Positions 1 through 64,000 of a DNA stretch of 64,000 nucleotides are shown in pieces. A program made the position numbers and the translations under genes. Location of the stretch: NCBI GenBank assembly GCA_019915015.1, contig JAHBBC010000010.1, forward strand, positions 1,116,001 to 1,180,000, in the 5' to 3' direction. Within the stretch, counting starts at the first letter, position 1, and each line of letters starts with the position of its first letter. The DNA comes from Auriscalpium vulgare. Its lineage: Eukaryota; Basidiomycota; Agaricomycetes; Russulales; Auriscalpiaceae. Below the pieces are notes generated by a model that saw only the letters and a program-made list of their open reading frames with translations, was not told where the DNA came from and searched no databases.

Positions 1-2019
1 TAGCGCTCACTGGCAGTGTATACCTTGGGATAAATATGTATATCTTGATCAGCAAAATACAGTGCAATAGGATGTTTAGAATCTGTCGGTGCAAATGTGA
101 TGAACCATGTTGGAGCCCCAATATAGCTCATAAGAGCCCACAGTTCATTGCGCTTGTACTTGTTATTTGTTCGTGAGCCTTGTACATGCTGAGCTACATG
201 GTCCAAATCATTGATAATTGCAAAGCATTCCTTCTCTGCCTCTCCATTAGCAGTTTCAAATTCACCATCTACCATTCGCTGAATCATATCATTTAGCACA
301 GCTTCATTTACACCAAGTAGTCGCCTGGCAATATCTGGAAAGGTTGCCTTTTGAGTTAGCAGATACCCTCCAGTATTGCTTCTTTTGATTTGTTCATGAT
401 TAAATGCAATCAGTGGGAACAAAGGCTCTAGTTGGAAGCGTTTGTCATGATACATCAACAGCGCCCGTTTTCGTGCGCTATCACTAATTTTTGAGTACCC
501 ATTCTCATTTCCAATGCCGCCAAGACCATAAGGGAAGAGCCAGGGAAAGGCCTGTGGATAGAGCTGAGGATTATCATATGTGCTCTCTGGTGTATCATTA
601 TGCCCTAGGCCAAGTGCATATCCATTTCTTGAGTTTATATACTGAAGTGCAAGGGCTTTTAACTGTGTGCCAGATTTCTTCTCCAGCTCAGCACCTGTCA
701 GTGTATGCAGAATGAATGGACATTCTCCTTCTACTGTACCTTCTTCATCTTCCGCAGATTTGTTTACCGCCTTGTCTTCAGAGTCTTTCTGTGATGGAGG
801 AATCCGGTAATCTATAATAACTGGAGGCTCATCTTCAGAATAGGTTGCAAGATTTTCATAAGAGATATTGAGGTCTGCATAGTCTGCATGATTGACTTTG
901 AGCCATTCCAGAGCAATAGCGACTTTGTTTCTGCGAACAAGAAATGGTGTTCTCCGATGCTCTCGAGTTGTAGGACGAGTGGGCCCAATATATACAAATG
1001 CCATCACATCATCTAGTTCATCTGCTCGAGGGGGCAAGACACTGTATATCCGTGGCATAGGCATTCCATACATCACTGCATTTGCAACCATTTTGTATTG
1101 ACCAGAGGCTTGCACTTTGATGACACATCCATTTCGACACACTCGGGCAATCAGCATTTTTTCTGTGAAGGACAAACCCTGCAACTGTGGGGGCACCTGC
1201 CCTATCCAATTGCCATTTGCCAAAGCCTGGGAAGGAATCTTTCCTTTCTCCAATACATTCAAGCATGGTTTGCATATCTTTGAACATGACTTGTCAAGAA
1301 TTGGACCTTCTTCTATCAGAATAGGGTCAAGAACAGACTTGCGTTCCACACGAGTAACGGGGTATATGCCGTTTGCATTCACAAGAAGATTATGTTCAAA
1401 ATCTGCTTCTTCTAAGGGAGTCATGGATTTGGATAAGGTCAGTGTTCCACACACCGCACATCCTTCCTCTAGTAAATTTTCCTTGTCAATAGCATCACAG
1501 TAATTTGTTACTATTTTGTGAAGCAGAGATACAGAGGGAGGCTTTGGAGGAAAGACTGCAACAGGCGCTGGCTGGACTTGCATTTGTTTAGCTAATTTTG
1601 TTCTCATCACCTTGGGTTTATCAACCCTGTTAAATTTGAAAAGAGTAGTGGCATCTGTACAAGCGGTACACATATCGGCATGTAACATATGTCCTTCCAT
1701 TAGATTATATATTTTGTTTGTTTTGTCGTTCCATTTGATAGTCAAATTGTGCAGGGCACATACCTCGATGAGCTGAAGCTTGTGCAGTCTAGTTAATTCT
1801 GCTAACGGCATCTTACAGATTATCCAGGATGTGCTATCTTCATAATTGATTGGTAATGTTGAGCCAATATGCTCGCCATGGCTACAAAACTCAAATTGGG
1901 AAAGTTGATGGAATTCATTGGTTGATGCAACAACTTGATATTGGACAAGCTCACTTAGCATCCACAGTGGCTTTTTCTTTCCACCTCCAGTCAACGTATG
2001 GCTTGCTGGTTCGGGAATC
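1..2019 (-). CDS. Helitron Rep-helicase protein, N-terminal part (copy A, cut by window edge)
   Basis: The minus strand is open from about 2019 to base 1 and matches, almost residue for residue, the first ~745 residues of the Helitron protein at 45.5-50.0 kb. Seen: a Cys-rich segment (CTACTDATTL), a CAVCGTL motif, the block NGNWIGQVPPQLQGLSF, and the start of the Helitron-like N domain (YFADQDIHIYPKVY) at the edge. The HUH motif, catalytic tyrosines and helicase would lie to the left of the window. The 5' boundary is placed at a plausible splice acceptor at 2020-2021; an upstream exon within 2020-2110 is possible. No internal stop was seen by eye. It lies on the same strand as D and AB of copy A, mirroring copy B. 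Confidence 0.85.
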
Positions 2020-2778
2020 CTAGTTATATAATTAGACAGATATACTACTATATTTATACACAAATAAACCAGAAATACATATATAATTATATCATAGTGC
2101 ATATTTTCAATGGGTCCTAGTCCTAGTAGTCCTTTGACTTCAAAATGCACCCTAGCAGACGTCCTTTGACGGTCAAACAAATTGGCGAGTGGACGTGCAT
2201 CGTATAATAGTTGCAAAGGATGTCCCATGGTGATGGTTCAGGTGAAAGGGCGCAATGAAATTTTCACCCTGGTTAAGCGACATTTCCTACGGTCACATGA
2301 CCTCTCGGATTTCTCCGTCCCGGTGTCATACTACATGTTGTAGTTTTGAAGATGTTCCAGATAAGGCCTGTATCTTGCGGCAAACCCACTCCCAGTCACC
2401 ACTGCTGTGTGTATTATTACCTCAGTCCACCGACGGCAGATATTCAAGCTACAATTGGTGTTAAGAATGGTGATCGCGAGGGCGGCCCCAGATGCGTCTC
2501 GTCTGGACCCGAGTAAGTTAACTACCCTTTTCAACAACTAAGTGGCTCATAAGCCCTAAGACCTACCCCTAGGTAGCAGGAATATCGGTCAATTATCTTC
2601 CGACCACACTACTGCCTCCCAAGTAACAAACCATATCGTGCCAAGTTGCAGGTTCAAGATTGGCCAACGGCATACATGAATTTTATATATGCCTAAGAAG
2701 GCATATCGAGAAGCACGACAAATGACAGGGCAAATAACCATGAATAGTACACATTTTAAAACAAACATCGCCCGCTGT
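2020..2778. other. Intergenic DNA between Helitron copy A and gene D copy A
   Basis: No convincing gene. The part next to the Helitron is AT-rich (about 2030-2110) and could hold its upstream intron or 5' end. The remainder is unremarkable. The matching interval of copy B carries gene E, of which I see no trace here. Confidence 0.4.
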
Positions 2779-5744
2779 CTATACATAGCCCCCCACAGTG
2801 GCCATGACGTTGGCACCCACAATGCTAAATCCCAAGCCCCACTGTCCGTCGCTCCGCTTGAATTTGTTAGCAGTGAAGAGGACACTGACGAGCGCCTCCC
2901 TGGGAACCTCACCCTGCCAGAGTGGACAAGGCATCTCTGGGCCTTTCTGCCGCGCAATGGACGGAATCCATACATTCGGACGGAAGGTACCATCCGTGGG
3001 GTTGTAGAAGTGCCGGCGGGCATCAAACACGGGCACTGTACAAAAAGGTCAGACATATTCAAAAGCCGTTGGTAGGAGACACTCACCATCATCAGTGGCC
3101 TTGAGCGCAGTGCGGGAGATCCGAGGGTCCATCAGATTATTGGTGCTGCTCCCAACAGCCTTTTTAACGACTGTGCGATTGGTAGTCACTATTGAACAAG
3201 ATATATCAGTAAGACGGCGAAGTGTCAGATTTCGAGGTATTTACCATTGCGCTTGGACTGGGATGTGCGATCAATGCTGCCCATCGCAGTGGTGAACTTG
3301 ATAGCACCAGTGGGAGTGCTCCAATAGATCATGTTGCGGCACCCCAGGAGATGCCCAAACATAGCAAAGCTGCGCTCTGCCTCCCCACCAATGGGAAAGC
3401 CTTCAATGCCGCGCTGGGACTTGGCTGCAGCTGCAAAGCCAACAGTCTGTCCATCTCCACACAAATATGAGTTGTCAAGGAAGACTTGCATCTCAAATAT
3501 GATTGTCTGCCCCGTCTCTGAATTGATCAATCCAAAAGACTCTTGGCCTGCTCGATGGTTTATGGCTACCATCGCAATCTGCGATGTGTCCAAGATGCGA
3601 ACTGGGCGATGGATGTTGGCAGCATCGTCAGAACCCAGACCTATGTAGTCGCAGATCGCACTGTAAAATCTGTAAGCATAAATATTGAATAAAGTAGGCT
3701 TCGCATATACCTATAACTGAGGTTCTGCCCATACTCATCGTCTCGTTTGAAAACAATTAGAGAGGCTGTCGCAATGTTGCCAGTCTGATTCATCGCCACA
3801 TTACTAAAGAGATGCATTAGTTCTAGTAGTAATAATAGTAGTAGATGAAGGACGTACCGAAGTGCTATCAGATGTTTGTAGCACAGATCGGGCTCTAGGT
3901 CTTCTGTCTGCGAGACTTCGTCGTCTTTCATCCAACCCATTCTAAACAAGATGTCAGATCAAGTTAAAATTAGCAAATGTGTCGCTCACCCGTCATCTTG
4001 ATTTTCAGCGGCGCCTTCATTGCCACTGGGAGATATACCAGCAGTCGTGGAAGGCTGCAGAGGCACAACAGTAGACTGCTCAGGCGCGATGGTGACGGAC
4101 ATGTCAGGCAATATGTTGACATTGAAGGATGCCACAGTCGATGAAGATGAGGTACTGTTTGCTTTAAAGACGTCCGATGTTGGGGAGAGGAATGGGGCCT
4201 GAGCCGGGTCGAATGGACTAGAGGGCCAAGCAATATAAGGCGAGATAGGCGAAGGAGGGTTGGCAGGAGGTTCATCAGGCGTAGGAGATGAATGCATGCT
4301 AGAGTTACATGGTGTTAGTATGAATTGTATGCCAGAGGGACGGGACACACATTGGCACAGCCGCCTTCTTCTTTCCGTTGACTTTGGCCTTGCGCACCTG
4401 CTCCAGGAGGAACTTCTTGTGAGCTGCTTCATCCTCATCCTCAGTGTCTGTGATGGCCGTCGGCGCCAGCATGGAGTCGCTGGAAGATGCCCCCGCTTGA
4501 CTACGCGAGGGTGTCTTAGGGTAGCGCTTTTTACTGGAAGGTGATATTAGTCACGTATGCATACTGAAATTTGCGCAACATACATAGGCGACAACTCCAC
4601 ATCTTCCTTGTTCTTGAAATGGACCTGAGGCCCAAAGCTGAGAACATAAAGAGTTAGTCATATAGAAAATGAAATGATATGGGCAACGTACACATCGTCA
4701 CTCGAAGCAATGAAGTCATTGAAACCTTCAAAGTCTGACGCATCGAAGTCAGAAAACTCAACGTCAGTCAGACCATCTTTGGCGTCGTCAGACTCTTCTG
4801 CCATGTTGTCAATAAACAGGCTGGTCTGTTTTTTGCCCTTCGGTGGTCCTCCTGTGCTGCATGGAATGTAAGTCTATGTTGCCGGCCATCTATATATTGA
4901 AGACAACTCACCGAACACCCATGCGATCCTTCCGAGTCTCCTTGGACTGAAGAGAGCTTGGCGCCAGCAAAAATGGGCTCCTGCAATACATGTGTCAGTT
5001 GTTGGTGTTGCATATGAGTAATGGAGAGGACATACAGAAGCTTAGCAGGCTCCGCAACCTTAGTCTTGGCCTTGCGCGGCGCTCCTGGAATGGCAGACTT
5101 CCCCTCCAGGGACCTAGTCCCAGATCAGTTGTCAAGGCCTATGTAAAATAAATAAAGGACGCACGGAGGAGTCAACTTCTGCAAAGCAGCGTTGTCTGCA
5201 TCCATGGGAACATCGTTAGGTGCAGGTATCACCGTGGGCTTCTTGACGCGCCTATACAAGTATATCAGCATATCAAACATCAATATATATACGAAAAACA
5301 CACCTCGCTGGCACAATGGACTGCTTTTTGGCAGCACACTTGACGGTCGGAGAGGACAGCAAAACAAAGCCCTCATCGTCAGATGAGGCGCTAAAGGCAT
5401 GTCAGACAATCAGCGTTACAAAGTATCGTTCAGCACACCTTTGCACAATGTAATCCGCCATCTCATCATCAGAGAGCTCGATGACAGAAGGTGTGGACAC
5501 CGCCTTGACACCTCGAGCCTTAGACTTAGCCAGCTTGGGAACCGTGACAGACAACTTGGGTGGCGCAGGCGCCCCCGACGCCGCAGAGGCAGCAAGCATG
5601 GCACTATATGAGAGGGATATCTTAGTCAAGGTAGAAAGCAATAAACAAATACTAAGATACTTGCCGTGTCGTGCGTCCAAGGAAGGGCTGGGCGGCCTTG
5701 CGACCAGCGATCTTGGAGATTTTCGCGGATTTAACAGGGGCCAT
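2779..5744 (-). CDS. Cassette gene D, copy A: unknown protein with conserved C-terminal beta-rich region
   Basis: Many short exons, starting at ATG 5744 (MAPVKSAKISK) and ending with stop 2779-2781 (VMATVGGYV). The first two thirds are low-complexity Ser/Pro/Lys-rich and acidic, probably disordered and nuclear. The C-terminal ~250 residues are conserved with the copy at 41.3-44.3 kb: blocks VFLDNSYLCGDGQTVG, FAMFGHLLGCRNMIYWSTP, FDARRHFYNPTDG, RPNVWIPSIARQKG and WGLGFSIVG. The final block resembles the closing strands of an OB-fold single-strand DNA-binding domain, but this is a guess from pattern alone. It is divergent from gene C with about 1.4 kb between start codons. I do not recognise the family. 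Exon edges are approximate. Confidence 0.7.
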
Positions 5745-7172
5745 TGGATATGAGTGATGAGCGGATGAAGCAAGAGCACAGGGGCAAGAGTAGGGGTAGG
5801 CGGGTGGGTAGTCTGCGTGTGGGGGCAAACTGGCTCTCCAGCGACGCTGCTGCTCCCTTTTATACAGGACAGACAGACGCGCAGTATCATCTGTGAGAAC
5901 ATCGACTTGGAGAAAATTGAGCTGGTAGTATGCCCACCAAGCTTACTACAAACATATTACCCAGACAAGGGCTGTACGTATCGGTCAAAGAGATGCAAAT
6001 CTGTTGGGGGAGGCCCCCGGGCGTATGCTGCCATGTGCAATGAGTACGGCAGAGAGCATCCCTGAGTGTTGCCAACCGGAGCGTTCTTCAGCCGGACCTA
6101 GCGTATCTGCGATTTGGGGTGGACGGCGGAGTAATACTGCAGAAAAACACTGTGGTATGGGATGAGGACTAGCTTAGGAACGTGCATCAAGCGCCTTAGC
6201 TGCGCGGTCAGGAGACCGACGCGTCCTAGGGCCACCAACGCGTAGGCGCTGTCCCAATTTTGGTCACGGAACCAACGGCCGATAGGATGGACACAAGTTA
6301 AGCGCTGTCAACGCGGTCAGGAGACTGACGCGTTGCAGGGACACAAACGCGTACGCGCTGTCTCAGGGATGCGACAGCCGATATGACCGCAACTCCGCAA
6401 CAGGGTTATAGATGAAGCAGCTATGGATGTAAACACGTACGCGTCACTTTAACTCCGCCCAGGTACAAAGACAGTGCTTCGCAGGATAGGCGTGCATCAG
6501 TAGAAGCATCATAAAGCTAAAAGCCTCTTTGTAGTGTAGCATATCAGCATCGCAGCCTCCCAAATCAGGAAATAATGCGAGTGACAAGTGAGAAGTTCAG
6601 ATAGTAGGAAATACAAAGGGCAGAACAAAAGCCAAGCCAGTACCAGGCAAGCGAGCAGCATTTGTCAGGCGAGATTGCGCACCGGTGACCTGGAAGCAAT
6701 CGCGCCCTCAGATCTCGTCGGTTATGGATGTCAGATGCAAAACATTGAGCGGAGTATTCATGTGACCGGGATGCTTAGAAATGGGACCAGGCAGGGTACC
6801 GGAGTATGTCCATCCCTGCAGAGACGAAGTGGGACATGTCCGCCACGGAGAAGGCAGCAGATGAGATCTCATCCGGTTGGAATCGAACTGCTCGTCGTGA
6901 GATGCGATGGCAGTTCAAGGGTGTGCATTGGCAGACTGAAACGCAGTTGTCAGGTACCCAAAGAAAAGCAAATACCTGCATACGCAATGCATGTAACAAT
7001 ATCCGTAAACCGGCGGCCGATGCCTGGAACATCCGAAATGCACGGTGTAGGCCTGTCTTTGGATCATCAGCATGGAGCGCATCTACGAAAAGGTCTTAAC
7101 GTCCACTTCGTCCATTTTTCCCCCCTCAACTCCTTCCGCCTCGCATCTCATCCATCGCCGACGTCGTTCACA
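5745..7172. promoter_or_regulatory. Divergent intergenic region between genes D and C (copy A)
   Basis: This 1.4-kb region separates two start codons on opposite strands and so must hold both promoters. It contains two direct repeats spaced 109 bp apart, each carrying the half-sites GCGGTCAGGAGAC and GACGCGT plus an AACGCGTA(G/C)GCGCTGTC box. ACGCGT, the core of fungal MBF/MluI cell-cycle boxes, recurs several times (6220-6430). No convincing gene is present. Confidence 0.55.
6202..6332. promoter_or_regulatory. Two copies of a near-palindromic CGCGGTCAGGAGAC-type motif
   Basis: Copies lie at 6202-6225 and 6310-6332. The second reads AACGCGGTCAG, GA, then GACTGACGCG, an imperfect inverted repeat with AACGCG(G)TCAG facing CTGACGCGTT. 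Bases 6310-6332 are the exact reverse complement of 40792-40814 in cassette B, although the surrounding intergenic DNA is hardly alignable. The likely role is binding of a cassette- or host-encoded regulator, or a replication or transposition protein. Confidence 0.6.
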
Positions 7173-8435
7173 ATGTCCTCCACAGACTTGGTCATATTCC
7201 TATCGCATCCTGACTGCCGTGCGCCGTCTCTCTCTTGGCTCAGCCTGTGGTCTACTTGCTAATGTGTCAGTATAGTAAAGCATGTACATGCCATGCTGGC
7301 AGACTTCCATGCTCGCCGCAACCCTCATGAGCAACTTACCGCTGTGCGTATCACAACTAAATTGCTGATGTTTGTGTTATTGATGTGCCCTAGGGGAGTG
7401 AGACGCCTGGACTCACCTATACCAGGAACGGCACGGACATTGCGTACATCCTGCAGAAGGATGTAACAGGAGAGACGTACGAGGCGGTCTTTGAAGTACA
7501 GGGTGTCCTTACGGACTTCGACTTGCCGCCAGTCACGGAAAGAAATCAGTACGTGAACCACATCTACAATTCATCAATGCGATCCTCACATCACAGTCTC
7601 AGACTCATGCCGAAGCCAGCTTGGGCCAAGCAGGCTGTCAAGATATGCGGTCTGGGCTCCCCGGTCTTTGACTCGTCGATTCGTGGCATAAGGACTCTTG
7701 GAGGTAAACTTGCGTCCCTTTACAAGGTTGGCGCTCTACAAGAGTGGTCTCCATCAGTGATCGGGGAATGGCCGAGCCTTGATTTTGCAACTCGCTATGT
7801 CACACCGCACGCATTTGCGAAGGGCCAACAGGCTGTCCCTTTCTCCAAGGATGTTGACCCTCAAGGCCTCTTGTTGAAGACCACGTCATCGGTGGGCGTT
7901 CATCTTGAAGACAATCAAGTACTGTACTATGAGGCACAACACAATGAGTACGTTGTTGTCGTGCTTTCATTCACCCCTCAGTACTCACCAGGACGCACAG
8001 CGATAATAAAGTTATCTATCACCCGATTGATCCAGCTGTCATACGCATTGGGCAGATCGTGCAGCTCCAGGTTGCTTTCACGTCAGTCCCGCTATGGGGG
8101 AAGAAGGGTCAGCATCAACTTGCCTGTAAACTGAGGTCAATTGCAATACTTGATCGTAATATTCAAGAGGTGCGTCTGGTTATCTCTATACCCTTTGCCT
8201 TGCCTAATATATGTCCTAGGCGTTTCAGTTGTCTGAGCATATACGTGTGCACCGTCCGTTGATGCAACGCATCCCAGCGGTTCCCAAACGTAGGGTGGGG
8301 TATGCGACCCCCGTTGCCAAGCGTACAAAGATGAGAGATTCTCCTGCAGACGGCAGTTCACCGATGGCCGTCGAGCAAGATATGGTGGGGCTATCGCTGG
8401 CGCAGGATAAAGAGAATAGTCCTATATCTTCGTAG
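7173..8435 (+). CDS. Cassette gene C, copy A: conserved protein of unknown function
   Basis: The start is ATG 7173 (MSSTDLVIFLSHPDC), matching MSPSDLTTFLANPDC in copy B; the end is TAG 8433-8435. Exons are separated by ~50-bp introns (for example 7340-7394 and after VTERNQ). Conserved blocks in order: DIAYILQKDVTGE, EAVFEVQGVLTDFDLPPVT, LMPKPAWAKQAVKICGLG, GEWPSLDFATRYVTPHAF, DPAVIRIGQIVQLQVAFTSV, LWGKKGQHQLACKLRS, and the tail SSPMAVEQDM.GLSLAQDKE. Over a 120-residue stretch I count 21 differences from copy B, mostly conservative, while third codon positions vary freely; this suggests purifying selection. No known domain is recognised; the GQIVQLQV...KLRS part could be a beta-barrel. Confidence 0.75.
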
Positions 8436-8939
8436 TATGTCTTGATCAATCTATTGGGTACAACGCACGTTGCGAAGAAGACCTTCATAAGCAAAGATAA
8501 GATAACGCAACTGACGGGGGAGCCCACCGGTGTGTCAATGGATACCGCTAGCAGGTAGCAAATACGAGGCTCCGTGGCACGGCGGCAGCGGCCCCACCAA
8601 GAAGAGTGTGATCATGAGTAGTTCATCATGGGCTGCCCGATGGACTGAAAGTCCACCGGAAAGAGTGTCTGAAAAGACACTCAACTGCACGTGAAATGCT
8701 AATGAGGAGTAAATAGGGTGTCAGGGTACAAAATATAGACACTTACTGATTGTTAATACAGCGTTGCCGCGGAAGAGGAGGCCGTGTCAATGTATCGTAA
8801 ATGGCGGCAGATGCTTGCGTCAGCCAACCCACCGTACCAGCATAAGTACTCACCTCGCGGATGGACGTTCCCTTCATTACAGATATGGAGACGTAGAATG
8901 GTACACATATGGCTACATATACGGACAACATACCGTATA
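8436..8939. other. Intergenic region with twin hairpins between genes C and AB (copy A)
   Basis: There is no gene here. It lies between the 3' ends of convergent genes C and AB. It contains two stem-loops (8637-8659 and 8663-8682) that recur elsewhere in the window. Confidence 0.45.
8637..8682. repeat. Twin hairpin element (member of a dispersed family)
   Basis: Hairpin 1 has stem TGGACT/AGTCCA with loop GAA, extended by CCG/CGG. Hairpin 2 has the 8-bp stem GAGTGTCT/AGACACTC with a GAAA loop. Related copies are at 24876-24920 (both hairpins) and 21935-21950 (hairpin 2). Base changes between copies partly preserve pairing. Confidence 0.5.
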
Positions 8940-11900
8940 CTACAAGTCGAGCAAGCGATACTGCGGGCCGTGTAATCGACTAATCTTGCAAAGGGTATGC
9001 TCTGCTGTTATTACGTCCCATCCCATATGTGACCGCTGCTCAGGTGTAAGTGCAGATGAAACCAGCTCAAAGAAGGTACGGAACGCCCATTGAACATGTT
9101 GCACAGGTGGCTTGGCGGCCTGGAAGTCTGTGAACGCTGGGTCAACAAGCTCCAGCAGTTGAAGGCCAGAAAGTGCGCCCTTGGCGATGTGATGGATGAC
9201 CCGCCCCATTTCATCGACGTCAGGCATGGCCACAATGCCAGTGTACACATAGTCCGCGGCAACCAGGTAACCAATAAGGTCGCCACATTGTGGATATGCT
9301 CGCCGCGCTCCTCCTGACGGTGACGGCTCCATCCGAATAACTTCACGGTAGAACTCCGAAAAGTTGATTGGATCGGTAGTGAGATCGGCCAAATGAAAAT
9401 CGAAAGGAATGCCGGAGGATCCAGTGCGGTCCCAAAGCACTGAGACGTTCATGAGCGGACGATTTGTGGCGCTTCCATATATCATAGCGTCAACAAAATA
9501 TTTTGCGCCAAAGGATGCGACCATGAGTGCGTGGTCATTTGTGAGCTTGTCGGGTTGATCAAAGAAGATGGGGTGATCGAACATGTAGCCGCTGCCAAAG
9601 AGTATGGTCCGGAAGACCAATGCGCTGAAAAATCCTTTGCGTGTGCGCGCATGTTCTGGGGCGTAAGGACCATGCACTGTTCGCGCCCGTCGCACACCAG
9701 GTGCCTTCTCCCGGAATGGAAGCAATTTGTCCAGGTGTTTCCCAATCTCCTTCACAAGATTTCGGTCGCGTAAATCATTATCATGAGGAGCGCGCGCAAG
9801 GGAAGTGAAGCCTGAAGTCGGTGCATCAATGAGGTACTCCATCTTCTTCAATAGTTCCACAGCTCGCTCGACGTAAGGGAACATTTCAATTGTTGCCTCG
9901 ATTGTGTTGATGTTGATACCAGATGGTGGTGGTGGTGGCTGCTGTGGATGCTGCGAAGGTGGTGGTGGTGGTGGCGGCGGCGGTTGCCCCGGGTGCCCAC
10001 GGCGTAACCGGGGTCGAGCCGAGCTGGAGGCCGTTGTTGACGCAATAGCATTGCGATTGCGTGATTGTCCCCCTGAACCCGAGGCCTCTGTTGGCGGTAA
10101 GGCGACAGGCGACCTGCCACCGCTGCTGAAAAACGCCTCCTGCTCCACGGAAAGTGAAGACGGCCCGCTGGCACCAGCAGCCCGAGTCATGTACGCAATC
10201 AAACGCATAGCAGCCGCTTCCTGAGAGTCAACCACCATCATTGGCAATGCAACCATCTGTACCAAGAGAGGCATGAGGTTATGCGGTGTGAATGGGCGAC
10301 TAGACGGACGGGCATTGATGATTTTTGGAAGTCCGTGCCAATACATGTGGAAAGCAGCGTTGAGGAAGAAGACATCCGCCGTGAAAAATTGACGCATGGC
10401 GGCAACAAGCCATGCCTGTGCGCGGCAGACTTTGATAGGCTGAGGGAAGCCGAGCCACGTAGAAAGGACATCAACCATAATATTGTAGACATGTCGCTGG
10501 TGGTTAAATGCACTGCTGTGAAGCGGGTCTGTATCGCGTCTTGGAATCTGGATGGTGTATACGCCGGCGGGAAAGCATGGGTGGTAGTCGCGGGGAGTGA
10601 TCTCGGCAGTCTCCGTGCGCAGCGTGATGAGGGTTGAGATTTTGGTGGCAAGCATGGACAAACGGTCAGAGGATGGTGCAAACACAGCCTGCGCGTAGCG
10701 CAGGCAAAGCGACTCGAGCCAATTGCACAGCAGAGCATGATTCTCCATGATCAGGGCTTTCATATGGCGAAGGTCGAGGTCACCAGCCGCCTGCACGGCT
10801 AACAGCTGCTGCCACCCTTCCCAGGCGGGTGCGATTGCGCTGATTGTGTCTTCATGCGTCCAGTGTTTGGAGCTGAGTTCGTTGTGCGCGGCGGTTAATC
10901 GAGATGCAGCCTGGCGCACGGTGATGTGAACTGATGGGGAATCCATGGAACGGAAAGTGGTTGCAACAGAAGAAGCCTCCTGGAACAGACTCGCAAACGA
11001 AAATGATGTTGAGCCTGGGGAGAAAGTCAGTGAGATGCATGCCACACTTTACAGGACGATAGCGGCACGTACCTGCGGTAATTTGAGCGAGAGGTGTTTC
11101 CAAGACTTCATCTCGAGTGATGTTCAATGGGTTTGCCAAAGGTTGGACCATCCCAGTGACCGCCAGTGTCAACCCAGCGTCTTGCGCAATAGCTGTTGTT
11201 GACAGACTGGAGGCTAACAAGGAAACAAGGTCGGTGTGATTTTGTGGCGAATCTTTGATGGTTGTCTTAGATATACAAAGAAGCAACAGCAGCATGGAAC
11301 GCACCACGGTCATTATCAGTGTTGCCCTGCGAGTAGCGAGCCACACGCATGTGATCTTCGCCAGTTGTCTGCTTATCTTGTGCTTCAGCCCCTCGCTTGC
11401 GCTTTCGAGGAGACACAGAGAGTGTTGTGCTGGTCGCCATGCTAGCCTTCGCCATTGCCGTCTCCAATTTTGACATATCCGTGGACTTCAATACACTGTT
11501 GGAGACGCGGGTTGAAGAGTCTGTGAAAGAACAAGGCAATAAGTCCTTCAAGAATTCACACGGACACGAAAGGCACTCACTGGTAGGCACGCTCACAATA
11601 GGGGAGGCATCTGTGACATCATCATCGACAGGGTCCGCTGATTTCATGGTCCCTGTGAAAACATGAGTATCTAACAAGGCACAGAAAAAGTCGGCCGACA
11701 TACTCGAGTTGAACACATGCGTCGCGGGCCGGCCGCCAGTGCGTTCGCATACAGGACTTGCCTCGGTTGCAATAAGCAGTGTCTTCATTCGCACGCCGTC
11801 TTGATGGCAGAATGGAATGAATAGACGGCACCTAGCGTTGTAGGCTTTGCATATTGCCGAGGCGTCACGACGCGCGATAGCACGAGAATGTGATGGATCT

Positions 11901-13801
11901 ACATGATAAGCTTCAACAGTAGGTAATAGAAAATATACACTCACTATTGAGAATCGGAGCAAGAGACCATGGACGAGCTTCATACACTTCATCATCACCA
12001 ACGTCCACTGAGAATGCAGATAATAATTTGTCCGGGTCAATGTGAGCCTATAAGACAAAATATCAGACAACATTTGGACTAGTGAACACTCGCTGCATTA
12101 CCGTCATATCCAGGGGCACCTGCGCAAATATATAAACACTCAAGAGGTACACGCTGCGGGCCATAAAGTCTGTAAGCTCCTTCTTGCCCATGATGACCGG
12201 CCCGTCGGAAGCAAAAGTTGCATGTGTTGACCATCCACGCCGATTGCGATCTTCCGGGCTTACAAGCATTAAACAGTCAGCTAAAGGAGTTAACCAAAGC
12301 GATAGAGAACATACTTATTTTTAACCGCTGGATCAAGCGTCAACATACCATGTGTTCGCGTAGCCTCTCCCTCGTCAGGTGCATTTGAGCGCAGCGTAGC
12401 CAGAGCAGTTATTCCCTGGTTTTCGAGAACAACACTTGGAGGATAGCACACCACCACAAGGCGGTACGCCCAATTGGGGACGGCCTGTCCAGCAGGAGCG
12501 CACGGTGGTGTTCCACCATGCCGCCGCAGACCATTGAAGTACGCCACCTGTAACCCTTCCAAGCGCACAAACAGACCAGCCTCGACCAGATGAAATGTGC
12601 CCGACTCGAACTCCTCTGGAATTTCTGGACAAGCTACCATGCCGGTCAACCCGGACACGGAGTCGCCACCGTCGTAATGCGGCCCACCATATTTTGCCAG
12701 TTCTTTGATACAACTTGTGTCTATGAATATGTGAGTAACAAGCTGCGCCAACACATTGCAAAAGAGAACAAACCAGAATCAGCTGGTTGAGCAGGCGACA
12801 CGTTGACCTGAGTAGTGCCAAAGAATTTGTTTGTCCGAACGCCAATCGCCGGGGCATTGACGAGCTCCGCTTGTAATACCATGACGTCTCGATGGGACTT
12901 GGGCAGGAAGTCATAGCCGCATACAGCTACATCGATCGCAGCCTGACAATATTGTTAGCTGAATACGCAGGTATTTGATAGCTCGACACACCTTTTCTAT
13001 CTCCTGACGTATGCGAAGGCCATCAGTCATGCCCAATTCTTCAGAGCCCTTGTTGCCCGCAGACGGCGCGAGAAGCTGAGTTGGTTTCTCGTAACTAAGT
13101 CCGATGTTATAGCATCGGGCATCGCCAACGGGAAGCGCATTGCCGGAACGCTCGAATGCCGTTCCACCCTCGTATACCCCAGTCTCCACGTTGAGTGCAG
13201 GCTTTGATAGCGTGCGCTCGGCCTGAGGTCCAAGGACGCGTTGCCTGGCAGCATAAAAGGCATCGCACACGATGTCTCCGTTAGGTGTGGCCCGCAAGAG
13301 ATCTCTATTGATACATCAGCACCAATATTGAACAAAAAGATAAGGCACGTACTCGTCGACGAGCACGCCTTGCACAAGATCTTCACACCCGCAAAGGCAT
13401 CCTGTCAGGGCGCGCGCAAACACTGCGTCGCCTGACTCCATTTTGAAGACTCCTGTAGGACGATAAGAACCAAGGAACTGAATATAGATAATACGCAGAC
13501 GCACCAGCATCGCCATCCCACGCACGACTATTGACCATTGGAACTGGAAGATCCTTCGTCTTCACCCACGTAGCCTTCAGACCTGCTTCGGAGGTGTCTT
13601 GATAATATACAAAGGAGCGGCCGACCATGCCCCTTGCTGATCCCATGCGAGGATCTTCACGCAGCGGATGCAGGCCTTCAACACGATATAGTACAGGCAG
13701 AACATCATTTCGGTTGGGGATGACCATAGCCGCCATCGGGAGAACATTGTGAGCCATGGGACTGTTAGAAGGCGTAGCAGTAGACGCAGAGGGTCCAGCA
13801 T
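8940..13801 (-). CDS. Cassette gene AB, copy A: TET/JBP-like 2OG-Fe(II) dioxygenase with a long C-terminal extension
   Basis: This multi-exon gene starts at ATG 13801 (MDAGPSASTATPSNSP) and stops at 8940-8942. The oxygenase-like module (about 12290-12900) shows GGPHYDGGDS (HxD), GTFHLVEAGLFVRLEGLQV, FNGLRRHGGTPP (distal His) and NWAYRLVVVCYPPS (Arg), spaced as in TET/JBP-family double-stranded beta-helix dioxygenases, which oxidise methyl groups on pyrimidines in DNA. The 3' part is one long exon (8940 to about 10995) encoding ~690 residues of unknown fold, with a poly-Pro tract near 9920-10000 and conserved blocks GPYAPEHARTRKGFFSALVFRT and GWDVITAEHTLCKISR. A GT-AG intron (about 10996-11074) keeps the dioxygenase part and the large exon in frame, so I read them as one protein of roughly 1,300 residues; two genes remain possible. 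Confidence 0.7.
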
Positions 13802-14199
13802 CCATGATGGTCAAGAGCAAGTTGTCGACGAAGCCATGTGCCCTGGACCCTATCTGAGCAGTCTGCACAGCATGACAAATGGAGATAAGATAACCGGATG
13901 AATAACAGCTGATGATGTCATGAAAGACATGGCAATGTGCATTAAATAACCGGCATGCACACTCACTGGAGCCGTTGCTCAGCGACCAGTTGCTCCCACC
14001 ATAGCGAGACGACAATGCCCTCCCGGCAGTCAGTGTTCTTGACGCTCTCCCACATCCGCTGCCGGTCGCCACCCTTTCCCTCCCAGAACTTAATACGGGA
14101 CTCCATGTACTTGCACCCACATTTGCTGAACAGTATTTCAAGAAGGCTCCACGCGCACGGGGGTGGCAGGCATCTGATGAGTCGGGTTGCGCTGCTTCT

Positions 14200-17100
14200 G
14201 ACCATAGAGTGAGAGAACAAGGCCATGCCGGTGGGCGTGGTCCGCGCATGCCGTGCACTGAGAAGTTGTGCCTCATCCGGGCGGAGCTCCGCGTGGGCAT
14301 CCGGTCATGATGTGCTGGTGTGCTTGGTCGCTATGATTGCCTTGAGGTTGAGCGGCGCCGTCATGCTTCCATTGATGTGGCGCGCGTCCACCACGATGGT
14401 CTTCAGGGGGTCGACGTCCAGCGTGCTTGGCATGGCGGGAGTACGGCCAGGGGAGCTGCAGGGGAGGACGTGGTGCACAGCTACTGTCTTGACGTCGTGC
14501 AGCCTAGAGGCCGAGGTGCACGTCCAGAGATTCCCTGCGGCGCACCCGCAATGAGAGGTGAATCAAAGAGATGAGAGAAACTCGACAGCTACGTACATAA
14601 TGCGCAGCGCGCTAGGCATGCCCGCACGCGTCGTCCAGGTGTCGACACGTTTGAGGGTCGGGCAGGAAGGCCGCATACGCTGCGCGGGCCACGCGCTGAG
14701 GGGCCGCTTGCCTCGAAGTTGAGCGTGGCAATATCGTCTTGATGGCGGGCGGGTGAACAAGCATGCACGACGGCGTCCAGGCGATCTGGGATGGCGCTTC
14801 CAGAGCCTCACTTGGGCAGTGTGCGCACGTCCAATTACACTACAAGAAGAAAGTAGGTAAGGCAAAGAAATCAGAGAGAGTCAGAAAGGTATGTACCTGC
14901 ATCGCCGCGCTTGCACAGCGGCTGGCAGCACGTCGATTGCCCGGATGTTGTATTTGAGGCAACCATGCCCGGTGTCAGCGCGAGCACCACGCTGTGACGC
15001 GTCCAGCGGTCCGGTGATGACGCGCAGGGGTCGATCCGTACATGCAGCGTCGCGCCGACCTCGTCCAGGGGCTTCGGGCGGTTAGCACGTCACTGTCGTG
15101 TGCCTGCCGGCTTGCGAGGCGTCCAGCATATTCATGCGAGCCAGCGACATGTGTCGAAGGCCAGCCAGCGCAAGCTCGAGTGACGCTGAGAATCACTGCG
15201 TCGTCTTGGCGACGCGCAGAGGGCAGCGCCTCGTCCATACGGCCCCTGGTCGTGCGCAGCGTCGGTGCTGGGTGCACGGATGTAATACGCGGCGAGCAGC
15301 AGTTGTCCTCTGTGCAGCCGGAGCGCCGCGAGGGTGGCCGTTGCGGATCGATCTGTTGGAGTGTCAGCAAACGAAGCAGATATGTTCGAGAACTCGGGAC
15401 ATACCGCACAATTCGTGTGATGAGCTGGAGCCGCCGCGCTGCTAAATCACCAGGTCCGATGGCGGAGAAGCAGGTGGCTTGCCATGAAGGAGACAGCTGC
15501 GCAGGGAAGACGTCAGCCAAAAAGCGGCCTTGAAGTTGAGCGTTGGCGGCGGCTGGTGTCCGCCGATGACGTCGCCCATGGCTGCAGGATGGCGCGCACA
15601 TAATCTAAGATCAAGTAGGTTAGATAAATAAATCATACACAATGCGACGAGGTACGTACTTAGGAGCTGGGCGCGCGCAGACTGACAAGACGATGCACGT
15701 CGGTCGCGCTGTTGCCTTGTCCAGTGATTTCGAGCCGTGAGTACCGTCGCGTGGCTGCACAGCCCACGACACATCCAGATCATTCGTGCGCTGGGCGACC
15801 TGCAAGACACTTGGCGACGCACAGAGACTGTGCGTCGTCGCAGCGCCTTGTCCAGGGTAATGTTGCGCCTACAGCGTCGTCCGCTCGGCGCTTGGGACGC
15901 TCGTCTAGCGCAGTCGTGTGCGCCGTTGTCCAGAGAGACATGGCGTGCCGGAAGACACCTTGCGACAAACACGTTGAGGGCGGGTAGCGAAGGCTGTCTT
16001 GCGTACGGCACCGCGCCCAGGAGATGCCTTGCGCGGTACCGGCTGACCCTCAAATCGCGTGTCTTGAGAATTGACGGCCTCGTTCACAGCCTGGGAGTTG
16101 ACAGCCACGCCCACGGCGAGCAGCCCCTGGCCAACGATGTGCGTGAGCTGCGTCCTGAGCGCGACTGTTCGAGCTGCGCGCATCTGTGGGTGTCGCCGCA
16201 TTTTCGTCTTGTTGAGCCACGTCCATGGCGGTACGCGGACTCTTCCAGGTGCGTCGAAGCGTCGGGGTCGTCCACGGAGGCCGCAGGCTGTGCGCGGGCG
16301 CCCTGCGATGGCCTGGAGATTATGCGCCGCGTCCACACATTCTTGAACACGGCCGACGTGCATCCGCGCGCATTGTCCAGGCAGCTGGGCGGAGGCCATC
16401 TTGATGCCCGGTGAGCGTGACTTTGTCCGCGCCGTTCACCTTGAGCTGCTGCGAGACAAGGAGGCCCGTGGTGGCGGAATATGCAGACTCGTCCGACTAC
16501 GTCTTGGCACGGTCGTGCGTGGCGTCCAGGTGCGTCCAGGTGCGTCCAGGAGTTGGTGCCTCGGCCAGGAAGGCCGCAGGCTGCGTGGCGCGCTCTGCGC
16601 TGGCGGGTGCAGTCGAGCGTTGGCGGCGTGCGGCGTCCGGCGATGACGTGGCCCGCGGCGCGCGCACATCATCTAAAGATCAAGTACGGTAGGTTAGTCG
16701 AGTAAATTATACACAACACAACAAAGAATGTACCTACGCGCAGCGACGATCAGCGGTCGTCGCGCAGTGTTGCCCGCGTTGTTCTGTACTTTTGAGCCGT
16801 GAGCGCCGTCGCGTGGCTGCACGGACCGCAAGGCCTCCCGGGTATTCGTGCGCGCCCGGCAATCTTGAAGATGTCCAGACGTTGCGCGTCCCTCCAGGAC
16901 GCGGGATGGACGCGCACTTGGGAGCGTGCCGTTGCGGTGCCTCGCCCATGGGCGCGCGCCACGGCCGCGACCTTGCTGGCTGCTTGCACGCCGACGGGCG
17001 GGTTGGGCGGTCGATCGCGCACGCGGAGCGCAGGTGAATTAGAGCCTCGTCCAGCAGCGTCGCGTGGGTGTCCCGTGATGATGGCTGGTGCTCGGCCGCC

Positions 17101-17870
17101 ATTACAATGGCAGTTGAGCGTCGGCGTCGGCATCCGTTGACGTGGCGCGCGTACAACACGATGGTCCTCAGATGCGTCGACGTCCAGCGTGCCTGGCGTG
17201 GCGTGGCGACGTGCAGGGGAGATGCAGGGGCGGCCTCCAGCGATGACGTGACCCCAGACTAGAAGACAGATGGGTAAGTCAAAGACACGAGAAAGAAAGT
17301 AGACACCCTCCGTACCTATGCGCGCAGCGGCTGGCGTCCATGCTCGCTGTAGCGCGGACGCAGCGCTGTGGCGCGTCCAGCAGCCTCGACGACGCGCAGG
17401 GTCGCGCCGTAGAGCGCCTCGTCCAAGGGCTTCGAGGAGTGCCGTCACTGGGTAGCCGCACGGCCTGCGAGGCGTCCACCGTGATTGTGCGCGCCTGGCG
17501 ATCTTGAGGCCTTCGAGACATGTCACGGTATTGATTGTCTCAGACGTTGTGAGAGTTGACCGCCCGCCCACGGCGAGCAGCCTCCTCCAGCCCTTGGCCA
17601 GCGATGTGCGTCGTGAGCGCGCCGGCTGTTCGAGCTGCGCCCGTCCGTGGGTGTCGCCGCAACAAAGTCTCATTGAGCCATGCCCATGGCGGTCCGCAGA
17701 CTCGTCGAGGAGCATCGAGGCGCTGGGGTCGTCCAGGAAGGCCGCAGGCCCTGCACGGGCGCCCCACGTGTTATGTGCCACGTCCACGTCCATGCCGCAT
17801 GCGCCACGTCCAGCGCAACGATGTTCTTGAACACGACCAACGTGCGTCCGCGCGTGTTGTCCAGGCAGCG
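14200..17870. repeat. Degenerate GC-rich array with kilobase-scale, irregular repeat units
   Basis: Several segments recur at different spacings: 15605-15780 resembles 16670-16830 (shared GATCAAGTA, GAGCCGTGAG, CCGTCGCGTGGCTGCAC), 14387-14480 resembles 17146-17255 (CGACGTCCAGCGTGC), and 16341-16390 resembles 17821-17870 (TTCTTGAACACG, TTGTCCAGGCAGC). Units are diverged and nested, so no single period fits. Long open frames occur on both strands, as expected from GC-rich repeats, and none looks like a protein. Confidence 0.6.
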
Positions 17871-18355
17871 GCTGAATGAGATGGACGGCGGCGCGGACGA
17901 GGTCGAGGGCGTGTTGTCCGACAGCACGTCCGCGTGCTGCGCGGCGCCATGAGCACCGTGCGATGTGAAAGACACGGGAGCATACGCACCGGCTGCTTGT
18001 TCCCGCCTGTGACAAGAAGCTCCGGCATCTCGTGCTCGTGCAGGAGGGACCGCTCTACTTCCTCTTCGTCGACCTCGTCCGAATCGTTGCCGTCGAGCAC
18101 GTCCCGCAGCTGCTCGCGATACCCGCCCTGCGAGACATCGGCGTCGGCCCCGGTGTACACGAACTGCTCCTCGCCGTCTTCGGAGTCCCCAGCGAGGCCT
18201 GGCTCGTGCGGCGGCTCGTCCTTGTTGTCATCGAAGAGCTCGTCCATGCGGGCAGAGTAGTCGCCGGTGACGTCGACGTCCTGGTCATCATGCTCGTCAC
18301 CGAGGTCGGAGAACTCGAGCGACAGGCGGCGCGTGTGGTCGTCAGGACCGGCCAT
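17700..18355 (-). CDS. Acidic N-terminal fragment of an unrecognised gene, running into the GC-rich array
   Basis: The start is ATG 18355 (MAGPDDHTRRLSLEF). The first ~120 residues are strongly acidic (Asp/Glu-rich, including EVDEEEVERSLLHEHEMPEL) and look like a real, probably disordered protein. A 63-nt GT-AG intron after GGNKQP joins in frame to HADVLSDNTPSTSSAPPSISFSRC. Beyond that the sequence merges into DNA that recurs in the array to the left (CLDNTRG...VVFKN is also near 16341-16390), so the natural C-terminus cannot be placed and the gene may be broken. It is divergent from mL54 with a ~105-bp shared promoter. Function unknown. Confidence 0.45.
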
Positions 18356-18459
18356 GCTCTTGCGAGACCGTGTGTGCAGTGAACGTGAGCTTCAACGCGC
18401 ATGCCGCCGCCGCGCCCAAAGCCGAGGGCGTGCGTCACACGCAGTCACGTCACGCTCCC

Positions 18460-18909
18460 ATGTCTCTCCTCCGCGCCGTCCATCGTACATCCAGAGCTGC
18501 CCAGCTTTTCCAACGGTCGTATGCCACAGACGCAAAGGCTCCGCAGCGGCCTCCTCGAGTGCAGGAGCCAACGATGCAGAAGGTATACCACTCGACCTGA
18601 CGCACCGTGTCAACGCAGATGCACCGCGTTCTTCGTGCCCACCGAACACCGTTCTGATCGGCGCCAACTACCTCAAGAACCAGCCCGCGGTGCTTGCGCT
18701 GCCTGACGAGGAGTACCCGCCCTGGCTGTGGACAATATTGCAGCCGCAGGAGCTGCCCAATCGACCCGCAGCACAGGTCGAGCGTATCCTCCGGTTACCC
18801 GGGTACTTCTGTGCCGACGCGTGCCTGAATTTCAGAGAACGATGACGCACAAAACCGGATCAAAAAACGAAAACCAGTCAGAAGCTACGTCATTGTTCTC
18901 TGCAATTGA
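18460..18909 (+). CDS. Mitochondrial large-subunit ribosomal protein mL54 (MRPL37-type)
   Basis: Exon 1 encodes MSLLRAVHRTSRAAQLFQRSYATDAK, a typical Arg/Ser-rich mitochondrial presequence. After a 36-nt intron (18583-18618 region) come SSCPPNTVLIGANYLKNQPAVLALPDEEYPPWLWTILQPQ, split here as the family signature SCP.GT.L.G.NYLK and LPDEEYP.WLW. mL54 is a small structural protein of the mitoribosome. Reading through gives a stop at 18843-18845; a better model uses a 52-nt intron (18784-18835), adding the basic tail NDDAQNRIKKRKPVRSYV and stopping at 18907-18909. The last residues look unlike the usual NFL... ending, so the 3' end may be altered by the minisatellite that begins about 40 bp downstream. 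Confidence 0.7.
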
Positions 18910-18949
18910 GTACATACCTTTGGCGAACCTTCTCGAGTGTTGACCACGG

Positions 18950-21350
18950 CCGCGTGTGAGTACGTAATGCGTCTGCGTGGGTGTCGTTTTGGGTGCATGG
19001 GCGCCATGCATGTGTGTCGGCGTCATGCCCCGTGCATGAGCGTCGGGTGTCGTGCACGGGCGCGGGGGGCGTGGTGGGCGTCGTTTGCGGGCGCAGGTGT
19101 GGTTCGCGGGCGTCGGGCTCGTGCTCGGGCGTTGTGGGCGGGCGTCGTCGTCCTGACGGGCGCGCGGGCGTCGTGGGCGTCGGGCGTCGTGGGCGGGTGC
19201 GTGTGCGGGCGTCGTGGGCGTGCGCGGTGGTTGTGCATGGGTGCAGTGGGCGTGCGCGGGCGCGGTGCGCGGTGGGTGTGCGCGGGCGCGGGCGTCGTGG
19301 GCGGGTACGGGCCCGGGCGTTGTACACGGGCAGCAAGGGATGTGCATGGGCGCGGTGGGCGTGCGCGGGCGCGGTGCGCGGTGGGTGTGCGCGGGCGCGG
19401 GCGTCGTGCACGGGCAGCGAGGGATGTGCGTGGGCGCGGGCGTCGTGCGCCGGCACGGTGGGTGTGCGCGGGCGCCGGCGTGGTGGGTGTGCGCGGGTGC
19501 GGTGGGTGTGCGCGGGCGCGGTGGGTGTGCGCGGGCGCGGGCGTCGTGCGCAGATGCGGAATCGGGCGTCATGCACGGGCGTGAGCGTCGTGCGCGCGTG
19601 CAGTGGGTGTGCATGGGCGCGAGCGTCGTGCGCGGGCGCGGTGGGTGTGCGCGGGCGCAGTGCGCGGTGGGTGTGCATGGGCGCAATGGGCATGGGCAGG
19701 TGCGGTGGGCGTGGGCGGGCGCGGTGGGTGTGCGCGGGCACGGGCCTCATGCACGGGCAGCGAGGGATGTGCGTGGGCGCGGGCGTCGTGTGCCGGCACG
19801 GTGGGTGTGCGCGGGCGCCGGCACGGTGGGTGTGCGCGGGCGCCGGCACGGTGGGTGTGCGCGGGCGCCGGCACGGTGGGTGTGCGCGGGCGCGGGCGTC
19901 GTGGGCGGGTACGGGCCCGGGCGTTGTACACGGGCAGCGAGGGATGTGCATGGGCGCGGGCGTCGTGCGCGGGTGCGGTGGGTGTGTATGGGCGCGGTGG
20001 GTGTGCGCCGGCTCGGTGGATGTGCGAGCGTCGTGCGGGGGTGCGGGCGTCGTGCACGGGCAGCGAGGGATGTGCGTGGGCGCGGGCGACGTGCGCCGGC
20101 ACGGTGGGTGTGCGCGGGCGCCGGCGTGGTGGGTGTGCGCGGGCGTGGTGGGTGTGCGCGGGTGCGGGCCCGGGCGTTGTACACGGGCAGCGAGGGATGT
20201 GCATGGGCGCGGGCGTCGTGCGCGGGTGCGGTGGGTGTGTATGGGCGCGGTGGGTGTGCGCCGGCTCGGTGGATGTGCGGGCGTCGTGCGGGGGTGCGGG
20301 CGTCGTGCGCGGGCAGCGAGGGATGTGCGTGGGCGCGGGCGTCGTGCGCCGGCACGGTGGGTGTGCGCGGGCGCCGGCGTGGTGGGTGTGCGCGGGCGCG
20401 GGCGTCGTGCGCGGGTGCGGGCCCGGGCGTTGTACACGGGCAGCGAGGGATGTGCATGGGCGCGGGCGTCGTGCGCGGGTGCGGTGGGTGTGCATGGGCG
20501 CGGTGGGTGTGCGCCGGCTCGGTGGATGTGCGGGCGTCGTGCGGGGGTGCGGGTGTCGTGCACGGGCAGCGAGGGATGTGTGCGGGCGTGGGCGTTGTGC
20601 GTGGGCATGGGCGTCGTGCGCAGGCGCGGGCGTCGTGCGCAGATGCGGAATTGGGTGTCATGCGCGGGCGCGAGCGTCGTGCGCACGTGCAGTGGGTGTG
20701 CATGGGCGCGAGCGTCGTGCGCGGGCGCGGTGGGTATGCGCGGGCGCGGTGCGCGGTGGGTGTGTGTGGGCGCAATGGGCGTGGGCAGGTGTAGTGGGCG
20801 TGGGCGGGCGCGGTGGGCGTGCACGGGCGCGGTGTGTGTGCGCAGGCACGAGCGTGGTACGCAGGTGCGGGCGCAGGCATTGGGTGCGGGCGTGGGCGTG
20901 GTTTGTGCACGGTGTGTGCGGGCGTGGGCGTTGTGCGTGGGCATGGGCGTCGTGCGCAGGCGCGGTGGGTGTGCGCGGGCGCGGTGGTTGTGCGCGGGCG
21001 CGGGCGTCGTGTGCAAGCGCGGGCGTCGTGCGCAGATGCGGAATTGGGTGTCATGCGCGGGCGCGAGCGTCGTGCGCACGTGCAGTGGGTGTGCATGGGC
21101 GCGAGCGTCGTGCGCGGGCGCGGTGGGTATGCGCGGGCGCGGTGCGCGGTGGGTGTGTGTGGGCGCAATGGGCGTGGGCAGGTGCAGTGGGCGTGGGCGG
21201 GCGCGGTGGGCGTGCGCGGGCGCGGTGTGTGTGCGCAGGCACGAGCGTGGTACGCAGGTGCGGGCGCAGGCATTGGGTGCGGGCGTGGGCGTGGTTTGTC
21301 CACGGGCAGGGGGCAGTGGTAATGGTGCATGTGCGCGGATGCGGTGTATC
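18950..21350. repeat. GC-rich minisatellite domain (GCGCGGGCGTCGTG-type units)
   Basis: About 2.4 kb of short imperfect units built from GGGCGCGGTGGGTGTGCGC and GGGCGTCGTGC motifs. They are organised into longer repeats, for example the CACGGGCAGCGAGGGATGTG-containing block that returns about every 200-250 bp. Several frames stay open on both strands because the array has almost no A/T-rich stop codons; these are not genes. Confidence 0.9.
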
Positions 21351-21699
21351 TGCACAAGCGCGGCGAATCACTGACAAAGAGGAGACAGGATAGGTGGTAA
21401 GTAAAAAGCAGACACAGTCAATGAACAGGCGACGTACTTGCATGGTCGAAGACAGAATACCCCGGCAGCTTCGCATGCATGTAGATGGCGATCTGACCAA
21501 ATGATTCAAGAGGTGTTCATACTAGAGAAGAAAACATCAGATACCTTAAACGTGGAGAGTCTGGTGCGTATGTTACCACTGTGCATCAAGAACAACACAT
21601 GGATTGGTGCGATCTTGATCCGTCAAGGGTTTGGCGCGGCGCTAGCATACCTCCACTGCGTCAGTCTTGAGGGAGCCACGGGGAAGTTGCTTGTTCATT

Positions 21700-22050
21700 T
21701 TGGAGGAGAGGGAAATGTCGAGTAGGATGGGGAGTACGATGTCGAGGGGGGCAGGATGGGTATGCGGCGCCCGACTTTGCGGCGTGGCCCCATAAAGAGA
21801 GCAAGCTCACCTTAATCAACCACAGCGGGATGCACCCACATGCGGCCGTCCGTCCTATGCCAACTGACAAGGCCTCCAAGACCCAAGGTGAGTGCGTATG
21901 GTCTTGATCCCGAGCTGTACAAGGCGTCACATCACTGTCTGAAAAGACAGCAGCTTGCGATACCCTGCGCCACACCGGAACATCTGATAAGACATCCCAG
22001 GCATAAGCACCAGCCAATTGAAGCGACAAGAGGGAGGAGGAGGAGGGAAT
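21700..22050. repeat. Left arm of an inverted repeat flanking gene F
   Basis: The core GTATGCGGCGCCCGACTTTG continuing to CGGCGTGGCCCC (about 21760-21792) and the adjoining ~250 bp match, in reverse complement and with about 20-30% divergence, the segment at 25.58-25.86 kb. It includes the GGTCTTGATC box and hairpin CTGTCT-GAAA-AGACAG at 21935-21950. Confidence 0.55.
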
Positions 22051-22497
22051 GAACAAGGAACACAACGGGGATGGGGCAGGAGGCAAAGTAGTAAGCGCCA
22101 AAGGTGTGCATGGCTGACGTAAGTCATAAGACTCAATGGGGCTTTCGACTTCGTATCTTTCCACCACATTCGTTTCCCCATCCCCTGTGTTTCTCCATCC
22201 ATTCCCTTCCTACACACACTATATCTACTTGACACGCCCAGGACCCTTCACTTTGTGCCTGCATCTCATCATATTCAACTTGTGCAACCACAACATTGCC
22301 TGTGATTGTTCACTGATTCTGTATGATTATGATGACAAATTGGAGTGTGTGCCAATGTCCTTCCTTGTCTGTGGACTTTGAAATATGAGTGGATGAGATG
22401 GTCTGTCTGAAGATAATAAGCAACAAGGCTTTGCAAACATATATCAGTCGTGCATGCCATCCCTGAGATGTATATGGATGAGCCAAGTGCTAGGGTA
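22050..22497. other. Non-coding interval left of gene F
   Basis: CT-rich and AT-richer than its surroundings. No gene, RNA or clear repeat is recognised. Confidence 0.3.
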
Positions 22498-24443
22498 TTA
22501 CCAAATTAGGCAGGCGCAACGACGCGACTTGACTGTGGGAGACCATTTCCTAAAGCGACTTTCCTGACGGGCACTTTTTGGCCTGACTGGTGAAAGAAAA
22601 AAACGATTAAGAGTAATCGTAATTTGGGTGCCCCGCGGGATAGGCAAAGCATAGTAGTGGCCTTCAAGCGCAACGCGCCAGCTACTGGTGCTCAGCAGGA
22701 TGGGAATGTCTGTATTACCATCCTGTGAAAAGACAGCACCATAGCAGTGGGGGCGAAGGCGGAGCCAGTAATGTATCTTGCTTGCAACATCACCAGAGAA
22801 TGCATGAAGAGGCGGAAATCCATAGACAAGTCGCGTGGGGGATGCTTCGTCGTGATCCGGGATCGTGCGGACAATTTCCTCGACTGAAGCCCACGCAGGG
22901 TGAATGTGTGGGTGCCAGTCAGCGCGTTGCACTAGCATCCGTTGCGAAGGCCTTTTGCCGCCAGCAGTGTCTGTTTTTTTTTCCTATAGCCTGAGGTGCC
23001 ACGTCATGATGTTGCGGTGTATGCAGAGAAGAAAAATTTCCTGCCATTGTCTGCATTAGTTCAAAGTCATGTAAAACATTTCATCTCTATCCCACCTGAT
23101 GTAGACGCTACTGGTAGATGGTCCGACATTGTGACTGGTGTGTCATACTCGACAACTGGTGGCAGCTCAGGCAGAACCGCAGCGGGCTTGCGGATGATTG
23201 GCCGGCTGAACAGAGAATACCGCCTGAGGCGTTCAGTGAAGCCTATTGAAGTCGCATCTAGTACCACGCCCCGTGACCATGTAGGTGCAATAACTGTAGT
23301 CACTCCAAGGGTGCGCTTGACAGTACTGGCAAATGCTGCTGTCCAAGCTGCGGGCTGGACCCAAAAGCCAATTTGGGTCTTCGCATTGAAAGTGTGCAGA
23401 CGACGCAAGCACCAAACTGGGACGCCAGCATGGTAGAGCGTCTGTGCTGTTATTTGTTTTGAAGTGAATACGCCTCGTAGGGGAAGGACAGGGTACGGAT
23501 GTGATGGTCCCCTCCCAGCATGATAGGCGTCTATGCGAGGCTTGATTACCGCCATGTAGTTGTACCATGCCCGCATCTCCAGTAGTATCCGCTGCACTTC
23601 ACGGAACCACTGCAGGGCCTCGACCAGAGGTAGAACAGACTGCAAGGGCTGCATCGCACGTCCCAATGCAAGCTGTCGCCCATATACATGTTCACGAGCT
23701 GGGAGATCTTGTGCATCTGTAAGGAGCTCGCCGACTTTGCCTAGAACGATTTTGTTCATGTCGTCAACAGCTGCCTGAAGCCGCCCGATGATGCTATGCG
23801 ACAATTGACCCAGGCTCTTGCTTGTGAACGGGTCCAGTGCCCAGCTTCTGTCTGTGAAAACAAACCAGGGAGCATTGGGGTCCTCCCAAACATCGAGTTC
23901 AGGGACCGGACGGCGAGGAAGACTTCCCCTCTGCTGGATGCCAGCATCGCGGGACAGAAATGGCGGGCAGTCTGTGAGAGCATCACTGAAATGGAAGAAA
24001 TGTGGGTTGATTGGAGCGGCCATATGGTGCGGCTCCTGAGCGTCGTATCCTTGTGGCCACTTGAGCAGTTCGAATGGGCCAAGCATGCCATCCGTGTAGT
24101 AACAGAACTCCTCGGTGAGGCTATGCGTTGGCAGGTCGGGCACAAAGTCAACATTTGGAGAAGAGAGATAAGTCGAATGTGACCCTTGTGTTAGACGCGT
24201 GACCGCGTAAGCATCGGTATGAGACGCAGTAGATTTGTCGAAACCGTATCGTTTTGCCGCATTTTCTATCTGATTCCCAGAATGAAAGTACTCCAGGACA
24301 TCACCCGTCCCCTCCTCGCCAGATGTATCAAATGATTCTACATTTATGATTCAGTGCTACAGCGAATACAGAAAGATGATGGTGAACACACCAAGGCTGG
24401 ACGAGTGCACCGTGGAGCGCAACCATGAATTGTCCAGGTGATC
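22498..24443 (-). CDS. Gene F: unrecognised multi-exon protein
   Basis: Exons supported from the minus strand: a piece around 24392-24443 (DNSWLRSTVHSSSL), a long exon from 24337 to about 23080 (ESFDTSGEEGTGDVLEYFHSG ... WFVFTDRSWALDPFTS ... LYHAGVPVWCLRRLHTFN ... IGFTERLRRYSLFSRP), and a 3' exon 22938-22498 (DWHPHIHPAWASVEEIV ... LVYGFPPLHAFSGDVASKIHYW). A small exon or intron lies between 22938 and 23080. The blocks look like a real, constrained protein, and similar uncharacterised proteins are common in agaricomycete genomes, but I cannot assign a function. The gene sits between two inverted ~300-bp arms (21.70-22.05 and 25.58-25.86 kb), which could make it cargo of a mobile unit. Confidence 0.5.
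22603..22620. repeat. 18-bp palindrome identical to the one downstream of the Helitron
   Basis: ACGATTAAGAGTAATCGT forms a 7-bp stem with an AGAG loop. With its flanks it is a 21-nt exact match to 53051-53071. Here it lies in gene F's 3' exon. Confidence 0.6.
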
Positions 24444-25579
24444 TGCATGTCATGTAAGGCTATGTTTCTTGATAGAAATAAATCTACGTACCAGGTGGCG
24501 CCATCCTATGGCTCGGCTGAGATGTTAGATCTCGGTATTTCAGATGAATGTCGAAGACGAGAGTGCACAGAGAGAAATGGGATGCTACATCCATGCTTGT
24601 CAACACTGCCGAACAACTGATATAGGGAACAATTAGAACTCACGATGTAAGGTGCGCAGCAGAGATAAACTGAGTTCCGGCAGCGGCAGGACACGATCTT
24701 GACACAGGCAATAGCGGACCAGGCACACTAGACACGCCAAACGATGAGCTGCCGGACAGCCCACCGAAGTGCACAGCTGCAATGCACCCACCTGCGTGTT
24801 GAGTGCAGGGGAAGGCACGCGCCAATGCGATCTTGCTGTAGCGACACCTGGTCTTGATGCAGAGCACCTAGAGCAGCCCGATGGACTGAAAGTCCACCAG
24901 AATGAGCGCCTTAAAGGCACCCAACTGCGCGTCGAGTGCGAGGGTTGTATGCGGGGAAGGGAGAGCGCGGAGGCACACAATGAAGGCTGGGTGATGTAGA
25001 GGATGTTTCTTTGCACGGAGGAGTAGATCACTGTAGATATTAACAGATAGGTAAACACAATATGAATCATGGAAAAGAAACGCACGATATGTTGGTGGGG
25101 AAGCTCTCTTGGCTCAGGAGCAACCAATCTAACAGCACACGGGGCTTGTCCGGCAATTGAAGCCTACACATATGCACAGTGGTTAGAATGTAAGGATTGT
25201 ATGGATCAAGCACATACTATTGAAGTTGCACAGCAGCGACCAAGCAAGATGGATTTGTTGTGGGAAAGCCAGGAAGTGTTTGTAGATCTGACAAGTGTGT
25301 GCAGGCACAGAGAGGGGACTACTGTTCGTCGTGGATGGAAGTGGGATGTATAGGATGAGATGGGAGGGAGTTGGGTAGGGGTGAGGCGAAGCAGAGATGG
25401 CGGAAAGATAGTGAAGTCAGATGCACGCGTATCTGCATCTGGACAATATCTTATGTCAGCCTCCCTTTAGTCCTCCTTCCACCTCCATGTCGTGCTCCTC
25501 TATCTCACTCAGCCCTTCCTGCTGGCATCCCTCACAGCTGGTGCCATTCACCTGGATGTCTCTAAGACATTCTTGCATC
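24444..25579. other. Interval upstream of gene F, no clear gene
   Basis: May hold upstream exons of gene F (a possible exon near 24494-24530). It also holds a twin-hairpin element at 24876-24920. Nothing else was recognised. Confidence 0.3.
24876..24920. repeat. Twin hairpin element, second copy
   Basis: GCCCGATGGACTGAAAGTCC is shared exactly with 8635-8654. It is followed by GCGCCT-TAA-AGGCAC, the counterpart of GTGTCT-GAAA-AGACAC at 8665-8680. One pair changed from T-A to C-G with pairing kept, another became a mismatch. Confidence 0.5.
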
Positions 25580-25865
25580 ACGAGAGTCGTCATTCATTGC
25601 TATCTCTCAGATGGTGATATGACTTCTCATACCGCCAGTGATCAAGACCACATAGACCGGCGGTCAGCTTGGGGAGAGGTCTTCATTGGTGTAGAAGCCA
25701 CTTCTGTGTGTTGGTGCGCCCTGCCACAGTTGAGAAAGGTGCGTTTGCTCTTTTTCAGGGGCCACGCCGCAAAATCGGGCGCCGCATACCCCATTCCTGC
25801 CCCTCGACATCGTGTCCCCTTCCCTCCACGACATCTCACTCCCCCTCTTCGCCGCCTTGAAGCAC
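25580..25865. repeat. Right arm of the inverted repeat flanking gene F
   Basis: This is the reverse complement of the 21.70-22.05 kb segment, best conserved across GGGGCCACGCCGCAAAATCG then GGCGCCGCATACCCC (25759-25793). Confidence 0.55.
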
Positions 25866-25943
25866 ATTGGATGCCACAGAAGCACACGCACAAGTGAACC
25901 GCCCAGCTGTGAACATGCTCGACATTGTAACAGAGTGTGCCCT

Positions 25944-26690
25944 GACCCGCGCAGACACACCCCGACCCGCGCAGACACACACCGTCCCGCGCAGACGCAC
26001 CCCGACCCACGCAGACGCACCCCAACCCGCGCACACACACCCCGACCCACGCAGACGCACCCCGACCCGCGTAGACGCACCCCGACCCGCGCAGACGCAC
26101 CCCAACCCACGCACACACACCCCAACCCGCGCAGACGCACCCCGACCCGCGCAGACGCACACCGACCCGCGCAGACGCACCCCGACCCGCGCAGACGCAC
26201 CCCGACCCACGCAGACACACCCCGACCCGCGCAGACATACCCCGACCGACGCAGACGCACCCTGAACAGCGCAGATGCACCCCGACCCCTGGAGACGCAC
26301 CCCGACCCGCGCAGACGCACCCCGACCGACGCAGACGCACCCCGACCCGCGCAGACATACCCCGACCGACGCAGACGCACCCTGAACAGCGCAGATGCAC
26401 CCCGACCCCTGGAGACGCACCCCGACCCGCGCAGACGCACCCCGACCGACGCAGACGCACCCCGACCCGTGCAGACATACCCCGACCGACGCAGACGCAC
26501 CCTGAACAGCGCAGATGCACCCCGACCCCTGGAGACGCACCCCGACCCGCGCAGACGCACCCCGACCGACGCAGACGCACCCCGAACCGCGCAGACATAC
26601 CCCGACCCGCGCAGACGCACACCGCCCCGCACACACGCACCCCGACCGACGCAGACGCACCCCGTACCGCGCAGACGCCTGCATGCCCGC
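25944..26690. repeat. 18-bp tandem minisatellite (CGCAGACGCACCCCGACC)
   Basis: About 40 head-to-tail 18-bp units. Within it a ~120-bp higher-order block (marked by CCTGAACAGCGCAGATGCAC) is repeated three times near 26265, 26385 and 26505. Open frames through it are repeat artefacts. Confidence 0.95.
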
Positions 26691-27205
26691 GCGTCGCGCC
26701 TGCACCCAACCTGCACGCCCGCGCGTCGCGCCCGCACCCAGCCTGCCCGCCCGCACCCCACCCGCGCGCCCGCACCCCACCCGCACGCCCGCGCGTCGCG
26801 CCTGCCCCACGCCCGCGCGTCGCGCCCGCACCCAGCCTGCACGCCCGCACCACACCTGCGCGTCTGCACCACACCCGCGGTGCATTCCCGACCATCTGCC
26901 CCGCGCCAGTGCAATGCCGGCGTGCTCGTGCTCGCCATGCCTACATGCCCATTGCACATATCCACCAGCATGCACTGCGCCCGCGCGCATGCACTGCGTC
27001 CGCGCCCCGCATCACGCCCGCGCGCCCGCACCGCGCCGGCGCCAGGCCTGCTCATGCTCACCGTGCCGACACGCCCATTGCACATATCCACCAGAATGCA
27101 CCACGCACGCACGCGCACACCACGCCCGTGACGCCCTCCCGACGATACACGCTGCGCCAGTGCAACGCAGGCCTGCACGGACTCGCCATGCCCACACACG
27201 ACACG
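26690..27205. repeat. Degenerate GC-rich repeats trailing the 18-bp minisatellite
   Basis: Short CGCGCGTCGCGCC and CCCGCACCC motifs first. Then two diverged copies of a ~140-bp unit containing GCCCATTGCACATATCCACC (26946 and 27071). Confidence 0.7.
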
Positions 27206-27230
27206 TGACCGGGTATTCGGGCCACAGATA

Positions 27231-27303
27231 AGCCGGCTCCCTCGTCGATGACGCATCGACCGGCAAAATCGCCTGGCTGCATGGAAAAACGCGTCATCAC
27301 TCA
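27231..27303. repeat. 72-bp boundary repeat, left copy
   Basis: AGCCGG, then ATGACGCATCGACCGGCAA, then AAAACGCGTCATCA. It matches 29981-30053 in the same orientation. It lies directly after the minisatellite and before the Mo25 island. Confidence 0.7.
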
Positions 27304-28464
27304 CATCCTATCCTTGCGATATCCTGTTGTTTTCAAACTGTACCCTGGTGAATACTGTTCATGTGATTGCTCGCTGTGAGGATACCACCATGAACACCCG
27401 CACAGCGACCTCCTTGACGCCGTTGGCTTTTCCCATAGACCTGTCGACAACACCGGCGCGTGGCCGCTAGGTTTGCGCGGGATTCACATTGCAACATCGA
27501 GGCCTCTGTGGCGCGCAGCTGCGCAGGTTGGATGTTGATGCTGCTGGCGGAGGCAGAGAGCAGCGCGTGGGCTGGTAATGAGCGGGAGCGGCGGGTGAGA
27601 ATCCTGTGCCATCGACGAAAGACGAGGTCAGCGCTGCATCCCATGCTCGACCCATGCACGCACTGACCTGCATTGCTCACACAGTGACTGTGCTACAAGT
27701 AATGAGTCTGGTGAGTGTCTTGGCCAGGCAGAGTAGCAATGTCAATGTGCATGTACTCCACCCAGTTCCATGACGGCAAAATCTCTGTGTGATGTCATAC
27801 TGGTGTCATGGCAATGCGGTGTCTGTTGCGTGCTGCTTGATCCCTGACAACTGAGGACACGCCAACACACACTCTGAGCCATGTTGCGTATTATCTACAT
27901 ACTTGTGTAAGTTTATGCACCTCAAAAACTACACAGGAACCCAACGCATTTGATCTCTGTGAGTCCGTTGTTGTTTCCCATCATCACCCCGTCGTGATAC
28001 TCGAACCGCCGCTGACCGTTCGCCGCAGGTTCATCGCGTTCTCCACGCCCGCCACCCCGGCACACCACTGGTCCACATGGCCCGGCTTGCCATCGCCCAG
28101 CCCCACCGGCTTCCCAGACCCCGATTCGAGACGCTCCCTCGAGCGCGACATCGTGCGTGCGCCTCTATTGTTGAATGTTCCCGTCGGGCGAGCACTGACG
28201 CCCAGCCTTGCCAGTGGTCGAACTTTGCGTGCTGTGGCCTCGCCCTCGCCGACCTACATGAGCCAAGGCACCGGGGACAGTGAAGTGATCTCAAGTCGAT
28301 CCGAGTCGCAATGGAGCTCGACTAATAAGGACAGTGCCGGCATCAGCAAGTTCACGTCTCAATCCCAACTACCCCGCCTCTCTCCCTTCCTCTCTCGTCG
28401 CCCGTCCTCTCGCCCTCATCGCAGCGTCGCCCACATTCTCCATCGCGCCTGCGCTCCCCTCACT
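27304..28464. other. Interval upstream of the Mo25-like gene
   Basis: No independent gene recognised. Presumably holds the Mo25 promoter. An open frame upstream of 28465 runs in phase with exon 1 but lacks protein-like character. Confidence 0.3.
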
Positions 28465-29371
28465 ATGAATTTCTTCAAGACCAAGACCCGCACTCCGCCC
28501 GATCTCGTTTGCGGTCTGCGCGACAACATCCTCAAGCTCAACGCTGCACCGCCAGGGTCCGAGGCCAGGAAGAAGGTGCGCGCGATCCATGCAATTCACC
28601 TTACTGTGACCACTCATGCCCCATCCTCATCTCTGATCGGCCATGCTAGGCGAACGGGGAAATCAGCAAGTACCTCCAACAGATCAAGGGCATGCTCTAC
28701 GGCGATGGCGGTGCGCCCCTTCATCTCATCATCCCGCCATCTCACAGCTCATGCATGTAACGCAGAACCCGTGCTGGAGCTCTTCGCCCAGCTCGCGCAG
28801 GAGACGTACGCCACGGACCTGCTACACCTGCTCGTCGTGCACATCGCGCGCTTCGACTTCGAGGCGCGCAAGGACGTCGTGCAGATCTTCAATAACCTCC
28901 TGCGCCGCCAAATCGGCACACGCTGGCCCACCGTCGAGTACATCGCGGGCAAGCGCGAGGTGCTCTTTGCCGCCCTCGCTGGGTACGAGGACGAGGACAT
29001 CGCGCTCAACACGGCTGTGATTCTCCGCGAGATGCTGAGGCATGAGCCCCTCTGTAAGATTCTGCTGTACTCGGACCAGTGAGTGCTTCAATCGTGTTGG
29101 ATCGGCCGGAGGCGGAGGAGCTAACGGATTTGCGCCGGCAGGTTCTACAAATTCCCGCATTACATCGAGGCGACCACCTTCGGCATTTCCACCGATGCGT
29201 ATACGAGCTTGATGGATACCCTCACAAGACACAAACCCATGGTGGCAGAGTATCTCGACAAGAACTATGACCGTGTATGCAATTCACCGCATATCCCCAG
29301 CCCTCCGTTCTGACGCTGTTCATTTTGAACACCAGTTCTTCAACTCCTTCACAACCCTCATCTTGTCCAAT
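28465..29371 (+). pseudogene. Mo25/Hym1-like scaffold protein, N-terminal half only
   Basis: The start MNFFKTKTRTPPDLV and five exons (28465-28575, 28650-28710, 28766-29078, 29142-29274, 29336 on) splice in frame to EISKYLQQIKGMLYGDGEP, LELFAQLAQETYATDLLHLL, FDFEARKDVVQIFNNLLRR, AGYEDEDIALNTAVILREML, FPHYIEATTFGISTDAYTS and KNYDRFFNSFTTLILSN. This is the helical-repeat Mo25 fold (MO25/CAB39, Hym1), a scaffold that activates GCK/STE20 kinases in polarity and cell-separation signalling. Family members have ~330-340 residues. Here recognisable similarity stops after ~215, right after LILSN; the expected following block (NYVTRRQS...KLLGE) is absent and an unrelated Ser/Pro-rich sequence follows. 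It is probably a broken or chimeric gene beside minisatellites; another full copy would then be needed elsewhere. Confidence 0.75.
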
Positions 29372-30100
29372 GAGCTGCTGGCGCACTTCGAGGAGCAGCA
29401 CGTCGTCGTGCTGTCCGACGCGTCCTCGCAGTCGTCCTCCGACGCGCCCCTGGTCCTCAGCTACCCACAACCCCGCGCCCTGCCCGCGGACAACTCCCGC
29501 CCCACCACGCCGCACGCCCTTGCGCGCCTCGTCATGCCTCACACGCCGACCTCGTCCTCCATGTCGAGCGCGCCATCGCCCATCGACGACAGTGCCCTAT
29601 CATGCTACGGTGACGACACCACCCCGTCGAGCCCCATGGCGCTGTTCTCCATCAACCAGATGACTCACGTGCGCACCACCCGGATTGGGCGAGCGGCGCT
29701 GCCACGACGGCAGCATCACTCGCTCGTGTGCTTGGCCTCAAGATCCTCAAGACTGCCGGGCGCACACGGACACCATGCGTGGTGTTCGTGTTTGTCCCTC
29801 GGCTGCCAGGGCCCCGCCAGCCCGCGCTCGCTGCGCCGCCCACAACGTCGCGAACGCGCTTGCGCGTAATTAGGTTGGTGCGTTGTTCTATTATGTCTCC
29901 TGCTTCTTTGACTGACCCATTCCTTGCCTGGCAGTTCGGTGTTGCGGACGCACAAGCATGGCGGCACCGGTTGCAATCTAAGCCGGGTTGCTCTGCCATG
30001 ACGCATCGACCGGCAAGAATCGACTCCTGCCTAAAAACATGCGTCATCATTCAGGTGTGTATGGTGTCATATGATGTCATGCTGCTCTTATCACCCAGCC
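29372..30100. other. Unassigned sequence fused downstream of the Mo25 fragment
   Basis: Open to about 29869 in the Mo25 frame with Ser/Thr/Pro-rich low-complexity content. No domain recognised. Ends at the 72-bp boundary repeat. Confidence 0.35.
29981..30053. repeat. 72-bp boundary repeat, right copy
   Basis: Same orientation as 27231-27303. Contains a perfect 9-bp inverted repeat ATGACGCAT (29998-30006) / ATGCGTCAT (30039-30047). It lies immediately before the 30.1-kb minisatellite. Confidence 0.7.
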
Positions 30101-30114
30101 TGCGACATCCCGAC

Positions 30115-31540
30115 TGCCAGCAAGCAGCGTACGGCCGCCCACCGTCCCACACGCAGCGCACGCCCACCACCACCTTGCACGGCCGCCCACCGGCCGCCTA
30201 CCGTCTCGCACGCCGCGCACGGCCGCCCACCGTCCCGCACGCCGTGCACGCCCACGCACCGCTTGCCCGCACATCGCTCACCCACCACCCTCCACGCCAC
30301 TGATTGCTCGCCACCGTCCCGCGCACTGCGCACGGCCTGCAGGTGCACGCTCACCGCCCCGCACGCTGTCCACGACCGCCCACCGCCCGTGCACTGTCCA
30401 GCACGCCGCGCACGCCCACCCTGCACGGCCGCCCACCGGCCGCCTACCGTCTCGCAGGCCGCCCACGGCCGCACACCGTCCCGCACGCCGCGCATGCCCA
30501 CGCACCGCTCGCCCACGCATCGCTCGCCCACCACCCTCCACGCCGCTGATTACTCGCCACCGTCCCGCGCACTGCGCACGGCCTCCAGGCGCACGCTGTG
30601 CACGACCGCCCACCGCCCGTGCACTGTCCAGCACGCCGCGCACGCCCACCCACCGCCCGCCCACCGCCCTGCACGGCCGCCCATCGGCCGCCTACCGTCT
30701 CGCAGGCCGCCCACGGCCGCACACCGTCCCGCACGCCGCGCATGCCCACGCACCGCTCGCCCACGCATCGCTCGCCCACCACCCTCCACGCCGCTGATTG
30801 CTCGCCACCGTCCCGCGCACTGCGCACGGCCTGCAGGTGCACGCTCACCGCCCCGCACGCTGTCCACGACCGCCCACCGCCCGTGCACTGTCCAGCACGC
30901 CGCGCACGCCCACCGCCCGTGCACTGTCCAGCACGCCGCGCACGCCCACCCTGCACGGCCGCCCACCGGCCGCCTACCGTCTCGCAGGCCGCCCACGGCC
31001 GCACACCGTCCCGCACGCCGCGCATGCCCACGCACCGCTCGACCACGCATCGCTCGCCCACCACCCTCCACGCCGCTGATTACTCGCCACCGTCCCGCGC
31101 ACTGCGCACGGCCTGCAGGTGCACGCTCACCGCCCCGCACGCTGTCCACGACCGCCCACCGCCCGTGCACTGTCCCGCACGCCGCGCACGCCCACCCTGC
31201 ACGGCCGCCCACCGGCCGCCTACCGTCTCGCAGGCCGCCCACGGCCGCACACCGTCCCGCACGCCGCGCATGCCCACGCACCGCTCGCCCACGCATCGCT
31301 CGCCCACCACCCTCCACGCCGCTGATTGCTCGCCACCGTCCCGCGCACTGCGCACGGCCTGCAGGTGCACGCTCACCGCCCCGCACGCTGTGCACGACCG
31401 CCCACCCGCCCGTGCACTGTCCCGCACGCCGCGCACGCCCACCCTGCACGGCCGCCCACCGCCCGCCTACTGTCCCGTACGCCGTGCACGGCCGCCCACC
31501 TTCCCGACACTGCCCGTCCTCCAGTCGCTCGCCCACCGCC
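30115..31540. repeat. ~246-bp tandem repeat array (CCGCCCACCG-rich)
   Basis: TGATT(G/A)CTCGCCACCGTCC recurs at 30301, 30547, 30795, 31077 and 31323: spacing 246, 248, 282, 246. One unit has a ~34-bp internal duplication. The whole is built from short GCCCACCG and CCGCACGC motifs. Confidence 0.9.
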
Positions 31541-31559
31541 GCCGTGCGCGGCCACCTGA

Positions 31560-32260
31560 TTGCTCGCCGCCATTCCGCGCTTGGGGCATGTCCCTCAAGT
31601 CGGGCACGTCCCTCAAGTCGCTCATCGACCGTCCCGCACGCCGCGCACGACACGCAGTTGCTCGACACCGTCACGCGGACTGTTCACATTGCCCGGCCGC
31701 TCGCCCTTCATCCAGCTCGCCGCGCACCACCCCCAGTCTCTCGCCCACTGCCCCGCACGTCTCACAGTCACTCGCTATTGTCCTGCGCGCCGCGCACATC
31801 CTCCTGTCGCTCGCCGACCGCCCCGCAGGCCGCGCACGGCCACATACCACTCAACCAGTGGCCCGCACACTGCGCGTCGCTCGCCACCATCCCACGCACT
31901 GTTCACATTGCCCGGCCGCTCGCCCTCCGTCCAGCTCGCCGCGCACCGCCCCCAGTCTCTCGCCCACCACCCCGCACGTCCCACACTCGCTTGAAATTGT
32001 CCTGCGCGCCGCGTACATCGTTCAGTCGCTCGCCGACCGCCCCGCACGCCGTGCACGGCCACCGCCCACACCCGTCCTCCAGTCGCTCGCCCACCGCCGT
32101 TGTGCGCGGCCACCTAATCGCTTGCCACCGTCCTGCGCGTGGGGCATGTCCCTCAAGTCGGGCACGTCCCTCAAGTCGCTCATCAACCGTCCCGCACGCC
32201 GCGCACGACCCCCAGTCGCTCGACACCGTCACGCGCGCTGCGCACGGCCCCTGCCGCTCG
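31560..32260. repeat. ~558-bp tandem duplication with nested ~219-bp repeats
   Basis: GGGGCATGTCCCTCAAGTCG occurs at 31583 and 32141. Inside, the CATTGCCCGGCCGCTCGCCC block recurs at about 31690 and 31909. No coding content. Confidence 0.75.
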
Positions 32261-32578
32261 CTGTTTCCTCACGTGCGGTGCGCAACAGGATCTCCGTACG
32301 AATCATCCAATATGAGGGAGGATGAGCTTGGCTGTCGGACACCTTGAGGTTTTCTTGTTTGCTTGCATGCTTGTCAATTTTCATGATGGAGACTTTCAGT
32401 ACTTGTACAAGCCCTGCTGTATATAATCATAGTGCCCGAACGCAGAGTGTGCCACCTGGCTTTGTGCTTTAAGGAAAAGGGAATATAATATGTCCATGAC
32501 TAAGCAGTGGTGCCGGCTAGATTAGGATCCCCAGCATCGCACTACCCTTGACAACACCGCTCTTCACCATCCTCCACC

Positions 32579-35500
32579 ATGTCCAATGCATCCTCTCTGT
32601 CTGGTGGTGCTGCCTCCTCAGGCGGTGCTGCCTCTCCAAGTGCTGCCTCTTCAGGCGGTGCTGCTTCCTCTCCACCTGCACATCAACCAATAGCAATGCA
32701 GTTTTATCCCATTGCTGGACGCAACCCTCGACATCCTGCCTTGTATCTTGTCACCGATCAGCATCCTCTACGTGAGGATCCGCGCCTGCTGGCTACAGGA
32801 ATCTGTCCGGGAAGGACGTTTGTGTATCTATGTGACACATCGAGGGCTGCGATGTTGGAGGATGCCAAGTTCTTTGAGACTCTGGAGATACCAACGAGTG
32901 GCACTGGTGCGTCTTGTGTACCCTCATGGTGAAAGGCTCTCCTGACCATCCATTATGCGCACAGGTTTGATCAAGCTGGAGTCCGGAGATGTGATGTTTG
33001 CACGCTCAATTCAAGGATGTGCATGTGGGTGCGATGACGTCACTCAGGCGTGTCTTGTAAATGAGTATGTTGCAAGTTCTTTCTTTCTATTGCTGGATAT
33101 TGACATCTTGAAAGCCAGCTCTTGCGCGCACTCCCGAATGGCGACATTTTGGTGGACAACTTTCTTGAGGCCAAACAGCTTGCTCTGGGTGCTCGCGAAC
33201 ACCGTGACCTATCAATTTCTGTGCCACATCCTGAGACTGGTATTCTTACCGGCGGCACTGCTTTTGAGCGATTGGGTGGCGCTCATCCTCTGGGGGGCCC
33301 ACGCACCTACACCTTGACATTGGGTATTGAGCAGGCTACTCAGCTTGTTGCTCCATCTGCTGGTAACAAATTCTCGCCAGAGCTTGGCATGACCGATGGC
33401 CTGAAAATGCGTAAGCGGGTTCAGAATGTGTGTTTTCAAGTTACTTGATTGATTATGGAAAGCTGAATATGCTATCATTAGGGAGCTATTGCATTGGCGA
33501 GTGCAGGATATGCCTATCTGCCTAAGAACCACCAGGACGCCATGAAGATGCAGGCAGAGCTCGTCAATGCCCCTGCGATAGGGGATGAGACAAATGAGTT
33601 CTTCGGAAACGTGCAGTACAATTTGGCACCTGCCCAACCCAAAAGCTCAGGTTAGATTTCCTTGTCTTGTTTTGATATTGTTTGCTCATATTTCTTCAAA
33701 GCCGATCGCGACCTCGCTGGTTCTTTGGGTCCATCAGGTGTCGTACACAAGGACCAATTTGACAGTCCTGGTGCCTTGACAGGCATGGTGTCATCCCCCG
33801 ACATGCCAAAGGAGTATGAAAAAGGAGAGTTTCATCTGATCGAGCTCGGAGCATATGCTAGTCTTGAGGAAACCCAAGTCATGTATTTCAGTGGATTGCG
33901 CCGGCATGGCGGAACACCTGCCCATGCTCCAGAAGGTCAAGAGGTTGAAAACTGGGCGTATCGAACTGTCACGGTTTGCTATCCGCCTAGCGTGATCCTG
34001 GAAAATCATGGGATTACCGCTCTGGCTACTCTGCGTACTCCTAGCGCTGAGGATGGCGACGGTTCTCCCAAAAAGCTGTCCAAAAAGCCGCGGAACATCT
34101 CTGGAAAGGCTCCTGCCAAAGCTCCAAAGCCGCATGGCATGCTAACCCTCGATAGTGGTGTCAAGAATAAGTATGTGTTCATCTTGACTTGATGCCTTCT
34201 TGATCTCATCATATTTCAGCCCTGAGGACCGGCGGCACCAGGCATGGTCGGCTCACGCAACATTTGCTGCAGATGGCGCGGTCATCATGCAGTCCGAATC
34301 CCAATTCAATTTCTTAGCTCGGTCAATGTATCTCTTGCACGTCCATACCTTCGCCCAGCTCCCATTTGAAACCTTCATTGACCCCGACCAATTCTTCTCT
34401 TCCTTAACCTTCAAATCTGGTGATAACATCATTGCTGCGAAGCCCTGGAGGTTCGCACCAGTTTTGAATAGTATGTTTGCCTATTTTTGTACCTATATTT
34501 CCTGTCTAATATATATCCAGACCCTACCCATCCACGCGCAGTCGCTCGTCGACAGGCATCGGCTGCTTGGGAAATTCACGAAGACAAATGCAAGTCTTTC
34601 ATGCCACACTGTCATGTGGAGAGTTCAAAGATCAAGTCTCTCCAAATTTCATCACAAGAATCACCGGGTCCTGTGCGTGGGCGGCCATCAGCCAAGGCTT
34701 CCAGTAGGTCGTTGCTTTCATATATTGTATCCTCTTATTTACTGTTCTGGTTGGGAACAGAGTCTGTGCACCAAGACGGTGAGGAAGAGAATGGAGGGGA
34801 GGATGAACAGTCAGAGGATGACAATCCAGATCTCGAGCCTGCACTGGCTACACCTGGTATGTACCTGAATCTTTGCATTGTGTGCGTATATCTGATAGTG
34901 ATTAATTTTCAATCAAGCTGTTCCTCGCCCGCGAATTGTTGCAGTTCTCGACATGTCTAAAATGAAGAAGGCCATTGACAAGACAAATAAAGCCACTCGC
35001 ACTATGACACAATTCGTTGGCAAGCCTTTGTCGACTGCTAGTAGATCTCAGCCGATCGCCAGTGGATCTCAGCTCGTCGCCAGCGGATCTCAGCCTGTCG
35101 CCAGCGGATCTCAGCCTGTCGCCAGCGGATCTCAGCCTAGACAGACACGTTTGTTCAAACGGACGTGGGATGTTGTTCAAGACAGCGATAGCGAGGGTGA
35201 AGGGTCAAGTGAGGTAGATGAGTTGAGCGAGAGCAGTTTGCGGCCCAGTAAGCAGAGGCTAGTCGATGACGGGGATATGTCGGAAGATGATTCAGGTTCA
35301 TCCTCTACTGTCTAATGTCTGCTCTGTGGTATTGACAATGCTATTGATAATGTTCAGATCGTCTGTCTCAGCACTTGGGTCAAATGCAACTCGTGTCCAC
35401 GTCCCTGTCAGCATCAGAAGTTCCGATGACTTCCCGTGTGCAATCACAGATTGCTACTATTATACACCCCTGGGGAAATCCGCTGAACACCACTTATGGT

Positions 35501-37686
35501 GAGATGCTGAGTCTACCTTCTGCGCCGGTGAACGAGCACGGTATGTCCTTCATTTACACTACCGATACACTTCTCACTCTAATATGTCCTTTCCAGCTTG
35601 TACTGCTTTTGCGTTGCCATTGCTCCTTCAGGAGGCTGCTTCCGTGGTGTCGGCTTGCCAAACAATCCAAGGCCCACCTACACAATTAACATCACACAAG
35701 GCATCCAAACTTCTTATACAGGCGCAACGCAAAATTGGGTCAGCTCGTTGGGCAGATCCTGACACTCTTACAAGCATTGCTGGAGCTTGGCAAGGGTGGC
35801 AAGCTCTGTTGCGTCTTGAGGCTGCCAGTGATCTTGACATCCGACATATCAGGGCACTCCTGATGCAGCATCACGCATCGCTATGGACTTGGCTCGAGTC
35901 GCTGTGTCTTCATCACATTAACGCCATCGAGACACCTTCACGAGATGGATTGTCGCGACTGGTATCAAAGCTCTCCACAGTTATTATGACAGGATCATCC
36001 CCTGAACTTATTCCTCGCCACTACCATCCATCCTTTTCAGACCAGCCATATACCCTTACTCTGTCGCTGAAGGAAATAGACCCGCTCAACAACACTCCAT
36101 TGATGCATCAGCGTCGTGTGTTCAACCTCATGGTTAAAGTCCTTGCAGAGTGGCTAGGATTCCCCTTGGGACCAACGTCTCGCCCACAGGCCTGGCTTCT
36201 GACTGCCATGACTCACCTTTTTGGGCCGGACATCCTATACACATCGGGTGCCTTCAATCTCTACAGCTCTGTCGCTGCAAAAGTTCTACAGGTCCGTATG
36301 GTGAACAAGACAGTCACACCACTTTCAATGGTGCCTTTCATTGCTACCCTTATCCAACAACCACTCCTTGCACGAGACTCCCGTGAAGCTCAGATCGTGC
36401 GACTGATCGCACACATTGCACAGTCTGCTGCGTCAGGCACATATGTCACTCTGTCCTCAGATCAAAAGGCACTCCTACATATGGGCCCATTGGAGATCAC
36501 AATGGACACCTCGCTTACTCTTATGGATGTGGACGAGGATGTGGACATTCCATCCACCACAGGCTCTCCATCTGCCCATGTGGCCCGTCAATCCAACAGC
36601 GCAGGCCCAGCACCATCCACGAGCAGCACAAGTGCGAATGAGCCTTCTCACCCAGCTCCGACTTCAACGTCGCTTCCCACTGGATTACAAGTCATCACGC
36701 CACCTCTAATACATCCTATTCCAGAGACGGTTGACTCCCAATCGCGGCTTTTACGTGCTGTTGAGCTCCTCAGGGTGATGGAGTATCTTATCGATTCACC
36801 CACCACATTCAATCGTGCAACTGCTGCTATCCCTCGCCGTTATTCTACCCGCGACCGCACCCTTGTCAAGTTTGTCTCTACAAACCTGGACAAATATTTG
36901 CCATTCCGAGAGAAGGCCCCTTCTGTCAAACGGTCAAGAACAAGTCAAGGTCCTTATGCTTCGGAGCATGTCCGGACTCGAGAGGGGTTTTTCAGTGCAT
37001 TGGTATTTCGGACCCTAGTCTTTGGCACCCAGTATATGTTTGACCATCCTTTCTTCTTCCACGACTCGACCGTGCTCGAACACCATCACTCTACCATGAC
37101 TGTCCAGCCCAATGGAGACAAGCTGACGTCCACATACTTTGTCAACAATGCGATTTATGGCTCCGGGACAAGCCGTACAATCACAGACGCACCAAGGCTC
37201 TGGAGCGCTACCGCCCAAGACATCCCATTCGACTTCACCAATGCTGGGGCCGGGGCTAACCGCCACCCATTTACGGCGTTCCGGGAAAAAGTCATACGCG
37301 AGGAGCCTACTCGTGTGTATCCACAATGTGGCCCGCTGATTGGGTACTTGCTCACGGCAGACTACGTGTATGCGGGTGTTGTTGACATGCCGTCCGTGCA
37401 TGAGATGGGTGCACTCATCCACGACCTTGGAAAGGGAGCCCTTTTTGGTCTTGGTCTACTCGGTCTTCTTCAACTTGACCCAGCGATCACAAAGTATTCA
37501 AAATACAACAAACCACCAATCGCAGATATTCAGGCGGCGTTTAGTATCTTCTTCAATTTTGTTTCATCTGCCCTCACACCTACAGAACAAGAGCACATGG
37601 GGTGGGATGTTATTACTGCGGAGCACTTTTTATGCAAGATTAGTCGATTACAGCATCAGAAGGGCCTTCGCTCATGCGTTCTCTAA
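32579..37686 (+). CDS. Cassette gene AB, copy B: TET/JBP-like 2OG-Fe(II) dioxygenase with a long C-terminal extension
   Basis: Starts MSNASSLSGGAASS at 32579; TAA stop at 37684-37686. Domains in order: a short Ser/Ala-rich N-terminus; a conserved region (DQHPLREDPR, ESGDVMFARSIQGCACGCDD, SAGNKFSPELGMTDGL); the oxygenase-like module with VVHKDQFDS (HxD), GEFHLIELGAYASLEETQV, FSGLRRHGGTPA (distal His) and NWAYRTVTVCYPPS (Arg) at about 33740-34020; a linker with five 7-residue SQPVASG repeats (35046-35140) and an acidic patch; then a ~700-residue region (long exon about 35597-37686) of unknown function ending MGWDVITAEHFLCKISR. Introns GTTCAT...TTCAG (35299-35358) and GTATGT...TTCCAG (about 35541-35596) join the parts in frame. 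The fold points to oxidation of modified bases; activity is inferred. Confidence 0.7.
35046..35140 (+). repeat. 21-bp coding tandem repeat (SQPVASG)
   Basis: About 4.5 copies of TCTCAGCC(G/T)(A/G)TCGCCAG(T/C)GGA inside gene AB copy B. Absent from copy A at the equivalent place. Confidence 0.85.
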
Positions 37687-37969
37687 TTATCAGCACTGTT
37701 TGTAATTACTTAAAGCTACTACGGGTTCAAATGTGTTCTTCTTGCTGTATAGACTTTCACTAGGATTCCAGCTGTTGTCCTCAGCTTGCAATACTAGCAT
37801 AACGGTTGGTCCTTTGAATATCATGGGGCAAGCGGTTCTGATTCTACGGGGCTTGCCTTGCACTCATTCAACGCTCAAGCTCTGCATTCAAAGTGAGTGT
37901 ACATATAGTGTGTAGATTATCCAGATCCTGCTTTGACTAATAACACACAAACAGATTTATCGAGGCATA

Positions 37970-39231
37970 CTACACGAATACAGGACTGTTCTCCTTATCC
38001 TGCGCCAGTGATAACCCAGCCATGTCTTGCTCGACAGCCATCGGAGAACTACTGCCTGTGGAAGAATCTCTCGTCTTGCCACGTTTGACCGTGGTCATGG
38101 CATACCCAACCCTACGTTTCGGCACTGCAGGGATGTGCATTGTCATTGTACGTTGCATATGTGCATGCATAGATAACTGAAATGCCTGATTACCCATATT
38201 AGGCAAGGCAAAGACGGTATAGAGATAAACAGACGCACCTCTTGGACGTTGCGATCAAGTATAACGAGTGACCTCAGTTTGCATGCGAGTTGATGCTGAC
38301 CCTTCTTGCCCCACAGCGGCACTGAAGTGAATGCAACCTGGAGCTGCACAATCTGACCGATGCGTATAACAGCGGGATCCACCGGTTGATAAACAACCTT
38401 GTTCTTTCTACCCGTTCCAGTGAGTATCAATCGGGGAGGAAACAACGATGAGCACATACTCAATGTGGCATGCCTCGTAGTACAACACATGATTGTCTTC
38501 AAGATGAATGCCCACCGGTGACGTGGTCTTCAACAGGATGCCTTGTGGGTCAACATCCTTGGGGAATGGGACAGCATGTTGACCCTTTGCAAACGCATGG
38601 GGTGTGACATAGCGAGTTGCAAAATCAAGGCTCGGCCATTCGCCGATGGCGGATGGAGACCACTCCTGTACAGCACCAACCTTGTAGAGAGCCGCGATCC
38701 TACACTCAAGAGTTCTCAGACCGCGAATCGCTGAGTCAAAGATCTGCGACCCGAGACCACAGATCTTGACAGCCTGCTTTGCCCAGGCTGGCTTCGGCAT
38801 GAGTCTAAAGGTGCTTTGTGAGTTTCGCTTCAACCAATTGACTGCGAATGATGCGCTCACTGATTCTTATCGGTAACCGGCGGCAAGTCAAAGTCCATGA
38901 GAACACCCTGCACTTCAAACACAGCCTCAAACATCTCTCCTGTTGCGTCTTTCTGCAAGATGTACGAAATGTCGCTGCCATTTCTAGTAAACGTGAGCTC
39001 AGGCGCGCTGCTCCCCTATGAAACAGTATGAGGATCATCAAACATAGGTCCAAAGGTCACAAGACGCACCGATGTCAACTGCTCTTTGGCATCACGCAGG
39101 AGGTGGAAGTCCGTTAGCATCGCATGGACGTGCTTCACTGTGCGGATGTGTAAGCTTATGTGCAGATGAGTGACAATGAGCGCACAGCAGTCCGGATTTG
39201 CTAGGAAGGTTGTCAAGTCGCTGGGGGACAT
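37970..39231 (-). CDS. Cassette gene C, copy B: conserved protein of unknown function
   Basis: ATG 39231 (MSPSDLTTFLANPDC), stop 37970-37972 (ENSPVFV). Exons and introns correspond to copy A: GSSAPELTFTRNGSDISYILQ, EAVFEVQGVLMDFDLPPVT, LMPKPAWAKQAVKICGLG, PSLDFATRYVTPHAFAKG, DPAVIRIGQIVQLQVAFTSV, KKGQHQLACKLRSLVILDRN, SSPMAVEQDMAGLSLAQDKE. The 3' end faces the 3' end of AB; the 5' end faces gene D across 2.1 kb. C is the best-conserved cassette gene after the Helitron, which argues for function. No family recognised. Confidence 0.75.
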
Positions 39232-39654
39232 TGTGTGAGAAGTTGGGCAAGGAATGGATGGACGCGGGTCGGTTGAGGAATATGGGATGCAAATGACGAA
39301 CGTTAAGTCCCTTTTGCCTAGGTAATTCCTACGCTGATGAGCCAAGCACAGGGATACGCCACGTCTTGAACATAGTACCTGGCTCCGGCCGCCGATGACC
39401 AAACCTTTTTCCATTCGCCGCTGATGACCGAACATTTATCCTTTCCCATACATTGGGTGAGACGCGATGCGCTCAGCATGAGTCCCCGTACTGTTTCAGT
39501 CCTTGCCCCTAGAACCACCATGCTAATGTACGGTTCACAGTTCGATTCCATCAAGTGAATAAGATAGATCCGATCTAGCTGCCGTTTCTTCTTTCTCCGT
39601 GTCTTGCGCGTTCCTTGTCATTTTTGGATATACTGAATTTCAACTACACCCATG

Positions 39655-40640
39655 CAGGCATGGTCTAGTTACCAGGCAACTCTGGAAAGTGGATACTCCG
39701 CCATTCCCGATAACCGTATCCGCCAAGATTGATGGGACGATATGCTCTAGCTCTGCACTGCTGAGTGTCGCTTGACAAATTGTCTATTGTATGTCTGGGC
39801 TTTGCCCTTCTTGTGGGTCTCATTTGCTCAAGATATTGTCCGAGCTCAGCTGGTAAAGTGTATTTGCCTTATGTGGCAAGCTGCGATGCTAATATGAGTC
39901 ATTTCTGTAGATGGTTTTAGGTTGTCATCCTTCTGCCGTCAAACAGGGAATATTACGTAGGCGTCCCTGAGGCTGTTCTAGGTCAATATTGCCAGGCGAA
40001 TGTCTTGGTACCCTGCCCAAAATAGGACGACGCGTCAACCCTGCAGCGCAAACCCTGCAGCGCATTGGTCTCCTGACCGCGTTCAAAGGCCGAAAACCTT
40101 TCATGCTGTTGGTCCGTTGTGAGCGGCCGCCGGTCGCTTGGCTTTGACAACACGTATGTGGATCGCTGGTCTCTCCCTATGCGTATTTGGATAGACTGAA
40201 TTCCTCTTGCACCCTGCATGCATGGTCTAGTTACCAGGCAACTTCTGCAACATGGATACTCCGCCACTCCCAATGACCTAACCGACAAGATCTATGGGGC
40301 GATGACCTTGAGCTCTGCATTGCCGAGCGTCGCTTGACAGATGCGTGTCCCTTGTCTGCAGCTGGTTGTTCTTGTGGGTCCCCCTCGCTCAAGATATTGT
40401 ACGTGCTCATTGGTTACAGTGTTGTTGCCTTTTCTGGGATACTGCAATGATGAGATGAATTATTTCTTTGGAAGGATTTAGGTTTGTTCTCCTTTGCCCA
40501 GTGGAACGGTAATATTACGTACGGGTTCCTGAAGATTGGCCTAGTTCCGTATCAGCAAACAAAGATCTTCGACCCCGGCTAAAACGGGAGGACACGTCAA
40601 CTCCACAGCACATTGGTCTCCTGACCGTGTTCAAAGCGAG
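39655..40640. repeat. Imperfect ~555-bp direct duplication
   Basis: The unit beginning TGGTCTAGTTACCAGGCAAC at 39661 recurs at 40223 with about 75-80% similarity by eye. Each copy ends with CATTGGTCTCCTGACCG (C or T) GTTCAAAG (40064 and 40612). Confidence 0.75.
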
Positions 40641-40791
40641 ATCCTCTTGCATTCTATTTCTCCGGTGCCAGCTGCGGGCACTCCCTTACGAAGGACTGTC
40701 TCCGGGCACATCGGCCGTCGGGCATGTAGCCGAGATATGTAGCCGACATTTGACATCCCATACGCGTGGCCGTCCCTGCACCATGCTTTGT

Positions 40792-40814
40792 CGCGTCAGT
40801 CTCCTGACCGCGTT
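40792..40814. promoter_or_regulatory. Cassette motif, 23 bp, exact inverse match to copy A
   Basis: Reads CGCGTCAGTC then TCCTGACCGCGTT. It equals the reverse complement of 6310-6332. Partial versions are at 40067-40084 and 40615-40632. Confidence 0.6.
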
Positions 40815-41335
40815 ATACGGAACACTCTTTGTCTGGTTCTATCAGCCGTCGGTTAACTAGCCAAAAATAGTACCAGGTCTGTCTCCTTGCAATCCGTAGT
40901 CTCAAACTGAAGATGTGCCTCTGTAGTCATTCTCCGTTGTGCACCCCAAATCGTAGATGTTACTCGGGCTAATCTACCCACCGGTCGGGAATAACAATGC
41001 AGGTCAGTGCGCCCGTCCTCTGGACCATGCCGTATTCATTGCTCTGGACACGGTGCACTCCGGGTCCATCCCCAACGGATCTCTAGCCAATGAGTACTCT
41101 GCCTCAGCGTAACACTGTGTAGTAAGCTTGACATGTAGAACGCCGGTTGTGTCTGCAATTTTCTACAAGTCGATATTCTCACAAAGTCGCTCAGCTGTTG
41201 CTTGCTGTATATAAGCGCATCGCTGCCGTCTCATGAGTGTCAGTTTGCCCCGACACGCGGACTACCTCTTCGACTACTTGCTTCTCGTTGACTACTCACT
41301 GCTCTTCTCAACCCTCCCTTCAATACATCATTTCA

Positions 41336-44300
41336 ATGGCGCCAACCACCAGATCCACCCAGTCCTCGAAGACTTCTACAGCTCGTTACGTCGGGCAGCC
41401 AGTCCTTGCGCGCACGAAACTGTAAGTCCTTGACTGTCTGTGTACTATCGTCTTTACTAATCACTTGCCTTGATTTAGGGGCGCTCTTGTTGGACAGAAA
41501 ACTACGGGGACACCGGCCCTGCCAAAGGTGTCCGAGGACTGGTCGATCATCAACATTGACAGCGACAGCTCGGACAGCGGGCTAGCATCTACGCCTACGC
41601 CTACTCTCAAGCGTGGCCCACCCACTGGCAAGAAACAATCGATCGTTCCGGCTAGGTCTGTGCTCTTTTACACTCCCTTGCTTACTTACTGACATCTTCA
41701 TGAAGGCCGCTCAAGAAGGCCAAGGCTGCTCCTGCCCAGGCCAAGGAGACGCTACTCCCTGTGGAGTTCAATATGTGCGTTTGTCTTCTCTGCTGGTGGA
41801 CTTACTCTGACCTCAACTCAGGGTGCAAGCGCAGGCTGGAGACGACTTCGTCACTCCACAGTACGTCTGATCAACATCTACTCTTTGATATGACATTCAC
41901 CTAGTGTATAGGATCTCGAAGGCGCAGCCTGTCGTGTTTGGAGCGCCTCAGAAGGTGAAGGCCTTGCAGGCTGGACCTAGCAAACTTTCGTAAGTGTTGC
42001 ACAGATGCCGTGCATTTCCGATAACTAACCACATACATTAGCAGTCCCTTTGCCTTGAAGCCAGACTTTTCGGGTGCCAACGCGCTCAATGAGCAAGTGG
42101 GCATACGGTAAGTATTGTTTCTTTATTGTCCACATTTATATGGGCTTATATTAGTGGCAGGACTGGTGGTCGACCGCAGGGGACAAAGAGCATATTCGTA
42201 GACGACACCGCTGATGAGTCCGGCGATGGCTTGAGCGACATCGACCTGTCCGCCTTCGAGGACGCGGACTTCCTGGACTTCAACGATGGCTTCATCTCTG
42301 ACAACGATGACGTGTACGTTTCAGTCCCTCTGACTCTTTGTCTTGTCGCTAAACTTGTTCTGATTGTTAGCTTCATGACCTCCTCGAGCACAGTCCTTGT
42401 TGAAGAGGAGGACTCCTCGGGCATGGTTCATGTTGAAGAGGAGGACTCCTCCGGCATGGTCCACGTCGAAGAGGAGGACTCGTCAGGCATGGTCCACATT
42501 GAAGAGGAGATGAAGCAGAAGTCTCCCATGTACGTTCCTCATGCGCATGTATACCTACACTATGCAACTAACACTGGCACACTCCTGTAGCAAGAAGATG
42601 CTTGCCAAAACCCCTGTGGCCAAGTCCATTCCAGCCGGACCTGCCAACAGTGCCAACACAACGTCAAAAGTGGATCGCGCCATGGCCATTAAGCACCTTC
42701 TCCTGAAACAGAAGCTCATCAAGCAACAGCTTGCCAAGGAGAAGGCCATGTTGGCGCGCGTTCGTGAGGCAAAGAAGGGCAAGAAGAAAGCAGTTGCGCC
42801 GGCTATGTGTGTTCTCTTTTTTCTCCTTTGAACGCTCACTCACCCTTGCACATTGTAGTCTTCCCTCGTCCCCTGTGTTACAGGACGAGGTCGTTGATCC
42901 CATTTCCTGGTCGCCGAGTCCATTCTCCCCCTCTCAGACCCCCTACATCTCCGCCGAATCAGATACGTTCCCAGCCAACGACACACCGTCGTCAAGTTCC
43001 AACGAGACGCTGGAGGCAGACGGGGCGCCGGCGACAAATGACACCCCCGACATGTTCACGACTGTGAACCCTTATTCCGATGTCGCTCCCAATAGTCCTG
43101 CTGAGCAGTCGGACCAAGATGCGTAAGCCGCATTCTGTTGATGTCCTTTTGCTTGTCCTCATGCCAATATTCCCCAGCTTTGCCTGGATGGATAGCGACG
43201 CGGTCACGAATCTTGAAGATATACCCCAGGGCATAAGGGACCTATTCAAATTCCTGGTCGCCATTCAGCAGTGAGTTATTCTCTAATATCTTGCATGCTG
43301 CCATTTTGTTTATGTACACATGCAGGAATGTGGAAATGAATAACGGGCAGCTCATAGAGGGGGATTTGTCTGCCTTCAGTCATGCTGATTACGGCACGGT
43401 GAACATGAGGTATGTGCCATGTCTGCTCTGTTTGAATGCTGATGCTGATGTGTGCTTTGCAGCTCCGTGCATGACATGGTGTCTTATGGGTCAGATGATG
43501 AAGCCAACATCCAGAGCCCCATCCGCATCTCTGACCCCAGTCGGATCAGAACCATCAAGATCGGGTTCCGCAAGGGCATGGAATCTTGGGGTCTATGGGA
43601 TCCTATCAGCAGGACTGTTCCCATCTTCCGGGTGGTCGGTGTACTTGACAATTCTTTTCTGCTTGAGCTTGGCCAGACCTTTGGCAACAGGTCGCAGCGT
43701 GGGGTTGAGGTCTTTGGTCTGGTGGCGGAGCTTCGCCGCATGTTGGCAATGTTTGGGGTGTTCTTCGATGACAGGACAATGTCCTACTGGTCATCCCCGA
43801 GTGGTGCGTTGCGGTTCACCACCACTACTAGCAATGTCGAGGCCCAGCCAAGCACCAAACGTGTTGGTATGTACTTGAGACATTCTCTGGCTATATCCTA
43901 CTCACATTATGGTGGAATAGATCGCGGTCCCAATCGTGCAGCGGTTGCCACAACGGCAACTGGGCCAAATGCATTGGTCAATAAGGAAGTCTCCCGCACT
44001 GCCCTGAAATGTACCGACAAGGGTAAGTGCACAATTCTCTTTTCAAGGCAAGCTCTCATATATCTTGCATAGTGCCCATCTGGGACTCCCGACGTCACTT
44101 CTACCACCAGACGAATGGCATTATCCGTCCCAACGTTCTGCCACCTATGATCGCTCGGCAGAAGGGCCGCCACATGCCTGACCCTCTTTGGGTGGGTGAG
44201 ATCCCAAGGGAGTCACTGGTCAATATCCTGTTCACCGCCACGCGGTTCATGCGCAGCGACGGCACCTGGGGCCTAGGCTTCAACATTGTTGGTGGGCAAG

Positions 44301-44338
44301 TTATGGCCACCCTTGGTGGCTATGTGTATCGCGGCTAG
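41336..44338 (+). CDS. Cassette gene D, copy B: unknown protein with conserved C-terminal region
   Basis: ATG 41336 (MAPTTRSTQSSKTS), stop TAG 44336-44338 (MATLGGYVYRG). About a dozen short exons in the 5' half encode low-complexity basic and acidic stretches, including a 13-residue repeat EEEDSSGMVHVEE (42399-42512) and a Lys-rich, coiled-coil-like piece (HLLLKQKLIKQQLAKEKAML). The conserved C-terminal half: RIRTIKIGFRKGMESWGLWD, VVGVLDNSFLLELGQTFGN, MLAMFGVFFDDRTMSYWSSP, IWDSRRHFYHQTNG, MPDPLWVGEIPRESLVNILF, SDGTWGLGFNIVGGQVM. The alternation of hydrophobic strands and the WGLGFNIVG motif are compatible with an OB-like nucleic-acid-binding fold, but that is speculation. Divergent from gene C. 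Confidence 0.7.
42399..42512 (+). repeat. 39-bp coding tandem repeat (acidic 13-mer)
   Basis: Three units of (V/I)EEEDSSGMVH(V/I) in gene D copy B (GTTGAAGAGGAGGACTCCTC type), not present in copy A. Confidence 0.85.
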
Positions 44339-44640
44339 GTGGTTGTTGGTGGATGGATTGCGAGGCGAGTAAGGCTTAGTTATGTGTCCGTTCGTACTTT
44401 GTATTGGGTCGTAGCATGTGCCCTGTTATGAAAACCTCTCTGCTCATCTCCCCATTATGTGTGAAAGCATTATGTGTCTAAGTCTTCTTGAATAGAATGC
44501 AACCAAGTTGCTCAGGATGACTTCGTCTTAGGCCCAATATTCTATGCCTCAACACTAATGCCTCATTATCATCACTGCGCAATGCCTAAACGCAATGGGT
44601 ATGTATTCAAGACTGTTCGATTCCATGCTATATATAACAC

Positions 44641-45410
44641 TCAGGGTGTAAAAGTAATGACAGCGTCACCAGTTATGGGATGAGCAACAGAGTCTATGTC
44701 TAAAGGTAGAATGGGGAACTGAAGTCTACGGATGCAAGACTGTGTGGATGGGCACCAGAAAGTAATGAGCTCTGGGCTCATAACCATGTCTTCGTCAGTC
44801 TGCTCCACTTCATCCTCAGGTATATAACTGTACGTAACGGTGTCCGGTCCAGGTCCAATCTCCTTGATGCAAATGTACCGTGCTGGTGACGTTGATTCTG
44901 CACGAAAAGTGTTTGGATAAATGCAGTATATCGTGCGGGGGCGGAGGTGCAAATAGCGAGGTAGGGGCGCCAGGTATGTGATCTTGTTGGCATGCCTGTG
45001 CACACGCACCCGGTGATCCGTCGCATTTGCAACGTCCACATTGTGGTCTTGTGCAATGTAGACCATGGCTGCAAGGTCTGCGTACTGTAACCGGGTCAGA
45101 GAGCCCATAGCGACGCGCAAGTTCTACCACACCCTATGCATGTTGTTAGCATACATGGTTTTCCGGAAGGTATAGGACAACGTACATGTCAAATTCCATC
45201 TCCTGGGTCTGGCCCTCTAAAGGCTTCTGCTCCCATTTCCATACGTCTCTGTAATGCGATCAGATGTAGTAGATGCAGTATAAGACGTTCGTCCCACCTA
45301 TTATCCATTACACCGATGTGCCCCTCAGGCAATTGAAAGACACACCCATCCTCCACGAGATACTTTGTCACATCTAAGTAGACACATCGGAGAGGGTGAA
45401 GTCTGTCCAT
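44641..45410 (-). CDS. Gene E: small unrecognised protein, copy B only
   Basis: Probable ATG 45410 (MDRLHPLRCVYLDVTKYLVE); a 49-nt intron after VMDN (GTGGGA...TTACAG, about 45252-45300) leads to VWKWEQKPLEGQTQEMEFDM. A second intron (donor GTACGT near 45188) precedes a 3' exon with QYADLAAMVYIAQDHNVDVA, YLHLRPRTIYCIYPNTF and a stop at 44641. The phase across the second intron could not be resolved. No family recognised. It lies on the opposite strand, between D and the Helitron, and has no counterpart in copy A. Confidence 0.45.
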
Positions 45411-45544
45411 GACTGCAACATGAGTGAAAGCGAAGAAGGGGAAGGGATGGCATGTGATGACATAATTGTGGCAAACAATTGCAAACAACGGCAAACACCA
45501 AGGTGAAAGTTTCTAGGCGCCTCCCTTTGAACTGAACCACCACC

Positions 45545-48500
45545 ATGGGACATCCTCTGCAGCTCTTGCGCGACACACACTTATTCATTACACTGCATTC
45601 ATGTCAAAGGACAATAGCTAATGAGCACAGTAAAGTCAAAGAACTTATATGGCAAGGGCCGATGCACAAAGTGCTGAGCTGCGCAATCATAAGCATTGTT
45701 CTGTTTTATCTGTTGAACTATGCCACAAAATGCAAACTTTTCTTACGCGGAACTGACATGCTGGAGGACACAAAACAGACTTTAATTGGCGGTGGAAGAA
45801 AGAAAAAGCCATTATGGTTGCTGAGCGAGCTTGTCCAATATCAAGTCGTTGCTTCAACCAAAGACTTTCATCAGCTTTCTCAGTTTGAGTTCGGTGGCCA
45901 CGGTCCACATGTTGCCTTGAAGATTGCAGAGAATCATGAAGATGATGTTCAGTGGATACTGTGTCAGATGCCATTATCAGAGTTGACTCGACTGCACAAG
46001 CTTGACCTAATTGAGATATGCGCCATGCATAATTTGAGCATTAAATGGAATGACAAGACAAATAAAATATATGATATGATGGAGGGTCATATGTTACATG
46101 CTGATATGTGTACTGCTTGTGCAGACGCATCTACCCTTTTCAAATTCAGCGGAGTTGATAAACCCAAGGTGACGAGGACAAAAACAGCTAAACAGTTGCA
46201 GGTCCAGCCAGCCCCTATTGCAGTCTTTCCACCAAAGCCTCCCTCAGCGTCTCTACTCCACAAAATAGTAACAAATTATTGCAATGCTATTGATAAAGAA
46301 AATTTATTGGAGGAAGGATGTGCAGTATGTGGCACATTGACCACTTCAAAAACGATGATTCCCCTGGATGAAGCAGATTTTGAACGTGACCTACTTGTAA
46401 ATAACAATGGTCTTTACCCTGTGACCCGGATCGAACGCAAGTCAGTTGATGACCCTATTCTGTTTGAAGAAGGTCCAATTCTGGACAAGGCATGCTCAAA
46501 GGTCTGCAAACCATGCTTGGATATTCTGGAAAAGGGAAAGATTCCATCTCAGGCTTTAGCAAATGGGAATTGGATTGGGGATGTGCCCACACAATTGCAA
46601 GGTTTGTCATTTGCAGAGAAGATGCTTATCGCCAGGGTATGTCGCAACGGATGTGTGATCAAAGTACAATCCTCTGGTCAATATAAAATGGTTGCAAATG
46701 CAGTAATGTATGCGATGCCTATGCCGCGGATATACAGTGTTCTACCACCTCGAGCAGAAGAATTAGACGATGTGATGGCATTTGTATATATTGGACCGAC
46801 TCGTCCTACAATACGAGAACATCGGAGAACCCCGTTTCTTGTGCGTAGAAATAAAGTGGCCATTGCCCTTGAATGGCTCAAAGTCAACCATGCAGACTAT
46901 GCAGACCTTACCATCTCCTATGACAATCTTGCGACCTACTCTGAAGATGAACCCCCAGTTATAATTGATTACCGTATACCTCCATCAGAGAAAGACTCTG
47001 AAGACAAGGCAGTAAACAAGTCTTCTGAAGACGAAGAAGGTACAGCGGAGGGGGAATGCCCTTTCATTATGCATACCTTAACAGGTGCTGAGCTTGAGAA
47101 GAAGTCTGGTACACAGTTAAAAGCCCTTGCACTTCAGTATATAAACTCAAAAAATGGATACGCACTTGGCCTAGGTCACAATGATACACCAGAGAGTACA
47201 TATAACAATCCTCAGCTATATCCCCAAGCCTTTCCTTGGCTTTTCCCTTATGGTCTTGGTGGTATTGGAAATGAGAATGGGTACTCAAAAATCAGTGATA
47301 GTGCCCGAAAATGTGCATTGTTGATGTATCACGACAAGCGCTTTCAATTGGAACCTTTGTTCCCACTTATAGCATTTAATCACGAACAAATAAAACGAAG
47401 CAATACTGGGGGGTATTTGCTCACTCAGAAAGCGTCCTTTCCAGATATTGCTAGGCGGTTACTCAATGTGAATGAAGTTGTGCTGAATGATATGATCCAG
47501 AGGATGGTAGATGGTGAATTTGAAACTGCTAATGGAGAGGCAGAAAAAGAGTGCTTTGCAATTATCAACGACTTGGACCATGTCGCTCAGCATGTGCAAG
47601 GCTCACGAACAAACAATAAATATAAGCGTAATGAGCTTTGGGCTCTCATGAGCTATATTGGGGCTCCAACCTGGTTTATTACGTTTGCACCAACAGATTC
47701 TAAACATCCAATTGCACTATATTTTGCTGACCAGGACATACACATTTATCCCAAGGTATATACCGCTAGTGAACGATATCGCTTGATTGCAAACAATCCT
47801 GTGTCTGGTGCGCGCTTCTTCAAATTCATGGTGGAGACATTTATCAAGGTTGTACTTGGGGTAGGTGCAGACCATGATGGGTTGTTTGGTAAAACAGCTG
47901 CCTACTATGGTACTGTGGAACAACAGGGGAGATTGACTTTGCACTTACATATGCTTCTATGGATTCAAAACGCATTAACACCGCAGGAGGTAAGGGATCG
48001 AATTGTAGCGGGTGATTCTGAATTTCAAAGACAATTGGTAGAATATCTAGAAGGCTCACATCAAGGCCAATTCATTAATGGAACTCTGAATGATGTCCAC
48101 AGTCAAATTCAAGACAACTTGGAAAGAGGTGATAGTGGGTTAGATCCCACTTGTACCTTGCCAGAGCATCCACCCAAGATGTGCTCTAACCATGTGACAC
48201 TTCAAGATGATGAATGTACATCTTGCTCTGAAAGTAAATCATGGTGGGCATGCATGTGGGAGACAGCAGATGAACTGATATTCCGCTCTAATCGTCATAG
48301 ATGTCATGCAGGTTGCACTAACAAAAAGTATTCCTCATGCAAATCACGTTTTCCTCGTGAAGTACATGCTGAGACCTCAGTGGATATGGGTACAGGTGCA
48401 ATCGAATTGAAACATGGTGAGGCCTGGCTAAACACATTCAACCCTACATTGACTTACCTCATTAGGTGCAACTCGGATGTTGCCAGTCTTCTATCTGGAA

Positions 48501-50044
48501 CTGCTATTAAATCTATTATAGCATATGTGACTGACTATATAACCAAGACACCTTTAAAGACTCATGTCATGTTAGAGGCTATCAAGTCAGTCTTTAATCG
48601 CAACTCTGAGTTTCTTAGCGGAACTGCGACGCAAATGGAAAAGGCACGCAAGGTCATGGTTCAAGTGGTAAACTCTATGACTACCAAGATGGAAATAGGT
48701 GGCCCAATGGCATCTCTCTATGTGTTAGGTCATCCTGACCATTACACTAGTCATAAATTTAAGACATTTTATTGGCGGCCATTTATTAATGAAGTGAAAA
48801 GATATTGGAACTCCCTGGAGCCTGAAGAGGAGAATGGAGATCGTGTTGTAATCAACAAAGTAAAAGGAAAAATTGTTGCATTGACTACTGTAGATGACTT
48901 TACCAAGCGCCCTGTGGACTATGAAGCTATGTCTCTCTATGATTGGTGTCGCTTTGCTACCAAGTTCAAGATTCCCAAAAACGGAAAGGCAAATGAACAA
49001 GAAGTAGCTGAGAATGCTGATCTTGACAATCAATATGACATGATGGATATAGACCGAGACCTAGATCAAAAAATACAGGTTGGTGGTGGCGGTGATGATG
49101 AGCATATGGTGATAGAGATTGAAAGTGACACAGAAAAGACAATCGTTGATAGTGATGATGAGATGGATATTGAGGATGATGATATGAGCACAGTCGTGAA
49201 TAATTCTGATGATGAAGACTATGAAATGAGCATTAATAGCACAGAGGCAGACGATAGTTCATCTGACTATGTACAGCCCAAGGCAAAGAAAGGCACTAAA
49301 CGAAAGGGCCAAAAAGACAAGAAGCCAAAAGAGTACCCCCATTTTTTAGCGGGACATCCTCAATGTGAAACACATACCATACGACTGGCATCTGAGGATG
49401 AGCCAATTGTCCCCAATTTTGTTGGAGGAACTCTGCCTAGAAAAGACAAGGGAAATTATGAGGACTATTGTTTGACCATGCTTACTTTATTCAAACCTTG
49501 GCGTGTGGGCTCTGATCTAAAACTTGATGGTCAAACTTGGCAGGAGGCCTTTGAGACATACACTTTTACCCCTCGACAGCTGGAGTTGATGAAATTCTTT
49601 CACATACGATATGAATGCAATGATGCACGAGATGACTTTCATGCTCAGCGCAAGGCCGCAGAGAAAGCGAACAAAAAAATGGGGTTCAATCCTATCTTTG
49701 GTCATTTCCAGGACGATTTGGATGCACAATATAGTGAGGATTGCAACACAGAGGAAGCGCTCAATGGCAAGGAGCTTGAATGGTTGAGTGCTCAATTTGA
49801 TGAGGTGAGTGGGAAAACAGCAAACAAAGCAATACAGATGGCCGAAATTGAACAAGTTTTGCAGAGTGGGGGTTGGGCTGCAGCTGACAGGGACAATGGA
49901 TGGAGTATTGATACAGATGTTACAAATGGTGATATCATGACAGGAAAGCAATGGAAGGATGTCCTGTCGGATAAAAAAAAGAAGTCCTCAACAACAAGCA
50001 GGCACAGTACCAGCAAGTTGGAAAGGACAACGAACCATCCCTGA
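45545..50044 (+). CDS. Helitron Rep part of a RepHel protein (copy B)
   Basis: A 1,499-codon frame. In order: an uncertain N-terminus, a Cys-rich segment, an N-terminal domain of the kind annotated as DUF6570 in fungal Helitrons (CAVCGTL ... GNWIGDVPTQLQG), the Helitron-like N domain, then the rolling-circle Rep signatures: HLH at residues 800-802 (GRLTLHLHMLLWI) and the tyrosine pair Y994/Y998 (IIAYVTDYITK). An acidic linker (~1180-1250) and a basic stretch follow. Rep nicks and rejoins a single strand during rolling-circle transposition. The frame ends at 50044, whereas the helicase continues in the -1 frame; the switch maps to an A8 run at 49973-49980. The DNA is more A/T-rich than the surroundings. 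The first ~75 residues do not match copy A well, so the true start may be a later exon. Confidence 0.9.
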   Translation: MGHPLQLLRDTHLFITLHSCQRTIANEHSKVKELIWQGPMHKVLSCAIISIVLFYLLNYATKCKLFLRGTDMLEDTKQTLIGGGRKKKPLWLLSELVQYQVVASTKDFHQLSQFEFGGHGPHVALKIAENHEDDVQWILCQMPLSELTRLHKLDLIEICAMHNLSIKWNDKTNKIYDMMEGHMLHADMCTACADASTLFKFSGVDKPKVTRTKTAKQLQVQPAPIAVFPPKPPSASLLHKIVTNYCNAIDKENLLEEGCAVCGTLTTSKTMIPLDEADFERDLLVNNNGLYPVTRIERKSVDDPILFEEGPILDKACSKVCKPCLDILEKGKIPSQALANGNWIGDVPTQLQGLSFAEKMLIARVCRNGCVIKVQSSGQYKMVANAVMYAMPMPRIYSVLPPRAEELDDVMAFVYIGPTRPTIREHRRTPFLVRRNKVAIALEWLKVNHADYADLTISYDNLATYSEDEPPVIIDYRIPPSEKDSEDKAVNKSSEDEEGTAEGECPFIMHTLTGAELEKKSGTQLKALALQYINSKNGYALGLGHNDTPESTYNNPQLYPQAFPWLFPYGLGGIGNENGYSKISDSARKCALLMYHDKRFQLEPLFPLIAFNHEQIKRSNTGGYLLTQKASFPDIARRLLNVNEVVLNDMIQRMVDGEFETANGEAEKECFAIINDLDHVAQHVQGSRTNNKYKRNELWALMSYIGAPTWFITFAPTDSKHPIALYFADQDIHIYPKVYTASERYRLIANNPVSGARFFKFMVETFIKVVLGVGADHDGLFGKTAAYYGTVEQQGRLTLHLHMLLWIQNALTPQEVRDRIVAGDSEFQRQLVEYLEGSHQGQFINGTLNDVHSQIQDNLERGDSGLDPTCTLPEHPPKMCSNHVTLQDDECTSCSESKSWWACMWETADELIFRSNRHRCHAGCTNKKYSSCKSRFPREVHAETSVDMGTGAIELKHGEAWLNTFNPTLTYLIRCNSDVASLLSGTAIKSIIAYVTDYITKTPLKTHVMLEAIKSVFNRNSEFLSGTATQMEKARKVMVQVVNSMTTKMEIGGPMASLYVLGHPDHYTSHKFKTFYWRPFINEVKRYWNSLEPEEENGDRVVINKVKGKIVALTTVDDFTKRPVDYEAMSLYDWCRFATKFKIPKNGKANEQEVAENADLDNQYDMMDIDRDLDQKIQVGGGGDDEHMVIEIESDTEKTIVDSDDEMDIEDDDMSTVVNNSDDEDYEMSINSTEADDSSSDYVQPKAKKGTKRKGQKDKKPKEYPHFLAGHPQCETHTIRLASEDEPIVPNFVGGTLPRKDKGNYEDYCLTMLTLFKPWRVGSDLKLDGQTWQEAFETYTFTPRQLELMKFFHIRYECNDARDDFHAQRKAAEKANKKMGFNPIFGHFQDDLDAQYSEDCNTEEALNGKELEWLSAQFDEVSGKTANKAIQMAEIEQVLQSGGWAAADRDNGWSIDTDVTNGDIMTGKQWKDVLSDKKKKSSTTSRHSTSKLERTTNHP
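49975..49981 (+). other. Candidate -1 ribosomal frameshift heptamer (A AAA AAG) or homopolymer indel
   Basis: In the Rep frame the codons are GAT AAA AAA AAG AAG. Slipping back one base gives AAA AAA GAA GTC CTC, which continues through coherent sequence (NNKQAQYQQVGKDNEPSLNG) into the helicase without a stop. The arrangement fits the X XXY YYZ pattern. A one-base deletion in a former A9 run, or an assembly error, explains it equally well. Confidence 0.5.
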
Positions 50045-52971
50045 ATGGCATACCAAAGCCATATAATGTTAATGAAGTTAAAGTGGTAGATCGTGAGTTC
50101 TTATACAAGACCTTTAAAGCCGTCAGTGAAGAAGATGCCCGACTTATTGATGAGGTAGCTCAAGAATACACGCTTAATGAAGAGCAAGAACGAGCTTATC
50201 GCATTATAGCAAATCACTCTGTTGATGCATTTGCTGAACAACTCAAGATGCATATTGGAGGGATGGCGGGCACAGGTAAATCTCAAGTTATAAAGGCTCT
50301 CATGGCTCTCTTTGACAAGCAAAAGCGTAGTTACGTATTTCTGATAATGGCTCCTACTGGTACAGCAGCTGCCTTGGTGTCAGGGTCAACTTATCATTCA
50401 ATTCTTGGCTTCCAGGGAGGAGGAGACGGACCTGGCAGTGGCGTAAGTGAAACAGCAACTACAATGTCAAAGATTCGAGAGCGGTTGAAATGTGTCAAAT
50501 ATGTTTTCTTAGACGAGGTATCTATGATCGACTGTGGTGACTTCTATCATATAAGCTCTCAAATGAGCCTTGCTTTACAAAGTGATGATCAAGCATTTGG
50601 TGGCAAGAATATGATTTTTGCTGGTGACTTTGCACAATTACCCCCTATTCAGACAAAAGGGCCTGCACTATATAGCCACAATGTATCAACCGTTCTGGGT
50701 ACCACCAATGGCTTTAGAGAACAACAAAGGACAATTGGCAAGGCTTTATGGCATCAAACAACTGTTGTTGTCCTCTTGAGACAGAATATGCGACAACGCT
50801 CACAGACAGAAAGAGATGCACAGTTCCGTGTAGCATTGGAAAATATGCGTTACAAATCATGTACTCCACATGACATCGCGCTTCTGCGATCTAGAATTAA
50901 AGGGCCTCAAAATCCAGATGTTGATCCAAATCATCCCAATTTTTGCTTCGTGTCTGTAATCACTGCTTTCAACTCTCAGCGTGATCAAATTAATACTACA
51001 ATGTCAGATCGTTTTGCTCTAGAAACAAATCAAGTGTTGAAACCTTTTTATAGTGTCGATAAATGGAAATCAAGGGAGCCTACCACTACAAAATCTAAAG
51101 GCAAACAACTTGATCCAAAGCGAAAGTCAAACAATGTACCTCCTGAGATGCAAGCAAAGCTGCATAGTCTGCCTCATGGTGTTACAATGAACATTCCTGG
51201 TGTTCTCAAGCTTTGCCATGGCTTACCTGTTATGATAAAGCGCAATGAAGCAACTGAAGTGTGCGTTACCAATGGTGCAGAAGGCACTGTTGTAGGTTGG
51301 CAATCACATGCACTAGATAATGACAGAGAAACTCTGGATGTTGTATTTGTAAAGTTGACAAAGCCGCCAACCAATGTTCAACTTGAGGGTCTGCCAGAAA
51401 ATGTTGTGCCGCTGTCCAAACAATCTTTACCTATCAAATGCAATACTCCCAATGACGGCAACATTTTCATCTCTCGAGACCAGGTTCCTATTGTGCCTAA
51501 TTTTGCAATGACAGACTATGCATCGCAAGGAAGAACACGTCCATTTAATGTTGTGGACCCGTTCAGGTGTCGTACTCACTATTCTATGTATACATGTCTA
51601 TCAAGAAGTGCAAGCTTGGATGGCACTATTCTAATGCGTGACTTTTCTGCTGCCATTATAACGGGGGGTCTCCCTGGCCATGTTCGCCAGGAGTTTAGAG
51701 AGTTAGAGCTATTAGATGAGATTACTCGGTTGCGCTATATAGGTGAACTTCCTAGTGATATCAATGCTTCAACACGTAGCACATTGATCAAGCAGTATAG
51801 AGCCTGGGTTGGAGCTGACCATGTGCCAGGCAATGTGCATTCTTCTATCAAGTGGTCCAAGTACAACCCACTGGTAATACCAGAAGTGGGTGAAGATGCC
51901 CCATGGCAGCGAGTCACATCCAAGGGAAATAAAAGGTCAACAAACCCAAAACCAGCTGCACAGGGGACAAAACGAAAATATGATGACACTGACCTTGCAA
52001 ATGGTTTTGTCCCTGCAATAGGGACTCAGCCAGTAACCCAACTTAATACTGATAATGGGCCTGCTCGCATTGTGAAAAGGCGAAAAGTTGTGGCCAATGT
52101 GAGTTCAATTGCTATCTCAGGAAGAGAGCGCAAGGGCTATATCTGGAATGCAGATACCTGGAGTTGTGCTTATGACAGTCTGCTCACAATTCTCTTTCAA
52201 GTGTTCATAAACCACAATCAAATATGGACTAGGGATGTTGCTTCAATAAATCCTTACATCACTTTGATATCTGAGGGATGGAATCAGATCATGACTGGAC
52301 AGCCCCTCACTACTCTAGAACAATTTCGTAATTCTCTCCAGGCTCAACTCCACCAAAGGGATCCCAATGGATATCCAATGGATAATATCAATGGGACTGA
52401 TATTTATAGTCTCTGCCGGTTGATGCTCTCAAGTGACAAATACCTTTTTCATATTATACATAAATGTACATCTTGCAATACCATAGCATCTGATAGACAA
52501 TACAATACTCCTTTCTGGACCTTGGAGAAGGATGTCAGTCAACCTGTGTCATCAGAACTAAACAAGGTATTAAGTATGACAACTACCCGTCTCTGTCAAT
52601 CATGCCAAAGACCTTTAGTAAAGATTACAGACTTGAGTGCCCATCCTCCTCCTCTACTCGGCATTGCTTTGCCCTATGCAGGTACAACAAAGTTAAAGAT
52701 AAAACAGACCATGCATGTTGGTGGTAGCAATAATAAGGTAATGTACAAGCTGAAAGGTATTATCTATTTTGCACATGCTCATTTTACTGCACGTATGATA
52801 GGAGACTCAGCTGAAACATGGTTTCATGATGGAATAACCACAGGCAGGGTTTGTATCACTGAGGAGAAGTTCAACACAATATCGGACATATATCAAACAA
52901 GAGGATACAAGGCATCTGTTTTGATATATAGTACAGTATATAGGAATTCAACTGTCCCTGCACTAGCCTAA
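49981..52971 (+). CDS. Helitron Pif1-like helicase with C-terminal USP-like peptidase domain (copy B)
   Basis: Open from 49981 in the -1 frame relative to Rep; the first in-frame candidate start is not needed if it is made by frameshifting. Counting from the GTG at 50083: Walker A GMAGTGKS (~60-67), Walker B FLDEVSM (~143-148), GDFAQLPP, and the superfamily-1 C-terminal motifs TDYASQGRTR and YTCLSRS. Pif1-type helicases unwind DNA during rolling-circle transposition. The last ~270 residues carry a separate domain: DTWSCAYDSLLTILF (Cys 695), two CxxC pairs (CTSC, CQSC) and IYFAHAHFTARM (His 900) with WFHDGITTG, resembling ubiquitin-specific peptidase Cys and His boxes with a zinc finger between. 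Stop at 52969-52971. Confidence 0.9.
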   Translation, partial: EVLNNKQAQYQQVGKDNEPSLNGIPKPYNVNEVKVVDREFLYKTFKAVSEEDARLIDEVAQEYTLNEEQERAYRIIANHSVDAFAEQLKMHIGGMAGTGKSQVIKALMALFDKQKRSYVFLIMAPTGTAAALVSGSTYHSILGFQGGGDGPGSGVSETATTMSKIRERLKCVKYVFLDEVSMIDCGDFYHISSQMSLALQSDDQAFGGKNMIFAGDFAQLPPIQTKGPALYSHNVSTVLGTTNGFREQQRTIGKALWHQTTVVVLLRQNMRQRSQTERDAQFRVALENMRYKSCTPHDIALLRSRIKGPQNPDVDPNHPNFCFVSVITAFNSQRDQINTTMSDRFALETNQVLKPFYSVDKWKSREPTTTKSKGKQLDPKRKSNNVPPEMQAKLHSLPHGVTMNIPGVLKLCHGLPVMIKRNEATEVCVTNGAEGTVVGWQSHALDNDRETLDVVFVKLTKPPTNVQLEGLPENVVPLSKQSLPIKCNTPNDGNIFISRDQVPIVPNFAMTDYASQGRTRPFNVVDPFRCRTHYSMYTCLSRSASLDGTILMRDFSAAIITGGLPGHVRQEFRELELLDEITRLRYIGELPSDINASTRSTLIKQYRAWVGADHVPGNVHSSIKWSKYNPLVIPEVGEDAPWQRVTSKGNKRSTNPKPAAQGTKRKYDDTDLANGFVPAIGTQPVTQLNTDNGPARIVKRRKVVANVSSIAISGRERKGYIWNADTWSCAYDSLLTILFQVFINHNQIWTRDVASINPYITLISEGWNQIMTGQPLTTLEQFRNSLQAQLHQRDPNGYPMDNINGTDIYSLCRLMLSSDKYLFHIIHKCTSCNTIASDRQYNTPFWTLEKDVSQPVSSELNKVLSMTTTRLCQSCQRPLVKITDLSAHPPPLLGIALPYAGTTKLKIKQTMHVGGSNNKVMYKLKGIIYFAHAHFTARMIGDSAETWFHDGITTGRVCITEEKFNTISDIYQTRGYKASVLIYSTVYRNSTVPALA

Positions 52972-53052
52972 ATGTAGTATAAGATGGTTTACAGGGAACT
53001 TTCAATTGCACTTCACATGTTGTAAATTACCCCTCCCCCTCCCTCCTCCCAA

Positions 53053-53070
53053 ACGATTAAGAGTAATCGT
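53053..53070 (+). repeat. Palindrome 82 bp after the helicase stop, possible Helitron 3' hairpin
   Basis: ACGATTAAGAGTAATCGT (7-bp stem), preceded by a pyrimidine-rich tract and identical to 22603-22620. Helitrons end in a short hairpin close to a CTRR terminus; a CTGG lies ~18 bp downstream, which is weak support. Confidence 0.4.
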
Positions 53071-53104
53071 ACTGCCATGCTTGCACTGGCCATTCCCCCC
53101 CAAG

Positions 53105-54042
53105 TCAGAACAGGATATGCTTCAAGAGATGTGTAGGGTGCCTAGGTCGAAAATGTACAAACCTTCAGGAAGTTGTAGACACCCTTCAAGAAAATGTATG
53201 GACCCTTCAAAGGTTTGTAGTCCCCCTTCAAGATGCACAGGCATGGCAGTTTGCGATCTTTAATTCTTCTGGACCGCAAATGAAAAGTAATCTTTCTTTA
53301 TTTCGGTGAGCTCAAATTTATTTTATATTGCACCTGCCCAGAAGCCAATAGAGCTGTCAATATTCAAATGTTGATATACGTCGCACTCAATAGCACTCAG
53401 CCTCTGAGCTGACCCAGCGACATTGAGTCTTTTAATATGTATTGTGCTCAGAAAGAATTTAATAATGCTCCGGAAAAACGCGGGTGAGCCTCGGGTGAAC
53501 CCGTAAAGTGTACTTTACTTCGGACTCCGACGCGCTATTCTTCTCCTTGAAAGAACTGATTCCCAATGTGGAATCAGAACAGGATATGCTTCAAGAGATG
53601 TGTAGGGTGCCTAGGTCGAAAATGTACAAACCTTCAGGAAGTTGTAGACACCCTTCAAGAAAATGTATGGACCCTTCAAAGGTTTGTAGTCCCCCTTCAA
53701 GATGCACAGGCATGGCAGTTTGCGATCTTTAATTCTTCTGGACCGCAAATGAAAAGTAATCTTTCTTTATTTCGGTGAGCTCAAATTTATTTTATATTGC
53801 ACCTGCCCAGAAGCCAATAGAGCTGTCAATATTCAAATGTTGATATACGTCGCACTCAATAGCACTCAGCCTCTGAGCTGACCCAGCGACATTGAGTCTT
53901 TTAATATGTATTGTGCTCAGAAAGAATTTAATAATGCTCCGGAAAAACGCGGGTGAGCCTCGGGTGAACCCGTAAAGTGTACTTTACTTCGGACTCCGAC
54001 GCGCTATTCTTCTCCTTGAAAGAACTGATTCCCAATGTGGAA
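53105..54042. repeat. Perfect 469-bp tandem duplication
   Basis: Units 53105-53573 and 53574-54042 appear identical by eye, including a GTAAAGTGTACTTTAC hairpin and a GGGTGAGCCTCGGGTGAACC segment. Non-coding apart from short chance frames. Confidence 0.9.
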
Positions 54043-54057
54043 TCAGAAATTAAAACA

Positions 54058-54600
54058 GGGGCTGAGTGCATTTTGGTGTGATCTGAATCAAAAATCCACC
54101 CTGGTCGTCTGATATGAATATCAACATGGCTGAGTGCATTTTGGTATGATCTGAATTAAAAATCCACCCTGGTCATCTGATATGAATATCAACAGGGCTT
54201 AGTGCATTTTCTTGTGCTTTCAATTAAATATTCAGCCCAGTGGCATGATGTGAATTAAAATAGGGGCTGAGTGCATTTTGGTATGATCTGAATTAAAAAT
54301 CCACCCTAGTTGTCTGATATGAATATCAACATGGCTGAGTGCATTTTGTTGTGCTTTGAATTAAATATTCGGCCCGGTGGCATGATATGAATTAAAACAG
54401 GGGCTGAGTGCATTTTGGTGTGATCTGAATTAAAAATCCAGCCCGGTGGTGCGATGTGAATTTAAACAGGGGCTGAGTGCATTCCGGTGTGATCTGAACT
54501 GAAATTCTAGCCTGGTGGTTTGATGTAAATTTAAATGGGGCTGAGTGCATTTCGCTGTGCTTTGAATTAAAAATCTGTCCTGGTGGTATTATGTGAATTC
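54058..54600. repeat. AT-rich ~68-bp minisatellite
   Basis: About eight diverged units with GGGCTGAGTGCATTTTGGT, TGATCTGAATTAAAAATCC and a GATATGAATATC palindrome. Confidence 0.85.
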
Positions 54601-56134
54601 AAGAAGTGGCTCGCCTCAGTAGGCTTAGGGTTTGATTACTTTCGAGTGTAGCATAGATTAAAGATTCAATATTGTTGCTTGTGTTTGTTCATGGCCTGGG
54701 TGCCATATACATTAACAATTCAATATTGACTGCTCTATTGGCTTCTGAACTAACGCCATATGTAGTAAATTTGACCTCAGATCATTGTTCATGTAGATTT
54801 AGGTCAGTATATCATCCATCCTTATAAGCCACATGTTTGCTACAAATGCTTTCCTTCACCACTCCTTCTGCAAATAACAAACTCTAAAATTGTTGAACTC
54901 CAAATGAATAGACATCACTTGTAAGTATATATAAACCATAGCTCCCTCTTTGTTTCCTCATGTACAACTGAACAAATAATTGAGGGAAGACTGAGAATTT
55001 TGCATTCCCAAGGCATCTTTACTTTGTTGCTGGTATTTATAGTCACATTTTCAAATACATCATATACTCACCATAACATTATTAACTATGCTTGGATGGA
55101 ATCGCCTGCCGTGCGTAGCAACGGCTCTCTTCAACATGTATATTCGGAAACATAGAAGGTATGGCAAAGGAGTGTGTAGGGGCTGTTTGAAAGGATATAA
55201 TGTGGTGTATGCTGGGAACTTTGATCAACGCGGGGAACTCAAGTGACGCGCGCCCAGAGAGCGCGTCAGCGCTATTTCAATCTCCGACCAAAATTCAGTG
55301 TGTGCTCCACAGGCGGCAGCTCGCAGCTCCACTCTCTGAGCTTAGGCCGCGCTTACATTGTGGGGCCTGGCCGCCGCGGAAAAAAAAAAAAATCTCAAGC
55401 GGGCCCGAACAACATTTATTGAATCAGCTGTAAGGTAAAAAGTGTATCTGACCGAGGCCAAAAGCACAAGGCTACGAAGGTGTCCAAATATTAAAGAAGA
55501 AATATACAAAGGTGATAGAAATGCCGGAGCTACGCTCCGCCACTGTTGAACCTAATCAATGTGTACGCCAAGTGTGCATATCAACTATAGCCTATGGATG
55601 CGTAGTGGATAAGTCGACTCATGACCTGGTGTGCTCAAGGCGCCGCTGAACCAGGTTGCAAAGCTCCGGTAGGCCAGCTTTGTTGAAAGGAACACCCCTC
55701 AATTGCATCATTGGCACCAGATCCTACAATGGAGCTGTGCATTGCACGTCCGGCGCGTGGTGACGATAATCGAGTCGCTGTTAGTTTGGTTCAAACGGCT
55801 CCCTATGCTCGACAATCAGGAAGCGTGAGCAGATCGCAAAAATTGCGCATCAGCTCGAACTGATGGAGAAAGATGAGTGGCGGCGTCTTACGGGAAAGGC
55901 AGCAAATGCCGTGTAAGGACAGAAAATGCCCAAACAAAGCCAAACCGATGGTTGTCATAATATTAAAGTAAGAGTAATCGCGGAGAGAGTCCGAAGTCCG
56001 AGCGAGGTGCAGCGGGCGCACTTGCATAATCCAACAGGAACATTGAAGTTGGGGCCACACCATGAACGAAAGATTTGGCCATAGAAGTTGTTTCAAAAAC
56101 TGTTTATTCATGATGCAAGATGTATCCCTCATTA
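54601..56134. other. AT-rich interval without recognisable genes
   Basis: A 13-A run occurs at 55380-55392 after a GC-rich stretch, which could be the tail of a retroposed sequence. A solo Harbinger-type end lies at 56045-56100. Nothing else recognised. Confidence 0.35.
56045..56100. repeat. Solo Harbinger-type terminus outside the element
   Basis: GAAGTTGGGGCC...GATTTGGCC..AGAAGT.GTTTC matches the right end of the element at 58819-58875 in direct orientation, as if a second, related element once ended here. Confidence 0.5.
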
Positions 56135-56325
56135 GACTGATTTCGAAACCACTTCTGCAGCGGCCCCACCTCGTAGAATCTTGCACCGGATCTTTCGACA
56201 CACGTCAGCCCTGTATTTCCTTGTTGGTAGCATATGCCTATTTTGTACCGTGTAGCTCCACAGCCGAGCCCGGCACACGCAACACGTACATATTGTTGAA
56301 AATTCGAAATAAATGACCATACAGC

Positions 56326-57530
56326 ATGCCTCTCAGAGGCCGCAAAGTCATCCGTGCTCTTCTGCAGGTTATCATACCTGTGGTAACCCTTCTTGCCTTG
56401 CCTACGGGCCATATCTTAACCGGGCTTCTCATCATCACTCGGGCTTTCAACAACCTTCAAACCGGCATCGCTCTGCAGACAAGGCAGAGGCAACCGTTGC
56501 GGCCAAAACCAGGTCAGGGAGGGGAACGGATATCTCTCGAGTGGCTCAGGTCTCTTGATGACCGTGCCTGTCGCTATTGTTTTCGGTGAGCTGTCTATTC
56601 TACTCGCCGTGGGACAACTTGTTGATGGTGCTGGCCAGCATAACCGCCGACGAAATCATTCAGCTTACACATGCCCTACGAATCCCTGACCCGTTTCAGA
56701 TGACTGCCGGCCACTGTTTCCCAGCCGTCGAGGCCTTGTGCCTAGTCCTTGCTCGCTTTCGTAGTGGGGCTGACCTCGCCGAACTCACCACGAAATACAA
56801 CCGCTCTTCCACGGCAATTTCGCTTGTCGAATTCCTTGACAAGAAATGGCTGCACCTTCTTGATTTTGATGAGGACGGCCTTCTCCACCCTGACAACCTC
56901 AAGCGATATGCGGCCGCAATCCATCAAGCAGGTGCCCCGATCTCAACATGCTGGGGCTTCATCGACTGCACAATCCGCCGCATCTGTCGGCCAAAATGGT
57001 GGCAGCGCTTGGTCTACACCGGCTACAAGAAATACCACGGCCTCAAGTATCAGGGCGTCATGCTTCCGAATGGAATGATCGGGCACCTATTTGGACCAAT
57101 GGAGGCTCGACGGAACAACGCATATCTCCTCTCGGCGAGTGGGCTGTTGGATTGGTGCAGGGAGCATGCGAAGATTCACGAGTTCGGGGACCTCGAGCCG
57201 ACATACCTTCAATTATACGGTGATCCCGCATACGGAGTCAGTCGGCAGCTCCTTTCCCCGTTCTCCGGGCCACAGGACCTTTCACGGGATCAGAAGATCT
57301 GGAACTCTCAGATGTCGTCACTTCGTATGAGCGTCAAGCACGGGTTTGGAATTGTCCTAGGGCACTGGCCAAATGTCTGGTGGAAGCACGAAGTGTTCAG
57401 GTCTCCGGTCGGACGCTACTACCGGGTGGGAGTTTTACTTTCGAACGGCATCAACTGCATGCAAGGCAACCAGGTCGCGCGCAGGTTTGATTGCCCGCCT
57501 CCTTCTCTTGCCGAGTACTTTCATCTTTGA
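56326..57530 (+). CDS. Harbinger-type DDE transposase with altered catalytic residue
   Basis: Exon 1 56326-56585, intron 56586-56638 (GTGAGC...GGCCAG), exon 2 56639-57530, giving ~383 residues. Seen: DDRACRYCFR-ITADEIIQLTH, the usual N-terminal region; then WGFIDCT (first Asp), KYHGLKYQGVMLPNGMIGHL, LYGDPAYG (second Asp) and SSLRMSVKHGFGIVLGHWP. In this family (DDE_Tnp_4) the third acidic residue is Glu in R.SVE.GFG; here the codon at 57336-57338 is AAG (Lys). One G-to-A change from GAG explains it. The protein is otherwise full length, so the copy is probably catalytically dead but recent. Confidence 0.85.
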
Positions 57531-57580
57531 GTCTTTACTGCATGCAATCATGTAACATATTCATATTGTTATTGTATATA

Positions 57581-58741
57581 CTACTGTGGGTCTCCGTCGA
57601 CGAGCGAGTTTGCTACGTTCGACAACGCGCTGACGATAGCGCCCATCATCCGCTCCTGCGCAGCTCCAGACTGCTTGACGACATCCATCATGCCCGTCAT
57701 CTGCTCTCTTGTCTCCTTGCTCTGCTCCCGCAGGAGGTCTAGGATTGGGTCATCCTTGCGGGACACACGTTGCTTCTTCCGCTTGCGGCGCGGTGTCAAT
57801 TGGACTGAGTTGACAGGCGTGTTCTCATTTGATGAAGGCGTCTCCTCCCGGGCGCGGCGAAGCGTGCGTAGCGACGCATCGCGGATCTCGTTTCCTCCTT
57901 GGACATCTTCATCTTGACGCTACACAGCATATGTATTAGCCTATGGTGTTCTCCCATGTGTAGCATACGCACCTGGGCTGCGGCCTCCTTCTCCTGCTCC
58001 GACTTGTTCTGTGTGAGGACCTTTGCAGCTGCAACGGCGTCGACGTGCGATGAGATCTTCGTGTACTCCGGCTCAACGAGAGCCAACTTGACGGAGCGGC
58101 CTTGTGCGCAGTCGTTATTCTGTGGGCAGCCAATTAGGTATGAATGGATGACGGAAGGTAAGCTTACACACCTGAAAGTATGCGAGAATCTCCTCCATCT
58201 TCTTCTGACATGACGCTGAAGAGCGTGTCAACATCACGTCTGCAACCCTCAACCATGCTTGCGCCCTCGTTCGATACAGCGCGCTGTACGGGTCCTCCGC
58301 GTGGACGGTGAGCGCGAGCCGAAGAAGCTCCTTGCTCGTCCATGCGTTGCCCTTCTTGGCACCCGGGTCGCGGTCGTCGTCACCTTGCGGCGGCTGCACG
58401 TCGGTATCGGCGCTATGATCACCGTGGGCACTTGCGGCGACGCGAGCAGCGGGCATACGATCCGACTGAGGGGGGACTGGCTGTGCTGCTGGGATGGTTG
58501 GCTGTGCTGCTGCGCCTGCTCGGGATGCGGGAGGAGGTGGCCCGTTGCGACCCCATCGAGCGTCGACATCTGCTTGAAACGGGTTGGGCTCGGGCTCGGC
58601 TGAGTCAAATCGCCATGGTTGAGCCATCCATTGTGGCTGGGGCAAGGGCTGATGCCGGGTAGGGGCAGTGGGTGGACGCTGAAGGAGCGAGGAGATGGGA
58701 GGAAGACGACGCTCGTCGTCGTCGGCCTTGTTGGCAGACAT
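57581..58741 (-). CDS. Myb/SANT-like Harbinger accessory protein
   Basis: ATG 58741 (MSANKADDDERRLPP), stop 57581. Three exons with introns GTGTGT...CCACAG (about 58122-58171) and GTGCGT...TGTGTAG (about 57919-57972). A Pro/Ala-rich N-terminal half is followed by AWTSKELLRLALTVHAEDPY...RAQAWLRVADVML (helix-turn-helix, SANT-like) and a charged C-terminal helix (EQSKETREQMTGMMDVVKQ). In Harbinger elements the SANT partner takes the transposase to the nucleus and binds the ends. The gene appears intact. Confidence 0.7.
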
Positions 58742-58900
58742 CGGGGATTGCGGGTCATTATGTCCATATAGACATCGGCGCTTATGCCATTGGAGGCCTG
58801 GTGGAGCTAGTGGGGCGTTGAAGTTGGGGCCGCGTCACCGCTGAAGGATTTGGCCGCAGAAGTCGTTTCGAAATCAGTCTATTATCATTACTTCTGCCAC

Positions 58901-61696
58901 CTAACGCAACGATGCCTTCGAGCTTCGTGCACTCACACCCCCAAAACCCGCGCTCATCCCCGTTCCGATCTGCTCATCGTCCCCTTCCCCGCTCGGCTGA
59001 CTCGCACCAGTACTCGCGTTACGAATCGACAGCAGCACCTCCTTGCAATACTTGAGCTTGTCAACGAGGCGTTGGTTGAACTTGACTTGCTCTGAGTCGG
59101 CAGACGGCGGCAGCAGCGCCTGCGCCATTATCTGGCTCAGCGTCCACCGTGTAATGCCGTAGTTCTTGTCTATATGCGTGACGACGAGGCCGTGCGATGA
59201 AAGAATGACTTTTGAGTGGTCATAAAAATTGAACTGCGCACAGACGTCAGACTCCGAGCAAGGTACTGGAACAGAGAACGCGCACCTGAAGGACATCGTG
59301 ACTCATCTTAAATACAATAACGTGCTTCATGCGCAGGTACTTCTGTACGAAGTCCATGCCTTTCGTGCGGTCCGTGCCGTTGAAGGTGTACCCGTAGTCG
59401 CCGTAGAGGCGAGCCATGATGTATCGCTCGAAGTGCTTCAAGAGATACACTTTGCCCTGGAGTTCCTCCGGGTATGAGGCTACCGTGTGGCTCTTCCGCA
59501 CGTACACAGTGCCCTGACGATGAGAGGAGATATAGTCAAAGTGTCTGATAATCCTGTGAGTTCCGTGTGCCATGAAACATTAATAGCGACTGACTGTTTG
59601 TCGGCGGAGAGGATGATCGACGTGCTGTCATTGAAGTGCACGCCGACTGATCCGTCGGTCAACGCATAGCCCATGCCATACTTGTTGCAATAGTCGACCC
59701 AAGAGGCGATGAACACCTTCTCTTCGGGCAGGTGTTCGTCGTCAAGCGGTGGGCGGAACAGCCTGCCAGCGGTAAACGCCTCGAACGCAGCAGACAGTGT
59801 TTGCGCTGCGGCGTCGAAGCTGTTCAGTCTCGGACCGGATGGCGCGGCCGAGGGACCTATCAAACATACTCAGTGCGCGCGCGACGCAGGCTCGTAAGTC
59901 AGCTCACCTGCAATAGTGCCCTCCTTGACGCGAGTCTTCTCCTTGACACGCGCGACCCTGCGCTCCACAGGCGCGACATTCTCCGCATCGTCCCGCACCC
60001 CATGCCCGGACCCAGAGGGAACCATCTGCGCGACGATCCTCGCCTTTTGGCTCTGAAGCTCCTTCTGCCGCACCTCCTCTTCCCTGTCCACGTCTTCCTC
60101 CTCGATGTTTTGCAGCGGCGCGAGCCGGGTGCGCGCCGGCGCCTTGGCCTCCTTCGACACCGCCTGCAGCTTGCGGAGCAATGACGGTTCGCGAGGACCG
60201 TTGCCCGGCGCGACGAGGAAAGGTTGACGGGCGGAGCTGAGCAGCGCCGATATCGGGCTACCTGGCTGCACAGCTTTCTGGAACTCCTTCTCTTGCTGGG
60301 CTAGGCTCGATGTAACGCTGGCGGAACTGCTCTTGGACCGCGGCAGGCTGCCCGCAGGTGCAGTGGCTGGTGGCGCCGACGGCACTGCGATCTGCGTCTC
60401 CTGGTCCTCGTCAAGGAGAGCGGAGTGACGGAGTCGTGCTAGGTTGTGCTGGGAGGCGAGACGAGAGACGTGGCGGAAGTCGGGGGATCCGTGAAGGGCG
60501 CCGACGGGTATAGACCTGGGCACGGTGCCCTGCGTGAAGAAGGCGTGGTCTATGATTTCGTGGAGAGAGGGGCGCTGCTGCGGATCGGGGGTGAGGATTT
60601 GCTTCACAAGCTCTCTAGCCTCCAGCGATATCTCGCGGTCTGGTGGGAATTCGTACTGGTTATCACGGATGCGCCTGTTTCGCCTCAGCGACATGATCAT
60701 ACACTTGGCAAATAATTGACACTCAACTGGTAAATTTCCTTCACATCCTTCGTCTGGAATGGCGGGCGGCCTACAACGAGGGTGTACAGGATGACACCAA
60801 TGGACCAGGTGTCCACTTCGAAGCTATGCCCGTTGGCCGTATCGAACAGCACCTCCGGTGCGATGTAGTTCGGCGTGCCACAGATGGTCTTCTTGCGCTC
60901 GCCAGGGTTCTCGATGAGCGCTGCCAAGCCAAAGTCACCAACCTGGATGTTCATGTCGGCGTCGAGGAAGATGTTGCCAAGCTTGAGGTCGCGGTGAATG
61001 ACCTGGTGCGTGTGCATGTAGTGGCACGCGCCGATAACCTGCACAGTGAAGAAGCGAGCCTCTGGCTCCGTGAACCGCCGACGGCGCCGCAGCATGTCCA
61101 TCAGGGAGCCGTTTGGGCAAAGTGCGAGGGTCATGTAGACATTCTCGTCGTCCTCGAAACAGTCGCCGAAGCCTACGATGTTCGGATGGGTCAGGGAGCG
61201 GTGTATCTTAATCTCGGCGTACAGCTACAGAACTATCAGCCTCCCGCGTATGAGCAGTAGAAGGGTGCAAGGGGTACACACCTTAGTCTTCGCCTTCTTC
61301 GTCTTGAGAGAGCTCTTCGTAACGACCTTGCAAGCGAGGCGGTTGTTGTGGGTGTCGCGAACTTCGTACACTCGTGCGAACCCACCCTGGCGATACGTGA
61401 GCGAGAACTTCGAAGGCAGTCAGCGCCGAGCATACCTCTCCTAGAAAATTTAAGCGCTGGAAATGAACTGAGCGCGTCTTGTCTATGATGATCGACGGCG
61501 GGGAGGGTGGTTGGACTTTCGCGTTCTGCCGCTGGAGCGGCGGGGAAGCCGGCGCACGCCTGTCCTGGTATATAGGTTTTGAAGGAAACTGTGGACCCGC
61601 CTGATGCGGGTTGTTGATGGCACTGGCGAAGGGGTTGCGGCGAGCGGCTGACGAGGATGCAGGGGGAGGAAGACGGGCGTGAAGATGGGCATGCAT
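58901..61696 (-). CDS. Polo-like serine/threonine kinase (Cdc5/Plo1 type)
   Basis: ATG 61696 ([16 protein letters not shown]), stop 58901-58903. Kinase domain: [15 protein letters not shown] loop, [11 protein letters not shown] with the ATP-binding Lys, [43 protein letters not shown]-loop. A ~200-residue linker follows, then two polo boxes: [20 protein letters not shown] with SVGVHFND, and [10 protein letters not shown] ... [15 protein letters not shown] ... [20 protein letters not shown]. Polo kinases control mitotic entry, spindle-pole and cytokinesis events through polo-box docking to phosphoproteins. Short introns occur at 61434-61230, 60700-60740, 59855-59905, 59580-59530 and 59290-59240 (approximate). 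It looks intact. Divergent from the CFIm68-like gene with ~220 bp between start codons; the transposon end lies 22 bp past the stop. Confidence 0.95.
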
Positions 61697-61917
61697 GGTC
61701 ACTGTGGCCTAACACCTGTGACGATGAGCAAGAAACGACGAGCAGCGAGCTCTTCCTGTGAAGAGACGGAGGGAAGAGAGAGCAGGCGGTGGTGGCTGCG
61801 GCGAAAGCGAACACGCCGAAGCAGCGTGCTGCAAACCAGTCACGGGATCGCGCGTCTCTCGCATACAGCCGGCATGACACTGAACGGCCCCAGCGCACTC
61901 TTTCTGCTACTTGCAAC

Positions 61918-63433
<1,516 letters not shown>

Positions 63434-63716
63434 GCGGTCGTTGTTTCTCTTCATTTGTTCATTATCCGCACTCAATACATTATCGTCATTATCATAAACT
63501 TCCAATGTTCCATGCAAGAGGATGGTATAATTACAAAAGTGCAGACTACTATCTGAATGCTACCGGTGAATTACAGTATGGCGTGAGCAGACGCTCTAGG
63601 AGCAGCCCGCGCAGGGATCGAAAGACACGTAGGAGGTCTAAGACATAGAGATGATCGATGAAGCATCTTATGCAGCAAAAACAAAACACACATTGAACAG
63701 CACACTGCGCACCATT
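63434..63716. terminator. Convergent 3' region between CFIm68-like gene and Spt2
   Basis: Short AT-richer spacer between two facing stop codons. Shared 3'-UTR or polyadenylation signals are expected but not individually identified. Confidence 0.35.
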
Positions 63717-64000
63717 TCAATAGCCCCGACGCTCCCGCTCTTTCTTGCGCCGACGCTTCTCCTCTTCTCTTCGTCTCTCCTCTTCCTCGGCGACCTGATC
63801 CTCCTTCCTCGCAAGACGCGCACTGAGCGAAGATCGTGTGAGCTGCAATTTCCATCAAGCCTGTGTCCCACGGACCTTTTGAGCTCTTCAGCCTCAAGAG
63901 AGCGGGCATCCGCCTCCATGTCCTCGTCGTCGCTGAACACGTCGCGCTGCACGTAGGCATCGCGGTTCTTCCCAAACATCTCCCATATCTCGGCGCTGTA
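63717..64000 (-). CDS. Spt2-type chromatin protein, C-terminal end (cut by window edge)
   Basis: Reading leftwards: EIWEMFGKNRDAYVQRDVFS, DDEDMEADARSLEAEELK, an intron (GTCCGT...GCTCAG, about 63790-63866), then SARLARKEDQVAEEEERRRE and a Lys/Arg-rich end ...ERERRGY with stop at 63717-63719. The pattern of acidic DDEDMEA followed by E..SARLARKED is the conserved C-terminal histone H3-H4-binding region of Spt2 (SPTY2D1), a histone chaperone active during transcription elongation. The N-terminal part lies beyond the window. Confidence 0.8.

Follow-up and report, generated by a model that had tools for sequence, protein, structure and literature searches.

A giant form of Helitron2-type elements in Auriscalpium vulgare, with several cargo genes probably under selection

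Background

A window of 64,000 nucleotides of the Auriscalpium vulgare genome (C10:1116001-1180000, from a 51.6-Mb assembly in 96 contigs) contains two sets of the same genes in mirror-image order, each next to a Helitron Rep-helicase (RepHel). The locus raises the question of whether these genes are the selected cargo of very large transposons, parts of a duplicated host locus, or host fragments that Helitrons inserted near or captured. A previous sequence-only reading had suggested a selected unit, possibly a very large Helitron with cargo, and this is now supported by exact termini, two precise empty sites, a further copy on C23 whose exons are 100% identical to those of one element, dispersed co-occurrence of the genes and purifying selection. 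In a survey of the literature covering titles, abstract openings and part of the matches, no element with this gene set (AB-C-D-RepHel) was found. Iyer 2014 reportedly deals with TET genes and KDZ transposons.

Results

Two inverted gene series in the window

Comparison of the six-frame ORFs of the window with each other revealed a colinear inverted series AB-C-D-RepHel in two strongly diverged copies standing head to head, one in element L and one in element R (Table 1). In this comparison AB at 13.8-8.9 kb (-) pairs with 32.6-37.7 kb (+), C at 7.3-8.4 kb (+) with 39.1-38.0 kb (-), D at 5.6-2.8 kb (-) with 41.7-44.3 kb (+), and RepHel at 2237-1 (-) with the region from 45536 onwards (+). The best pairs between L and R match at 83% over 748 aa for RepHel, 82% over 120 aa for C, 42% over 144 aa for a D exon and 41% over 705 aa for B (E 1e-173). 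An ungapped repeat search recovered the same inverted arms (longest, 1826 nt), so that the inverted, diverged copies with C on the opposite strand, as first described from the sequence, were found again by two comparisons. Exon chaining, performed with a custom script and not with a trained gene finder, indicated short introns and open frames in the cassette. That the frames look open had also been stated before; this stands for the cargo and does not stand for the RepHel of R, which is split. Likewise, both arms do belong to the copies, to which the GC-rich centre (14-32 kb), omitted from the earlier description, has to be added since it also lies inside the elements.

Table 1. Features of elements L and R and of the flank of R, in window positions
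Feature	Position	Strand	Remarks
Element L, giant Helitron2-type	1..22622 in window	-	27,975 bp in all; inserted into R; 80/80 bases of the joined flanks found at C23:387193 onwards
RepHel of L, N-terminal part	1..2237	-	cut by window edge only; open for 2475 aa in genome
D of L	2779..5599	-	ORF comparison, exon chaining, genome search
C of L	7293..8435	+	strand opposite to other genes
AB of L	8940..13805	-	A, N-terminal domain, probably TET/JBP-like dioxygenase; B, orphan domain, modelled as helical; ORF comparison, exon chaining
GC-rich, CpG-dense tandem-repeat region upstream of AB in L	14000..21600		19-nt and longer units
5' terminal hairpin / asymmetric terminal inverted repeat of L	22603..22620	-	7-bp stem, 4-nt loop; z -1.6
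Element R, major part	22623..53104	+	31,807 bp without L; 80/80 bases of the joined flanks found at window 53534-53613
Gene E, 427-aa ORF in 5' part of R	23067..24350	-	homologues in 5/19 A-bearing elements and beside classical TET genes
GC-rich, CpG-dense tandem-repeat region upstream of AB in R	25900..32300		20/40-, 246-, 282-nt units
AB of R	32579..37686	+	ORF comparison, exon chaining, genome searches
C of R	37970..39435	-	possible N-terminal exon to about 39.4 kb, by eye from ORF list
D of R	41700..44338	+	ORF comparison, exon chaining, genome search
RepHel of R	45536..52971	+	split: frames 45536-50044 + 49975-52971 (1502 + 998 aa)
3' subterminal hairpin of R	53053..53070	+	inverted copy of 5' terminal repeat; 34 nt before 3' end CCAAG; z -3.8
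469-bp tandem repeat, insertion site of R	53105..54042		flank; supplies empty site

Ends, nesting and empty sites

Element L starts at window position 22622, from which it reads leftwards as TTACGATTACTCTTAATCGT..., and its 3' end lies outside the window at C10:1110648, 5353 bp left of base 1. It sits reversed within the 5' part of R, whose initial 1.3 kb are found to the left of L (C10:1109323-1110647). That L interrupts R is indicated by a third copy located on C23, because the C10 sequence adjoining L on the left is, over 1231 bp, almost the same as the C23 sequence immediately left of the equivalent of window position 22623. Position 22622 was also considered as a boundary of R and was rejected, as it is the insertion point of L and the comparison with C23 places the true 5' end of R at C10:1109323. 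The C23 copy measures 31,034 bp, and its flanks differ on either side. The exons of A, B, C and D that were searched match those of R at 100%, and the DNA of the stretches fetched is 96.8-100% identical, with the minimum in the repeat-rich 5' part. Comparing this copy with R defined the termini of the family, which starts with TTACGATTACTCTTAATCGT... and ends with ...ACGATTAAGAGTAATCGT followed by 34 nt ending in CCAAG. End-to-end lengths were measured for these three copies (L, R and C23).

An empty insertion site, the search for which had been proposed together with the sequence-only reading, was found for both L and R: joining the flanks of either element reproduces it over 80/80 bases, and both insertions were therefore precise and without target-site duplication. 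A single T is retained at the target and can be assigned to the element only ambiguously (N|T, in the form A|T for L, R and the copy on C23). R lies in a 469-bp tandem repeat, and a 68-bp tandem array adjoins these repeats at window positions 54048-54599. L and R both represent full-length copies from a single giant Helitron2-type family, and their inverted arrangement is a nested insertion and not a duplicated palindrome.

RepHel, terminal hairpins and copies of the ends

The RepHel of R comprises a DUF6570 domain, a Helitron_like_N domain with an HUH motif (HLH) and a PIF1 helicase with a Walker A motif. That of the C23 copy is open for 2478 aa; judging from its split frames, R may no longer be autonomous. 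The assignment to Helitron2 is based on termini, insertion mode and RepHel domains: an HUH Rep and a PIF1 helicase occur in RepHel, hairpins are found at both ends with a subterminal copy at the 3' end, and no target-site duplication is present. Helitron1 ends (5'-TC, CTRR-3') are absent, those of the family being TTACG and CCAAG. As far as described in the available text of the sources, Helitron2 and FoHeli elements begin with T, carry a hairpin at each end and asymmetric inverted repeats whose 3' copy is subterminal, and leave the target site unchanged (PMC3627910, PMC5148889, PMC4067079).

The 5' hairpin of L is equalled or exceeded in folding by 10 of 200 shuffled sequences. In the genome the hairpin pattern occurs in 138 copies, against 4 for the reversed control, and the 3'-end pattern, with up to 3 mismatches, has 88 + 94 matches against 1 + 0 for its control. 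All 14 exact-match 3' ends (window, C23 and 12 others) read ...CCAAGT and are then followed by differing sequence. A set of "type X" ends was examined as possible 3' ends of another family and rejected; these are 5' ends of the same giant-Helitron family. A short element of about 2.5 kb (L105, C2:1614400-1617300) has both ends in common with the giant Helitrons, and since a spacing of ca. 2.5 kb recurs between the listed places of the hairpin and 3'-end patterns, such elements may be non-autonomous partners. At one locus, two 5' end hairpins (L075 and L082) were seen in tandem, similar to the multiple 5' ends described for Fusarium Helitrons in the available text of PMC5148889.

Dispersal of the cassette in the genome

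Translated whole-genome searches located, among the matches listed, 19 A, 20 B (23 matched pieces), 31 C and 12 D loci together with at least 49 RepHel loci (50 matches, two being pieces of one locus). Among these matches, a RepHel occurs in fixed relative orientation within 30 kb downstream of A in 18/19, B in 18/20, C in 29/31 and D in 12/12 cases, with a chance expectation of about 1.4% (0.014) per locus; at 25 kb the counts are 14, 16, 27 and 12. Cassette genes apart from Helitrons, which the sequence-only reading had named as evidence against it, thus amount to a single A locus, two loci each of B and C and none of D among the matches listed. These are C2:2539382, where A, B and C occur together and RepHel has no match among those listed, a B fragment at C35 and a C fragment at C33. 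Conversely, C is the cargo gene that most often accompanies RepHel, being found upstream on the opposite strand within 45 kb at 29 of the 49 RepHel loci listed and absent at the other 20. Five loci (C7:1374721, C9:838701, C19:371893, C58:37611 and C9:1432578) display RepHel with a distant C (35% identity) and no A, B or D match nearby, so that C may be the oldest cargo partner.

Selection and exchange of the cargo

Values of dN/dS, whose calculation per gene between copies had also been proposed earlier, indicate purifying selection on A, B and C in the copies compared. For B (15 of 20 copies) they range from 0.16 to 0.25 in pairs with dS of 0.18-3.1 and from 0.23 to 0.59 where dS is below 0.09; four pairs have a dS of zero or almost zero and are uninformative, and many distant pairs are saturated. 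The A core (11 of 19 copies) gave 0.02-0.20 where dS is finite, and the C exon (10 of 31 copies) mostly 0.06-0.24, the exceptions being the closest pair at 0 and two identical pairs. For the D exon (10 of 12 copies), dN/dS is 0.25-0.50 between diverged copies and 0.1-1.9 among seven near-identical copies, in which changes are few and five pairs exceed 1. Based on these values, A, B and C are maintained by selection, and D probably is as well.

The elements are also mosaics. When R is compared with the element at C10:1083680, the DNA is 98.5% identical over window positions 41949-45572 (D and beyond) and 98.8% over 45815-49459 (RepHel). Identity falls to 87% at 37970-40438, a stretch that includes C and extends past it, and to 66-70% in A and B. 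The dS values are 0.008 (D), 0.92 (C), 1.2 (A) and 1.5 (B); the change-over in this pair lies between about 40.4 and 41.9 kb. In seven elements, D is at least 95% identical to that of R at the amino acid level and the A exons, those of the C23 copy excepted, are 42-66% identical. Because identity and dS differ between blocks of the same elements, the 5' cargo block (A-B-C) has been exchanged between lineages against a nearly constant 3' block (D-RepHel) in these seven elements.

The AB gene

A and B are interpreted as exons belonging to a single fused gene since two Dentipellis proteins (P0001 and P0005) hold both parts in one chain. Among the best 7989 word-sharing candidates, which were the ones scored, 4 proteins related to B were found, 2 of them carrying organism names (Dentipellis and Lyophyllum). 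In seven aligned A sequences H58, D60, H111 and R130 are invariant, and the motif HxD...H...R (iron triad and 2-oxoglutarate-binding R) occurs in P0001 and in all 19 genome copies, of which identity to R falls as low as 42%. Pfam returned Tet_JBP (PF12851) as the sole oxygenase family for A, with matches for 5 of 7 A rows (best E 5.3e-5, all below cut-off) and for 4 of 6 A cores (best 23.0 bits against a cut-off of 34.9; two match nothing), the best case being collinear over profile positions 79-161. Full-length P0001 and P0005 gave no Tet_JBP match in Pfam, and no A locus was among the 25 matches (to E 10) of a whole-genome scan with the Tet_JBP model. A profile of A matched none of the solved structures and showed no significant alignment to a CcTet-type protein encoded in this genome (hhalign probability 0.5%). 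Given these sub-threshold matches and the negative scan, structure and CcTet comparisons, A is graded as a probable, not proven, TET/JBP-like Fe(II)/2-oxoglutarate dioxygenase. It is not of the PE type, which is defined by HxE (PMC12730594, as far as its available text goes), all 19 copies having HxD.

In the AlphaFold model of P0001 the A part has block means of 20-36 pLDDT, too low for use, and B (residues 485-1117) is predicted to be all-helical, with 441 residues of the chain at pLDDT of at least 70. A fold search with this model against the PDB yielded 0 matches at E 0.001 (226 at E 10), B finding no structural relative in the search and no informative database match. One viral match of the model, to a phage RNA polymerase (E 4.7e-4), was discarded as chance (probability 0.41, TM 0.07).

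Genes C, D and E and the CpG-dense blocks

Nine proteins related to C come from Auriscalpium, Artomyces, Dentipellis and Amylostereum; C gave no RPA match, and its structure model is poor, with a pLDDT of 46. Pieces of B, C, D and E searched against solved structures, PHROGs, NCBIfam and Pfam returned nothing informative. Homologues of E lie 1.9-3.3 kb downstream, on the same strand, of 8 of the 11 Tet_JBP genes above the Pfam cut-off in the same genome. The E loci of the search are on C8, C9, C10, C13, C14 and C18, and other E homologues occur away from TET genes and giant Helitrons. Several of the E-TET cases score identically and resemble copies within a single family, so perhaps 2-3 are independent; the one E-linked TET gene examined is related to CcTet (E 7e-13).

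The GC-rich blocks upstream of AB contain 125-132 CpG per kb (observed/expected 1.2), compared with 19-21 per kb (0.44-0.46) in RepHel and ratios of 0.69-0.95 in the other genes. Stretches fetched from C23 that match the GC-rich region of R extend to about 27.3 kb in window positions. With base composition and codon use uncontrolled, the CpG contrast would be consistent with methylated CpG having decayed in RepHel and not in the repeats. In Laccaria bicolor, oxidised methylcytosines are enriched in a Helitron family according to the available text of PMC8889193.

Discussion

Comparison with known systems

The following comparisons refer to the available text of each source. The elements share a 5' T, hairpins at both ends, an unchanged target site, RepHel and nested copies with Helitron2 (PMC3627910) and with FoHeli of Fusarium oxysporum (PMC5148889), from which they differ by four or five cargo genes besides RepHel, a CpG-dense tandem-repeat block and 5' cargo exchange. 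They measure about 28-32 kb in the three copies measured, compared with about 5-11 kb for FoHeli; the subterminal 3' copy is 34 nt from the end, compared with 38-51 bp in FoHeli1/2; and the target is N|T where Helitron2 targets are T-rich (PMC5148889). Helitron2 itself is known, and what is new here is a giant, cargo-carrying form of it.

Fungal transposons bearing TET genes, including a Helitron2 of Agaricus bisporus, were described by Kojima 2025 (PMC12730594), who proposed that such genes resist methylation; the present elements resemble them as DNA transposons with a TET/JBP-like gene. Compared by description, the A. bisporus TET is of the PE type (HxE), whereas A has HxD and appears fused to the orphan B. 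For the Russulales, Kyakuja is the only TET carrier reported in the available text of that study. HELPO1 of Pleurotus ostreatus (PMC4289320) likewise exemplifies basidiomycete Helitrons with one to four extra genes, with capB having homologues in other basidiomycetes; its largest copy described is 12.2 kb and its extra genes are downstream of RepHel, the cap genes having been compared by description. Helentrons with OTU, tegument-type deubiquitinase or RPA genes (PMC4067079, PMC9741609) are similarly rolling-circle elements with accessory domains thought to help the element, from which the present family differs in that AP endonuclease, OTU and RPA had no Pfam match in the 10 ORFs scanned.

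Alternative explanations

If a host locus with a Helitron in it had been duplicated as a palindrome, this would account for the inverted symmetry about 23 kb and for the related GC-rich blocks. The exact empty sites of both elements refute such a duplication, which was rejected once C23 provided that of L; the differing flanks of the 14 exact-match 3' ends and the many dispersed copies also speak against it. A segmental duplication of host genes, which the sequence-only reading had named as an outcome that would refute it, is not what is seen in this genome. It is improbable, though somewhat less so, that Helitrons inserted near, or captured, host gene fragments that have no function for the element. 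Helitrons do carry captured fragments (available text of PMC4289320 and PMC6431247), and the RepHel loci listed that have no C upstream would agree with such passive cargo. Captured fragments should decay, however, whereas here dN/dS of B stays low over a wide range of dS and is likewise low for A and C, frames are long and open, the active-site residues persist in every A copy and RepHel keeps the same relative place at nearly all A loci. A giant Helitron2-type family with several cargo genes under selection, the function of AB being left apart, is therefore the reading we prefer, with a probability of ca. 0.85.

What AB does is a separate matter. The odds are somewhat against, yet by no means heavily against, AB being no DNA demethylase, in which case it would act on another substrate (RNA, protein or 6mA) or add a mark. 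The similarity of A to Tet_JBP is weak, and Kojima 2025 (PMC12730594, available text) pointed out that CcTET is active on 6mA and that CMD1 transfers a glyceryl group. Against this, no other oxygenase family was returned for A by Pfam, the best match is collinear with the profile, and transposon-borne TET genes are reported in several fungal lineages in the same text. A counter-silencing role of AB, with B as a targeting or partner domain, is the most likely reading, at about even odds.

Proposed mechanism and significance

By analogy with the family, RepHel would nick the ends of the element and copy it as a circle, the 5' hairpin marking the start and its inverted copy near the 3' end the stop. 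AB would oxidise methylated bases on the element, perhaps in the CpG-dense repeats just upstream of it, and host silencing would thereby be countered, B possibly serving for targeting or as a partner domain; C and D might, as a guess, be replication or ssDNA accessory proteins. An anti-silencing function of the cargo is thus plausible and unproven. A more far-reaching view, which we put forward tentatively, is that of virus-like giant Helitrons with a self-contained epigenetic counter-defence, in which a fourth class of transposon-borne TET-like enzyme would be fused to a targeting domain, the CpG-dense block would be its own substrate, E would be a partner gene common to TET-linked loci and the 5' cargo would be swapped like phage modules.

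B, C, D and E represent four protein families with no relative of known function in the libraries searched. The difference in dS between D (0.008) and A and B (1.2-1.5) in the same pair of elements is a clear case of modular exchange within a rolling-circle transposon. Finally, elements of 28-32 kb with exact ends, selected genes and a near-identical copy elsewhere make it possible to ask directly whether transposons bring demethylases of their own with which to escape silencing.
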